Shown here in pieces: positions 1 to 64,000 of a stretch of DNA of 64,000 nucleotides; positions within the stretch are counted from its first letter, which is position 1; every line of letters starts with the position of its first letter. The DNA lies in NCBI RefSeq assembly GCF_964355755.1, contig NC_092678.1, forward strand, positions 23,168,365 to 23,232,364, given 5' to 3'. The position numbers were made by a program, and so were the translations under genes. Source of the DNA: Antedon mediterranea (taxonomy: Eukaryota; Echinodermata; Crinoidea; Comatulida; Antedonidae). Below the pieces are notes generated by a model. The model saw nothing but the letters and a program-made list of their open reading frames with translations. It did not search any database and was not told the origin of the DNA.

Positions 1-1473
1 TTTTTAACTTTTGCAGAATTTGAAAAAAATAATATAAATACAATTAGCTGAGAAGCAAACTATTAAAAATAAAATTTGCGACGCGATTGTTTATTCTGCA
101 AACATGTCGCCACGTAATTTAAAATATGCTTAGTTACAAATGAGACTAATAACAGTAATTAAGTTTATACTGCATGGAGTTATACAAATAAGTCCATGGT
201 TTACGTAAATCATTTTGAAAAGTGAAAGGTCTGCAGGGGGCACTTTAATTATGGGTCACAATATTTATGGTTGGTAATTGGATGGAGTATATAAATGAGT
301 ACCAAAATTAATATAAAATATTTTTTAATTATTATTATTAGATTAATTTGGAAAAGGCAACGAAATTTAAAGTTTGCATGACTTGAATTCAAGAAATGAG
401 ATTTGTTTAAATGTCAAAATATGATAACTGATTATAACTAAAGTTATATATTTATTTTTCTGCAGGGTAATATAGGTACCTAGGAAACACTTTCTGCAGG
501 GTGATATTGGTCCCTGCGAGACACTTATTATATAGCTACCCAGGTCGCTTACAGATAAAAGCATCAGCTGAGACCCTCGTTCAAAGATAAAACTAATCAA
601 CATCCACAGAAGAGCATGCTCTAACATGTGACATTACATAATTGTCACCTGATCCAACAGCCTTTTATCATACAACCCATGAAGACATCAAGTTGACCTT
701 ATCTAAAGAGCACCTCTCTCTTTCAACGAAAGAATTACTATCCTCAGTCATGTGACATTAACATGGTTTCACGTGGATATAGGTCAATTTGCGGCCACTG
801 ACAAGTAGTAGTTACTACGACGACGACTCCCCATAGAGGAAAGAAAGAGGTCGACTCAACTTGTTAATTGCTGATAATCAGTGCAATTGCTGATAAAATT
901 AAAGGTTTTGGGTATCAACGATAGACCATTGAAAACATGCGGGGGTGGGAAATTCTCCAAAAATTAATTTCTTGTTTCGTTTGAAATTAGATCTGTTAAA
1001 ATTCATTATTCATAATATTATAACACAGGCAATTTGTGACACAGTTTCATTGAACTTTCTTGCATCATATATTTTTATGTGTCTGTTCAATATTGTCTCC
1101 TAAATATTTATAGAAATCATAATTAAATAAGATAAATATTAATTGAAAACAATAGTTATTATAATACAATACATGCTAGCACAAAAACGTACAGAGTGGC
1201 AAACATAAGTGAGATATGTGATTTCTTTTCATGTATAATACATACAGTATATTTATTGCTGGTACAAGCCTTTGCTTCGAGGTCTACTATAGTGCGGGTC
1301 CCAGTTATTATTATATATATATATTATAACAAACTTTATAAATGTGTATGAATGAATGACTAGCGTTTAAGAATAATAATACAATCAATTTCTGGAAAAA
1401 ATATATATCATGGCTATTGACTACGACATATCAGAACTATAAACAGAGAACATTAGGCACATTTTACCTATGT
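1..1473. other. Gene-free AT-rich stretch
   Basis: No open frame with credible splice sites or protein similarity is seen on either strand. The short open frame at 367-627 (-) has no recognisable content. Short repeated phrases around 470-520 containing ctgcagggt look like degenerate repeats. Nothing functional is called. Confidence 0.5.
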
Positions 1474-1642
1474 AAAGCTCTGTCTGCTCAAATACGGTAG
1501 TGATATGCCCAAATATGGTAGTGATATGCCCAAATATGGTAGTGATATGCCCAAATGTGGTAGTGATATGACATCATCATGTACATATATGGGCACATCA
1601 CATTTTTTTGTCACATAAAGTTTGATAGTCTGGCCAGAGCTT
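1474..1642 (+). mobile_element. Fold-back MITE copy 1
   Basis: This copy starts with a damaged left terminal repeat (agctctgtctgctc). It then has about four tandem copies of the unit aaatatggtagtgatatgcc, the phrase acatcatcatgt, and the right arm ending in tagtctggccagagctt. Other copies in the window end in gatagtgtagacagagctt, so both termini here have decayed. It belongs to the family described at 59144-59366. Confidence 0.85.
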
Positions 1643-2538
1643 AAAGAAGGTTAAAGCATAGAGATTTCTTAGGTGAGGCAAAAAAAACCATGTAAATTGA
1701 TGACTCAACTATCCATAAAATATTCAATATTACGTAGCAATCAATACTTGGAATGAAATCTAACACATAAAGGACATAACTACGTTTGTAAGCATTAATT
1801 CCTATTTCCTGATCCAATCCTTGTTTCCTATTACTTCCGGATATACTTCCTTATTTTCATGCTTAAAATTTATCATGATGCAATTTTGATATGAAAATAG
1901 TGCAATATATTGGTATATACAGAAACACTACAATAATTGATAGAGGAAGGGGAAGGGGGTGTTGTGGTTAATGGGGTGTTGTGGTTAATGGGGGTGTTGG
2001 AGGTGAGTGGTACGATTGTAAAAACATGCACATACAGTATTGGTACATTTCAATACAATACTACTAAAAATGTAATATTTCAAGAGAGGGTAAAGTGGAG
2101 AGTGAGGTTAAATTTTAAGTTTTAAAGAAATGTGACCAGACAAAAAAATAAGAACAATTTTTGTTGAAGAGAAAGTGACATGACAATTATTAAGTATCGG
2201 AAGTCAAAATATAAACATTATTTTCTTCATTTTATAAAAGAAAAATAAAAAAATTTGCAGTACATTATGAATATCATATGCTCTGAATTTGTGTATTAAA
2301 ACAATTAATTTATAGTGAACAAATTGAATGGTTCAACATGCAACACTGGGGATTAAGTTGCACAATATGTCTCAGACAAAAAGTGAAAGAAGTATTAATT
2401 GTAAATACAGATAATGCAAATTGATTAAGAAAATGCTGTGGGACTATCAGTTTTACTTTTTAAGTAAGCTTCCCATGAGCCTTTGCGACAGCAATAAAGC
2501 TTTAATCTACGGCAGACGATAAAATAGCAGACGACGAA
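1643..2538. other. No gene seen
   Basis: AT-rich sequence with a short G-rich imperfect repeat at about 1940-2000 (ggggtgttgtggttaatg repeated). The open frame at 1937-2125 is a product of that simple repeat and is not called as a gene. Confidence 0.4.
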
Positions 2539-2850
2539 ATGAGTACAACACAGACAAGCTACTGGGCAATGTGTAAGAAATCAATAGATATTTCTTTAGA
2601 TGATCTACAATCACTTGAAATTGATGAACTATTAACTACCAGAAATAATGTTGGGATTTTGCATCAGTTAAAGCAGTTGTTTTGTTTGATAAACAGTGAA
2701 AAGTATAAAATATACGAACAATCAATATTAGCCCATAAAAAACTATTAGAGTACAGTTTCCAATTATTGCGATCGTGGAAATATTCAATTCAATTCAAAG
2801 TAACATTTATTTTCTTCAAAATAAAACAGTCAACAAAATGGCTGTGTTGA
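2539..2850 (+). CDS. Possible short gene or exon of unknown function
   Basis: An ATG-initiated frame of 103 codons encodes a Leu-, Lys- and Ser-rich, probably helical protein. Its middle (residues about 20-85) is amphipathic and has ordinary amino-acid composition, unlike the low-complexity frames around it. I recognise no domain. No convincing splice donor or acceptor defines it, and the last 20 codons run into AT-rich sequence that looks non-coding. It could be a first exon of an unseen gene, a small orphan gene or chance. Transcript evidence would decide. Confidence 0.25.
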   Translation: MSTTQTSYWAMCKKSIDISLDDLQSLEIDELLTTRNNVGILHQLKQLFCLINSEKYKIYEQSILAHKKLLEYSFQLLRSWKYSIQFKVTFIFFKIKQSTKWLC

Positions 2851-3711
2851 TTGGAGAAGTGGGCGCCACTTACATACAGTAAGCTTGTGTTTGTAGTATT
2901 AAATCTGTTTCTAGGTTTGGAATATAATTGCAGTTGTCATAATGATAATAACACATCTGGAGGAGGGTCTATGGTACTCTTTTTACAATCATTCTAGGTG
3001 TGGTTTCCCAATATGAAACATTAATTTTTTATTTTATTTTTTCATGAGGGTAGCCCCTCCAGCAAAGCCGATCATTGGGAGCCCTCAACAAATACAAATA
3101 CAAACAGTACAAAAATTATTATAAAAATTCAATAAAAAACTACAATAAAATAAAAATTGTGACAACATTTCCAAATTCCATAAAATTCGATAACTCAAAT
3201 ATTTATACACAAAGGTTGAACATGCTAATGTAATACAATTTTTAAAATATTAGCACAAAAAAAAAGAGACAGGTCAGAAAACTAGTTAAATTTAGGACAT
3301 GGACATCACCCCTTTTCTTTCACAAACCCTATATATGCCCCCTTCTCCTTACAATCAATATAGAAGGGAAACTTGCCTGTAAAGTGGTCGATATTCAGCT
3401 GTTTGATAACTGCTAACGAGCAATTTTAATACAGATGATTATACCTATATAATTCGAAATTACTGGCCAATCTAGGCATTACATTTAATGATGTTGAAAG
3501 TTCAGTTACCTGTTGGCCTGAGAAAGGTCAATGGTACCTAGGAAAGGTCATTGGTCCCTACCCTACAGAAGTCTATACTAAATTACCAATGTAAATGTGA
3601 AAGAAAAAAAATCAATTGAAATTTTTATCATTGAATTGCAGTGGTTTATTGAGATTAGAAACGAAACCTAAAGCTCTTTCTACACAATCAAACTAGTTTA
3701 ACTAAATAAAT
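2851..3711. other. No gene; one SINE-like fragment
   Basis: About 3030-3135 resembles sequences at 34900-35110 and 54128-54202. All share a core close to atgagggt..cc.ccagca followed by gatcatt, then an A-rich region. This is a degenerate dispersed repeat. The rest is AT-rich with nothing recognised. Confidence 0.45.
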
Positions 3712-3797
3712 AAGTGTGATGTGCCCAAATATGGTAGTGATATGCTTAATATGGTAGTGATATGACATCATCATGTCCATATATGGGCACATCACAT
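3712..3797 (+). mobile_element. Fold-back MITE copy 2, truncated
   Basis: Only the core remains: tgtgatgtgcccaaatatgg, a second degenerate unit, then acatcatcatgtccatatat and gggcacatcaca. Both outer terminal repeats are missing. Confidence 0.8.
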
Positions 3798-4196
3798 GAG
3801 ATCGTGAATTGGTTATCATTAAAGCAATAAAAGACTACCCTGGGAGTGTGTATACATCACAGATACACACGCGTTTTAATTCTGACAAGCTTTCATCAAT
3901 ATTAACTCCTTTCTGCAATATATATTTGTCTAATATAAGTCTTTCTAATTACTAGTAGATAAATCCCCGTTTTTGTTTTGAATACAATAATCCTCTTTTT
4001 CAAAGAATGATATTAAAATGTTAAACAATACTATTGCAACTAAGGCCAGGAGAAATCATAGCCAAAGCAGTTGGAGAGGAAGGCGATAAAACAACATGCT
4101 TCACCACCTGTGAGAATGTGTTACAGCAGGGCATGACCTAAGCCTAGAGGTATTCTACCAACAACTGTTACTACAACATCAGTACACCAGGTGTCA

Positions 4197-4405
4197 TACC
4201 GGTGACCTAAGGATGAATATTGTAGCTATATTGGTATTCCTAATCCTACATTGGTTTCAGACCCCGTTTCAGACTGGTGACCTAAGCGACTACTGTTACT
4301 ATTGCAGCTATACTGGTATTCCTACATTGGTTTCACACTGGTGAAAGCGACTATTGTAGCTATATTGGTATTTTTACATTGGTTTCACACTGGTGACCTA
4401 AGCAT
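4197..4405. repeat. Minisatellite, unit about 70 bp, three copies
   Basis: The phrases tagctatattggtattcct, acattggtttcacactggtg and acctaagcga recur three times with small indels. This is a degenerate tandem array. Confidence 0.8.
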
Positions 4406-4488
4406 TATGAATATGACACCATCATGTCTATGTATGGGCACATCAAATTTTTTTATTACATAAAGTTTGATAGTGTAGACAGAGCTTA
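4406..4488 (+). mobile_element. Fold-back MITE copy 3, right half
   Basis: Contains gacaccatcatgtctatgta, gggcacatcaa and the right terminal repeat ending gatagtgtagacagagctta. The left half is missing. It abuts the minisatellite at 4197-4405. Confidence 0.8.
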
Positions 4489-5894
4489 ATTGATGCCAAG
4501 ACAATGCTGTAACTGTACAGCGTATACCTCAAGCAAATATATTGATAAACCGTTGTTAATTACAGATCGAATCTTCCTAATAAATTTTGCGCCTGACTTT
4601 CTTCCTGGTATTGATTAATCAATTTATGGTTTGGCTAACGACAAACACTTCCATTCAGTTTAAAAAGATATTGTTTAAGTCTCTGTATAGATTGTTCTGT
4701 TGTTTACTACGATACAGATAAATATTATGACGCAAAATATAATGTAATTAATTATTCATTAGGATCAAAGTAAATAACAACTATTCAGGTATTGGTGCCT
4801 TGTGACGTCAGGGTTGAAAATTTGAACTTTAATGTCAGGAAGTCATATGCAAAATTAAATATTCAGGTAAACAAAAAAGTAGGTATTGGTGTTAAGTGAC
4901 GTCTTACTTTGTAAATGACACCACACAGGGTCACAGGTCAAAATTTGAAATTTTTCGAAACAACGTTTAATAACTAAGTTGTAAATTATAATATTCGTTA
5001 ATCAGAGCCAAAACATCACTTAACATTAGGCTCCCATATGTAATAATTATATTTTTTATCTTAATGGAGACGAGACTACTACACATTTTTTTTCAAGTAA
5101 TTTTCAAATGTTTAAGTGTTTTTTTTAAGTTGTAGTTTTCCAGTTCTCAACATATCTTCTTTTGAAAAATATGATCTCCTTATTGCATTATATGATATAT
5201 ATAGTGCCTACAAATAGGATATACAGCCCCAAAGCAATGGTATATTAAATTGGTTTATCTATGAAAATAATAATACAGGTAATATAAATGAATAATGCTA
5301 GCCAGAAGCAATATCTAAAAGATTGTGGCCTTTCTAAATAACATTAGATACACTAGACCTTTTTTGACAGCTATACAAATTATACTTAATAATTAAAAAT
5401 GGGAATAAAGGTACTCACTAAAGAGAAAAAAAAAAAAAGGCCTACATAAGATAATTAAATCATTAAAAAAACAATGAACTTTTTATGAATAACAATGAAA
5501 ATATCTAGCCAAAAGAACGAGGCCAAAATAAACGAACACCATCATAAAAAACAGCTTTAAAATTGTGTCCAATTTGTCTCGTAAGCCACATAATCTGGTC
5601 TGAAATTAGTACTGAATTTGCATCAATAACTTCATTGACAATCAGGTTTAATTACTGTATCTTGCCCTAAAGCAGGCCTGCCAATGAGGCTACACAGTGT
5701 AATGTGTCAGAGGAGGAGTGATTAAAACCAATCAATAAATAGCTTATTTTCTCATCTCAACTAATAATTAATCTAGAATGTAATATACCATTTTTCTTAA
5801 TACCAAAGGTTACTTCTATTACTTTATTATTATTATAATGTGATAATGTTTTTGTGTGGGTGGATAGCCACTTAATGAAAAAAAACAATTTTCG
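4489..5894. other. No gene seen
   Basis: AT-rich DNA. Two related phrases around 4785-4905 (attcaggta.., ggtattggtg, gtgacgtc) look like an old local duplication. No coding signal was found. Confidence 0.4.
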
Positions 5895-6350
5895 TGGAGC
5901 ATTTGCCAGCGACCTGACCTAACCAACAAGGTCAGGATATTGACAAATGAATAGTAAAATATGTCAGTGACCTCATCTATGAAATCAGAATACTGACAAA
6001 TAAATAGTAACATTTGCCAATGACCTGACCAACAAGATAAGGATACTTCACCAGTGACCTGACCTGACATTTGAGATCAGGATACTGACAAATGAATAGT
6101 AACATTTGCCAGTGACCTGGCCTGACCTTTGAGTTCAGGATACGGACAAATGAATAGTAACATTTGCCAGTGACCTGACCTTTGAGATCAGGATACTGAC
6201 AAATGAATATTAACATTTGCCAGTGACTTGACCTCACCTTTGAGATCAGGATACTGACAAATGAATAGTAACCTTTGCCAGTGACCTGACCTGACCTTTG
6301 AGATAAGGATACTGACAAATGAATAGTAACCAGTGACCTGACCTCACCTA
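5895..6350. repeat. Minisatellite, unit about 57 bp, about eight copies
   Basis: A tandem array of units reading approximately gatactgacaaatgaatagt, aacatttgccagtgacctg and acctttgagatcag. Unit lengths vary by a few bases. Open frames on the minus strand (5819-6070 and 5977-6354), with repeating phrases such as FICQYPDLK, are by-products of the array and not genes. Confidence 0.9.
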
Positions 6351-7060
6351 CCACCAGTTCATCTCACCGACAAAAAGACATTCTGTCAGTGAGATGAACC
6401 AGGAGCAGCTACTGTGATCTTAACCTACACAAATCTCTAGTTTGTTGTTTGTTTTCACATAGCACCACAAAGTCTCCACAGCCGGTGTACATGTTACAAC
6501 GCATACTGTCAAATATTTTTATTTTTATATTCAACGATAATAAGATGTGCAACCTCACAAATATAATAACCTTGATTTATTGTATATATCAAATCATTAA
6601 TAACATATGTGTTTGTTCATTTATCTTTAAATAAATTTTTTTTTTCCGTTATAAATGGAAAAAATTAAATTTGTTCATATTTCATTGATAGTTGGCATGC
6701 TTTCTTGATATTTTTCTCTATTTATAAAATGTACTACAATTTCACATACTAATGTATTATAACTTCCCTATATTTCAGGATTATTATGTAGCAACGTCTG
6801 AAAATCACAATATCTTGTGAACCGAGACCAATAATTACTTTATATTTTTCATTTTTTATAAATAACATATATAAATATTCATTAAAATCATTAAAATAAA
6901 GGTATAATTTCATATATAAAGCTATGTATATTTTTAAGTATTTCATATATTTATTCATATTTCCCTTAACATTACTTCAGATACTGTTATTCTATATTAC
7001 TGAATAAATTAAGGTATACTGGGTGTGGTAGAAAAGAAAGGTTCCAACCATAAAGATCAG
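6351..7060. other. No gene seen
   Basis: AT-rich sequence. Open frames at 6449-6634 and 6749-6958 are low-complexity and are not supported. Confidence 0.4.
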
Positions 7061-7179
7061 AAGTGATTGGGTTCGCTCCTGGGGAGAACAGTGTTGATTA
7101 TTCAATCATTTAAAAAAAGATTTTGCAACTATTTTGAAAGGTTTACTGAATGTAGTCAAATGGATGAGCTTACAAGATT

Positions 7180-7625
7180 TCCACCCAGTGTACAGCTTAT
7201 TTTAAGGCCTCTTGCTAAGCCTAATTTCAAAATATTCTATCCAGTCTACAGATTATCCTAAGGCTTTCCGCTAAGCCTAGTTTTAAAGTTTTTCTACCAG
7301 GTTTACAGCTTATTTTAATGCCTTCCGCTAAGCCCAATTTCAATGTTTTCCACCCAGTCTAGAGCTCATTTTAAAGCCATCTGCTAAGCCAAATTTCAAA
7401 GTTTTCCACCCAGTCTAGAGCTCATTTTAAAGCCATCTGCTAAGCCTAATTTTAAAGTTTTCCACCCAGTCTAGAGCTTATTTTAAGGCCTTCAACTATG
7501 CCTAATTTCACAGTTTTCCACCCACTCTAGAGCTGGTTTTAAGGCCATCTGCTAAGCCTAATTTCATAGTTTTCAACCCAGTCTAGCGCATATTTTATGG
7601 CCTTTTGGTAAGCGAAATTTCAACC
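7180..7625. repeat. Minisatellite, unit about 61 bp, about seven copies
   Basis: Tandem units reading approximately tttccacccagtctagagct, cattttaaagccatctgcta and agcctaatttcaaag. The frame at 7067-7261 is a by-product. Confidence 0.9.
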
Positions 7626-8541
7626 CATACCCAACAAATGTACTGTAAATTTACTTGATATCCAAAAGTACGATTTTATTTCTTTCCACCCGGTAATATC
7701 TTTATGACACACAATCTTACATTTCTCTAGCTACATCCCTAATTGCACGGTGAATTCAAAGTTGAGTGGATTGGTGTGCAAAGTTGAGTTTAATAAATTC
7801 AAAGACAAATAATGTGCTTCATGTTTCAAAATTCTTGATACACCCCAGCTACCAACCATTTATACTCACTATAAGCAAATTCCATGCAAATTCTTGAATT
7901 TTTCAAAATCTTGTGTAAAATCTGAAATATGTAATGAGCTATAATTAGCATATTACGTCACTACACTGCATCTTAATGGCTACAGTGTAAAGTTGAACTG
8001 ATTCATATGATATGACATTCCAATCACGTTAGCATGCAACAGATGTAATTATATGATTCATTAATTGTTTGTTGCATCCTAAATCATGTACATCACTGAG
8101 TGATGATGTTTTTAGGTCAAGTTTTCAATTTAAGGTTCAATATTTTTAGTTCAGGATTCTATTGTAGTTATGCAGTAACTATATATTTATTCATTTTCCA
8201 CTTTGGTGAGCAAATTGCTTCTTTGGTAAACCTGACATGTGGATTTTTTAACTCTTTCTTATGTTCTTTGTTACGTATTTATTTTGCATTCCCTTGACGA
8301 ATTAATTGAAATAAAAATGCTCAATCTGATAGTGAGGCACTCTCAACATTTTTCCTAATTCCCAACGTTTCATTCTTTGAACTCAGCTTAAATTCAAACA
8401 CGTTTAATAAAAACTTTTTACAACATACATTTTAAATTACGCCAAAAAGTTAAATATAAATATGACTCTAAGCCACATACACAAGTCAGAGAACATGAAA
8501 AAAAACCCAAGAAATTTACAATTACCATTAATTTGCAGCAT
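7626..8541. other. FBXL5 downstream region, no gene
   Basis: AT-rich sequence following the FBXL5 stop codon (read on the minus strand). It presumably includes the FBXL5 3' UTR; no polyadenylation site was pinned down. The frame at 8100-8297 (+) is not supported. Confidence 0.4.
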
Positions 8542-11500
8542 CTACTCGCCACTTCTGCAACAGGCACGGCACTCTGACTGGAGATTTTGACATCCACTGG
8601 CTGTGTCTTGGTGAGGTCCTCCAAGGATGTTGTCACAATAAAAGAACTGCTCATGATCTAGGTTCTTAGTGGCGTCTGCAAGTTCCGTCAATCCTGAAGC
8701 TGTTACGTTTAAGCATCCAGACAGATCAAGATGATGGAGATAGGGTAGTGGTCCAGATTTTGCAAGAGTTCTAAGAAAATAAACAAATAAAATATATGTT
8801 CTGCTAGAAAAGCTGATAGATTTGATGGAGGAGGGGAGGCTTAGATGGAGAAGAAAGGCTTAGATGGAGAAGGAAGGCTTAGATGGAGGAGGGGAGACTT
8901 AGATGGAGAAGGGAGGCTTAGATGGAGAAGGGGAGGCTTAGATGGTGGAGGGTAGAATTAGATGGAGAAGGCATGTTAGATGGAGGAGGGGAGGCTTAGG
9001 TGGAGGAGGGTAGGCTTAGATGATGAGAAAACCTTCAAGGACTCTCGTACAGCATATTTCAAATACATCATTAATAAATCATTTCAATTAAATGAAATTC
9101 TCCAACATGTTAATCTGGAAGTTTCCTGCAACCATGGTTACAGGAAACATACACCATTAGGCATACAAAATACACACAAACTGAAATCAATTTGAACCTA
9201 ATCAGCAAGGCTGAAGGATGAAGCATTACTAAACACTCTTTATACCGATAATTTCTTCGGCAAATGTATTGTTATTATAAAGGTCAACGAACTTTGCGAC
9301 AGCTGAAGAACTCATAACCGTCATATTCCTAAGCCTCGATAAATATTTTCTCTTTACAGAAAAATATAGCCAAAAGCTCTGTCTACACTATCAAACTTGA
9401 CAAAAAAATGTGATGTGCCTATATGGACATGATGATGTAATAACACTACCATATTTGGGCATATCACTACCATATTTTAGCATATCACTACCATATTTGG
9501 GCACAAACTAGTTTGATAGTGTATACAAAGCTTAACACGTGGGAGTTCCTTTATCTATTACTAAAGTGATCAGTGATATGCCTCATAATATACCTGTATA
9601 TATAGACAATTTCAATTTTCCTCACCTTAGCCCCGCATCTGTGATTTGGTGACAACCGGACAAGTTGAGATGTCTAAATCTTATCGTTTTGTCAATGTCT
9701 GTTTCACTATATTGCACTGTATTCATGGTCATATCATCAAAATGTGATGCCAATTTTTGTTCATTAAGGTTTTCATTTGAAAGATTGTCTGTAGAATTGA
9801 AAGACTCATTTGCACGCTTTACCGATTCATTTGCACACTTCATTGATTCCTCCCATTTTAGGCTTGTTCTTCCGTTGTCCATGCGTCCATCCAGGTATTC
9901 ACCACTACTACATGAGCATTTTGGTACGCCGTTCTTGTCCACGACAACGCTGTGATCTGAGTTGTTTTCATCAGACGGTAAACAGGCTGCTGAAGAGTCT
10001 AACCTTTTTGCGAATGCCTTTGCGAGATACGAGAGGGTGCTGTCTGTAATACGAACACACCCAGCTAAATTGAGATATTCAAGTTTGAAACCCAGTCTGC
10101 TATTACCAAATCTGCAAAAAAGTCAAATTTTTATACAGAATACAGAAATTTATTGGTCCAAAAGGAAATTCGTTTCGTTAACAAGCTCTCAAACAATTAA
10201 TTAAAAATATATAAAAGTCATGAATACAAAAATACAAGATCTTTTAAAAATACGAATAAACATAAAAAAGACAGAAATATAAAAAAATATATCGTAACAT
10301 ATAAAATATATAAAAAAATATATATATATTAGCAGTATAATATACAAATATACAGATTACATACAAATAACATATTCAATCTATCTTTTAATAGTTGCGT
10401 TATATAAATGGCAAGAATTTGGAACAAATGACTTTCGAAGACGATCATGATCTCCTCTTAGTGTTGTAACACATAATATAAATAATTTTAAATTAAATTG
10501 AAAAACTTTTAAGAACATTTTTAAACAATAATTTGTCCTACTAAAAAAATAATTCCATTACCCTCGAAAAGCAACATCTGACACGCGTGTATGTGCGACA
10601 TTTAAAATCTTCAAATTTAGACAATTTGATAACATCTTATAAAGCTGTGAAGTAAAATAAATAATGTCCTTAATAATTAATTGTACTTTATTCATAAATT
10701 ATATATTGTCCTCCTGAAAAAATAAATGTTTTTGTTGAATATACTATTTTAATGTCATATGATAGTTATTCAATTTGACCAATAATTGGATTGAGAAAAA
10801 AAATTATGTACCTGAAAAAAATGAAATTTAAAGCAAAAAATAGTTAAATTGGCTGGATGTCGATGGGTTTTTGGTTGAATGAATACATAATATTATTTTT
10901 TTTTTTCTAAGGAATTTGATTAAAACTGTGAAATGTCTTATTCAAAGTCCTTCTTTATTAATCTTCATTATTCATGTTTTAGGGGGACAATACATCTTTA
11001 AACTATTTTTGGCTTTGTTTCATTAATATTATTCTTTTTTACATAATTATTACCAAAGCACTGGTGATCCCACAGCTATTTTGTAAAACAAGGGTCTCCA
11101 CACTGTTCCCAACAATGGGTAACAAACTTCTAGAGATGGAGCGCAGCATCTTAGACTCTCTTTCAACAGCTAGGATGCGATCTGAAGCGGCTTGACTCTG
11201 ACCCTCATCACTTTCACCTGACTCGTCGTAATCTTTATCCTCATCGAAATACTCGGGATCGTCTTTGCTACATCCGCACGTTTCTTCGTCTTCATCTGGT
11301 GTCTCAAACCGCCAATCACCTACAATAATTATAATCAAATATTATCATAGAAATATATATCTTTATTTTAATAACAATCTCTACAGCAAATACAAGTTAA
11401 CACCCAAAAGTTATGCTGTACTTCTGTGTGAAAATTGTCGATGAAACACTGTGACCTATGACACACTGGACAGGGATGAGAATGATTGCATCTCACTTAT

Positions 11501-14500
11501 CATTTCAATGAAGTATTATACTAGGATTTTTTATATAATCACACTTCTATCCATTTTCTCTATGGTGTGAAAACAGCTTTACCTTTGACCCAATTCATGG
11601 GATTGATGTGTTTCCAGAGTGAGCAGTCTCTAGCCAGGTAAGACCAGGTTGAACACACCTGTGCACACCTACATAGCTCCTTAGGGTTCAAGTAAGAGAA
11701 CACCTGAAGCATCACCTCATCAGGTACTGCAAGCAGCTTGCTCTGTTCAAACTCATCATCTAGTTTGTTAAAAAAAAATATAGATTGTGAAATCAAAACC
11801 TGTACTCAATTAGAATACATTACCATAACTTTACTGCAGTAAGTTAAGACTTCTTAATCTAAGTTGACACCAGACAAAAAAATAATGAAAAATTGGTGTA
11901 GAACAGAATCATTTACAAACTAACTCATTTTGGATTTCTTAAGCTTTTTTTCGAGTCGATGTATTCGTTGCGTTGAATTTTCAAATCGTTAATGTTTCGA
12001 AGTCTCAAAACAATGTTATTAAATTCAAATCAAAATACACGCAGATGGCAACAACAAACAAATCATTAAAAAAACAGGCTTCATTTGGTAGCGATTTCAT
12101 TTAATTTGTTTTTTTCGTCCACTGCTACCAACAGCCATTATGAACCGCCTGCTTTAAACAACCAAAAGGACTGAACTGAATACACGCTACGCCGTGCATA
12201 CACTTTTGTTCGTAAATAATTTACATAAAATGTGTTCAACCATCTAAGAAAGAATTCATGCAACAATGCACAATCACAAAAAAACCATTCTTCTGAACAT
12301 TCTCCCCCTCCTTGAGGTAACCACCTCAATGTCTATTACCATACATTATTTGTTTTGTTAATCAATTTCTTCTCATTTATCTATCTCTTCAGCAAAATTA
12401 ATACAATACTACTGTATAATTGAAAACAAATTAAAGTGGGAATCTAACTCTCTTATGATCTTCAAGAAAGCATCTCAAAGACTCTACTTTCTGAGAAAGC
12501 TCAAACAAATTAGAGTTGACAACACAATTTTAATTCTATTTTACCAAAGATAAGTATTATGTTAAGTATTTTATCTTTTAGCATTGGATGTTTTTATGGT
12601 AATTATACTGAAAAAGATAAGAAAAATATATGGCCTAGAGAGATAACTTAAAATTGCACAACGTATCAAAAGCAGATCTAACGCCATGTTCACTGATTTA
12701 CAAGAAGTGTATGTTAAGAAAAGTTGAAAATATTAATTATAAAACCTCCTACGCACCCGCTACATTACTGTTGCAATTTTAATAGATCTGGCATTAGACT
12801 AAGACCCCCAAAACCAATCTATTTAGAACTACTATCTTTAGATATAACAATCAAACTAACCAGTATCTAGCTCGTAATCTGCATATGCTTTTTCATAGGG
12901 GTCATACTTGGTCAGTTTAGAGTGAAGTTCCATCACATCCGTCTTAATCGCCATTAGTTCATCTACACTAAAATATTCAATCAACAACGGCTGAAAAACC
13001 TATAAAAATGTAACATTGTATTTAGTTTTTTTATCTTCATAAGTATTGAAATTGGGAGGTGTTCTAAAGCACTGTCTACACTATCAAACTAGTTTGACAA
13101 GTGTGATGTACTCAAATATGATAGTGATATTCCAAAATATGGTAGTGATATGAAATCATCATGTTCATTATTATATGCATGATCATTTATCACATAAAGT
13201 TTGAGAGCGTAGACAGAGTTTAACAGGGTTGTCCCCTGAATATGGTTAGGCTGTAGTTTTAAAATATATATTTCTCCTGATTCTTTTCACAGGAAAGTGT
13301 TCCCTTAATAGGGGTGTCCCAAAGGATGTAGCACTTGCTATACGAGTAGACAAAAATGCTGCAATTGTCACCTCTTCCTCCTCTTTCATGTGTGGCAGGA
13401 AGTCTTGAGTGAACTCCTGCAATGCTTGTTGGACCTCCTTACCCATCTGTTCCATCTCTAGTCGACTCAAGCACATGTCTAGCTTCTGGCAGAGTTCTTC
13501 CAACATCTCCTTCATCTCTGACAGGTGATTGTCACAGTGGACCTGCTTTACAGCGTTCACCTAGTTTGATCAAATAAAATATTTTGATAAGGAAAAAAAC
13601 TTTTTAAATATTTGTTTAAATATAATGAAGTGAATAAAATTTTCTTTATGAATCAATGATTTTGACTAAACAATAAAAATGTGCAAGCAAAAATTTGCAG
13701 AGTCACCAACGACTCAGCAAATTTACATAACAAAGAGCATACGAACTGTCGGCAAGTGCTACACAAAGGGAAATATTACTGGATTCCAATCTCTGGTAAT
13801 ATGTCTCTGCTTTAATCAAACAATTATTATATACTTAATATTTTACCTCGACATGTAAGAAGTTGAGCCTGTTCTGCAGCTTCTTCATTATACATTTGTT
13901 CTCAATGTGTTCGTGATTCTTGAACTCTGAGAATGTCGATACCAAACCCTGCAGCAGTGCCTTTAAATCAGCGTAACTACTAAAGTCCGTTGAACTTAGC
14001 TGTATAAAAAAATCATGAGGTTTTATTTTTATTTTTTTAAATGTGCAAGGGGTTTTTAATTTCCATATCATTACCGTAATCAATATCATAATAATATTGC
14101 AATTTATTTAATTAATAATAATTAACAATAATATAAAATAAATTCGAAAATGCATGTGCATAAATTGTAAATTGATGGACTTATTAATATTATTATCATC
14201 TGTCTCCTCCTCCCTCTACGACGAACACCCTACTAATATTCTTGATAGGCCTGTCATTGGCTAGCTAGGCTTGTCGCACAGCAGGTAAAGCACTGTTTTT
14301 AGGGCCGATCAGAGACAGAGAGACTATTTTATGTTTATGAGTATGAATGATGAAGGCCCTACTAGCTAGTAGCCTAGTTTAGGCCTAAGCCCTAAGGTAC
14401 TTTTTCCATTCAAATTACCTTTTCGCTGTATAAATGGACAAGATATTTCATTCTAGAATGTGGTCCAGTAAACACATCTACTTCTCCCATACGAGTATTT

Positions 14501-14517
14501 TGTAAAAACGTTGTCAT
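8542..14517 (-). CDS. FBXL5: FBXL5, iron-sensing F-box/LRR ubiquitin ligase adaptor
   Basis: Nine coding exons with GT-AG splices and consistent phases: 14419-14517, 13847-13999, 13372-13560, 12861-12999, 11583-11759, 11054-11319, 10562-10644, 9626-10111 and 8542-8770. They give 606 residues, against 691 in human. Residues 1-195 form the hemerythrin domain. Putative Fe-O-Fe ligands are all present: His20 in FTGPHS, His/Glu in NHEHIEN, His in VHCDN, and His/Glu in [10 protein letters not shown]. The F-box follows ([20 protein letters not shown]), then an acidic linker, then leucine-rich repeats ([27 protein letters not shown]). The C-terminus has [15 protein letters not shown] and RACCRSGE, the cysteines known in mammals to bind a [2Fe-2S] cluster. 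In mammals it is the SCF subunit that targets iron regulatory proteins when iron and oxygen are sufficient. The fit across all domains makes this call secure. Confidence 0.95.
8820..9030. repeat. GGAGGCTTAGATGGAGAA minisatellite in FBXL5 intron 8
   Basis: About ten imperfect copies of an 18-20 bp unit, approximately ttagatggagaaggggaggc, between the last two coding exons of FBXL5. It is strongly purine-biased on the plus strand. Confidence 0.9.
9371..9532 (-). mobile_element. Fold-back MITE copy 4
   Basis: Near-complete: left terminus aagctctgtctacactatca, three copies of the core unit in reverse orientation (catatcactaccatatttgg), and right terminus tttgatagtgtatacaaagc. It lies in an FBXL5 intron. 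Confidence 0.9.
13066..13223 (+). mobile_element. Fold-back MITE copy 5
   Basis: Left terminus aagcactgtctacactatca, two core units, atcatcatgttcat, and right terminus ending in gtagacagagttt. It lies in an FBXL5 intron upstream of the F-box exon. Confidence 0.9.
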
Positions 14518-14866
14518 TGCTGTAATTATTTCGAAAACAAATTAGCGGTAAATGGAGACAAAATTCCTACAGCAGCCATTTATATGATGTTGTGATTGTG
14601 ATCGTCTGCTACTCTAGAGGGCGACATTCCTTTCGACGGAATTTAATTTGCTGTAAAAAAATGGTACAGTCCATCTCCTAGCAACTTGACGCAATGGACT
14701 TTGGTAAACAAAACAAAAAAGATAACATAACTCCACCAAAACGCGTGCTTCCGGGTTGTATGTTCAACACACACAACAGGTAGGTCTGGTGAAAGTTACA
14801 TTCATAAAACAGTAGTAGCAAGTACAGTTTTTAAAACCAAAGAACAGTTTATTTAAATTTAAGAAA
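14518..14866. promoter_or_regulatory. Shared head-to-head promoter, FBXL5 / SPMIP1-like gene
   Basis: Only 349 bases separate the FBXL5 start codon (reading left) from the next gene's start codon (reading right). Such compact divergent spacing usually means a bidirectional promoter. This is inferred from geometry; no TATA box or initiator is assigned. Confidence 0.5.
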
Positions 14867-15409
14867 ATGGTTAGAGAATTATTCGATGTTCAACGCCAGA
14901 ATTTCTGGACTGAATCTATTCATAAAGAAGCATACACCAGGCTAGCATGGCACGAAAAATACAGCAAAGAGTTTGCTCGCGAGTCTAGAGAAGGTCAGGG
15001 TGTAGCCCGTAAACGTAGGCCTAACATGGTACCAAAGGTCCATGCAATTCCAGAACTAAACACCAAAACTAAGGTAGACAAAGAAAAGGCCAAGAAGAAG
15101 GAAAAGCCTGATTTAGCAGCTTTAGGAGGAGACAATCCAGATGCATTATTGGTAGAGATGAGACCAGTGTCACGGGATGTTAAGGACCAACTATACAAAG
15201 GATTCAGTAAAGAAGGAACAGGACGATACGCATACTTACAGATCAGGAAGATAAAGAAACCAGAAGATAAATATGAATTTCCTCTTACGAGTGCTTGGGA
15301 GTACGGCTGGAAACTAGACGACGTCGTCAAGGAATTTCGTGCACCACAGTGGGGCCGATCACGCATTGTCAAGGACTCTTTCTACAGACGCAATGGTATA
15401 TTTTCATAA
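14867..15409 (+). CDS. SPMIP1/ATP6V1FNB-like sperm microtubule inner protein homologue
   Basis: A single uninterrupted frame of 180 residues starts at aaaATGg. Residues 1-35 (VRELFDVQRQNFWTESIHKE, ARLAW-like) and the C-terminal half (MRPVSRDVKDQLYKGFSKEG, YAYLQIRK, YEFPLTSAWEYGW, final SFYRRNGIFS) are well-formed and basic. A Lys/Glu-rich linker lies between. The short N-terminal helix, the MRPV..LY.G.S.EG..RY.YL pattern and the FYR.NG.F ending resemble my memory of the vertebrate protein encoded next to ATP6V1F, now SPMIP1, found inside sperm axonemal doublets. That assignment is from recall of the family and is moderate. The gene itself is convincing: good composition, an AATAAA signal at 15509-15514 and a likely promoter shared with FBXL5. 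Confidence 0.75.
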   Translation: MVRELFDVQRQNFWTESIHKEAYTRLAWHEKYSKEFARESREGQGVARKRRPNMVPKVHAIPELNTKTKVDKEKAKKKEKPDLAALGGDNPDALLVEMRPVSRDVKDQLYKGFSKEGTGRYAYLQIRKIKKPEDKYEFPLTSAWEYGWKLDDVVKEFRAPQWGRSRIVKDSFYRRNGIFS

Positions 15410-15508
15410 TGTTACTGTAATACTGTGGACCTGTTTTTGTGGAAATGGAGCAATGTGAACAATATATCATTTTTTGCAAGATGTTTTATATTAATTGATA
15501 TGCAACCA

Positions 15509-15514
15509 AATAAA
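15509..15514 (+). terminator. Polyadenylation signal of the SPMIP1-like gene
   Basis: AATAAA lies 100 bases after the stop codon. A second AATAAA-like signal lies near 15553. Confidence 0.6.
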
Positions 15515-15569
15515 AGCAATCTATTGTACTGTATATTTGATTACAGAATATAAAGACAATAAAACAATA

Positions 15570-16560
15570 TGGCGAATAACTTTACTATTTTATTTCATTT
15601 CATTTCTTTAAGAATAAGAGTGTTGTGCATTTTATATTATTGTATTAAGTTTTCTCAGTCGTTATCTTAATTTTAGTGATTAAATATTAATTATTATGTA
15701 TATCGTATTAATGCTGTTTTTAACCAAAGACCACCCTATAGTGTTTCATATTGTATAACCATCACGTTACCTTGTATGCTATATATAATGTTACCAAATA
15801 TTATTTTTCCATGTCTTAATTTTCAATTTCTGTCGTAAGATGTGACTAATTAAATAACCGTTAATAAATCTTTGTATACCATAAAACTTGTTTTTGAGGG
15901 TGTTTATTTAATAACATTATTAGTTTATACATTCAAGATACCAGAGAGAAATGTGCTGACGAGAATTACTCAAATATCAGTGATGGACTTGGAATACAAA
16001 ATACAGTCTACATTTAACCGAGACACATCTGAGAACCAATGAAACAGTTTGTAAAATAAAAATAACTTGTATTAAGAAATTAAATGCATTATTATGTGTT
16101 TGCAAGTACAGAAAAACAAATTACGAGATATGATTTATTAAATCTTGCGAAAAATAATAAAAAAAGATCCTGATGTAGGCATCGCTTTTTGGCTCACTGG
16201 AATCCAGTGACTGTCACCAAATGTACGGGTCTGTGTTTGTGGGAGGGGTTGTTGTCGTGTTACTGCTCTTGCAAAAAATTTTTGCCTACCACCTGCCTAT
16301 ATTCAGTAATAAACAATGGGTGATGTCAGACACCTTTCCAGCATGGTATAGCCTAGCCACCTAGGCCTACCATAAGCACAAGCAAAGTGCTTAACCTGAT
16401 TCGATCTCCCTGGTCAAAGAGAGCGAAACACCAACTGATACAAACCACTAAAGCATATATAAATATTAGCGAGAGAGAAACTAAAAACCGGCCAGAGATA
16501 ATGTTAACATAAATAGTGATGTGACATTAAAATCTTTCAAAACCCAGTTTTCTTTTCCGT
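15570..16560. other. No gene seen
   Basis: AT-rich intergenic DNA between convergently transcribed genes. Around 16170-16480 the base composition becomes more even and may be an old retroposon fragment, but no frame or family is recognised. Confidence 0.4.
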
Positions 16561-16564
16561 TTTT

Positions 16565-16760
16565 AAACAAGTTTTAATTATTGCCACTTCTCGTCTATTT
16601 TAAATTATGTACAGCGCATTGAGAGCTTGCTTATGCGCTATATAAGAAATTTTTCATTAACTTAAATTATTGTCACTTCTCGTCTATTTTAATGTACAGT
16701 ATGTACAGCGCATTGAGAGCTTGCTTATGCGCTATATAAGAATAAACTATTATTATTAAA
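16565..16760 (+). repeat. Duplicated retroposon-tail-like sequence
   Basis: Two tandem copies of about 72 bp contain gccacttctcgtctatttta and cagcgcattgagagcttgct followed by tatgcgctatataag, ending in a run of TAT/TTA. A degenerate third copy lies near 49690-49735. The conserved GCGCTATATAAG end followed by (TTA)n resembles the 3' end of a SINE or LINE. The family is not assigned. Confidence 0.6.
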
Positions 16761-16934
16761 ACACACCCTCTATCACTTCAATTCACATCAACACTATACA
16801 TTCTATTTGAATATATTCTTTACAGCTAAACTTTTTAGCACATTATTTTTAGAAAGCATCTTTTATATTTTATAAATTAATTAATTTACACAAATTTAAT
16901 ATGAAAATAAGTTCTATACTTTCTAAATTCTATA

Positions 16935-17225
16935 TTCTATATTCAGTATTATAAATATTAATGTTAACATGGAATATATAATAATATTCACTGGAATGTT
17001 TTGATAACCTTCAGTGCAGTACTATAAATATTAATGTTAACATGGAATATATAATAATATTCACTGGAATGTTTTGATAACCTTCAGTGCAGTACTATAA
17101 ATATTAATGTTAACATGGAATATATAATAATATTCACTGGAATGTTTTGATAAACTTCAGTGCAGTATTATAAATATTAATGTTAACATTGGAATATATT
17201 AATATATTGTTTACTGGAATGTTTT
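16935..17225. repeat. Tandem repeat, unit about 72 bp, four copies
   Basis: Nearly identical units reading approximately tataaatattaatgttaaca, tggaatatataataatattc and actggaatgttttgataacc followed by ttcagtgcag. The first three are almost exact and the fourth has diverged. It lies just downstream of the giant gene's stop codon. Confidence 0.95.
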
Positions 17226-17389
17226 GATATTTTTAAATATAAATTTTAGGAATATCAAGGTATAATATAAGAACTATTGTGAGACTAGAACCTAACCACC
17301 ACCAGTCTAGGCAAGGTGCTTTACTATTATTACCAAAATATTATTAAATTATTTAAAAAATATTATATTATAACCTAATATTTTATGAT

Positions 17390-20300
17390 TTATTTGTCAT
17401 CTAGCATTCTGGCCAACTCGTCCATATTTGGCGCAGCCATTACACTTTTTTTCTTTTTCCTTCGCTCAGCCTGTCTCTCCTTGATAAGTTTTTGTCGCTC
17501 CTTCTCTCCGAGACGTTGATGACTTGCTTCGCTAGTCCGTTCATCTGAAGGATTTGAATCCGTCTGATCATCTCCCTAAAGTTGAAATAAAGAGTAATTA
17601 CTGTTCCACAATTCCAATAATTCCACAATATTTAAATCACCCCAAAGTATGTAAGTCATTTTTAGACAGGGGTACTTCGGAGAGGAGATATGCACCACTT
17701 GGAGATAAGGCCTGTGTATCATATATGATGAGTGCAACTACTAATTCTCCTATGGAAGGAATTGGTGCACTGTATCTCATCTGCTACGCCCCTACAATCC
17801 TCTAGGTCATGGGACAACTAGAACTAGAACTTCTGGTTTGTTGCTATTGTGCATTTTTCTCCGAGCAAATGGTTGCATCATTCAGATATGGTAGGCGTGT
17901 TAAGGGAAAGATCAAGAGCATAGGAAAACTGTAATTGCACCAATTTCGGAGGATTCCATGGGTAAGTAACTTATACTGAATGGTAGGTAACTGTGCAGAA
18001 AACTCATCACCAACACCAAAATAACAAAATAGGGAACTTGTAAACTTTAATAATAATAATATAGAACATTTATGGGGAAGAGAAATGGTAACAGTGTAAA
18101 GGGGGTAAGGTAAATATGGGAGAATAAGCCATTTGAAACAAGGAAGGAATTGTGAAAAGGGGTGTAAGTAAATCAAACAGAATAGTCCTTTAAATAAGGC
18201 AAATTAAGCCAATATTAATTCAGTTTGTGATGACGAAAAAAGAACGATTAAGGTAGTTGTAAATATGTGAAATAAATCCACTTGAATAATTATACAGTAT
18301 GTGGTTAAAAGGTAGATGTAACAGAGGGTGTAAGTTAATAAGACAAACCAATCGATTTTTAATTTCAAATATGGTACAATGAATTAGAATGGTCAGAAAC
18401 AGAAGGCAAATTAAGCCATTTATATAATCAATGTAGTTTAATGACTGATATGCCATGTGTAAGTTATTCTGAAATAAGATCAAGTGATAAGAAGTTCCAA
18501 TAACCTTGTTGATTTGTTTAAGTTTTAAGAAGAAAAACAACAAACGGTTTTATTTATCATTTAAGTAACCCTAAACCTTTGATTGTTAATGTTGGTAGCA
18601 TTTTCCCGATTTGAATAATTGAAGGTTGATGAAAATGAGTGGTTATGTTAATAATAATCAAATTAGATAAAAAAAAAAACCTAAAAAAAAAGCTTTTAAT
18701 AATAATATCTTTATAAAAAAAACAATTGTGCAATAACGGAAACAAAGGGATTATTATTTCATACAGATAAATATTAAGTTCTTGCAAACAGAAACAGAAA
18801 TATATTAATCATTGGCCAATAGTAATAAAGGTCAAAGGTCAAGTAGGTTATTATATACAACACAGCATGTCTCAAACTTGGGTTACTTGTTTACCTGCAG
18901 TAAGAATTGCTTTAACTAGTATCTTCGATATCCTTCAGCTTAGAGTAAAGCAAAAGCAATTTTAATTTATTACGAACATTTGATTAAATTTATGAACAAA
19001 ATAGGTTAAGAAGGACCTGTACACTTTCCATGTAAAATGTATATTAACATGGTCCTCAGCATACTAAGGAATGTTGGATTCATGTCTGTCTGAGGGGCAT
19101 CTTGTCCTCTAGATGAGATGCCACAACATGGCCCATACACAAAAACACAACAAACTTTACACAAATTTAGAAAACTCAACAAATACAAAATTAATTACAC
19201 AGCCTATGTAAATACTAGAGCATGATTGGTTGAAAGGCATCACATGAGCACAAAATTAGTAACTTACAGCTTTTCCTCCAGCCTTGATTGATTTTGATTC
19301 TGACTTGAACTTTGACTCCATTTCCTTCGCTAGTCGGTCCATGTCGGCTTCGTTCATTTGCTGAAATTTCTTTGCACTTCCAACTTTTATTTTCATTGTT
19401 TGTGTTCGTTCGTAGCGAACCTTTTGAATTCTATCTTGTACAATAGTCTTCTGTCTGTTCAGTTCATCCTATATGGTGTAAAAATAATTTTCATTATCAT
19501 TATTACTTTAATGTTTTTATCACATATTTAAAATCGCCAAGTAAAGATTTGTCTAATTTTGTATTTTATAATATAGTATTATATGAGTACAGAGTCTGTT
19601 AGTTCATGTATGAAAGATATGGTCTGTTCGATACGAAGGTCAAAAGGATCCTTTAATAAAGGTCATACTATCGCTTACAGTCTTTAGCTACATCTCTCTG
19701 CACCCATATAATATAATATGGATTTACAGCGTTTGGGAAGTTTATATATATATAATTTATCTTGATAATATTACCTTTTTGGCATTCTCCACAAACGTCT
19801 TTTGTCTCTCGCCCATTGATAACAGCTGACTGGCTTGATTGTCAAGTTTGTTCTTACGATCAGCTAATCTTTGACGAATCTGTGAAAGCAAAATGTTCAG
19901 AAAGTTAACACGCTAATAATGTCCATGTTTAGTATGATTTTTAACATGTTTGGGAGGAAGCAGAATTTTGAAATCATAGGGAGAATTAGTTTTCAAAATG
20001 TGCCTATCTTCTAATTATCAAATCTACAAACTAGAAATTGATTTTCAGACACAGCTGCTGCACACAGTAGGATATCCAGTTGCGTTGGTGTTAAGATTAG
20101 CTGTCTGCAAATAGGGTACTAACAGTAGCTTACCCAAGGCCACGTGTATATCAGAATACTGACGGTTCAAGATCAATTTCGTTAATTTTTACTAACTTGT
20201 TTTGTTTGTTTTTCTTTTTCCCTGATCATCTTCTCCTGCTGTTGTCGGTGATCTTCTTTAAGAGACTCAATTATCTCTTGTTGTCTCTTCTCCGATACTT

Positions 20301-23300
20301 CACTAACAGGCTGTAATAAGGAAGTTTAAAAAACACATAAGTAATAATAATAATAATAATTATAAATACTTTATTTTAACACGGAAAAGCTTGTGTCACC
20401 ATAAAGGTGTTCTTCTACAAGGCCGTGATAATCACGTTTTAATAATACTTCTTTTAATTCAGCACATGCTCAGTTACTTCATAACAGTAACAATAATGTG
20501 TGTTCACTTCTTGAACAGCCTGCATAACCTGTTTTAATTGAAATTGTTTATGGCATGCCAATCTATGTTTTATATATATGTATATATATTTTATCTGTAT
20601 TTTATTGTTAACCGTTTTTGATGTTGTATTGTTTTATGTTTCAAACCTGTTAGTGGCGGTATTTATTGCTGTTGGTTTTGATTGAATAAAAAAAAAAAAA
20701 ATAAATAAAAAAAAAAAAAATAATAATTAGTTTAAAGTTATGATTAAAAAAAACATTAATAAACCAATGGTACTCCCTTAAAAGCTTATAAAGTGCTTTG
20801 ATTTGAACTAGGTCAAAAATGTATTGGATCACTGTAGTATTAAGCCTTGTCTATCAAACTTTATGTGACAACAAATTATGTGTCCATATATGGACATGAT
20901 GATGTCTTATCACCACCATGGGTACATCACACTTTTTGGTCTAACAAGTTTGATAGTGTAGACAGACCTTAAGATTGCAATACACTGAATCTTCAGGCAG
21001 TTCAATTTTGTTAGACATTTCTTCTTAATTTCCGCACCAAATTAATTTAATAGCCACATATTTATACCACATTTTGCAATAGTACTAGCCTTAGAATCAT
21101 TGACATGGCAATAAAGCATAATACAAGATAATAATTTATTTGCGGTTTGCAAAAACTGAACCAATACTGTGAAAGCAAACAATTGTATTCCACAGAAATG
21201 AAAAAACATTTGTTGATTGTTTTTTGCATAAGAATCTTTGTTTGATATCCATCTGGTTGTCATACAGTATTACAGAACCACTAGCAATTATGTCTTATTG
21301 ATGCAACATTTCAAACAGTCAACAACAACAATAAACAATCAAAAATAAACAACTGCTAGACAATTTAAAATAAAAACAAATGACAAAATTACAAACATCA
21401 ACAAAAAACTTCAAATCATAAAAAAAACAGAAAGCTAATAAAAAATAAAATAAAAATCAACTGTAAACATGAACACACATCACTAAATAAAATTAAATTG
21501 AATAAAAAAACATTAAAAATTGTTGAAAATTTCGTTTTTTTTAACATAATAAAAGTGTAAATATTCCACCTTTTGTGAGCATGCAAAATCTTTTTTTTAA
21601 TTTTATTTTTGTTTAACAAAACACAAAATGATAAACTCCAGCAAGCAAATTAAAATAAATAGCCACCATCTTGACAAATGACAAATATTGAAATTTAAAC
21701 ATCATTTTTACCTCTACAAATTCTACTTTCTTCTACAATGGAAAAGGAAATAAAACAAGTATACTTTTAACATTTCTTTAATTTTTGTTCTTCAATTATT
21801 ATAATAAAGATAGTTAATCCTTTGTATAAGTATTCTGGACACATCACAGGTGGCCATGCTCTAGGGGTTAATATTACAGGTGGCCATATTACAAGAGCTA
21901 GGCCATATTACTAGGACAAGTTGGTGACACCTGGTTGTATTCACTCTTAAGCATTGAAGATAAAATCATAGGGGAAATAAAGATGATTTTCATTATTCAC
22001 TAAAATGTAATAACAGACTGTTCCATTCTATGGAAGGGGGTTACAATAATGGCATTAATCATTTTATTCGGATGAGTATTCAAGATAAAAGAGCATAAAA
22101 AAACCTACCATACGCCTTCCAGATCCAGCTGACGATATTGGGGAAGCGTTGGCAGTTTGTAGTTGTAATTTCTTCTGTTCCATTGCCTTCTGCTCTTCTG
22201 CCTGTTTTCTGGCGTTCTTTCGAGCAGCTAGTCTTTCTTTCATCTAAAAGTAATGAAAATAAATTATTAGACAATAAAACCCTTTTACTACTGTTTCTTT
22301 CACAAGTTTTAGGATTACTCTTAGAAAATTTCCACAATGAACACCTTAGTAAAATTAGATGGAAACTGTCCAGGGGTGTGTAATACTATATCCAGGGGTG
22401 TGTAATACTATATCCAGGGGTGTGTAATACTATATCCAGGGATGTGTAATACTATATCCAGGGGTGTGTAATACTATATCCAGGGGTGTGTAATACTATA
22501 TCCAGGGGTGTGTAATACTATATCCAGGGGTGTGTAATACTATGTCCAGGGGTGTAATACTATATCCAGGGGTGTGTAATACTATGTCCAGGGGTGTGTA
22601 ATACTATGTCCAGGGGTGTCTACTACTGTATGTCTAACTCACTAGATTGCTTTGTTTGTCTTTTTCCTCCGAATGTTGTTTTTCTCGGTTTGCTTTCTCT
22701 TCCTCAGCTCCTTGGATCAAGGCAAGGGCAGCACCAGCTTCATAATCTTTCTCGTCCTTCTTGCGTCGACGCGCTTCTAGACGTTGCTTCTGTAATTCTT
22801 TCTGCCTCATTAATTGTTCTTGCATTGCCTATACAATATAAATTGTTAACAATTATTTTACATTCCATTAGACAAGCCATAGCTATTTTACTAATACTAT
22901 GGATTACTGTAACACATACTGTGTAAAGCTCTGTCTACACTATCAAAAAGCTATTTGATAGCATAGACAAGGCTTAAGAATAAATGCCTAAGCTAAGGCC
23001 AAATATTGAAGCTCTAAATTGTGCTAATACACAGCAATTATGTGTTACCTTTTTCTTAGCATCATGTTGCCTTTCAAGCTCAGCAATTACTTCTTTTGGA
23101 TTCACATTTTTACCTTCTTTCTTCTTATCTGTTACAAAAATAATATATATTTCAGCTTTTTAAAGCTCTATATACACTATCAAACTGTATGTGACAAAAA
23201 AATGTGATGTGCCCATATATGGTCATGATGATGTCATATCACTACCATATTTAGGAATATCACTACCATATTTAGGAATATCACTACCATATTTAGGCAC

Positions 23301-26300
23301 ATCACATTTTTTTGTCAATTTAGTTAGCATTAATTTATAATAAAAACAAAACAATATAAACATATGAAGTTGTTTCCAGACATGTAAACTTATTCCTCAA
23401 GGTTTCTGAATAAAATTTAATAAACAATAATTTATTTTATCGCATGCAATACTTATGTAAAATTATTTATTTTTACAAGTTTTATTATCTGTGAAGAAAG
23501 GCATTTCTGCATAAATTAAAGACAATGATCTACAATGACTACCAAGAAAAGCTGTAACTATTTTTTTGTTTATTATTTTTTCTTTGAAAATGAAAATAAT
23601 TAGCATAATCGACCAATCTAAATCTCAATATAAAGCACAATTGTCACATTGATCTTATTGGGAATTGAATGCAGAGTTTTCTGTATTTTTATATTATTAA
23701 TTTCGACCAACACACAAACAAGACAAAATATAGCTAGATTGTGCCTAGGAGTATCATAGTGAAGTGTCTTAACAACTCGGGTAAATCTACAATATTTTTA
23801 TTGAAACTATAACTTTTCCCAAAAATGTCCCAAAAATCTAATTCAAGGGGGACAAGAAAAAAAAAACCAAATCTTACCAGCAAGCGCTGCCTTCTTCTCA
23901 TTTTCTAATTTATTGTCCATGTCTTTGAGTTCTTTCTCCTGATTGGCTATGTCGATTGTCATGGACGTTATGGTAGCGGCGGTGCCTCTAGCTTTGACAC
24001 CTAGCAAGCCGTTGGACAAGTTGTCCATCCAACCTTCACGGCGACCTTTACGTTGATCTTCTTTCAGACTCATCAGAAGTTCTTCATCCTGAAATGAATA
24101 ATTGAGGAATTTAATGTCAGGTTTTCTTCAAAATTATCAGTAAATTTGGAGAGAAAAGGAGGAAACAATTAAAAAAACAAGTTATGAATTATTCAGGAAA
24201 AAATCTCTGTTTTTAATTACAGTAACTTGTTTTAGTCAGTGGCAGTAATTATCGCTGTTGGTTCGAATTGAATAAAATAACAAATAAAATAATAGTTTTA
24301 TGTACATTTTTTATAATTTATTAATTTTTAGTCAGATTTAATAGGCACTTTGAGCGCTGAAGGCGCTATCATGTATTGAGCGCTGAGGGTGCTATCATGT
24401 GTTGAGCGCTGAGGGCGCTATCATGTGTTGAAAGAGAAAACCAATATACATACCAAAATAATCAACGAAATATAGTAAAGCCAAATTCACACTGAGCCTT
24501 AAGTATTGCACAATTTGTGATGACTTAAGGGACTGTTCACACTAACTCATTCTGGATATGTCATAATAAATTCAGGCCCATGTGAGAGTAGCTTAACAAC
24601 AATTTAAATACGTACAGCATTAACTGTAAGAATATTTTTGACTGAAGTGACTTCTGAAAGTTGCTTCTGTTGTAAATCAGCCAATAGGATTTCAGGAACT
24701 GTTTCGTCTAAGTTGGTTTCTTCTCCTTTCTTTGTGTTAAGTATATGCCGCCTTGTGTCTGTAAAAACAGTTTAAAAACAAAAGGTTATCACTAATAATA
24801 GTAATGATTAATATAACGCTTTTAACTTAAGTGACAAAGCTCTTCGCATCAAAATGAACTAATAAAGAACTAAAAAGCTACAGTTACATTAAAACTAAGA
24901 CTAACAATAACAAAATATTACACCAAAAAATTCTAAGACGACTAAGGATCAATTGTTTGATTATTACCACTCATTAGCATAATGAAAATAACTGTTAAAT
25001 TTTGATTATTTTTTGTGAATAAATACCGATTTAATATAACTTAATCATGTAGTTTTAGACAATTTTTTAATTTTACCTTCAACTTTTAATAAAACCGCTT
25101 CTTTTAGTATTCTATTTTGTCGTATTTGCCGTTCTGCTATATTAGCAAAATGGTCGCCTACACCGAATGGTGATAGTTGAAAATAATCCACGTTATCTAG
25201 TTCACATGATGCTTCTTCACGCCATACTTGGCGCTCTTCGCGTAAGTTGTCAACTTCGGCCGCAATTTCCTTTAAAAGAAATGACACCGATTAGAAAAAT
25301 TTCACTTAAACATGTCACTTAAAATTTCACTTTTAATGTTATTTAAAATGTTACTTTAATGTAACTTTTAATGTTATTTAAAATTTTATTTTAATGTTAC
25401 TTAAAATGTTACTGCAATGTCACTTAAATGTTATTTTAATGTAATTTAAAATGTCACTTAAAATGCCACTTTTAATGTCACTTAAAATGTTACTTTAATG
25501 TCACTTAAAATGCCACTTTGAATGTAATTTACAATGCCACTTTGAATGTAATTTACAATGTTACTGCAATGTCCCTTAAATGTTTCTTTTAATGTCACTT
25601 TTAATGTTACTGCAAAAGTCACGTAAATGTTCTCTTTATTTGCATATACTTTAACATCATTTTGTTTATTGAAGTGACAAAACCATTATTTTACTTCTAC
25701 TAATTATTCTTATTTTATAATGGCCAACAAAACTTTATTGTTGTTTTATAAACAGTGTCATACCTCGTTTGACATGTTCTTGACTCGTTCAGTGCCAACA
25801 TTGTCTCCATTAACTGCTTTCAAGAGTTCCATTAATGTGTCTCTTTCATTTACTTGCTTCTTTTCCATTTCATCAAGTACCTCCGTATGCAATGCAATGA
25901 GTCCTAGAAAAAGTTTCAAACAAACAAATACAAGATTAAAGATTACTATAAAATAAATTGAGATTTCTAAGCACACTCTATTTCAATGTATTTCTTTATA
26001 CATTTATTTAATAGGATGATTGGAATGGGAGAAAACACAAATTACCAAATAAAAAATACTAAATAAATATTTTTTGAAAACGCTTAAGTAGAAACCAATT
26101 TCTTTAAATTCTATCTCTCATAATATTTGCAATTCTCAAACTTATTTTTGTGGTACTGAATCTTTTAAAATCTCTTAAAAAATTTATTTTGTCTTATTGT
26201 TGTCTTTTGTTTCAATAAAGGAAGATAATGAACTAAAATAACAGGCCATCTTTAAATGATATTAAACCCCACAAAAAATGTACATTAGTGTTACTGTAAT

Positions 26301-29300
26301 GAAAATATTTCCCCTCAAATTGGTGATTCTGGTATAAATGGGAATCTGTATTAAGTTCTTGGATCTATCTTTAATTATTTAATTTAATTAATTAATTAAT
26401 AATCTCCTTATTGAATATCATAAGATGAGACTTACTATCTTTAAGAGACATTTTTTTCCTTGCATCAGACTTAGCATTTTGTTCCTCTTCTTGTTTTAAC
26501 TTCATTTCTAGCTCAGCCTTGCTATATCCAGTGTATCTTTTTCTTCGCTTAGCTCTTAATCTTTCTCGTGCTAATTTCTTTTGTTTTTCTCGATCTCGTA
26601 GAAAACTGAAAAAAGAGAAAGAACAATATTTAATTTCCATTTAAACGTTAAAAAACATAGTATAGGACATATATATATAGGACATATATATAGGAAAACA
26701 CACAAACTCTATAAATAAAAGAAGTTGTGTTTAGATGTTTATAAGGACAGAAGAACCCCATTGAAACCGTTGATGGAAACATAAATAGAGATAGTTCAAT
26801 TTGTAACAAATGTTTTAGGAGATAAATATGTATGCATAGTGAAGCGTTTCTTGTCGTCTGCATCTAGAATCTGCCAAAACAGTGTAAAGGAAATCAAGTA
26901 AAGAATCATGTCCCAATGTCTCTGAATGCGCACAATAAATTAACACAACGTAATTAGTTCCTAGGTCGTCGGCAATCTCTATTACCTTTCTTCAAATTCC
27001 GCTTTACCATCCCTTCCTAATTTTACAAAACTCCTTGTCGAAAAAGTAGAACTTGAAGAAATATTTGAAATGTTTGAAAAACTAGACATAGCCCTAGAGT
27101 CGGCAGACAACAAGGACAAAGAGGAACCATTTTCATCAACTGGGTCTTTTTTGGTTGAATACTGGAACCTCTGCCACGGTAATTTCTCCCAGCCGTCTTC
27201 CTTATTTCCAGACATACAAAACATCATACTGTTTACACAATATCAATTCCGGAGGACAATGTTAATTCCGTTTTTAAACAGCTCTCTTTTAACGCCTTTT
27301 CAAGCAGAATAGCACCCAATAACAAGAGAGTAATAACTACTTCATTTTAACAGCAAATTGAGTATCAAATTATTAGTTATAATTACTAATAACTAATAAA
27401 TGTTTCTACTTAGTTGTTATTAAGTCTTCATTAAGCTAACAGAAGTTAGCATTTGTTGTGAATCAATATTTTCTTTACAAGAGTCAGGTATTGTAATGAT
27501 CAATAATAACTTCATAATTTCCATCTAGGATCAATACAAGTGATCAGAAATCAATGAGGCGTGTATGTTACTATGGCAATCGAGAAATAAAAAATATTAC
27601 CTAATAAATGTTCAATATATATACCTTTATGCGGTAATATAAAATTTCAAAGGAAGTTTAATTATAATTATCATCATATTACTTTTCCTTTTAAGTAGAT
27701 TCCACTTACTACAATATATAAAAAAATATACATATTTTATACAATAACCCCAAGAAATAAAACCAAAATCAGGGGAGTGGAAAATAGATAAATATATGTT
27801 TATTAAACAAAATCATACAAAGTAAATTGAACCAAAGTTTGATTTTTTTAAATATATTAAAAGTAAAACATAAACGACATCATAGTATAATGATGATAAT
27901 TTCAACAGATTGGTGAAATTTTTACTATATTATTTATTATCTGTAATTATAGATGTGTTATTGATTATTGCGTTACCATGATAATATTAAACTACACCTT
28001 TAATGATGCTTGATGCAATTCCAGAGACTAAATCAATATCTAAAATGTCTTTTTTATTTTATAGCATCTGGGATCATGAGGCTAGATTTGAACCCGGCAC
28101 CAAGTGGCAGGCAAAACAACCATCAAGCTACAGTATGAGACTAGCCATGTTGAATAAAGAAAGATAAAAGGGTGGAGTATATGGAATGTGGGGCAATCTA
28201 ATCGCATAACATCAATTGTGCATAACAATATTGATTTCGTAAATGAAGGTATCATCACATAAAAAAAATACTTGTATGCGTCATTACTTTCTGTAAATCG
28301 TTAAATAAGTCAATAATTAAAAGGAAGCGACAGACTACAATTTCAATCTATATTACATAATTATTCTATATACTGATATCTCCACATATGACATTGCATG
28401 ACCAGCATCATAGGCAAATTCCTTAATACAGTATCACATATGTATCACAGGGTTAAAAGGTATGGCCTGTGATTCAAGCATCACATGTGATACTTATGTG
28501 ACACCGTATCATAGAATTTGCCTATGACACTAGACAAATTATAGACATGTAAACAGTATACATTCTCTTCTCAGCCATGAGGCAAATCAATTTAGTGAGG
28601 GAGAGATATTTAATGCATCAGTGTTATTGTTGTGTTTATTGCTCAGCTTGTATTTTATGTACAGTCAACTTTAATTTCAAGAAATATTTTTATTATTAAT
28701 AAATTATACTATACTAGCCGTTGCCCATCCAATGGACGAGCGAGCTTTTAAGTGATTTTGAGGTTTGAGGTACCAAACGTAGTACATTAGCATGAAATTG
28801 ATGTATAATGAATAGAACAGAGGTGTATAATATAGATTATAATATATATAAAGTTAATAGGCCTACCGTATTCTTATAGGAAGACAGAATGTCTGCATTC
28901 TCACTCCTGAGGACGATCATTGATCGAAACACTCAATCTAAATACTAAATATATACATGGTCTTACCGTATACTTTATATCAAAGAAAGGCGGAAAGTTG
29001 GTTTTGTCACAATTACAAATATTTAACTTGTAAATTAAATATTGTCTTTTGTATAGACATGATTTTGTATGTATGTTGGATGTATATCAAATGAAATATA
29101 CCATAAAAATAATCAATATTTGAGTATCTATGTTATTTTTTAAAAATTCTTCTGTAAACAAGAATTATAATTTAAAATGCAGTGAACTTAAATAATACAG
29201 AATTTTAGTACACTGTAAAAATGTTTTAAACCATGCAGTCACAACTGAACAAAAAAATGATAATTTAAGCAAACAATCCCCTTCCGGGTGACTACTTTTT

Positions 29301-32300
29301 GCTTATATTATTTTTTTTTCGGGTAAATACATTTTTTTTTAATCCAATTTTTGGTCAAAGTGATTTACTATTATGTGACATTAAAATGGCATATCACAAT
29401 AAAAAATATTTAAAAAGTAATTTTTCCAGGTGGAAAATTATCTTTAAATAAGCATTTATCATCTTGTTAATATTATTTATTTATTTTTAATATTATTATA
29501 ATTATATGTCAGTCACTGACGCAATTCAATTTAGTGAGGGATAGATATTTAATGAGTATCAATGTTATTGTTATGTTTATTGCTCAGCTTGTCTTCTGAT
29601 GTTTGTTTTTTTGTTTCAAACATTTTGTATGTACAGTCAACTTGAATTTAAAGCAATATTTGTTCTAATAGTATATATTGTGTATTGTAACCAGGGGCCC
29701 CAAGGTCAAGCAGTCTTATAAAATACTGTACAATACATGAATTAGTAAATGTATATTTTATGTTTGATCTAATAGCTAATATCGCTTTTTACAGAAACTA
29801 TAATAATGCAATATATGAATAGCATATTTCTCAATGTCATTTGTCTCATTACGTTTTTGTTTCTAAAAGTGCAAAACGATTAGAGCATAAATAACGAAAA
29901 AATTGATATTAGACAAACTCTATTTGCAGTTCTTTTCCTTTACATTTAGTTAATGAGCAAATATACTGAATTATTATCATAATTACAATATTTTCAATGG
30001 AAATATAACTTGCTATCTCATATCTCCTCCACTTCTTCCTGAATATAATATTTGTAGCCAATCAAATTGTCGTAACCGTTAACCTTGTCACATTACCTTT
30101 CATATTAAAAATTATTAAAAAATACTAAATTAAATTTGCAAAAAAAAAAAAATGAGTCAATAAAAAAATTTGGATGCATAATGAAATTATATTTGCTCAC
30201 AAAATTATCATAACTAAACAACCAGCCAGACAAATATATTCATGGTTCATGGAATATAGATGTCATGATTATTTTTAATCAGGGAAATTTCAAGGTTAAT
30301 AATATTTTAAAAACTTACCATTCTTCTTTATTTTTCTCGTGAAGCTGTCCAAGGCTAAATATGAGGGCGGCAGACGTGAAGTTGTCTTCATCACGCATTA
30401 GACGCTGATCTCGTCTTAACATTGAGAGCGCTAGTTGGCGCTCTTTTTCATCTTCCAGTTCATCTTGCTTCTTTTTTAATAAGGCTAAAAGAGCTTCTTT
30501 TTCATCTTCAAAATGTTGGTTGAGGTATTGTAAAACATTCTGTCAAAACAGGGATTTAAAAAAAAATGTCACACGGCTAAATTTAGCACAAGTCTGGTAA
30601 TTAATGTTGGCCTAGCTAATCTATCATTACTTGTATCTTACAGGGCCTCTTTTACTTCAACAGGCCTTTACTGCGTCACTAATTTAATGGCCTAGTAAAC
30701 TCACCCTCCGTTTCCTGCTCTGCTCCACTTCCTCTTCTGCCAGTACTATTTGCTCAAGTTCTTCCTTATCAACAGCTTCGCTTGCTTCTTCCCTCTCCTC
30801 TCTTAACTGCCGTAGTCTCTCTAATCTCTTGTGCATAATAGCCTTATGTTCAGCTCTGGTGTACCCAAGTAACAGGGCCAATTCTAAAAAAAACACCAAA
30901 ATAACTTCTTAATTCTACTACAATAGAGATTACTATTCTGATTTCTATGATCTGTACAACTTTTTAAAATCTCAAGCTTAAGTGCCAAGTCTGATGTGCC
31001 CAAATATGGTAGTGATATGCCCAAATATGGTAGTAATATGAACGACACCATCATGTCCATATTCATTCATCATGTCACATTTTTTTGTCACATATAGTTT
31101 GATAGTGTAGACAGAGCTTTAGATTCATTGTGTCAACTAGGTGGCATTATAACATGTTAAGATACTGCAGATAATCTCTTAGGCTAAGACACACAGACTT
31201 CCAGTAAAAGTTAGTGTACTGCTAAGTGTGCCTACCGACCTGATTGGTTTTTGATGTCATCTCCCAACAGTGCTAAAGCTTGGTCATATTTTCCTTGCTT
31301 ACACAAGATCCTCTGTTGTAGCTTCATTTTAGTTACTTTAGCTTGACGTTCCTTCTCTGACAGCTTAGCCCATTCCGCTTCACCCATTTGCTTCATCAAA
31401 GCCTAGAAGAAAAGAAGATTAACCACCCTTAAAAGTAAATGGAACAACCCAATGCAAGATATTGAATGAATATTACAAACAATACAGACTATAAAAGCTA
31501 CAGTAAAAGAATAGAAGAGGAGATATATATACAAATATCTGAACACCCCTAAAATTAAATGGAATAACCCAATTGAACTTTTCCTCCCATCAATATAATT
31601 TAATTTTAGTCTACTCTACGAAGATAAAATTCTGCAAGAACTCTTTCATACTTACATCCATAATGAGTTTGTCTCTGAGGGCATCATACTTATTCTCAAC
31701 AGCCTTGACAACCTCCAGCTCTGAGATGACCTCTAGTGGTGCTTTGACCTCCAGCAAGGTCATCGCTACGTTGTCATTCCAGGAGTTTGATCTTGCTTCA
31801 TACTGCAACATCTTAAGCTGCTTCAAGACGGGGAGAGACTATGGAAAAGATTTTTAAGATATAGATAAATGTGTGTATGACAAAGTTGTGGCTTGATGGT
31901 TATGATGCTTGGCTTCCAATCAAAGGGTCCTGGGTTCAAGTTCTGTCATGTCAGGATTTTTTCTAATGACAAATTATAACTCCACTCACAAAGACTTGTA
32001 ATAAGACTTTGTTTATATAGAGCATCTTGTGTATTTGTTTGTCTTGTAAACGGGATTGCCACCTTTAAGAAGGATAGTGAATACATTTTCTTATGGTTAT
32101 CTAGCAAATTGAAGGTCACCAGAAAACAGAAGATTTATTTCACCTTTGTTTTTAAATCTTCCATCAGATACTCCGCCTCTTCATCCTGATTTTGCTGAAG
32201 ATCTGCGAGTAAAACAACTTCAGCATCATTGTCTGTTGCATCAGGATTGGTAGCTTGTAACTCTACTAACTCTATTTCCATACTGTATGGAACTGCTTTC

Positions 32301-35300
32301 TAATAAACAAAAAACAAAAATATTTATATAATCATTATTTTAAATAAACTGTATTTCTTTAATAAAATATTTGGTCTGGCTAAAGTTGAGTGTAAAAGAG
32401 AAGGTAACATACCTTGAATATGCCAACCTGTTCTTCCTCATTTTCTTTCTCTGGTCCATCATCTCTCCACTGCCGTCTTTGTTCTTTAAAATCCAACATC
32501 TTCTTCTGTCTTTGTTCTTCTGTCATTGCTTTGACGGTCTTCCGTACCTTGGTATCTTTGTCTTGAAGAAGCTAATAAATACAGTGGAAATTATATAAGT
32601 AGCCTAGACCACTGAATAAGTAACCTTTATATATCTTAAAGACCTCCTATTGCTTAAGACTAAAGCGCAGTCTACACTATCAAACTTTATGTGATGTGTC
32701 CATATATGGACATGATGATGTCATATCACCACCATATTTGGGCATATCCCCACCATATTTGGGCATATCACTACCATATTTGGGCACATCACACCTTTTT
32801 TGATAGTGTAGACAGAGCTTTACGTTCAACTACCTTTTGAATTTTAAGTAAGTAAACCACATTATAAACAAATATTTAAAGACAAACGTACCTTGATTAA
32901 AACATCTCTCTCTGTGCCATGTTTAATCTCCATCTCTTTGATAACTGCATCTTCCATGGCAACTCTGCCATCTGCATCATCTGGCATTGGTACTGGACCT
33001 TTATCTTCCACTTTCTCTTTAAGCATTTTCTTCCTCTTCTCAAGACGATCTTTCGCAAGTTGTAGCTGTCTTTTACGCTCTTGTTCTTTCATTTTGTCTC
33101 TGTTGGTAAACATTTATCAAATATCATATTTATCAAGCATCTCTTGAATTTTGAGCATCCACTCTAATAAGCTTACAGTAGTTAGATGATTATTTATTAT
33201 ATTTAAAACAACATCGCATTTTCTTTTTTACAAAGTGTTATTTTGCCAAAAGAATTCCCATTAAAAATAAAAATCAATTAGATAACATACGCATCTTCGG
33301 CCTGAGCAGTAAGCCCCATGACTAAGGCAGCAGCTTCAAACTGATCTTCTCTGCGCGCCATTCTCTGTTGTCGCTTCAGCTTGGCTAGCTCAACCTGACG
33401 CATCCTCTCGTTGGCTAGTCTTTCGTCGCCTTCCCTCATCCTCTTTAGGAGTGCTTCACGTTCCTACACAATTAAAAATAATTAATCTTAGAATTGAATC
33501 CTCCAACAATCTTGTCTTCTCGTATAAGACTATAAACCAGTATACACAAAATGCTTGTGTGCACTTTAAACCCTAGTACATCTTTCGAGACAAGTTGGGG
33601 GTTACCCCGGTGTACTAATTCACACAGACACTACTTAAAGAAGGCCATCTAGTACGCCTCCTAGTTGCAACATCTTCAACTTTTGAAGGCGGCAACTTAA
33701 TAGATGAAAAAGAAGAAGAAAAAGAGGACAATAATAAACTAACTAACTAGCTTGTTGGAAAATATAAATATAAAATCTGGCAACACCAGATGGTCGCCTA
33801 CATCATCCAATCTGTTGTCCAACTCCTCTAGAATATTTCTTGGCTTTTTCTTTTTCAGTTCTTCCTCTTCTTCTAAAATCTCTTTCTTTTCTAGTTTATC
33901 TGCTTCTTCTGTGCTCATACCTGTTACAAATAAATCAATCAATTTTTAACCAAATATCGAATTAAATGAAAAGTCAAACCAGATAAAAACATTAGTTCCT
34001 TCTAATATATATATTTGAATACATGAATGCAATATACAACTCCCCTCAGGATGGGAAACTCATACTTTCTAAGCTAATTCTATTATGAGAATAACTATAT
34101 TAGCTATCAGAAAAATCTTGGAACTTTAACAGGATTTGAACCAAATACCCTGGGATTGGTAAGCAAGCATGTCAAGCCACATAATTCTTACCTTCAGAAA
34201 TGCGCTGTTTACGCATCTCAAGTCGCTTTCTCATCTTTTCTTCTTGCGCCTTTTTTGTATCTCCCATCAACAGTTCCAAGGCCTGTTGTGATTTGATAGC
34301 GTCCCCTAGCAATGCCGCTGCCTCGTCGTACTTCCCTTCTTGCCGGAGACGCTTTTCCTGAAGCTTAAGTTTCACCAGCTTAGCCTGACGCTCTTTTTCG
34401 GATAAATTAGCCCACTCTGCCTCGCCTACTTGCTGCATTAGGGCTTCAGCGAGTATCTTATCTTTAAGAGCATCATACTTTCCCTCCAAAGCCTCAACAA
34501 TTTCAGTGTCACCTGTTGTCTTTGCTTTATCGATCCTTGTTAGCGTGATGGCAACGTTCTCAACTTTTTGTTGCTTGATTTCGGTCAGGTGTTTTTCTTG
34601 AAGTTCAACAAGATTATCCAACTCCTAAACACATGTCAAAGTTACAAATGTTAAAAACATTAATATTTTAAATAATAATAGAAATAATCTATTTAAAGGG
34701 AAAGAAAAACAGAGACAAGACTTTTGTTTGAATAACAATGGTCCACTGGCCAATAGCCAGTTAAATGCATGGCGGACCAGTTAAATAGTATAATAAAATG
34801 GCCAGTTAACATTTCAATAAAATCTGACGAAATATCAATAATTTTATTCAATTCATCTCTTCACGATATTTCACACCTGGACTAATTTTATTTTTATTTT
34901 TATTTAATTTATTTCAACCAAATTTAATGAGGGTGATCCATCCAGCAGTTGCTGATCATTTGGGATACAATACACAAAATACAACAAGAACAGAAAAGTT
35001 AAAGAAAAACAAAAACCAAAAAAAATACAAAAATTACATGAGAATAAAAATTTGAATAAGAAAATTTGGAAATATAGAAAATAATTAAATTCATAGAAAA
35101 TAACTAAATTAAACAAGGTAGATGTAAACAAGGTCGATATTTTATATATTTTTCTTACCTTATTTGGTAATGATTCCAGAACAGTTTCACTCTCTTTGTC
35201 CTGTTCTTGCTGCAAGTCAGCCATGATTGTTACAATTGCTTCATCATCACTGACCTCTGACCCCTTTTCTTTCGACAAAACATGCTTTCTAGAAGCTAAT

Positions 35301-38300
35301 TTCAAAAGCGCTGCCTCTTCAAGAATTTGCCTGTGTTCTTCAGATGCTACATCAAAAAGTACAGAAAATGAACAAATCTTTTCAGAACATACAAGATATT
35401 TTGGAGCAAAGTTCTATTTAAAGTTCTTTAAATATTAGTTAATTCTTATGGGATACAAGTTTAAAATAGCCAAAACTTGTGTTCTACAATGAAGGAACAA
35501 ATGACTCACATGTATCCATCCCTCGTCTTTTTCCAATCAGTTCTTGGAGTCTTTCTTCCCTCTCTTCTTCCCTCAATGTCGACGCAATTGTTATTTCTTC
35601 CTCTGTGTATTCTTTCTGAAGCAGTATCAACATCTGCTCCTGTTCACGTTCATGCTTCTTTTCCAGAATCTGCATCACGGAATCCTATAATAACAAATAT
35701 TACCTTTAATGATGCAATAGTTGACAAATAATGAATTTTGCCATGCAATGGTATAAATAATGCACTAGTGAGTTCTATTTAAAGCAGTATCAACATCTGC
35801 TCCTGTTCATGCTTTTCTAGAATCTGCATCACAGAATCCTAAGACAATAATGAATTTTTGTTTAGTACACAAATAATGAATGTTTACGAGTGCAATGGTT
35901 ACAATAATTAATATTTATAAGTGCAATGGTACAAATAATGCACTAGTGAGTATAAGCTACGAAATATGGTAGAAGACAATTATTTAAAATAGTCTCACCT
36001 GCATAGCAGCTCTATCTCCATTATTCAGTATGGTGATTTCCTTTTCAGCTTTTGATTGACCTATTTGGCGTCTTTTCTTCAGAGCTGCAATTCGTTCCTT
36101 GGCAAGCATCTCTTGTCTAGCTCTGTCGTTCTTAAATCTATGAATAAATTAGCAATAGACAAATAAATGTTAAAACATGTATTCTCAATATAGAAGTGGC
36201 TGTATTCACTATTCACACTTTAGAGAAAGAAAAGAAAAATACTTGCTCTGAACAAAATTTTTTTTAAACTAAGTGAATACCAGGGGCTTCTTTAAGCTTA
36301 AGTGAATTAGTATTTACTATTTAAGGAAATCTCTCACTTAAGTGTGATTGGTGAATACAGCTATTGGCATAAAGAATTTACTTAGACATTGCATTCTTAG
36401 TAAAAACTGAACCATAAGTTACCTCTCAGCATGAGCCTTCTGATGACGTTCTGCCAACCCCAGCACAAGAGCAGCAGACTCAAAATTCTCCTCCATTTTG
36501 GCTCTACGTTGTTCTCTCTTAAGCCGTGCGAGTTCTGCTTGTCGTTCTTTCTCGCTCAAAAATTGATTGTCCATACCGCGGAGTCTAGCCATCAGCGCAT
36601 CACGCTCATCGTCGTAGCGTTTTTGGAGATCAAGAAGTGGGACTGAACTCTCGTCATCTTCATCCTCTGATAGGCCATCATCATCTTCATCAGGATCTAG
36701 GCCTTAAATATAGGAGAAAAAAAAACACTGTTCTTAGCTACCACTATTTTTATTCAATTCACAGAAGTTAATCTCACACTCCTAATATTTCATATTTGTC
36801 TATTTCAGTAAAAGGAACTTTATATGTAGGGGCGATGTAGGCCTTGACTTTGTATCAAGAACTGTAATGATTTAGTACCTTGTTCAACCCTCTTTCTTCT
36901 AGCCTCTAGTCTCCTTTTAAGCTTATCTTCCTGCTTAGCTCTGTTCTCTCCCATCAAGGCTTTCAGGTTGGTCTCTGTCATAAGGTTATCTCCTAACAAC
37001 GCCTGCAACTCATCTAACTTCCCTATAGAGAAATCAAAATCCTTATCAATTATCATTCTCATAAAAACAAAATAAAATAACAATTCGTCATAGTATTAAG
37101 ATAGATATGTAGTGGAGTTGTAGCTTAGTGGTTAACATGCTTCCTTCCAATCCCAAGGTCAAGGGTTCAATCCTGACCTAGTCCCAGGTTGTAACTCATG
37201 CCTCTTTCAACTACACTCCATAAACTTCAAATGAGACTTAGTTTATAAGCATGATAAACGATAAAATAGTTTATCAATCAATATAGAAATAAAAATATAA
37301 ATACTACCTTCTTTTCTAAGTCTTCTTTCTTCCAGTTTCAACTTCATCAATCGTTTTTGTCTTTCTTGTTCACTCAGCTTTGCCCATTCACCCTCTCCGG
37401 CTTGTTTCTTCAAGCTCTCCAACAACAGCTTGTCTCTCAGTGTATCATATTTTTTATCTAAGGCCTGATAAATAAAACAAAAATAAACAACTTTGATGAT
37501 TTAACAGTTGGGAATAATACTTCCATTATTGTAGTCCTATGCCAAATGACAAAAAAAATTTGTTTTGTTTATATATTTAGGAAAATTTCCAAGGATAACC
37601 ATAAGCAAATTTATTTACTATCCTTCGTAACAGCGGCAGTTCACAAGACAAACAAATATACAAGATTCTCATTACAATTCTTTGGAGTTCTGATATGGCA
37701 GGACTTGAACCCAGGATTGGTAGCCAAGCATCATAACCACCAAGCCACTAATTTACTGTCATACCTTTAGAAGTTCATCTTCATCGCCAATTCCTTCATA
37801 TTCAGTAAATACCGCAAGAATGTTATGCCCAACATGGTGTTTCCTTTTCGTTATCTCTTCATATCGAAGACGAGACATCTCTTCTTCATTCTAAAACGAA
37901 AAATTATTAGATTGATTACGCCAACTCAGACAGCCTGACGAGTCAAGACATTTAGTTTGAGTTGAATCTTGAGAAGAAGAAGCATCGTACTGTAGAGATC
38001 GTAACGTAGTTTTTAGGTCATCGCAAGAACTTTAAACATTCAGTTTAATTTTCTCTCGAAGACTCACCGGGAGTTTATTGTACGATGCTGTCTGAGTTGG
38101 CCTTTATACATTTATTTGGTAAAGAAAAAAAATGTGTTAATAGAGTACATAAAATTGTGTTTCATTTTTTCAAATTTGTCTACATACCATGTTTTCAAGA
38201 CGTTGGATAATCTTCTCACTTTCTCTATCTTGCCTCTCTTGAAGATCGGCTAAGAGCGTAGTTACGACATAGTCAAGGGTAACTTCCTCTTCTTGTTTTT

Positions 38301-41300
38301 TGTCCTCTAGAATGCGGGTACGGACAACTGTTTTTATGGCACCAGATTCATCTAGAATCATTCGGTTTTCTTCAATATCATCTGTACATTCATAAAAAGA
38401 AAAAGTTCTTTAGGTTTTAGTATGGCATACTGTTTTCAGAATAGAATATTTGTATACAGGGCTGTGTAATGAAAAAACAGATCTAATAGAATCATTTTAG
38501 TCATAATAAAAAATTTAAAAAAATAGAAAACAATTTTTTTTGTTTTGCTGACATTGCTTAGTCATAATATATACATTTTTAAACAGAGCTTTTTTTTTGG
38601 TGACATTTTTTTAAAGCAAAAAAGTAATTATGACCCTTGACCTCACCTTTTGTATAAATATCAAGTTCGTCTGCCTCTGTTTTCAGTTCTTGTAGTCTTG
38701 TCTGTTGCTCATTTACATTCATTTGAGTGGCAGCTTCTCGTAGCTCTTCACTGCCCTCGTCCATAACGACAGTGATGAGTAACTCATGCTCTGTGCGATG
38801 TTTTCTCTCCACCTCTTTCATAACAGATTCCTTCCATCCAACAATATCGCCTTTAAAAAAAAATTTAATGAATTTGTTGAAGTAAGACGCAGCAAGAACA
38901 ATATAAATCTATATAAGGAACAATACCATTTTTTAAAGAGAAAAAATTGATGCGTTTTGGACAGACAGTAAAACTGACAAACCTTTTTCTGGTAGAGCTT
39001 TTTCTTCTACTTCTTGTTCCATTTCTTGTCCGTTATTTTGCCGTTTTTTACGTGCTTCTAACCTTTCCCGTGCTAGCCTCAACTGTCTTTCGCGATCCAT
39101 TCTCAATCTGCCCGAATAAAACAAAACGCACATTAAATCATAACCAGCTCATATGAAAATGGCCAGATTCCACAGGCAAACTTTAAAAAAACTATTTAGA
39201 AGCATGAGGAAATTATTATCCTATTATAATTTCTTACTTTTCTTCAAGTGACATCTTATTTCTCTCAGCTAGGCCTAGCAATAGAGCAGCCTCATCAAAA
39301 TTGTCCTCCTTCTCAGCCCTTCTCTTCTCTCTCCTGAGCCTCAGAAGTAACGCCTGGCGTTCCTGCTCACTCATATACTGGCCATGCTGGCCTCGTAGCA
39401 GCTTCATCATTGCTTCTAGTTCATCATCAAATCGCAGTTGAATGTCTTTCATAATGTTACCAGACGTCTTGTTCTCATTCAATTCAAATTCTATAAAAAC
39501 AAAGAAGTAATTGAATTTGTAATATAATGTGTGTCATTTAAATTCAACACAAATCAATACATGCAAAAATTAAATAAATCAACTCAAATTTGATAAAATT
39601 AATTTCCATACCCTCGTCTTCATCGTCTGTGTCCAGACCTTGAGCTTCCCTCTTTTGTTTATTCATCAGACGTTCTTTCAATTTCTTCTCATACTCTTCT
39701 CTGTTTCTTCCCATAAGGGAAAGTAGATTTTTCTCTCTCTAAAAAATTAAAAACATTTTTAATGATTTCTCATAGAATATAACATAAGTGTGATTTCACA
39801 TAGCAAATAGAGGGCAGTATTTCATTTACATCTGCAATCAGGAGTTAAGCTCTGTCTACACAATCAAACTTTATGTGACAACAAAATGTGATGTGCCCAT
39901 GTATTAACATGATGATGTCATATCACTACCATATTTTGGCACACTTTTTTTTCAAACAAGTTTGATAGTATAGACAGAGCTTTAGGGGGTTTGGGGTAAA
40001 CTTCACAGAATGCCATAGCTTACATTTCCAGCATCTCCAATGAGGCGACTGAGCTCGTCCATTTTTCCATCCTGTCGCAATCGTCTTTCTTCCAACCTTT
40101 TCTTCATCAGAAGTCTCTGTTGCTCTTCCTCTGTCTTCTTGTTCCATTCTGCCTCACCAAACTGGTTCATCAAGGATTCCACCAGTAACTTATCTCTATT
40201 AACACAAGAAAAAATACAAATGAACAAAAAGTTTCTCAGGTCAAAGGTTACCAATCTTTCTATATGAATACTTTATATTCTAGTTACCTTAGAACATCAT
40301 ATTTCTGCTCCAGCGCTTCGATGAGTTCTTTCTCTTCAGCTGTCAACTCAAAGCTACCGAGGATCACCATGGAAACATTGTCCAACCACTCCTCAATACG
40401 AGACTTAGCTTCTTTCTTAATTAAGTCTTGGAGCTCATATGAATCCTGAAATTCAATGAAGATTAAAGAACATTTTTTGGATTACAAATGGACTTGTTTA
40501 TGAAATGGCAACAGAAGTTATCTTGGTTAAAAAAAGGTGCAAACACCTTTAAAAGCTCTGTCTACACTATCAAACTAGTTTGACAAAAAAAGTGTGATGT
40601 GCCCAAATATGGTAGTGATATGCTTAAATATGGTAGTGATATGACATCATCATGTCCAGTGTAGATGGAGTTTAAATGAAAATATGAAAGCATACCTTGT
40701 TGTGCATCTCCATAATCATAGCATGGATCTCAGTACATTGCTGTTGTTGTAGGTCAGCCAGAACTACAGCAGCAAGGTGAAGGTCATCAAGGTTATGACC
40801 TTTGACTTCTTCACGTCTAAAAATAGAAGTAAAAAAATGTTGATATAACATGTGAAAGTTCTTGGAGATTTCATGAGTCAAAATACAGCAATGAATCCTC
40901 ATAAATTATATCTGTCTACACTATTTAACTTTTTGTGACAAAACAATGTGATGTGCCCAAATATGGACAAGATGATGTCATATCACTACCATATTTGGGC
41001 ACATCAATACCATATTTGGGCACATCAAACTAGTTTGATAGTGTAAACAGAGTTTAAGATTTCATACAGAAATTCAGATTCTTTTGCTTCAACGATCAAA
41101 AACAGAATTTAAATGGCGTCAACTCGTTGATAAAATTAATACATTCCCAAGATCAAATTTCTTTACCTGTTCTCAAAGTATAGACCAACGCCTTCCTGTA
41201 GAATCTTCATATGAACTGAACGTTTTGAGACTCGATACTCTGACGAGCCTTTCCTCCAATTCTCCCTCTGGCCACGAAACTCCTTTAAGCAAGAGTCTCT

Positions 41301-44300
41301 GACATCTTTGTTTTTGTTGCGTGCACTTGCTTTTGCATACTGCGCTTCTTTATTTTGCAGAAGGAAGATAAGTATCTAGATGAAGGAAATTGTTGTTAAT
41401 ATATCGTTATATGTTTTTATAATCAGAAATAAGGTTAGTAGTTTATGGTAGCCATGTTGTGATAGTTCTTCTACCATCAACTGATTTCTAAATCTGTGCG
41501 CCTTAAGTACTCTTGAGTGGTATGTGCACAATAGATAGAAATCTAAATATAATAGCAATGCATATTATAGTGCATTGTGTTATAGCCTGACTCATCACCA
41601 TAGTGAGTTCACATCTAATTGTTTTCATACCTCTCTTTCCACAAAGTGTTTTTTAGCCATCTCGTTCAAGAGGTCAACTTGGAGATTGACCAGTCCTTTA
41701 TTTTCATTTTCATACCAGTCTACTGAAAGCCGTTTTATTTTTTTGCCCTTCCGTTGAGTGAGTCTTTGAAGGGCTAGCATCTCTTGTAAGTCTCTATCAT
41801 AGTCAAAGCTGTGTAAAACAAAATGAGATTAATAGAAATGTTATTTGATACTTTTCCCAATGATTTGGACTGAAGAGGAAGAGAAAAGGAAAGATAAATG
41901 GAAGTTGGGAGGAAGGGAAGTGGAGGAAAGGAAGAGGATACAACGAAGAAATAAATAAATAAGAAAGAAAGAGAAGAGGAATGGAAGTAGGAGGGAGGAA
42001 GAGAAGAGGAATGGAAGAGACGTGGGGGAAAAAGAAGAAGAATAGGCGAAGAGAAAGAAGAAAAGAGGAAGAGAACAAGAAATATCAGAATAGTTGAAAG
42101 TCAAAATGATTACTTTGAAGCCTTGAATTCCTGTGGTCTTTCACAAAGTCCAACAGTTATGGCACTGTACTGAAAGGCTTCCTCTAATGCTGCCATGTAG
42201 ACCTGCAACATGATGTGTGCATATGTGGTGATCATCTCCTTCGATGTCAATGTCTGGTTGCCACTGCCTTCCTTAAGGACCGAGAGTAAGTATTCCTTCT
42301 CATGCTGGTAGCGCTTATGAAGATCAACCAGTAAATGACCTCCAGTTGTTTCTCCTGATAGATACAACGGAAATATGGTGAGATAAAAATGTTTAAGAAC
42401 TAATGCATTGCAACATAGTATAATAATCAAAGCTCTGTCTACTAACAGATTTTATGTGTTAGTAGACAGAGCTTGCTTTATTATATAAAAAAAAAAACAC
42501 AGATTTTATGTGACAAAAAATGTGATGTCATATCACTAACATATTTAGGCATATCACTACCATATTTAGAAAAATCACATTTTTTTGTCAAACTAGTTTG
42601 ATAGTGTAGACTGAGCTTAAAGCTTTGTTCTCACTTGGATGTAACGCAAGTAAGTTAACCAATCACAAGCGATGGATTATTCAAACAGTCATGGATACTG
42701 TGTTGCTCTTGTGTGTATGCGTTGCATACTAGTGGGAACCAAGATTTAGATCTATAACACATAGTACCTTGAATGGATTCAGCGTATTTGTTAGCAAACA
42801 AAATATAAATCTCCTCATCTGTTCTTCCATCAGCTTGCAAGAGTGATGCCGTCTGCTTCTGGTCTTCTAAGTACAACGCATGCTTGTCCTGGCTGTAGCC
42901 AATCACAGCCTCTAATTTAGATGGGTATGTGTGTGAAGCAATATCTAGGCCTAGAATCTTGTCTGCTGTACCTTGACGCATGTACTCATTGACTCTCAGT
43001 TGAACTTGAAGCAATCGTTCCTCGTGCTCGCTCTCTGTCATGGTAGACCAAAGCACCTCACCAGTTTGTTTTCGTATCAGCTCATAAAGAAGCTTTTCTT
43101 TCAGGCTGTTATACTTCATGTCGATGGCTTGCATCATCTCCGTTACAGACACACGGTTGCGGTAGTTCTGATTGATGTCATCCCAATCCATGCCATCATC
43201 AAAGAGCATCGCCTCAAGACCCAGATGGTTCCATCTGAAGCATAGCAACAAAAATTAAATTTGTTTTCGTAGTATTTTACAGTAATTTTGACTTAAAAAC
43301 TACCTACTTTTATAGGAAGAGTTTGGTAGCCGAGTGGTTAGGACACTCAACTGTCATAACTTCCAGTCTAATCAGCTGTAATGAGTACCTGGTTGAAAAT
43401 GCTAGGGAGGATAAGGCAGCGTGGAAAGGAACTGGCCACCCAACCACATAGTTCAGTAAAACTTTATTAATTTGTTTGGTTGTGGTATACAAAGATATAC
43501 GTTAACAAAGAACACAAAAATACAAGCACAATAATCAAAATCTAAAATATGATGCCAATCATTCCTCTACGTTCAGAATATGAAAGTGGGACTGAAGCTG
43601 AAGCTCTCTCTACACTATCAAACTAGTTGATAAATATATGGTAGTAATATGCCCAAATATGGTACAGTAGTGATATGCACAAATATGGTACAGTAGTGAT
43701 ATGCACAAATATGGTAGTGATATGCCCAAATATAGTAGCGATATGATATCATCATGTTCATGGGCACATATTTTGGTCACATAAACTTTGATAGTGTAGA
43801 TAGAGCTTTAAACCAGTGTTTGATCTACTCACCTTTGAAGTTTTCTCCTAGCTCCTTGTCTAAACTTGTCCCTGTAGTCTTGCTTCTCACGTGCCTGCAG
43901 GGATCGTATCTGTTCATCTTGTTCTTGCACTTTCAAAAACTCCTTGTGATTCTCAAATTCTTTTTCAATCTTCTGGCTTTCAAGTTTGTTACACTCTGTA
44001 AGAACGATCGAATCCTGACACGGTGGTCCATCCGGTACAGCACACAGGAACATGCGAACCTCGTCAAAACAAATATCGTCTTTGGTAGATTCACGATTCT
44101 CTATGAATTTATTCCAAGTGTTCATTGAAAACTTTTCCTGGTGAGTAGCTAAAATGAAAATATTATAAGGGTAAAAAAGAAGGAATGAAAAATTAAAAAA
44201 AGATAAAATTACAGAAGGGCTGTTTAGTATTCTATTCTGGTCTCAACTGGTCTCAACTGGAATTTTCACCTGGGCTAGCCCTGAACATGGATAAGTACCT

Positions 44301-44614
44301 TTAAAGAGAAACAGCGTATCCTTGATAGAAATGACGTCACATCCATCTCTGTCAAGAGCTTTGAAATCCCACAATGCTTGATTTTCTACAGTCCTACGAC
44401 GCTCCAGCTCGAGTAGAACAGGAAGGAAGTGTTCCCGTGTACACAAGCCTCCCGACATTGGCCCACAAACGGATTTGATGGCTGGGTGAATGTGCTGCGG
44501 GAATATTGGTGAACGATGGATGGTCTCATCAAATCGTTGAACATCTTCAGCTGTGATGTAACCATTTTGGGATGTGTCAAGGAGATCAAAGAATTTTAAT
44601 GCTTCTTGAGACAT
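17390..44614 (-). CDS. Giant EF-hand / tandem-module coiled-coil protein (about 2,720 aa), unnamed
   Basis: About 44 coding exons with consistent frames. Splice positions are accurate to a few bases: 44299-44614, 43833-44148, 42768-43234, 42114-42354, 41631-41808, 41167-41375, 40696-40816, 40289-40446, 40025-40199, 39613-39738, 39239-39491, 38983-39109, 38647-38852, 38190-38383, 37767-37890, 37309-37466, 36881-37022, 36422-36702, 35999-36137, 35509-35684, 35160-35347, 34195-34626, 33802-33921, 33300-33465, 32892-33100, 32413-32571, 32144-32299, 31658-31839, 31240-31402, 30705-30883, 30320-30540, 26436-26608, 25765-25904, 25077-25270, 24616-24759, 23880-24090, 23050-23131, 22645-22829, 22109-22240, 21712-21732, 20197-20310, 19774-19879, 19267-19469, 17390-17577. 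The order is EF-hand head, five homologous modules, charged coiled-coil tail ending MDELARMLDDK. There is no signal peptide or membrane segment, so it is probably cytoskeletal or a scaffold. Function unknown; similarity searches might return only trichohyalin- or golgin-like hits because of composition. It could instead be two genes (see 26986-27227). Confidence 0.8.
20640..20710 (+). mobile_element. Retroposon 3' end with A-rich tail
   Basis: The phrase gttagtggcggtatttattg, then ctgttggttttgattgaata and poly-A. The same phrase recurs at 24235-24292 (gtcagtggcagtaattatcg, ctgttggttcgaattgaata). Two copies sharing an internal end and an A-rich tail point to retroposition. No coding part is visible. 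Confidence 0.5.
20845..20970 (-). mobile_element. Fold-back MITE copy 6
   Basis: Left terminus ttaagccttgtctatcaaac, shortened core with one unit, right terminus gatagtgtagacagacctta. TTAA is seen at both edges. Confidence 0.85.
22368..22625. repeat. 22-bp minisatellite, about 12 copies, in a giant-gene intron
   Basis: Near-perfect tandem copies of tccaggggtgtgtaatacta followed by ta, with a tata/tatg variant at the junction and one 2-bp deletion. It ends within about 20 bases of exon 22645-22829. Copies are very homogeneous, which indicates recent expansion. Confidence 0.95.
22926..22977. mobile_element. Fold-back MITE copy 7: terminal repeats only
   Basis: aagctctgtctacactatca is followed after about ten bases by tttgatagcatagacaaggc. 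The whole core has been lost, leaving a 52-bp near-palindrome. Confidence 0.85.
23162..23318 (-). mobile_element. Fold-back MITE copy 8
   Basis: Left terminus aagctctatatacactatca, three core units with a variant (tatcactaccatatttagga), then tttttttgtcaa. The right terminal repeat is missing. Confidence 0.85.
24340..24432. repeat. Short tandem repeat, about 28 bp, three copies
   Basis: gagcgctgagggcgctatca followed by tgtgttg is repeated three times with small changes. Each unit contains a small inverted repeat (agcgc..gcgct). Confidence 0.85.
25290..25640. repeat. Degenerate AATGT(T/C)ACTT repeat field
   Basis: About 20 imperfect repetitions of a phrase close to aatgttacttaaaatgtcac fill most of this intron interval. 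Unit length varies, so no clean period can be given. Confidence 0.8.
26986..27227 (-). CDS. Probable alternative first exon inside the giant gene
   Basis: Starts MMFCMSGNKEDGWEKLPWQR, continues through a Ser-rich stretch, and ends KAEFEER. The donor AAAG/gtaat follows at 26986 and leaves the same phase (two bases) that the next exon (26436-26608, FLRDREKQ) requires. Upstream there is no good polypyrimidine tract, so it looks like a promoter-proximal coding exon rather than an internal one. It sits in the longest intron of the gene (26608-30320). A transcript starting here would encode a product of roughly 890 residues: a Ser-rich leader, the second half of module 5 and the tail. Confidence 0.55.
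27310..30319. other. Long intron of the giant gene: repeats, no exon seen
   Basis: AT-rich. It contains a tRNA-like SINE remnant (28045-28140, minus), an inverted repeat (28405-28530), and two related segments (28575-28700 and 29510-29690) that share tcaatttagtgagggagaga, gtttattgctcagcttgt and tgtacagtcaact. No coding exon is recognised on either strand. Confidence 0.5.
28405..28530. repeat. Inverted repeat with about 42-bp arms
   Basis: The left arm begins tcataggcaaattccttaat. The right arm, read in reverse complement, begins tcataggcaaattctatgat. Both continue through versions of tcacatatgtatcac, with about 35 bases of loop. This is probably a second, distinct fold-back element. Confidence 0.75.
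30978..31123 (+). mobile_element. Fold-back MITE copy 9
   Basis: The left terminus is degraded. The copy has tgatgtgcccaaatatggta, two core units, and right terminus gatagtgtagacagagcttt. Confidence 0.85.
31885..32105 (+). mobile_element. tRNA-derived SINE, subfamily 2
   Basis: The head has tRNA-like Pol III boxes (tggcttgatggttatgatgc and gggttcaagttc). The body continues to gtatttgtttgtcttgtaaa and aaggatagtgaatacatttt. The same head and body occur in inverse orientation at 37555-37762. It lies in an intron of the giant gene. Confidence 0.7.
32661..32823 (-). mobile_element. Fold-back MITE copy 10
   Basis: taaagcgcagtctacactat start, three core units (catatcaccaccatatttgg and variants), and right terminus ttgatagtgtagacagagct. 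TA flanks both ends. Confidence 0.9.
33530..33735. mobile_element. SINE-like fragment related to 52797-53085
   Basis: Shares with the later copy gtgtgcactttaaa..ccta, gtacatctttcgagacaagt and gggg..gtgtactaa.tcacacag, in the same order. The 3' part is a purine-rich stretch ending in aataaactaac repeats. Confidence 0.55.
34880..35125 (-). mobile_element. Dispersed SINE-like repeat (ATGAGGGTG..CCATCCAGCA family)
   Basis: Contains aatgagggtgatccatccag, cagttgctgatcatttggga and an A-rich tract. Related copies are at about 3030-3135 and, in inverse orientation, at 54128-54202. It lies in the intron between modules 3 and 4 of the giant gene. Confidence 0.55.
35700..35990. repeat. Tandem duplication containing a vestigial exon copy
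   Basis: Segments near 35700-35790 and 35860-35950 both carry tgcaatggtataaataatgc / tgcaatggtacaaataatgc followed by actagtgagt. Between them, 35788-35840 repeats the 5' part of exon 35509-35684 (agcagtatcaacatctgctc and gaatctgcatcac) with a short deletion. Confidence 0.75.
37112..37265 (+). mobile_element. tRNA-derived SINE, subfamily 1
   Basis: A box tagcttagtggttaacatgc, B box aagggttcaatcctgacc, then the body ctctttcaactacactccat and gacttagtttataagcatga. A very similar copy lies inverted at 52375-52540. The body after the B box does not fold into a tRNA, so this is a SINE and not a tRNA gene. Confidence 0.75.
37555..37762 (-). mobile_element. tRNA-derived SINE, subfamily 2 (inverted copy)
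   Basis: Read on the minus strand: agtggcttggtggttatgat, then cctgggttcaagtcctgcca, then a body with atatttgtttgtcttgtgaa. It matches 31885-32105. The short frame at 37546-37770 is an artefact of it. Confidence 0.7.
38190..40446 (-). other. Giant protein module 2 (exons 8-14, about 413 residues)
   Basis: Sub-blocks are in separate exons. D1/D2: ALEQKYDVLR then DKLLVESLMNQFGEAEWNKK. E: LLSLMGRNREEYEKKLKERL. F: QLRFDDELEAMMKLLRG and NFDEAALLLGLAERNK. A: RQLRLARERLEARKKR. B: VERKHRTEHELLITVV. C: LDYVVTTLLADLQERQDRES. This copy and module 3 best define the consensus. Confidence 0.8.
39845..39984 (-). mobile_element. Fold-back MITE copy 11
   Basis: ttaagctctgtctacacaat start, one full core unit, and right terminus gatagtatagacagagcttt. 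The flanks read TTA on both sides. Confidence 0.9.
40552..40674 (+). mobile_element. Fold-back MITE copy 12
   Basis: Left terminus aagctctgtctacactatca, two core units, and the right arm truncated to cagtgtagatggagttt. Confidence 0.9.
40906..41059 (-). mobile_element. Fold-back MITE copy 13
   Basis: Left terminus tctgtctacactatttaact, core units catatcactaccatatttgg and catcaataccatatttgggc, and right terminus tttgatagtgtaaacagagt. It abuts exon 41167-41375 of the giant gene. Confidence 0.9.
41870..42090. repeat. Purine-rich tract of about 220 bp
   Basis: The plus strand is almost entirely A and G (repeated ggaagaggaa, agaaagagaagaggaatgga), in the intron between exons 41631-41808 and 42114-42354. 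Two overlapping Ser/Leu/Phe-rich minus-strand frames here are shadows of the tract. Confidence 0.85.
42429..42619 (-). mobile_element. Fold-back MITE copy 14 with a nested hairpin
   Basis: Left terminus aagctctgtctactaacaga is immediately followed by its own inverse copy (tgtgttagtagacagagctt). Then come poly-A and a second element body with two core units and right terminus gatagtgtagactgagctta. Confidence 0.85.
43316..43440 (+). mobile_element. tRNA-derived SINE fragment
   Basis: ggtagccgagtggttaggac resembles the D-arm region of a tRNA with a long variable arm (Ser/Leu type). It is followed by non-tRNA sequence including aatgctagggaggataaggc. It lacks a complete tRNA fold. Confidence 0.45.
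43602..43811 (+). mobile_element. Fold-back MITE copy 15, expanded core
   Basis: Left terminus aagctctctctacactatca, five core units (two with a 5-bp insertion, tacag), and right terminus gatagtgtagatagagcttt. It is among the largest core expansions in the window. Confidence 0.9.
43833..44614 (-). other. Giant protein: N-terminal EF-hand head (exons 1-2, residues about 1-210)
   Basis: Starts MSQEALKFFDLLDTSQNGYI. The first EF loop, DTSQNGYITAED, has acidic or polar residues at positions 1, 3, 5 and 12, with Asp instead of the usual Glu at 12. The second loop, DRDGCDVISIKD, is less canonical. A third, degenerate helix-loop-helix is seen in STKDDICFDEVRMFL. Then a charged coiled coil begins. 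The layout resembles EF-hand regions of cytoskeletal or ciliary calcium-binding proteins. Calcium binding is plausible for loop 1 and uncertain for the others. Confidence 0.65.
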
Positions 44615-45174
44615 GGTTTACTAGGCTACCTGGTATTAGACAGCTAGCTGCACCTAAATCAATTCAAAGAAAATATTCAACAAAGATTAATTAAGGAAAA
44701 ATACACTTTGCATGTCACATTTGCCATTCGGTTAATTGGATTTTTTAATATGATAAACATTTGTCCTTGGTGGCGCACCATAATTTTGAGCGTTCCATAC
44801 CCAGGGGCTAATGTCTAGCCTCCTGTCGTCTGCTAACTGACAGATCTCCTTCTTTCTACCTAGCTAGCTAGCCTAGCTAGGACTAGGCCTAGCTAGGCCT
44901 AGGCCTACTAGGCTACAAAGAGTAGTTATTCTACTGCCATGGGTAATTCACCCACTAAAACTAACTTAATTGATGTCTAAGCCTACTCATATTAAAAACA
45001 ATAGATAAATCAGTGTACCATTATCATCAAGAAAACAGAAATAACTGCAGTTTCCAATCAATGATTCCAACTTTATTATTTATTTTGATTGTGCGGTGGT
45101 GTGACGTCATCGCACCAAGGAAACGTCAAATAGAGGGCAGCAAACTCAAAATACTTGAGGTCGAGAATTAAAAA
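44615..45174. promoter_or_regulatory. Head-to-head intergenic region, giant gene / C1orf74 homologue
   Basis: 560 bases separate two divergent start codons. At 44865-44935 there is a dense cluster of ctag and aggcct words. A bidirectional promoter is inferred from spacing. No defined transcription start motif is assigned. Confidence 0.45.
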
Positions 45175-45990
45175 ATGGAAACAGCAATTCGAGAAATGAT
45201 AGGAAAATATTTTGGAAAACATGCCAAAAGGTCGTGGAAATCCATAACTTCAGATTTTCTGTACGTGCTCAGTGGTGTAAAAAATGGGTTTTTATTTGAT
45301 TATGGTATAACTGATGAGGATAAAATAATGTGTTTCTTAAAGGACTTCACCGAATTGTTAGGAGTCGATACTACCGCTGGTGATGAAGGCCTTTTTGTTA
45401 CTCAAGTTCATGAAAATATTTTTGTTATTAATGCGAAAATAACTGTACCATTCCTCACGAATTTTTTAGAAAAGAGCAATTCTACATGTATTGATGTCTC
45501 TGGTAAACTAGACTCCCCAATTATCTGCAAAGAAGATGTTTTTCTCGATATAAAATCGAATATAAAATCATCAGTGAAAATTTTGGATTTAAAAACTGAG
45601 GCAGAAACCAGTCAAGCGTGTAATGAAAACAAATACAAGATCTTGAAACTTGATGTTACCCCAACTTGCAATGTATCAACTCTTTTTGGTATTTTGATCG
45701 GTTATCCTGTTATTTATTGGTATAATGCTTCAGATATTGATAACTGCCTTGGAATGGTTCCTCTGCGGGTATATACGGTCAAATGCAATGTCCAGATCGA
45801 AGGCATTTTTAATGAAGAATTTACTATGTACTCGTTCAGCGTACCGGACTCATTGACATCACGTTTCGATGGAAATATTACGAAATGGTTTAGCGATTTG
45901 GAATCAAGAGTGGAAAAACTTGACCACTCGTGGATTACAGAATTAAAACTGTGTTCAAAAGTTGTCACACTACCCGCAGTGGCTTTATAA
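45175..45990 (+). CDS. C1orf74: C1orf74 (UPF0739) family protein
   Basis: A single-exon frame of 271 residues in a good start context (aaaaATGg). The central and C-terminal blocks match my knowledge of the UPF0739 family: LKLDVTPTCNVSTLFGILIG, YPVIYWY, NCLGMVPLRVYTVKCNV, FTMYSFSVPDSL, WFSDLESRVEK and the terminal SAV/PAVAL-like end. The human protein is also about 270 residues. Its function is not established. No signal peptide or membrane helix is evident. An AATAAA lies at 46062-46067. It faces away from the giant gene. Confidence 0.85.
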   Translation: METAIREMIGKYFGKHAKRSWKSITSDFLYVLSGVKNGFLFDYGITDEDKIMCFLKDFTELLGVDTTAGDEGLFVTQVHENIFVINAKITVPFLTNFLEKSNSTCIDVSGKLDSPIICKEDVFLDIKSNIKSSVKILDLKTEAETSQACNENKYKILKLDVTPTCNVSTLFGILIGYPVIYWYNASDIDNCLGMVPLRVYTVKCNVQIEGIFNEEFTMYSFSVPDSLTSRFDGNITKWFSDLESRVEKLDHSWITELKLCSKVVTLPAVAL

Positions 45991-46061
45991 TTTAAATCGT
46001 CAATCACATTTTTAAAGAGGCATATTGTTTTAGTTTGCTAAAAACCTTTGTGCTAAATCTA

Positions 46062-46067
46062 AATAAA
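46062..46067 (+). terminator. Polyadenylation signal of the C1orf74 homologue
   Basis: AATAAA lies 72 bases downstream of the stop codon. Confidence 0.6.
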
Positions 46068-46893
46068 CAAAAGTAAATCAAGACATATTGTTTCATTGAT
46101 ATATAACTGAAATATTTTAATTTATAAATTAATTACCTCAATTTGTTTCTAGGAACATAGATAAGTACAAAGAAATTTAAGTAAGATCAGCTAATAAGAT
46201 GGATGACCTTTCACCCTTCAATTCTCTAGTATTAAAGATTCAGAAGTCAGCATTTTTGATTCCCAATTTATGTACAGTATTTGTACAACAGCTACACTAT
46301 TCATTGTAGGCCTATATAATTCTCATATACATCTCATGCGAGCATATGAAACTTGTGTAAAAATAAAATGAATTTTTAGGACTAAAAGCATTCTATAAGA
46401 TGGAGGTAGACATAGGTTTATAGCTCCATGCTATAAAGAATATAAAATACTGTATTTGCCCTAATATAATCCCATGAGATATTGGCAAGAAAAATCATTT
46501 ATTTTACTTGGATTTACTTTGGATCTTTGTTGGTGTTAAATTATTATCTGTGACAAGCAAGGCAACTTTAAAGTCATTTTATGTCTTGCAACAAACAAAT
46601 AAAATAAATTTGTTACTGACGACATAAGTGGCTGACATTTTAAAAAATAAAATAGCCCATGGGACTATATTTGGATCAAGCATTGTGTCAGCAAATTGAG
46701 CATAAATCATTACAATTTATGCTCAATTACCAAATATGAGTGGGGCTACTTTCAAACATGGGATTATATTTGGGTCAAAAACATCATTTAAATTTAAGAA
46801 CCTTGAAAAAAAGCAAAAATAGTAAACCAAATATGGTATAAAATTAAATAATTTCCCAACATTTATACAATGAAAACTAAAGCGTGGAATTTC
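46068..46893. other. Convergent intergenic region
   Basis: AT-rich DNA between the C1orf74 homologue and the 3' end of MANF. It contains a weak local repeat (gggactatatttggatcaag and gggattatatttgggtcaaa near 46655-46780). No gene is seen. Confidence 0.45.
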
Positions 46894-48054
46894 TCATAAC
46901 TCTTGCTTCTTGAAGTGTGTAGGTTTAAGTTTCTCTATTAACTTGATAAAGTCTGATTTCTCTGTGCACGCTTTACATGTCTCGCCCCAGTCACTAAGAA
47001 TCTTCTTTAAGTCTTTTACTTTTAGTTTCTTTAGGTCAACAGCATCCAAATCTATTTGCTTTTCTGTTAAAAAAAAGGAACAAAAACCACATTTTATCAA
47101 TCTACAATTTCACACACAATATCAATCTTAAAATGTTTGAAAAATATTTTTATTATGGAAAAACCAATTATTATTAATAATTATAAACTAATGTATGTAT
47201 ATATATATATTATTATACGTATCAAATACTCACCATATTTAAGTTGACATATTTGACCGTCTTTTTTCTTTAATTTCTCACATATTTTTTCGGGAGGCAT
47301 AAACGATTTTAATGGTTTAGAAATTTCACCAAGCAATCCCGTGGCTGCATCTTCAGTTCCGCCGACATAATAACACTACAAATATCAACATGTACAATAA
47401 TATTTAAGTAAGATAAGAAAACATGTACTCAACAGTTTGATAGGCTAGATCGTCGCAAGTCTTGTCAATTAATTATTATTGCGACTCGAACTACAGTAAA
47501 AGTAAGCATAGCCTAGTTAAACAAACAATAATTTTTTTTTTTAATTTATGTGTACCAAACCCAAGTGTAACCTTGGGGGAAATCCCTGTACTTACAAATC
47601 TGTTTTCTCTATTTTTTGCTTTCTTGCATAATTTCCTTATTGCATCTTCAATTTTGGCTGGACTTTTCCTTTCATCAGCTGACAATTTTTTATCAATTTG
47701 TTTAATTACACTAATACATACTGAAAACAAAGAAAAAACAAAGAATAAACAAACGTAAATAAACATTTAAAAAAAAACATAATAAATATAAACTTGGCCT
47801 AGGACTATCTGATTATGAATGAGTTTGATCATACGTCAAGCTAGGCCACCATCGTTACAAACTTCCTTCATACTGACTGGCAAACAAACAGAAGAAACCG
47901 CTACCTAACCGGTGTTTCAAGTTTCAACACCAGCCGGCAAAACATAAAATTATCACTAACCTTCGCAATCACCCTCTTGTAATTTTGCTTGGACTACACA
48001 TATAGCAGACAAACATACGGTCAGTAAGACCGTTATAGATACCCACGCTTTCAT
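46894..48054 (-). CDS. MANF: MANF/CDNF family neurotrophic and ER-stress factor
   Basis: Four exons with consistent phases, 47961-48054, 47596-47720, 47234-47375 and 46894-47063, encode 176 residues. Residues 1-23 are a signal peptide ([20 protein letters not shown]). The saposin-like domain carries cysteines in GDCEVC, RKLCKK, RFCYYVGG, EKICEK and GQICQL. The C-terminal SAP-like domain has the ETCKAC motif (CXXC). That gives eight cysteines in the mature protein, as in human MANF. The protein ends KKQEL, a KDEL-type ER retrieval signal. Known family role: ER-resident or secreted unfolded-protein-response factor that protects cells. Human paralogues MANF and CDNF are vertebrate duplicates, so the invertebrate single copy is named MANF. 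Confidence 0.95.
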
Positions 48055-50381
48055 TTTGAATTATTAAAAATAACTGGAATGTTAACTTTTCTTAAATACA
48101 AATGTTATTCTTATCTCTACGTGTACGTTTCCTAGGCCTACCGTACATGCACGACACGACGAAGTACGCGTGTACAAATTATTAAAAGTACAGTTGGCTG
48201 AATTTGATTGGACGACCGAAAGCCCAAGTGCAATACCGCCCTCTATAGCGTGCACACTTCTCTGTACTTTCCACTTAAAAATTACAGTAATTGTAATTAC
48301 AGTAATTGTAATTACAGTAATTGTAATAAAATGATAGAAATAATAAATAAAATGGCTCCACATTACAGCTTCAAGAACTATAGGATAATTATTTAACAAG
48401 ATATTTACGATAATAATTCAGAAAGACTCAGAATCCAGGAAGGCATTAAATATTTGCATTACAAATATAACCGAAATATCATTCTTGTCCATTTATTTTT
48501 ATATTTGCACATACAATCATTATTACAAAATATTTTTAAGAACTATATATATAATCATTGTAATTTTAAAATAATTCACAATAAATAAAATACACCAGTT
48601 TTCATTTTGCAGAAGATGTGTAATAACACAACTGCTAATAGAAACTAGTGTACTAGTTTTGATTGTGGTCAAATGTGGATACCTCTATTAAGGGGACTTT
48701 GTTGGGTACCAAATGTGTCCCCTTAATAGGGGTTCAACTGTATTCAAATCAAGGATGCATCATTTTCTAAAATAAACAAAATTGAATGTTTCAATAACCT
48801 TTTCCTATGGGAAATATTTGAAGTATAATCAAATGTATCTATACAAGTAAAAGTGACTGTTTACAGTTCTTAATCTTACAATTTTTAAAACTAAAAATAT
48901 ATTCCGATATATACAATATATTCATCACATTGTAAAGCATATCGTAACTCATAGTTATAAGATCAAAGGTTACATGCAAATGGTCAAAGGTTACAAGAAG
49001 TAAAATATTTAACTATTATTTTTGTTTTTATTTATTATTTTAAGTAGTAAATTGTATTAGTTTAAATGTATGTGTATTGTTTCTGGGGTCTTTCTCGAGA
49101 CAAGAAACTTGATTTCTTCTAGAGAAGACCCCAAATGATGGCTTATTACCTTGTTTCATTTACACACCTATACACTGTTAAAAAATATGTTTAACAAATA
49201 AATGTTTTTTTTGAATTTTGAATTTGAATTTGAATAGATAAGAGTTACTATATAATACCATAACAGTTTGGTACACAAAGATTGGATTTATTTCATTATT
49301 TGTTTTTAAAAACAGTTACTGTATATATTAAACTTATATAATATAAATTGTTCCAACTTATGATAGGTACATGGATTAATCATACATTATTTACAGCCTT
49401 ATTTACATTTAAGTACTTGTTTTAGTAAATTTACTTCGCTATGTTTTTTATTAATCTAAAAACACAAATGTAACATTATAAAATATTAAAATTTAAATGA
49501 AAACATAAAGAAAAAGTGCATATTAATATTATGCAAAACATTTATCTGGACCTGTTCCATTTTCTTTTGAGGGGTATGTCATATGTTTGTCAATAACAAA
49601 TAGACTTGTTATTCTTATTCTAATACTGTCCAAACTAATCATTGTATTTTGTACTTTGAAACTTGCTATCTGTAGTAACTTTTATTTACATTGAGAGTCT
49701 GCTTATGCGATAAGAATCAACTATTAGTATTATTAACATTACATATACTGTATATATTATACTATAACAGTGGATTTAGATAAAAACAGTAAATTTATAA
49801 TCGACTGCCAATCCAATGATGTAGCGCTAGCACACCAATAATAAAAAGTAACGAAAACCCCAGCATATACAAACTATAGCTATTAATAATAAATTTATTC
49901 AAAAAAGTGTGGAATTATGTCAAGTAAGTTGATATATGATTGAAAATGTTTATTTGGTTTGAAGACACATTATTTTTAAATTCTATTTTGACAAACTAGA
50001 ATTTTAAAATAAATTGGTATATTATTATTTTAATATTATTTTTGCCTTTTTCAAATCTAAATTGAATTTTGGATGGCTATAGCTGACCTGTATCTGAGGT
50101 TGAATCATATGCTACAACCAACCAAATTACCTGTACTCTTCTGGTAGATTTATTGGAGATACTTCCTAGTCTTCCTGAGGCCTTTGTCCTTCCTAGGCCC
50201 TAGTCTTCCTTAGGCCCAGTCCTCCTTAGGCCTTGGTCTTCATTATGCCCTAGTTCTCTTTGTACCCCAGTCCTCTTTAGGCCCAGTTCTCCTTAGGCCC
50301 AGTCCTTCTCCTAGTTCTCCTTAGGCCCAATCCTCCTAGTTCTCCGTAGGCCCTAGTCCTCCTCCTAAGTCTCCTTAGGCC
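48055..50381. other. Intergenic, MANF promoter side to TBK1 3' end
   Basis: The MANF promoter region carries aggcctaccgtac-type words near 48130. At 48284-48330 there are three copies of ttacagtaattgtaa. About 48660-48745 holds a repeat word (ccccttaataggggt) also seen near 13295-13320. About 49075-49240 looks like a retroposon 3' end, and 49690-49735 resembles the repeat at 16565. No coding gene is seen. Confidence 0.45.
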
Positions 50382-50400
50382 CTAGTCCTTAAGATCCTCA
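50150..50400. repeat. Degenerate CCTAGTCCTCCTTAGGC repeat over the TBK1 3' end
   Basis: About 13 imperfect copies of a 17-20 bp phrase, approximately cctagtcctccttaggc. The array runs through the presumed TBK1 3' UTR and into the last few codons around the stop at 50382-50384, so the final residues (AEDLKD) may derive from it. Confidence 0.8.
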
Positions 50401-53400
50401 GCTGGTGGCATCTTAAGTGTTGAAAACAGAGATGCAGATTCCTTCTCTAGTGCTTCCATTAATTTAATTGATTCATTCAATGCTTCAGTTCCGTTCCGTT
50501 CTTCAATGATTCTGTATAAAGAAAGATATGTGACATGTCATTTTGGCCGCTGGTTACAAGTAATGCCTAACACACAATCATCTTTATTGTCATGAGGATT
50601 AAACGATGCACTGGCATTAATAGGTTTATCCGGGTAAGTATATAGCATATAGAAAATATAATACATACTGTTTTTTTAAGTTTTTCTTTAAAGTAATTTT
50701 TCTTCCTGATATTCTATTTTGTAAAAACGGAAGTAAGCCTCCATCAACAGGAACCTCTTCCTCAGGAATAGATGAACTATTGCTGATGACCTCAAAGTCA
50801 CTTGCTAAAGATGTCTGACTTCCTGACGACCCTGAGGATCCGGTTGAAAGAGAACTCGCTTTCTCCTGTTAAAAAAAAAAAAATTTAATTATATATCCCT
50901 ATAAAGGAGACACCTCTAATTAGGACACGTTCCTGATAAAAGACTTGCCACAAGCCTCTAATTATTGGAGTTTTTTTCAGTGTTTGTATTGTTTTGCAAG
51001 TGACCAGTTTGATTTTTTTTTTGGTAACATATAGGTATGACATGCCATGTGTGCAAAACAAAGTATTAAGCCATATTTTATCTGTATATAGTTATACTGT
51101 ACTTACGAATTCTTTTGTTTTTAAGCTTCTAAAATTTGAAAGTAAAATGTCTTGTCTTTTTTCAAGATCTTTCATCACCTGAAAGAATAAAAATGAAGTT
51201 AGCAAATAAATGAATAAATGTTTAGTAAAATAAGTAAGAAATGGTATATTGAATGAATGGTGTCCGTTGTTAGGAGGACTGACTACTATATTAACATCCA
51301 TAAGGAAGGGCCAGTGCTTGCCATGCACATCAATTATATTTAATTAAAAAATAGTAAGTTTTACCTTTTTAATGTTCACATTTAATTCAGAATATTTATC
51401 ATTGAACCATTCCACCTTTTCTGAAATAGTCTTTATTTTACCAAACATTGATGGAATTGACCTAAAAAAAAGTTCAAAATTGTTATACATTATTTACAAT
51501 AAATGGGTATTCTGAGGACAGATTCTACACTAATAAAGACCTTACTTAAATACTTACTTAAACCAGTCATGAAATTTGGAATGGATATTTTTCAATTTAG
51601 TTTCACAATGGTCATTTTGAGTATTAGCTTCATCACACAAACTTTTCAGATGTAATCTATTTTAGAAAATATAATAATTGATTGCACTGATGAAAAAATA
51701 ATTGCAATTAAACATATCAAAATAATTTCGACAATATGCAATGTCAGATTAGGAGAAGGAGCAATTGAAAAATGAAATATTTAGTCTCAAGCTTTGTCTA
51801 CTCTATCAAACAAATTTGACAAAAAAAAGTGTGATGTGCCCAAATATGTTAGTGATATGCCCAAATATGGTAGTGATATGACATCACATAAAGTTTGATA
51901 GTGTAGACAGCTTTTAAGATTAGATTAAAGAGAAGAATTTAATATTTATATGAAGATTGTTTCTTACTTTTCAAGTTTCAAAATAGATGAGGTTTCTCTT
52001 TTTTTGGAACGTCTGTTTTCCCGGAACATTTCAAGTATTTCACATACAGAGTTTACATGTACTTGAAATCTTTCAATACTGGAATAAAAATATATTTTAT
52101 AAGATTATTATAACATGAACTTGCTTCACCTTGATTTGGGTCATTCTACTAGCATGTGTTCACTTTATATTGTTAGGTAACATTATAACTATTTAAAGAT
52201 ATATTAAGATACTATATGTATTATTTGTGGAAATAAAAAATAAACAAACTATATGGAGTACATATTAAAAAATTGATAAATTGAAATGTTTATTTTTTAT
52301 TAAAAATTTTTTTTTTATTTTGTTTGCATCCAACAGTGAGTAACTCGCCAATTACAGAATGGATAAACTATTTAATCATTTATCATGCTTATAAACTAAG
52401 TCTAATTTGAGACTTAGGGAGTGGAGTTGAAAGAGCCGTGAGTTACAACCTTGGCACTAGGTCAGGATTGAACCCTGGACCTTGGGATTGGAAGGCAAGC
52501 ATGTTACAGCTCCAAGCTACAGCTGCACTACAATATATTTTATCAAATAAGAGTTTACATTTATTTTTCATATATTTTACATGAACTTGCTGTAATATTT
52601 TGTTGTGATAATAAATTACCATCTGTTTCCAGTTGTATAACACAAAATATTTTCCAGTTCAAATAACATAATTTGGTTTTCATACTCGGCAAGCAACGCA
52701 TCAATAATGCTACTACTTTTTTGATGATCTTCTTGAATCTAAACAAAACATAAGTCAGATTAGAGGTGTCAAATAGAAGTGGAGATGTATGCATTATAAG
52801 AAGAAGAGCGAGTGAGTGGCCTAGTGTACTAGTGGCTTAACGTAGCCATAACTCGTTCAATGTTTCTGGTGGTAGAACGAATCTTCTCGGATAAGGACTT
52901 TTAACCGTAGGTCCTCCAGTGTACACATCTAGCTCATGTGCATTTTAAAGAACCTAGTAAATCTTTCAAAACGAGTAGGGGGTGGGTGTACTAGTCCACA
53001 CACAGCCACTGTGCAATTGTGACTGGACCGTCTTAGTGAGAAGTTGAGTAAATAAAATAAATAAATAAATAAAATAAAATTGTCAATGAATGCCACAAAA
53101 TAAATTCTGCAAAAGCTATGGTAACGGTACCTCTTTGGCCAATCCTTCAATCTCTGTCACATCCATACTGTCGTTCTTATTCTCCATTCTGGTATCCATT
53201 TTTAAGACATCCTCCAGCGAGTGCACAAAATCTAGACGTTTACTTAGGTTTTCCAGATTGGTCACAACCTTAACTTCACTCATTTTAAGTTTAAGTTGTT
53301 GCAACTCTTCAAACAAATGCGACCTATAAATTGAAAGTATTATTTATAAATTATGCTTGTTTGCAGGACCACTCCAGGTGCTACTATGCAAATAATTAAC

Positions 53401-56400
53401 ATGCTTCAGCGAATTCTTTATTAGAGTATTATTACTGATATAATTGAATGGAACTTTCAAGTAAAGAATCATAATCTAGTCAACACGCTTTTGGAAATAA
53501 AACGTCTCAGAAATCTGAATTTCTAGACTTAGAAGGGTTGGCTGTATCACAGTATGATGTGTGATTATTCCACAATTTTCGAAAGTTTTGATAACAATTA
53601 GATTATGATGATGATAATTACCCTAAGTTTTCGATTGCATTTTTAAATTGATGCTGTGCATTCAATATATCCTCTACTACTTCTTTCGTATAGGCCATCA
53701 CACCAGCACACGTCTACAACAAAACAAAAGGTTACACAGGACTGAAACACTGTACTATGGGTTTAGGAATCCATAAAATGAAGGGTTAGTCTAAAATCCT
53801 AGTATATATTTATAATTCTTATATTTAGTTAAATTATTATTATTATTTCTTTCATTCAAATTTACTATAGATTACATTTTAAACTCAAATTCTAAATTTA
53901 TTTATTATTTATTTTTAAATTAATAATCATATAAAGTCAAGTATACCTTTGAATAAATATAGTCTGCATCTGGGTGTGAATAAGACGACATCGAAGGAAA
54001 ACATGCTAAAATTGTGAATTAAATAAAAAGCATTATATTATCAAACTAAGCACGGCAGAATTAAGCTCTGTCTACACTATCAAACTTTATTTGACAAAGA
54101 AATGTGATGTCCCCATATATGGACATGATGATGTCCCTAATGATCAGCTTTGGCTGGATGGACCATCCTCATAAAATATTGTTGAAATAAATAAATAAAT
54201 CACTACCATATCTGGGCACATCACACTTTTTTTGTCAAACTAGTTTGATAGTGTAGACAGAGCTTTACAAATTATAGCATGGAATTAACACATGGAATTA
54301 CTGTATAGAGTGAGTGCATGGAATTTCTAAAATGAATTTTAAAAATTCTTTAATTTTAGACAGTTTTCAAATATTTTTAAATTCACTTAAATCACATGTT
54401 TTATATTGACTTTGTTGAATCGACTATTATGTATTTTATCCGTTTATTTGATATTGACACTGTTGATTCGTCTATTTGTTTTTTAAATATTTTTATATAG
54501 TTTATTTTATATCATTGTTGTTACTTTGGGAGTACGGAACCTGAACTCTTGTTATAGTGATTAGGTTCACTTTTAGGTTCCTGCCTACTCCCTTAGTTTC
54601 TGTGTTTTGTTTGTTTGTAACTGGTTTTTGGCAATAAATAATAATAATAATAAATCATAAGTGGCCAAAAAAAAGGGCACTTGAATAAGCATTTGTTATT
54701 CATTATTTACATGGAATTTTAGTAACATTTTAGACCTTACTTACGTTTATAAGGAATAAGAATAGATGGCTCTGATTGGCTTCTCTGATCATGCAGCATC
54801 GTATATAGTATCACTGGTGATGCGTCAGTTGTATTTGAAAATTCCTTACATCTTTTTTTTGGTTTGAATGGTTTTCGTTTGAATAACAACAATTGATCAG
54901 ACACTGTGACATTACACAGAACTTCAATGTGCTTTGACATAACATCAAATCTAAAGAAAGGCAATATCACCATTATATTAAAAAATGCATACACTATATT
55001 CCAAATGGCTAAAGGGGAGTTGAAATGTGTCTACACTATCAAACTTTATGTGACAACAAAATGTGATGGACATATTTGACCATATCACTACCATATTTGG
55101 GACACTTTTTTCTCACATAAAGTTTGATAGTGTAGACAAGGCTTAAGTTTTGTGGTTTAATAAGAGATAGTGTAAAAATGCTTGAAGTGCTATTACCGTA
55201 TATCCTCTGGTATAATCCCACCAACCCCCAGTTCAGGAAAAAAAAATGATTGGTAAGCACAATTTATCTGAACTGGCTAGAGAGAGGCCTACATCCAGAC
55301 CAAAAGTCAACACTGGGACTATACCAAGGGATATGCCTGTTTGTGAAATCAGACATAAAGTAGGGGGTGGGATTAGATCCGAAGTGGGATTAGACCCAAG
55401 GAAATATGGTATATAGATAACATTTTGGAAAGTTGGCCTTCCATTATGCATACATAATCATACTAGTATAACGTGTTTATGTAGCCATACAAAATATCTT
55501 ACTCATCATCTTTGTGAAGGTATATGTTCATCATCTTTGCTTTCTGGACATCAAAGACATGCAAGATTTCCATGTTCAGTATTTTGTCCACTTCTTCAAA
55601 GAACCTATCAGCTGACATCATTTTGGACTGTTCACACTCAAGAAGACCTGCCAACAGCGGTGTCAACATCTCTTTGAACATCCTGTGTAATTAAAGAGCA
55701 AACAAGTCATTACTTTATTGGTGCTCTCTGTGATGGAGTAACCGGCCCGTGGGTCAAAGTTTTATTTTAAACTGTGGTTTTGTGCATTTTTATATTTTTA
55801 TGGCTAATGTAATATAATGTTGGGTTGTTGGAGGTACTAATGAAGGACTCTGACTCGCTTGACTGTCGTAACACATATATTATTTATTCAGTATAATACT
55901 TCAGTACAATATACAACTATAAGTATAGATAAGGAACGGACGGTCAATGATGCTGTCGGTGAGGTGTGAAGTGTGTAGGTCTGCTGTGAGGTGTGTGCTC
56001 CGTGAGGTGGCTGTAAGGTGTGTCTGGGCCCTTCTGAAACTTGGGAGTATATTGGCTCAGTTCATTTGCATAATGTCATTACATCATCTGTGAGGGTAAC
56101 GATTGGTCCTAAGTTGATCCAGGGGTGTTTAAGTGGGAGTGATTGATCTTATCTGGGGAGGTTACAATGATGAATTCATGGCCCTGTCAAATCTCTGCTT
56201 AAAACTGTCATTATCTAATTGTTTTACGATGGGAACGGTCGCAAAGTTAAGCTAAGTGTTTTCTTTAGGGATTCTATTATAAACTAAATGGTCATTAAAA
56301 CATCTGGACCAACTCTCCTTTGGACTTTCTGGGTCAGTTTGTGAACCTATTTGAATTCCGATACAAAGGTCAATTTCTTAAATATAAAAGTATATCCTTA

Positions 56401-59400
56401 TATTACATCCCTCTGTTTCCCTTTTTTTTTAAAATCTATTTAACATATAAAAATGGTTATAATAGTGGCATGCAAAATTAAAGTTATATAAAAGAAAAAA
56501 AACATTATACATATATGCAAAAATTGAGTTAGCCAAAACCATTGACTCTGAAGTGTAACCTTATCACTTTCACTCTCTCTCTTCTCTCTCTTAAAAAAAT
56601 GAAATTAAAAATGAATTTGGTATAAAATTCCGGAATTTATATAAAATTTGAAACAAAAAATGTATATAAAAAAACGAAAGTGTTCTTCAAGATCGACATA
56701 ATTGTGGGTCCGTTGCTTTGGAGGCATGCTACACTCGGATTACCGAAATATAAACATCACAACGGTTGGGTTTCCCTAAAAAACATCGGTCAAGAAGTCG
56801 ACTCTCGTTAATTATTTGAAATAGAAAAAAAATTTATAAAGGATAAATTGAAATCAATCATATAATAATCGATAATAATGGGATGTAGTCCACAGTGTGC
56901 CGTCGTCCAATATGTAGGTAGCAGTGTAAGGCATCTCATTCAAATATACCATACCGCAATTCAAGTATTGGTATTTTGCCCGGGTCTTCCACCATGTAAT
57001 ATAATGTTGGGTTGTTGGAGGTACTAATGAAGGACTCTGACTCGCTTGACTGTCGTAACACATATATTATTTATTCAGTATAATACTTCAGTACAATATA
57101 CAACTATAAGTATAGATAAGGAACGGACGGTCAATGATGCTGTCGGTGAGGTGTGAAGTGTGTAGGTCTGCTGTGAGGTGTGTGCTCCGTGAGGTGGCTG
57201 TAAGGTGTGTCTGGGCCCTTCTGAAACTTGGGAGTATATTGGCTCAGTTCATTTGCATAATGTCATTACATCATCTGTGAGGGTAACGATTGGTCCTAAG
57301 TTGATCCAGGGGTGTTTAAGTGGGAGTGATTGATCTTATCTGGGGAGGTTACAATGATGAATTGGCCCTGTCAAATCTCTGCTTAAAACTGTCATTATCT
57401 AATTGTTTTACGATGGGAACGGTCGCAAAGTTAAGCTAAGTGTTTTCTTTAGGGATTCTATTATAAACTAAATGGTCATTAAAACATCTGGACAAACTCT
57501 CCTTTGGACTTTCTGGGTCAGTTTGTGAACCTATTTGAATTCCGATACAAAGGTCAATTTCTTAAATATAAAAGTATATCCTTATATTACACTAATAAAG
57601 AAATGAAATGACATTGATGGGATAGAACCAATGACCTTTGACAGAAAGATCTTCCATCTACTAACAAAAACCACTTAGCATCATCACATGTGCATTACAA
57701 CTACTTGATGTCCTGGAGAGTTGGACTACTAACCTGGATAACCATGATAGCTTTGATTGTGTCTATTTAGACTATAAAAAGGCTTTTGATAGTGTGCCAC
57801 ACGAAAGGCTTCTAGTCAAATTGAAAGGTTTTGGTATTACGGGAAATCTACTAGGATGGTTCTCTAATTATTTGTCAAATAGAACACAACGAGTTAGTGT
57901 CAATGGTCAATTATCATCACAGGCTCCAGTATTAAGTGGAATTCCACAGGGTAGCATTGTGGGCCCAATCTTATTTTCAATCTTCATTAACGATTTACCT
58001 GATGTTGTCGAGTATAGTATTCGTTTATATAGAGTTGTATAGAGTGGTCAATAACATTGATGATGCGGATTTATTTCAGAGAGACATTGACAGTGCTTCC
58101 CATTGGTCTAATGTTTGGCAATTGCCATTTAATGACACTAAGTGTATTCAATGGCTGGTAATTTACTACATGAGGTAAAGCAGGAGAAAGATCTAGGTGT
58201 TACTTTTGATCCTAGTTTAATCTTTAATTTGCATGTAGCGGATATTTGTAAAAGAGCTAATAAGAAACTAGGAATGATTTATAGATCTTTTAAATTCTTG
58301 AATAAAGATGGATTTTTGAAGCTGTATAAGTCTATTGTCAGGCCAACGCTTGAATATTGTAATACTGTTTATAATCCTATTAGAAAAAACGAGATCAGGA
58401 TGAAATAGAGAAGGTCCAGCAAAGAGCAACAAGATTGATTCCTATACCGTAACATCCCGTATGGACAACGTTTGAGAATTCTTGGTCTTCCTACCATGAG
58501 ATATCGAAGGCAGAGAGCGGATATTATCCAAGTTTTTAGGATTGTTAAAGGTTTCGATCGTATTTCGATCAACACATTTTTTGAATTTGATCTAGAATCT
58601 CGGACCCGTGGATACCCATATAAACTCAAGTTTAAAAGCTGTCGTCTTAATATTAGGAGGGACACGTTTTCCAGGAGAGTTATTCTCTTATGGAATGCTC
58701 TGCCTACGGATGTATTGTCATGTGCTACGGTGAACTTGTTCAAAGCAAAACTTAACGTCGCATGGTCCAACCACCCGCTGAAGTTTTCACCCTATATAGA
58801 ATATGATTTTATTGCTAAGAGGGGCTTTTAAGCACTGAGTGCTTCGCCTCGATCCCGTAGACGAAAGTGTACGGGAAACAAGTAAACAAGTAAAAGTAAG
58901 CATGGCAAACACGGTTTAAAACAACAAATTAGAAAGACCAAGTTTGAAACTTATTTCTGAAGAAAGAAAGAGAAAAAATGAACTCAGTCTTACGTTGACA
59001 TCCTGGTACTTTCAGGCAAATCTCGTTCCCAAGTAATTTTACCATCTGAGTCTTTTTGGTATCCACAAATAACCCCTGATGCTTTTTTGGTTGTCAGATA
59101 ATGCCTGATACAGATAATTCAAGATATTAATAAGAAATATATAAAGCCTTGTCTACACTATCAAACTTATGACAAAAAAATGTGATATGTCCATATATGG
59201 ACATGATGTCATATCACTACCATATTTTAGCATATCACTACCATATTTTAGCATATCACTACCATATTTGAGCATATCACTACCATATTTGAGCATATCA
59301 CTACCATGTTTGGGCATATCACACTTTTTTTTGTCAAAATACTTTGATAGTGTAGACAGAGCTTTAGAAACAAAACAATAACAAGAGCTGTGTTTCAGAT

Positions 59401-61374
59401 ACATCTACATCTTGAGTAATAGACCAATATATATATTCTTACATTGTTCTTTTATTGTTGCGTCCACCATGAGGTCTGAACGGAAGGTTGCCAGTGGCAA
59501 CGTGATACAACGTAACACCCAGGCTCCACAGATCTACCGACGAGTTGAAGCCTGTTCCTGTACTATCACTCAACAAAGCTCTGGCATACATATCTGGATG
59601 CTAAAAAAAAATATTTCAAAACCTCAAACCTTGAACATGGAATTGTTTACATTGTATGAATAAATGGAAGGTAGGAAAATGAAAGGTATGAGGATGAAAG
59701 ATGGAAAGAAATATGGAAACTAACCAAATATTCCTCTGTTCCATAGAGCGAAACAAAATTCTCATCGTTTGATAGTTGCCTAGCAGCACCAAAGTCTGCT
59801 AGTTTGTAGATATTTTGTCCATCTTTGCCCTCCATAACCATGATGTTACCAGGCTTCAAGTCACGGTGCACAATCTGTTTATTTTGTAAGTATTTCATTC
59901 CAGAGCCTGACAAAACAAAATCATTCATTAATTATCAATATATGTTTTAACACTATAAGCTCCGTCTACACTATCAAACTAGTTTGACAAAAATGTGTGA
60001 TGTGCCCAAATATGGTAGTGATATGATGTCATCGTGTCCATATATGGGTGGCGCATTACAATTTGTTTGAAGTTTGATAGTGTAGACAGAGCTTTAGTCC
60101 ATATTTTTATAGCCAATAACACTAACAACACAAAACAACATACTTATTAACTATAGGTAGAAGAAAACTTACAAATATCAGACAACACTCTTTTATATTC
60201 GTGTTCTGGAACACCAAACATGAATTGCGGTAACTCAAGCATTGTGTACAAGCTGCCCTTACTACATAACTCCATCACTATGACACGCTGGCGACTTCTC
60301 TCCTGTAAACATCAAACACATTGATTATTATTCATTTTCTCTATCAGAATGAGATGTATCGAAAATCTTGGGAGAGGAGTAGTGTTCGAAGGCACGTCAA
60401 AACCATAAATCAACAAAACAGAGGGAATTTAACACCTCCCAGGTGAAATATTAAGTTTAGATAAGCAACAGGTTTGAGTTTTAGAGCAGACGAAAAAAGA
60501 TATAGAAAATAAATTTTTCTTTTTTGTTGATCCAATAGATCGAAAGTACTAAAAATGAAAAATTTCTCTTCTATAATATTAGGATTCTAATAAAATTATT
60601 TCAAGAATACCATATCATATTATGCAATTTAATTATATTTTTTGTGTGGATTTGATTATGAAATTTGTAAATTAATGCATGTTTTAATGAAAATCTTGGA
60701 TAGTAAAAAATTAATTTAGTCACAAATTGGGCTTAAGATAAAAACTTACATCGACATCAATAGCTATCAGTTGTACTACGTTCCTGTGTTTCAGTTGCTT
60801 AAGCACCTCAAACTCTCTGTCTTGTACCGCACCAGGCCGCATGAAGCTGGAGTTATTAAAGACTTTCACGGCTACCTTGTGTCCACGGGTCTAATTTTTA
60901 AAGAAAAAAAAATCAATTAGAGTAAATGTGATTTGCACTCAAGCAGACAATCTTTTCTGCTTTTCTCATCACACTACTATATGGATGCCAGAAAAGTGGT
61001 TATCTTATTGGAATTGAACATACAGTGAAATAAAAACATCAGGGCGTAAGAAACAGTACGGGTGGTTAGGTTTCAACCTAACCACTTTTTCACCTTTGAC
61101 AACCCAGTGACTTGAACTGAGATTGTTCCCTTTTTCTTGCAAAAACCGGCCCACTTTATTTCTCGTGGCTACATCACTGCATAGTGGTCTAACGGTAGAG
61201 TACTAATAACCAGAGAAGTGAAAGTTCATGTATTGGTTTTGGCAACATTTTTTAACCATCACAAATTGTCTAATTTTAACATACCTTTGATCTACCAGTG
61301 TAGACAGCACTGGTAGCCCCTGTTCCCAACACATCTTTCTCACTCCAGATGTACCCCGTAGAAGTAGATAACAT
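50382..61374 (-). CDS. TBK1: TBK1 / IKK-epsilon kinase
   Basis: Eighteen coding exons: 61285-61374, 60750-60890, 60173-60302, 59725-59906, 59443-59600, 58994-59105, 55502-55683, 54745-54950, 53948-54006, 53622-53713, 53132-53324, 52618-52739, 51969-52080, 51558-51659, 51365-51460, 51109-51180, about 50679-50868, and 50382-50511 (downstream borders within a few bases). The product is about 790 residues, against 729 in human. The kinase domain has the glycine loop [11 protein letters not shown], catalytic lysine in [17 protein letters not shown] and the activation-loop serine in [19 protein letters not shown], equivalent to human Ser172. Then come a ubiquitin-like domain (about 54745-55683), a long coiled-coil scaffold, and a C-terminal helix where vertebrate adaptors such as TANK bind. 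The family phosphorylates IRF3-type factors and autophagy receptors. All catalytic residues are intact. Confidence 0.95.
51788..51918 (+). mobile_element. Fold-back MITE copy 16
   Basis: caagctttgtctactctatc start, two core units, and a right arm whose central part is deleted (gacatcacataaagtttgat), ending gtgtagacagcttt. Confidence 0.85.
52375..52540 (-). mobile_element. tRNA-derived SINE, subfamily 1 (inverted copy)
   Basis: Read on the minus strand: gtaacatgcttgccttccaa, ccagggttcaatcctgacct, then ctctttcaactccactccct and gacttagtttataagcatga. It closely matches 37112-37265. It lies in a TBK1 intron. Confidence 0.75.
52797..53085 (+). mobile_element. SINE with conserved core and (AAATA)n tail
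   Basis: A non-coding body containing tctcggataaggacttttaa, cgtaggtcctccagtgtaca, catgtgcattttaaagaacc and ggtgggtgtactagtccaca, then an (aaata)n tail. The GTGTACAC..TGTGCA..TTAAAGAACC block resembles a core I recall from marine invertebrate SINEs. A related fragment is at 33530-33735. Confidence 0.6.
54062..54267 (-). mobile_element. Fold-back MITE copy 17 interrupted by another repeat
   Basis: Intact termini (aagctctgtctacactatca and gatagtgtagacagagcttt). Between the words gatgatgt and cactaccata, about 75 bases are inserted (54128-54202). Confidence 0.9.
54128..54202 (-). mobile_element. SINE-like element nested in MITE copy 17
   Basis: Contains cctaatgatcagctttggct and ggatggaccatcctcat followed by aaataaataaataaat, the same family as 34880-35125. 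It replaces the expected catat between the MITE words, so it inserted after the MITE. Confidence 0.75.
54520..54655 (+). mobile_element. Retroposon 3' end with (AAT)n tail
   Basis: Even-composition sequence (ggaacctgaactcttgttat, aggttcctgcctactccctt) ends at ggcaataaataataataata. A simple-repeat tail after a sharp composition change suggests a LINE or SINE end. No frame was identified. Confidence 0.4.
55022..55145 (-). mobile_element. Fold-back MITE copy 18
   Basis: Left terminus tgtctacactatcaaacttt, one core unit, and right terminus gatagtgtagacaaggctta. Confidence 0.9.
55808..56407 (-). repeat. Long terminal repeat (3' LTR of the minus-strand element)
   Basis: Begins tgtaatataatgttgggttg and ends cttatattaca on the plus strand. 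It is paired with 56995-57591. Confidence 0.9.
56995..57591 (-). repeat. Long terminal repeat (5' LTR of the minus-strand element)
   Basis: Same sequence as 55808-56407, with cat missing near 57367. It is bordered internally by the primer-binding-site candidate. Confidence 0.9.
57700..58885 (+). pseudogene. Dead non-LTR (CR1/jockey-like) reverse transcriptase remnant
   Basis: Three frames carry pieces of one polymerase: a [15 protein letters not shown] block, then a [20 protein letters not shown] block (RT motif B region), then the thumb-side region with [14 protein letters not shown] and, after a frame change near 58405, [20 protein letters not shown] to the C-terminus [11 protein letters not shown]. 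The catalytic YADD-type motif is absent where expected around 58010-58060, because a short rearrangement there breaks the frame. The endonuclease half and 5' end are missing. It ends in an aagtaaacaagtaaaagtaa tail. It lies inside TBK1 intron 6. Confidence 0.85.
59144..59366 (-). mobile_element. Fold-back MITE copy 19 (largest core array; family description)
   Basis: Left terminus aagccttgtctacactatca, a phrase tgtgatatgtccatatatgg, acatgatgtc, five tandem 20-21 bp units (atatcactaccatattttag and variants), a cap tgggcatatcaca, and right terminus tttgatagtgtagacagagc. Family structure: terminal inverted repeats of about 24-28 bp, inner inverted words tgtgatgtgccca and tgggcacatcaca, and a variable core array. 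Many copies are flanked by TA or TTA. There is no coding capacity. Unit phrases read as KYGSDML in a spurious frame at 59153-59404. Confidence 0.9.
59956..60097 (+). mobile_element. Fold-back MITE copy 20
   Basis: Left terminus aagctccgtctacactatca, one core unit, a modified middle (gggtggcgcattaca), and right terminus gatagtgtagacagagcttt. Confidence 0.9.
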
Positions 61375-62236
61375 AGTGCTTTTTCTCAGTACTCAAATTC
61401 CGTTTTACTAGATTGATAAAAACAGATTTAAGAGAGAAAACTTTTTAATGCACTTAAAAAAAAATTTAAAATAGTATAGGCCTGTTTCTAATAGTTACTA
61501 CTGTATATGTACAGTGTTAATTAATAACTTTTTGAATGTCATATACTTGTCACACACACACACCATTTTTTTTTCGCAATTCGTACATTTCATAATTTGT
61601 CAGTTAAGTCATAGTAAAAGGGAAAAAAGCAAGTAAATATTCATTCAAGGTTGAAATAAAAATGATTGCATTATGCGTTTATCATGTGGGCGTTAAAATT
61701 GAATTGATTTATTGATTGGTTGGTTGGTTGTACTTTGCTATTTACAATTGTTGTCAGTCTATTTGTCAGCAATAAAGAATGACAAAGTACAGTATTTGGA
61801 AACCTACTGGAAACTTACACAAATTGTGTCACAATAAAAAATAGTCAGTTTATATATGACAACCCCAATGTTATACAAAGAAAGCATACTCTCACCAGTT
61901 TTAGGCGTATTTAAAAAATCAAAATATGTAATCTTGAAATCATACGGTATAGCATTTTCTTAATTGATCATTGAAATAATTTGCTGTACATAAAATACAG
62001 TAAGTTTTATAAACATTATATTTTAATAAATGAACCTTTTCCTTTTTAAAATACTACTACTAGGCTAGGCCTAGCCTATATGCTATCTAGCTAGGTTTTT
62101 ATTCAACTGATATTTTCTTCTAGTTTAGATCTCCTAGCCTTCAGAGTGAGTAATTATATAGGCCTAGGCTATTTTAAGCTTACCATTATACCATAGAGAC
62201 TATGATTATACAAATTACTTACACAATTTCACTTTA
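61285..62236 (-). promoter_or_regulatory. TBK1 5' UTR: coding-exon acceptor and probable upstream UTR exon
   Basis: The first coding exon has an acceptor at about 61410 (tttatcaatctag on the minus strand), so the 5' UTR is spliced. A donor consistent with a leader exon lies at about 62236 (aagaaagag/gtaaag). If the two are joined, a tiny upstream frame ATG AAG AAA GAG is closed by TAA formed across the splice. Inferred only from splice signals. Confidence 0.4.
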
Positions 62237-63249
62237 CCTCTTTCTTCATTTTACCCGAAAACGGATATGTCAATATAAAATGGCGATGAATAAACAAATT
62301 AATTCTATTTATAGGGGGATCAACAATTGATAAAAATTTCAGGGTTTTCCCATAATTAGACTTTCGTGTACAGACGCACTGTGAATGAATAGTAGGCGAC
62401 TACGTACCAATTTGGTATACATTGTTTACCTTGTGCCTGGTAGTGAGGCTAGGCATAACTGTTTACGTACGTACGTACGTAATACCGTACCTTTTAGGCC
62501 TAGCTTATTATAGGCCTAAAAACCTACTTCGGTATAATATACCAATCAAAATATTATTGCAACTTGCTCCATGATCAAAGGGTACGTAAAAATTATCATT
62601 AACTAGGTAGACATAGCTTTGATATAAATAAATATGTAGGCTAGGCCGGCCTAGCTAGCTAGCTAGTAACTAGTACCTAGCCTAGGCCTAGAGTCCTAGC
62701 TAGTACTAGTAGTAGGCCTACTCATTCTCATCATACAGGAGGGGCGGCCAGGGCAGAAGGTCCACGCACAGGACATACTAATCTACGCCCGGCAGTGCCC
62801 GGTACCACCCGGTACCACCCGGTGGGATTTTATGAGTATTGTGTTATCAACTATTAGTATGTGCTACAGTATTACTATTTAACAATTGTCGTATTCGATT
62901 GGGAACTTTCGTCATCAACATTGTCAAAGATTCGTTGAGTACTTTTTGTATTCAAATTGTAAATTTGTGCTCAACAGAAAGTCATTCGAATAGAAAACGT
63001 TGACAACGAAAGCTTTTTCGTTAAGAACAATCTCAACGCTCAAAATACTCCGTTAAAGAAGTACTCAACGGAAAAACTACTCAACGGTACACTCGAATAC
63101 GACAATTATTTATGCAAGAAACTGTCAAAATACTGATGATGAAGACTGAATGAAGACCGCCTTCTTTGTTTGGTGTAGATTAGTTAGTATGACCAGAATG
63201 AAATGAAACTATGACTCAATATATATATCTTTTCAGAAATCTATCAAGA
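62237..63249. other. Divergent intergenic region upstream of TBK1 and the 63.25-kb gene
   Basis: Contains a (CGTA)n microsatellite at about 62464-62482, a ctag/aggcct-rich cluster at 62636-62725 and a ccggtaccacccggtaccac repeat near 62797-62825. An acceptor-like ttttcag at 63229-63235 implies an upstream UTR exon for the next gene. No other gene is seen. Confidence 0.5.
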
Positions 63250-64000
63250 ATGCCTGGAGTTCGAACCAATCGTCGTCTGTGTCTCATGGGACTAATAATG
63301 GTAACATTGGCTTTATACGGTTGGATTAAACTCTTCATGATGACTTTAAATTACGATTTTCATCCCAAGCTGGCCAGTATTACCGACATGAAGTTGTTTA
63401 CAACAGAATTGAAACATAGTCATGTAAGCAATCATTAAATTAATGAACGATTAAAACCAAAAATTCTTTAAAAGTTTGTAAAAAAGAAATAACACTTGCA
63501 TTTATTTTCAGGACTGGTACCACAAAGTTTGCTTCAATGGTTTGCGTCAAGAATTCTCAATTTCTAGGCTTGAGGATTTTCAAGAAAGGTGGAAAGTGTC
63601 TTCACAATTGGACTGCAGGTAAAATATTAAAAATAAATGATTTAAATCTTTATAATTCAATAAATATTTGCATCAATGTTTCTTCATAACTTTGTATTTA
63701 TGCTTATTTTTTTAGGGTAACGTACGATATGTTTGAACGAATTTACGACGTGAAGAGAAGGTCAGGTCAAATTGTCGTACCAGACACGTTTCAAACTAAA
63801 CTGTTAAAGTGGCTTGGAAACAGTGAGGATCTTCTACGCGAGGCAAAGCTCCAAGTAAGTACGAAAACAGGAACACCTTCAGCCTCAACTCCCATCAATT
63901 ATGTTTTTTTCTAAATCTTTCTGGAAAATAATTTAATATTCGTTTACTTTTTCTTCGACAGTTTATTACAATAATTTATAATAAATATACAAACGAAGAA
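63250..64000 (+). CDS. Unidentified type II membrane protein, N-terminal exons only
   Basis: Four exons run off the window: 63250-63423, 63512-63618, 63716-63854 and 63962 to the end, with good GT-AG borders and continuous phase. The start MPGVRTNRRLCLMGLIMVTL follows a spliced leader and gives a basic N-terminus then one hydrophobic helix (about residues 9-27), the layout of Golgi type II enzymes or a signal anchor. The lumenal part reads DWYHKVCFNGLRQEFSISRL, WKVSSQLDCR, VTYDMFERIYDVKRRSGQIV, LLKWLGNSEDLLREAKLQ and IIYNKYTNEE. I do not recognise the family. The transmembrane topology suggests a secretory-pathway enzyme, but no catalytic motif is visible in this portion. Confidence 0.75.

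Follow-up and report, generated by a model that had tools for sequence, protein, structure and literature searches.

We describe here a single-copy gene of the crinoid Antedon mediterranea whose protein, about 2,730 residues long, has a predicted EF-hand head followed by five homologous modules of roughly 410 residues each and a basic C-terminal tail. At a probability of roughly 0.55 we read the product as an elongated, almost all-helical calcium-sensing scaffold that runs the whole ~2,730 residues. A more tentative suggestion, which we consider doubtful as yet, is that the module represents an undescribed, animal-conserved class of non-heptad helical repeat, built from four nested units of ~70-125 residues, which would give a calcium-regulated rod a fixed spacing of binding sites. 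All positions below are those of the window, the 64,000-nucleotide stretch of contig NC_092678.1 (23,168,365 to 23,232,364, forward strand) that was analysed, and the features of the gene are collected in Table 1.

The gene lies on the minus strand, and exon-chaining by dynamic programming gave 45 exons with 8,190 bp of coding sequence for 2,729 amino acids. All introns are GT-AG, the sole stop codon stands at the very end (17392-17390) with none internal, and the start codon is the ATG at 44614, immediately 5' of which TAG TAA is in frame. A first-pass annotation made by reading the letters had placed a giant gene of about 44 exons here, and the unbroken chain recovers the same two end points. 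This is a model predicted from the DNA rather than from transcripts, hand-pruned and checked by module homology, and two seven-residue exons near its 3' end (21732-21712 and 20528-20508) are uncertain. Three micro-exons offered by the chainer were left out of the model, since they sit within repeat-derived sequence or are not needed for the conserved phase-2 intron to join module 5, and the exons that the chainer had appended from FBXL5, recognisable by hemerythrin-like and F-box domains, were removed. Single-sequence queries found one copy of the gene in its own genome.

Several other genes and repeats share the window. Downstream of the giant gene lie the FBXL5 orthologue itself (~8540-14520, minus strand), with the same two domains, and a 180-residue open frame on the plus strand (14840-15400) homologous to SPMIP1 (PF22589, E 2.6e-39), the best PDB match of which is chain ATP6V1FNB of the sea-urchin sperm doublet (8snb, E 2.3e-83); mammalian matches reach 1e-20, a contrast that, for this one neighbouring gene, suggests an echinoderm. 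Upstream, head to head with the giant gene, is an apparently intronless DUF4504 (C1orf74-like) gene (45175-45990, plus strand); the two start codons are ~560 bp apart, and the two genes may share a promoter. Also upstream, both on the minus strand, are a MANF/ARMET gene (46900-47770) and a serine/threonine kinase gene (50380-61200), the latter with a Pfam kinase domain and, by eye, TBK1/IKK-epsilon-like. Reverse-transcriptase-like retroelement fragments occur in several plus-strand frames at 57665-58831. A fold-back repeat family, whose arms CTCTGTCTACACTATCAAACT flank a 21-bp minisatellite GTGATATGCCCAAATATGGTA, is present at 31 sites on both strands of the window where 0 are expected, many of them in introns of the giant gene.

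Table 1. Features of the giant gene and example sites of the fold-back repeat, in window positions.
Feature	Residues	Position	Strand	Basis or remark
Whole coding region	2,729 aa + stop	17390..44614	-	45 exons; splice-consistent chain
EF-hand head (exon 1 + part of exon 2), predicted	1-150	44015..44614	-	PF13405
Calcium loop 1, DTSQNGYITAED, putative	13-24	44543..44578	-	canonical loop pattern
Calcium loop 3, DRDGCDVISIKD, putative	88-99	44318..44353	-	canonical loop pattern; second and last match
Linker, contains an intron	151-240	43147..44014	-	no match to modules or Pfam
Module 1 (M0)	241-653	40335..43146	-	blastp E 4e-15 to 3e-32 vs other modules
Module 2 (M1)	654-1061	37789..40334	-	43% identity to M2, E 2e-85
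Module 3 (M2)	1062-1469	34508..37788	-	module alignment
Module 3 units, start residues	D-E ~1066, F-A ~1190, B ~1306, C ~1407			
Module 4 (M3)	1470-1883	31728..34507	-	38% identity to M2
Module 5 (M4)	1884-2365	23924..31727	-	3.7-kb intron at F/A boundary; homology both sides
Conserved phase-2 F/A intron, module 5		26606..30318	-	position and phase as in other modules
Conserved phase-2 F/A intron, modules 1-4		begins after 42114, 39238, 36423, 33291	-	
Basic C-terminal tail	2366-2729	17393..23923	-	net charge +22 (composition)
Fold-back repeat CTCTGTCTACACTATCAAACT, example sites		39850-39979, 40556, 41032, 54066-54262		

We note that the head was the one part with an EF-hand match when all parts were scanned against Pfam to E 10. 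PF13405 (EF-hand_6) scored 26.4 bits on residues 1-148, above its cut-off of 25, and PF13499 came just below its own (27.7 bits, cut-off 30). The canonical 12-residue calcium-loop pattern matches twice in the 2,729 residues, both times in the head, where shuffles lead one to expect 0.03 matches; the later of these loops, DRDGCDVISIKD, is atypical at position 5 (Cys) and position 6 (Asp). The head likely comprises four EF-hands, two of them with canonical loops and two (EF-hands 2 and 4) apparently degenerate. A single-sequence model of exon 1 gave the helix-loop-helix order correctly at poor confidence (pLDDT 49), and the PDB search with the head returned myosin light chains at E 0.26, as expected of any EF-hand. 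By profile cut-off and loop pattern together the head, and the head alone, would be assigned to the EF-hand superfamily, which is also how it had been read in the first pass.

The five modules occupy residues 241-2365, with lengths of 413, 408, 408, 414 and 482 residues and an identical order of blocks. Pairs of modules are 22-43% identical over nearly their full length (blastp E 4e-15 to 2e-85), their local alignment scores stand 19-48 SD above block-shuffled controls, and 39 alignment columns are identical in all five; module 1 is the most degenerate, at 22-28% identity to the other four. The GE.EW anchor recurs at residues 269, 682, 1092, 1497 and 1914, a spacing of 413, 410, 405 and 417, and LADLQ or MADLQ at 595, 1006, 1409, 1825 and 2288. 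These recurrences and the full-length matches bear out the five ordered-block modules that had been proposed from inspection of the translation.

The modules have introns in common as well as residues. Two are found in all five at the same position and phase, a phase-2 intron at the F/A boundary, which falls in the same alignment column in four of the five modules and is gap-shifted in module 4, and a phase-0 intron that follows LADLQ. Counted over every pair of modules, 17-18 introns are shared, as compared to a mean of 0.4-1.0 and a maximum of 4-5 under random placement (2,000 trials), and the modules therefore descend from a cassette that already contained introns when it was duplicated in tandem. 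The proposed exon-for-exon match of modules 2 and 3 holds for number and order, with seven introns in each, while position and phase agree at just three of the seven boundaries. Identity between these two modules at codon positions 1, 2 and 3 is 0.55, 0.66 and 0.36, and agreement at fourfold sites between modules is at about the random level, that is, saturated. Since the fourfold sites are saturated and positions 1 and 2 conserved, the duplications are old and the protein has been under purifying selection, and on that account relatives of the protein in other animals are likely; orthologues may already stand in databases under uninformative names.

Within the module there is a further layer of repetition. 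By hhalign, blocks D-E are homologous to F-A (probability 94%, E 1.9e-8, 95 columns), and on this profile comparison the two are copies of one ~100-residue unit. In a tree all D-E units separate from all F-A units with a bootstrap of 98, the tail unit being counted with F-A, and the internal duplication therefore predates the duplications of the module. Blocks B and C might be shorter relatives, a marginal case with comparisons at E 0.002-0.4. The units are unequal in size, at about 124, 119, 92 and 70 residues, and the tail carries a partial F-A-like unit that clusters with the F-A units (UFBoot 98). The seven-block series described at first reading thus keeps its order and is refined in its content, with D-E and F-A forming one duplicated unit of which the tail holds a partial copy.

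The modules gave no Pfam family over threshold. Sub-threshold matches to HSBP1, PEX11, UPF0180, YIEGIA and TPR were single, differed between modules and were set aside as chance; the TPR repeat (PF13414/PF13374), for instance, reached 14.7 bits with a cut-off of 26.8, at a GKYDEAAALL stretch. Searches of the PDB with single sequences and with the module profile gave no convincing match for head, modules or tail, the viral and prokaryote collections held no relatives of the protein, and a literature search on EF-hand giant repeat proteins and on trichohyalin-like sea-urchin proteins found nothing on point. The earlier remark that the blocks fit no named family agrees with these results for the modules, and as far as Pfam goes the module is a domain new to the catalogue.

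Giant repeat proteins that begin with a calcium-binding domain are usually found to be rulers, springs or scaffolds. For the present protein we infer calcium binding, a rod shape, a scaffold role and anchoring, and a possible sequence of events can be outlined. Calcium would be bound by the EF-hands at the N terminus, and the protein itself, or a partner, would change state. The modules, five of ~410 residues each, would form a long rod, or a chain of short helices, as distinct from a continuous two-stranded coiled coil, and would present the same binding surface five times along it. The basic tail, for its part, might anchor the protein to an acidic surface, for instance tubulin tails or a membrane.

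Alternatively, the protein might be a structural component of cilia or axonemes, for instance a calcium sensor sitting on the microtubules of motile cilia or of sperm, as the first-pass annotation had guessed in calling it possibly ciliary or cytoskeletal. We regard this as the strongest of the other readings and nevertheless as unlikely. The charged helices of the modules and the basic tail would fit a microtubule lattice, the gene for the sperm microtubule inner protein SPMIP1 is nearby (14.8-15.4 kb), and doublets of echinoderms are known to contain EF-hand proteins (PMC4067180). However, SPMIP1 is convergent with the giant gene, so the two do not share a promoter, and a strict RFX X-box is absent near the giant gene's start. 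Further, the solved structures in the PDB include the 96-nm axoneme of human and, from sea-urchin sperm, the 48-nm doublet 8SNB (PMC10973386). The neighbouring SPMIP1, serving as a control, matches 8SNB at 2e-83, whereas head, modules and tail match no solved structure, which gives the giant protein no evident place in the solved sperm doublet. No feature of the gene itself supports the ciliary guess directly, and a diverged or non-doublet ciliary protein is the form that it might take.

The calcium-sensing scaffold also has to be set beside a more ordinary explanation, namely that the protein is a conventional long coiled coil like ninein or a centrosomal scaffold, headed by EF-hands, and that its repeats are a by-product of such sequence. 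E, K and R are abundant and helix is predicted, as such a protein would require. A model of the D-E unit of module 4, which lies whole in the exon at 34192-34624, was built from 144 residues around that one unit with the homologous exons as alignment; it is all helix (pLDDT 79.5, pTM 0.42) with a break at the conserved EGK. A fold search with it returned nothing below E 1, which is to be expected of a short all-helix model. What speaks against an ordinary coiled coil is the hydrophobic periodicity. In a simple test with few control exons, the positive controls being myosin-tail and spectrin exons from the same genome, power at 3.5 residues was 3.7 for the myosin tail and 3.5 for spectrin, as compared to 0.4-0.9 for the modules, so that it is present in both controls and in none of the five modules. 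For lack of that periodicity the modules would not be a generic coiled coil. An ER/K single-helix pattern test gave no excess. The conserved glycines, the tryptophan, the identical block order and the shared introns also tell against repeats as a by-product, and the module profile matches no coiled-coil protein in the PDB. The outcome that the first-pass annotation had named as counting against its reading, a search with nothing beyond generic coiled-coil hits, did not arise: the Pfam and PDB searches gave zero coiled-coil hits. We thus think an ordinary coiled coil improbable.

The resemblance to trichohyalin deserves mention, since the S100 fused-type proteins (trichohyalin, filaggrin, repetin) have the same broad plan, N-terminal EF-hands and then a giant charged helical repeat region, and on that model the product would be cross-linked into a tough intracellular matrix. 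The S100 fused-type genes consist of three exons, of which the large third one carries every repeat (PMC2668185), whereas the crinoid gene has 45, with its repeats spread over more than 30. Its head is four-EF-hand-like, its modules are ~410 residues long and well conserved rather than short and degenerate, no sequence similarity was found, and no S100 family appears among the Pfam matches to E 10, all of which makes a trichohyalin-like protein very improbable. Least probable, to the point that we give it hardly any weight, is that the exons belong to two or more adjoining genes or to a decayed one: the predicted gene is known from DNA only and module 5 contains a 3.7-kb intron, but the chain is unbroken, with compatible phases and no internal stops, module 5 homology resumes across the large intron at a conserved intron position, and codon positions 1 and 2 are constrained.

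If the calcium-sensing scaffold is accepted, the giant protein offers a concrete candidate through which calcium might control a large cell structure, and a module that lies outside both the Pfam models and the coiled-coil rules would be one more repeat type for the catalogue. Should orthologues be present in other animals, the module alignment could define a domain family; should the protein be confined to one lineage, it would be mainly a local curiosity.

Among known systems, ninein and ninein-like combine N-terminal EF-hands with a long helical body, a heptad coiled coil that lacks long tandem modules. The crinoid protein shares with them the EF-hand N terminus and the long helical body, and differs in that its modules are without heptads. 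The rods of spectrin, alpha-actinin and the plakins share with it tandem helical repeats, elongation and EF-hands in the same chain; spectrin units are three-helix units of ~106 residues, have the 3.5-residue periodicity and are accompanied by EF-hands at the C-terminal end, and Spectrin (PF00435) has no match in the modules and 84 matches elsewhere in the same genome. One spectrin-repeat gene of this genome (L033, G000:C1:39195900-39205800) is itself an unusually long intronless spectrin, its codons running on without interruption for at least 3,299 (the frame as a whole is reported at 3,586). We know of no sequence similarity between nebulin and the giant protein, yet the plan is comparable, since in nebulin small units are nested in larger super-repeats; that nested-unit plan is shared, while the sizes of the units differ and those of the crinoid protein are unequal.
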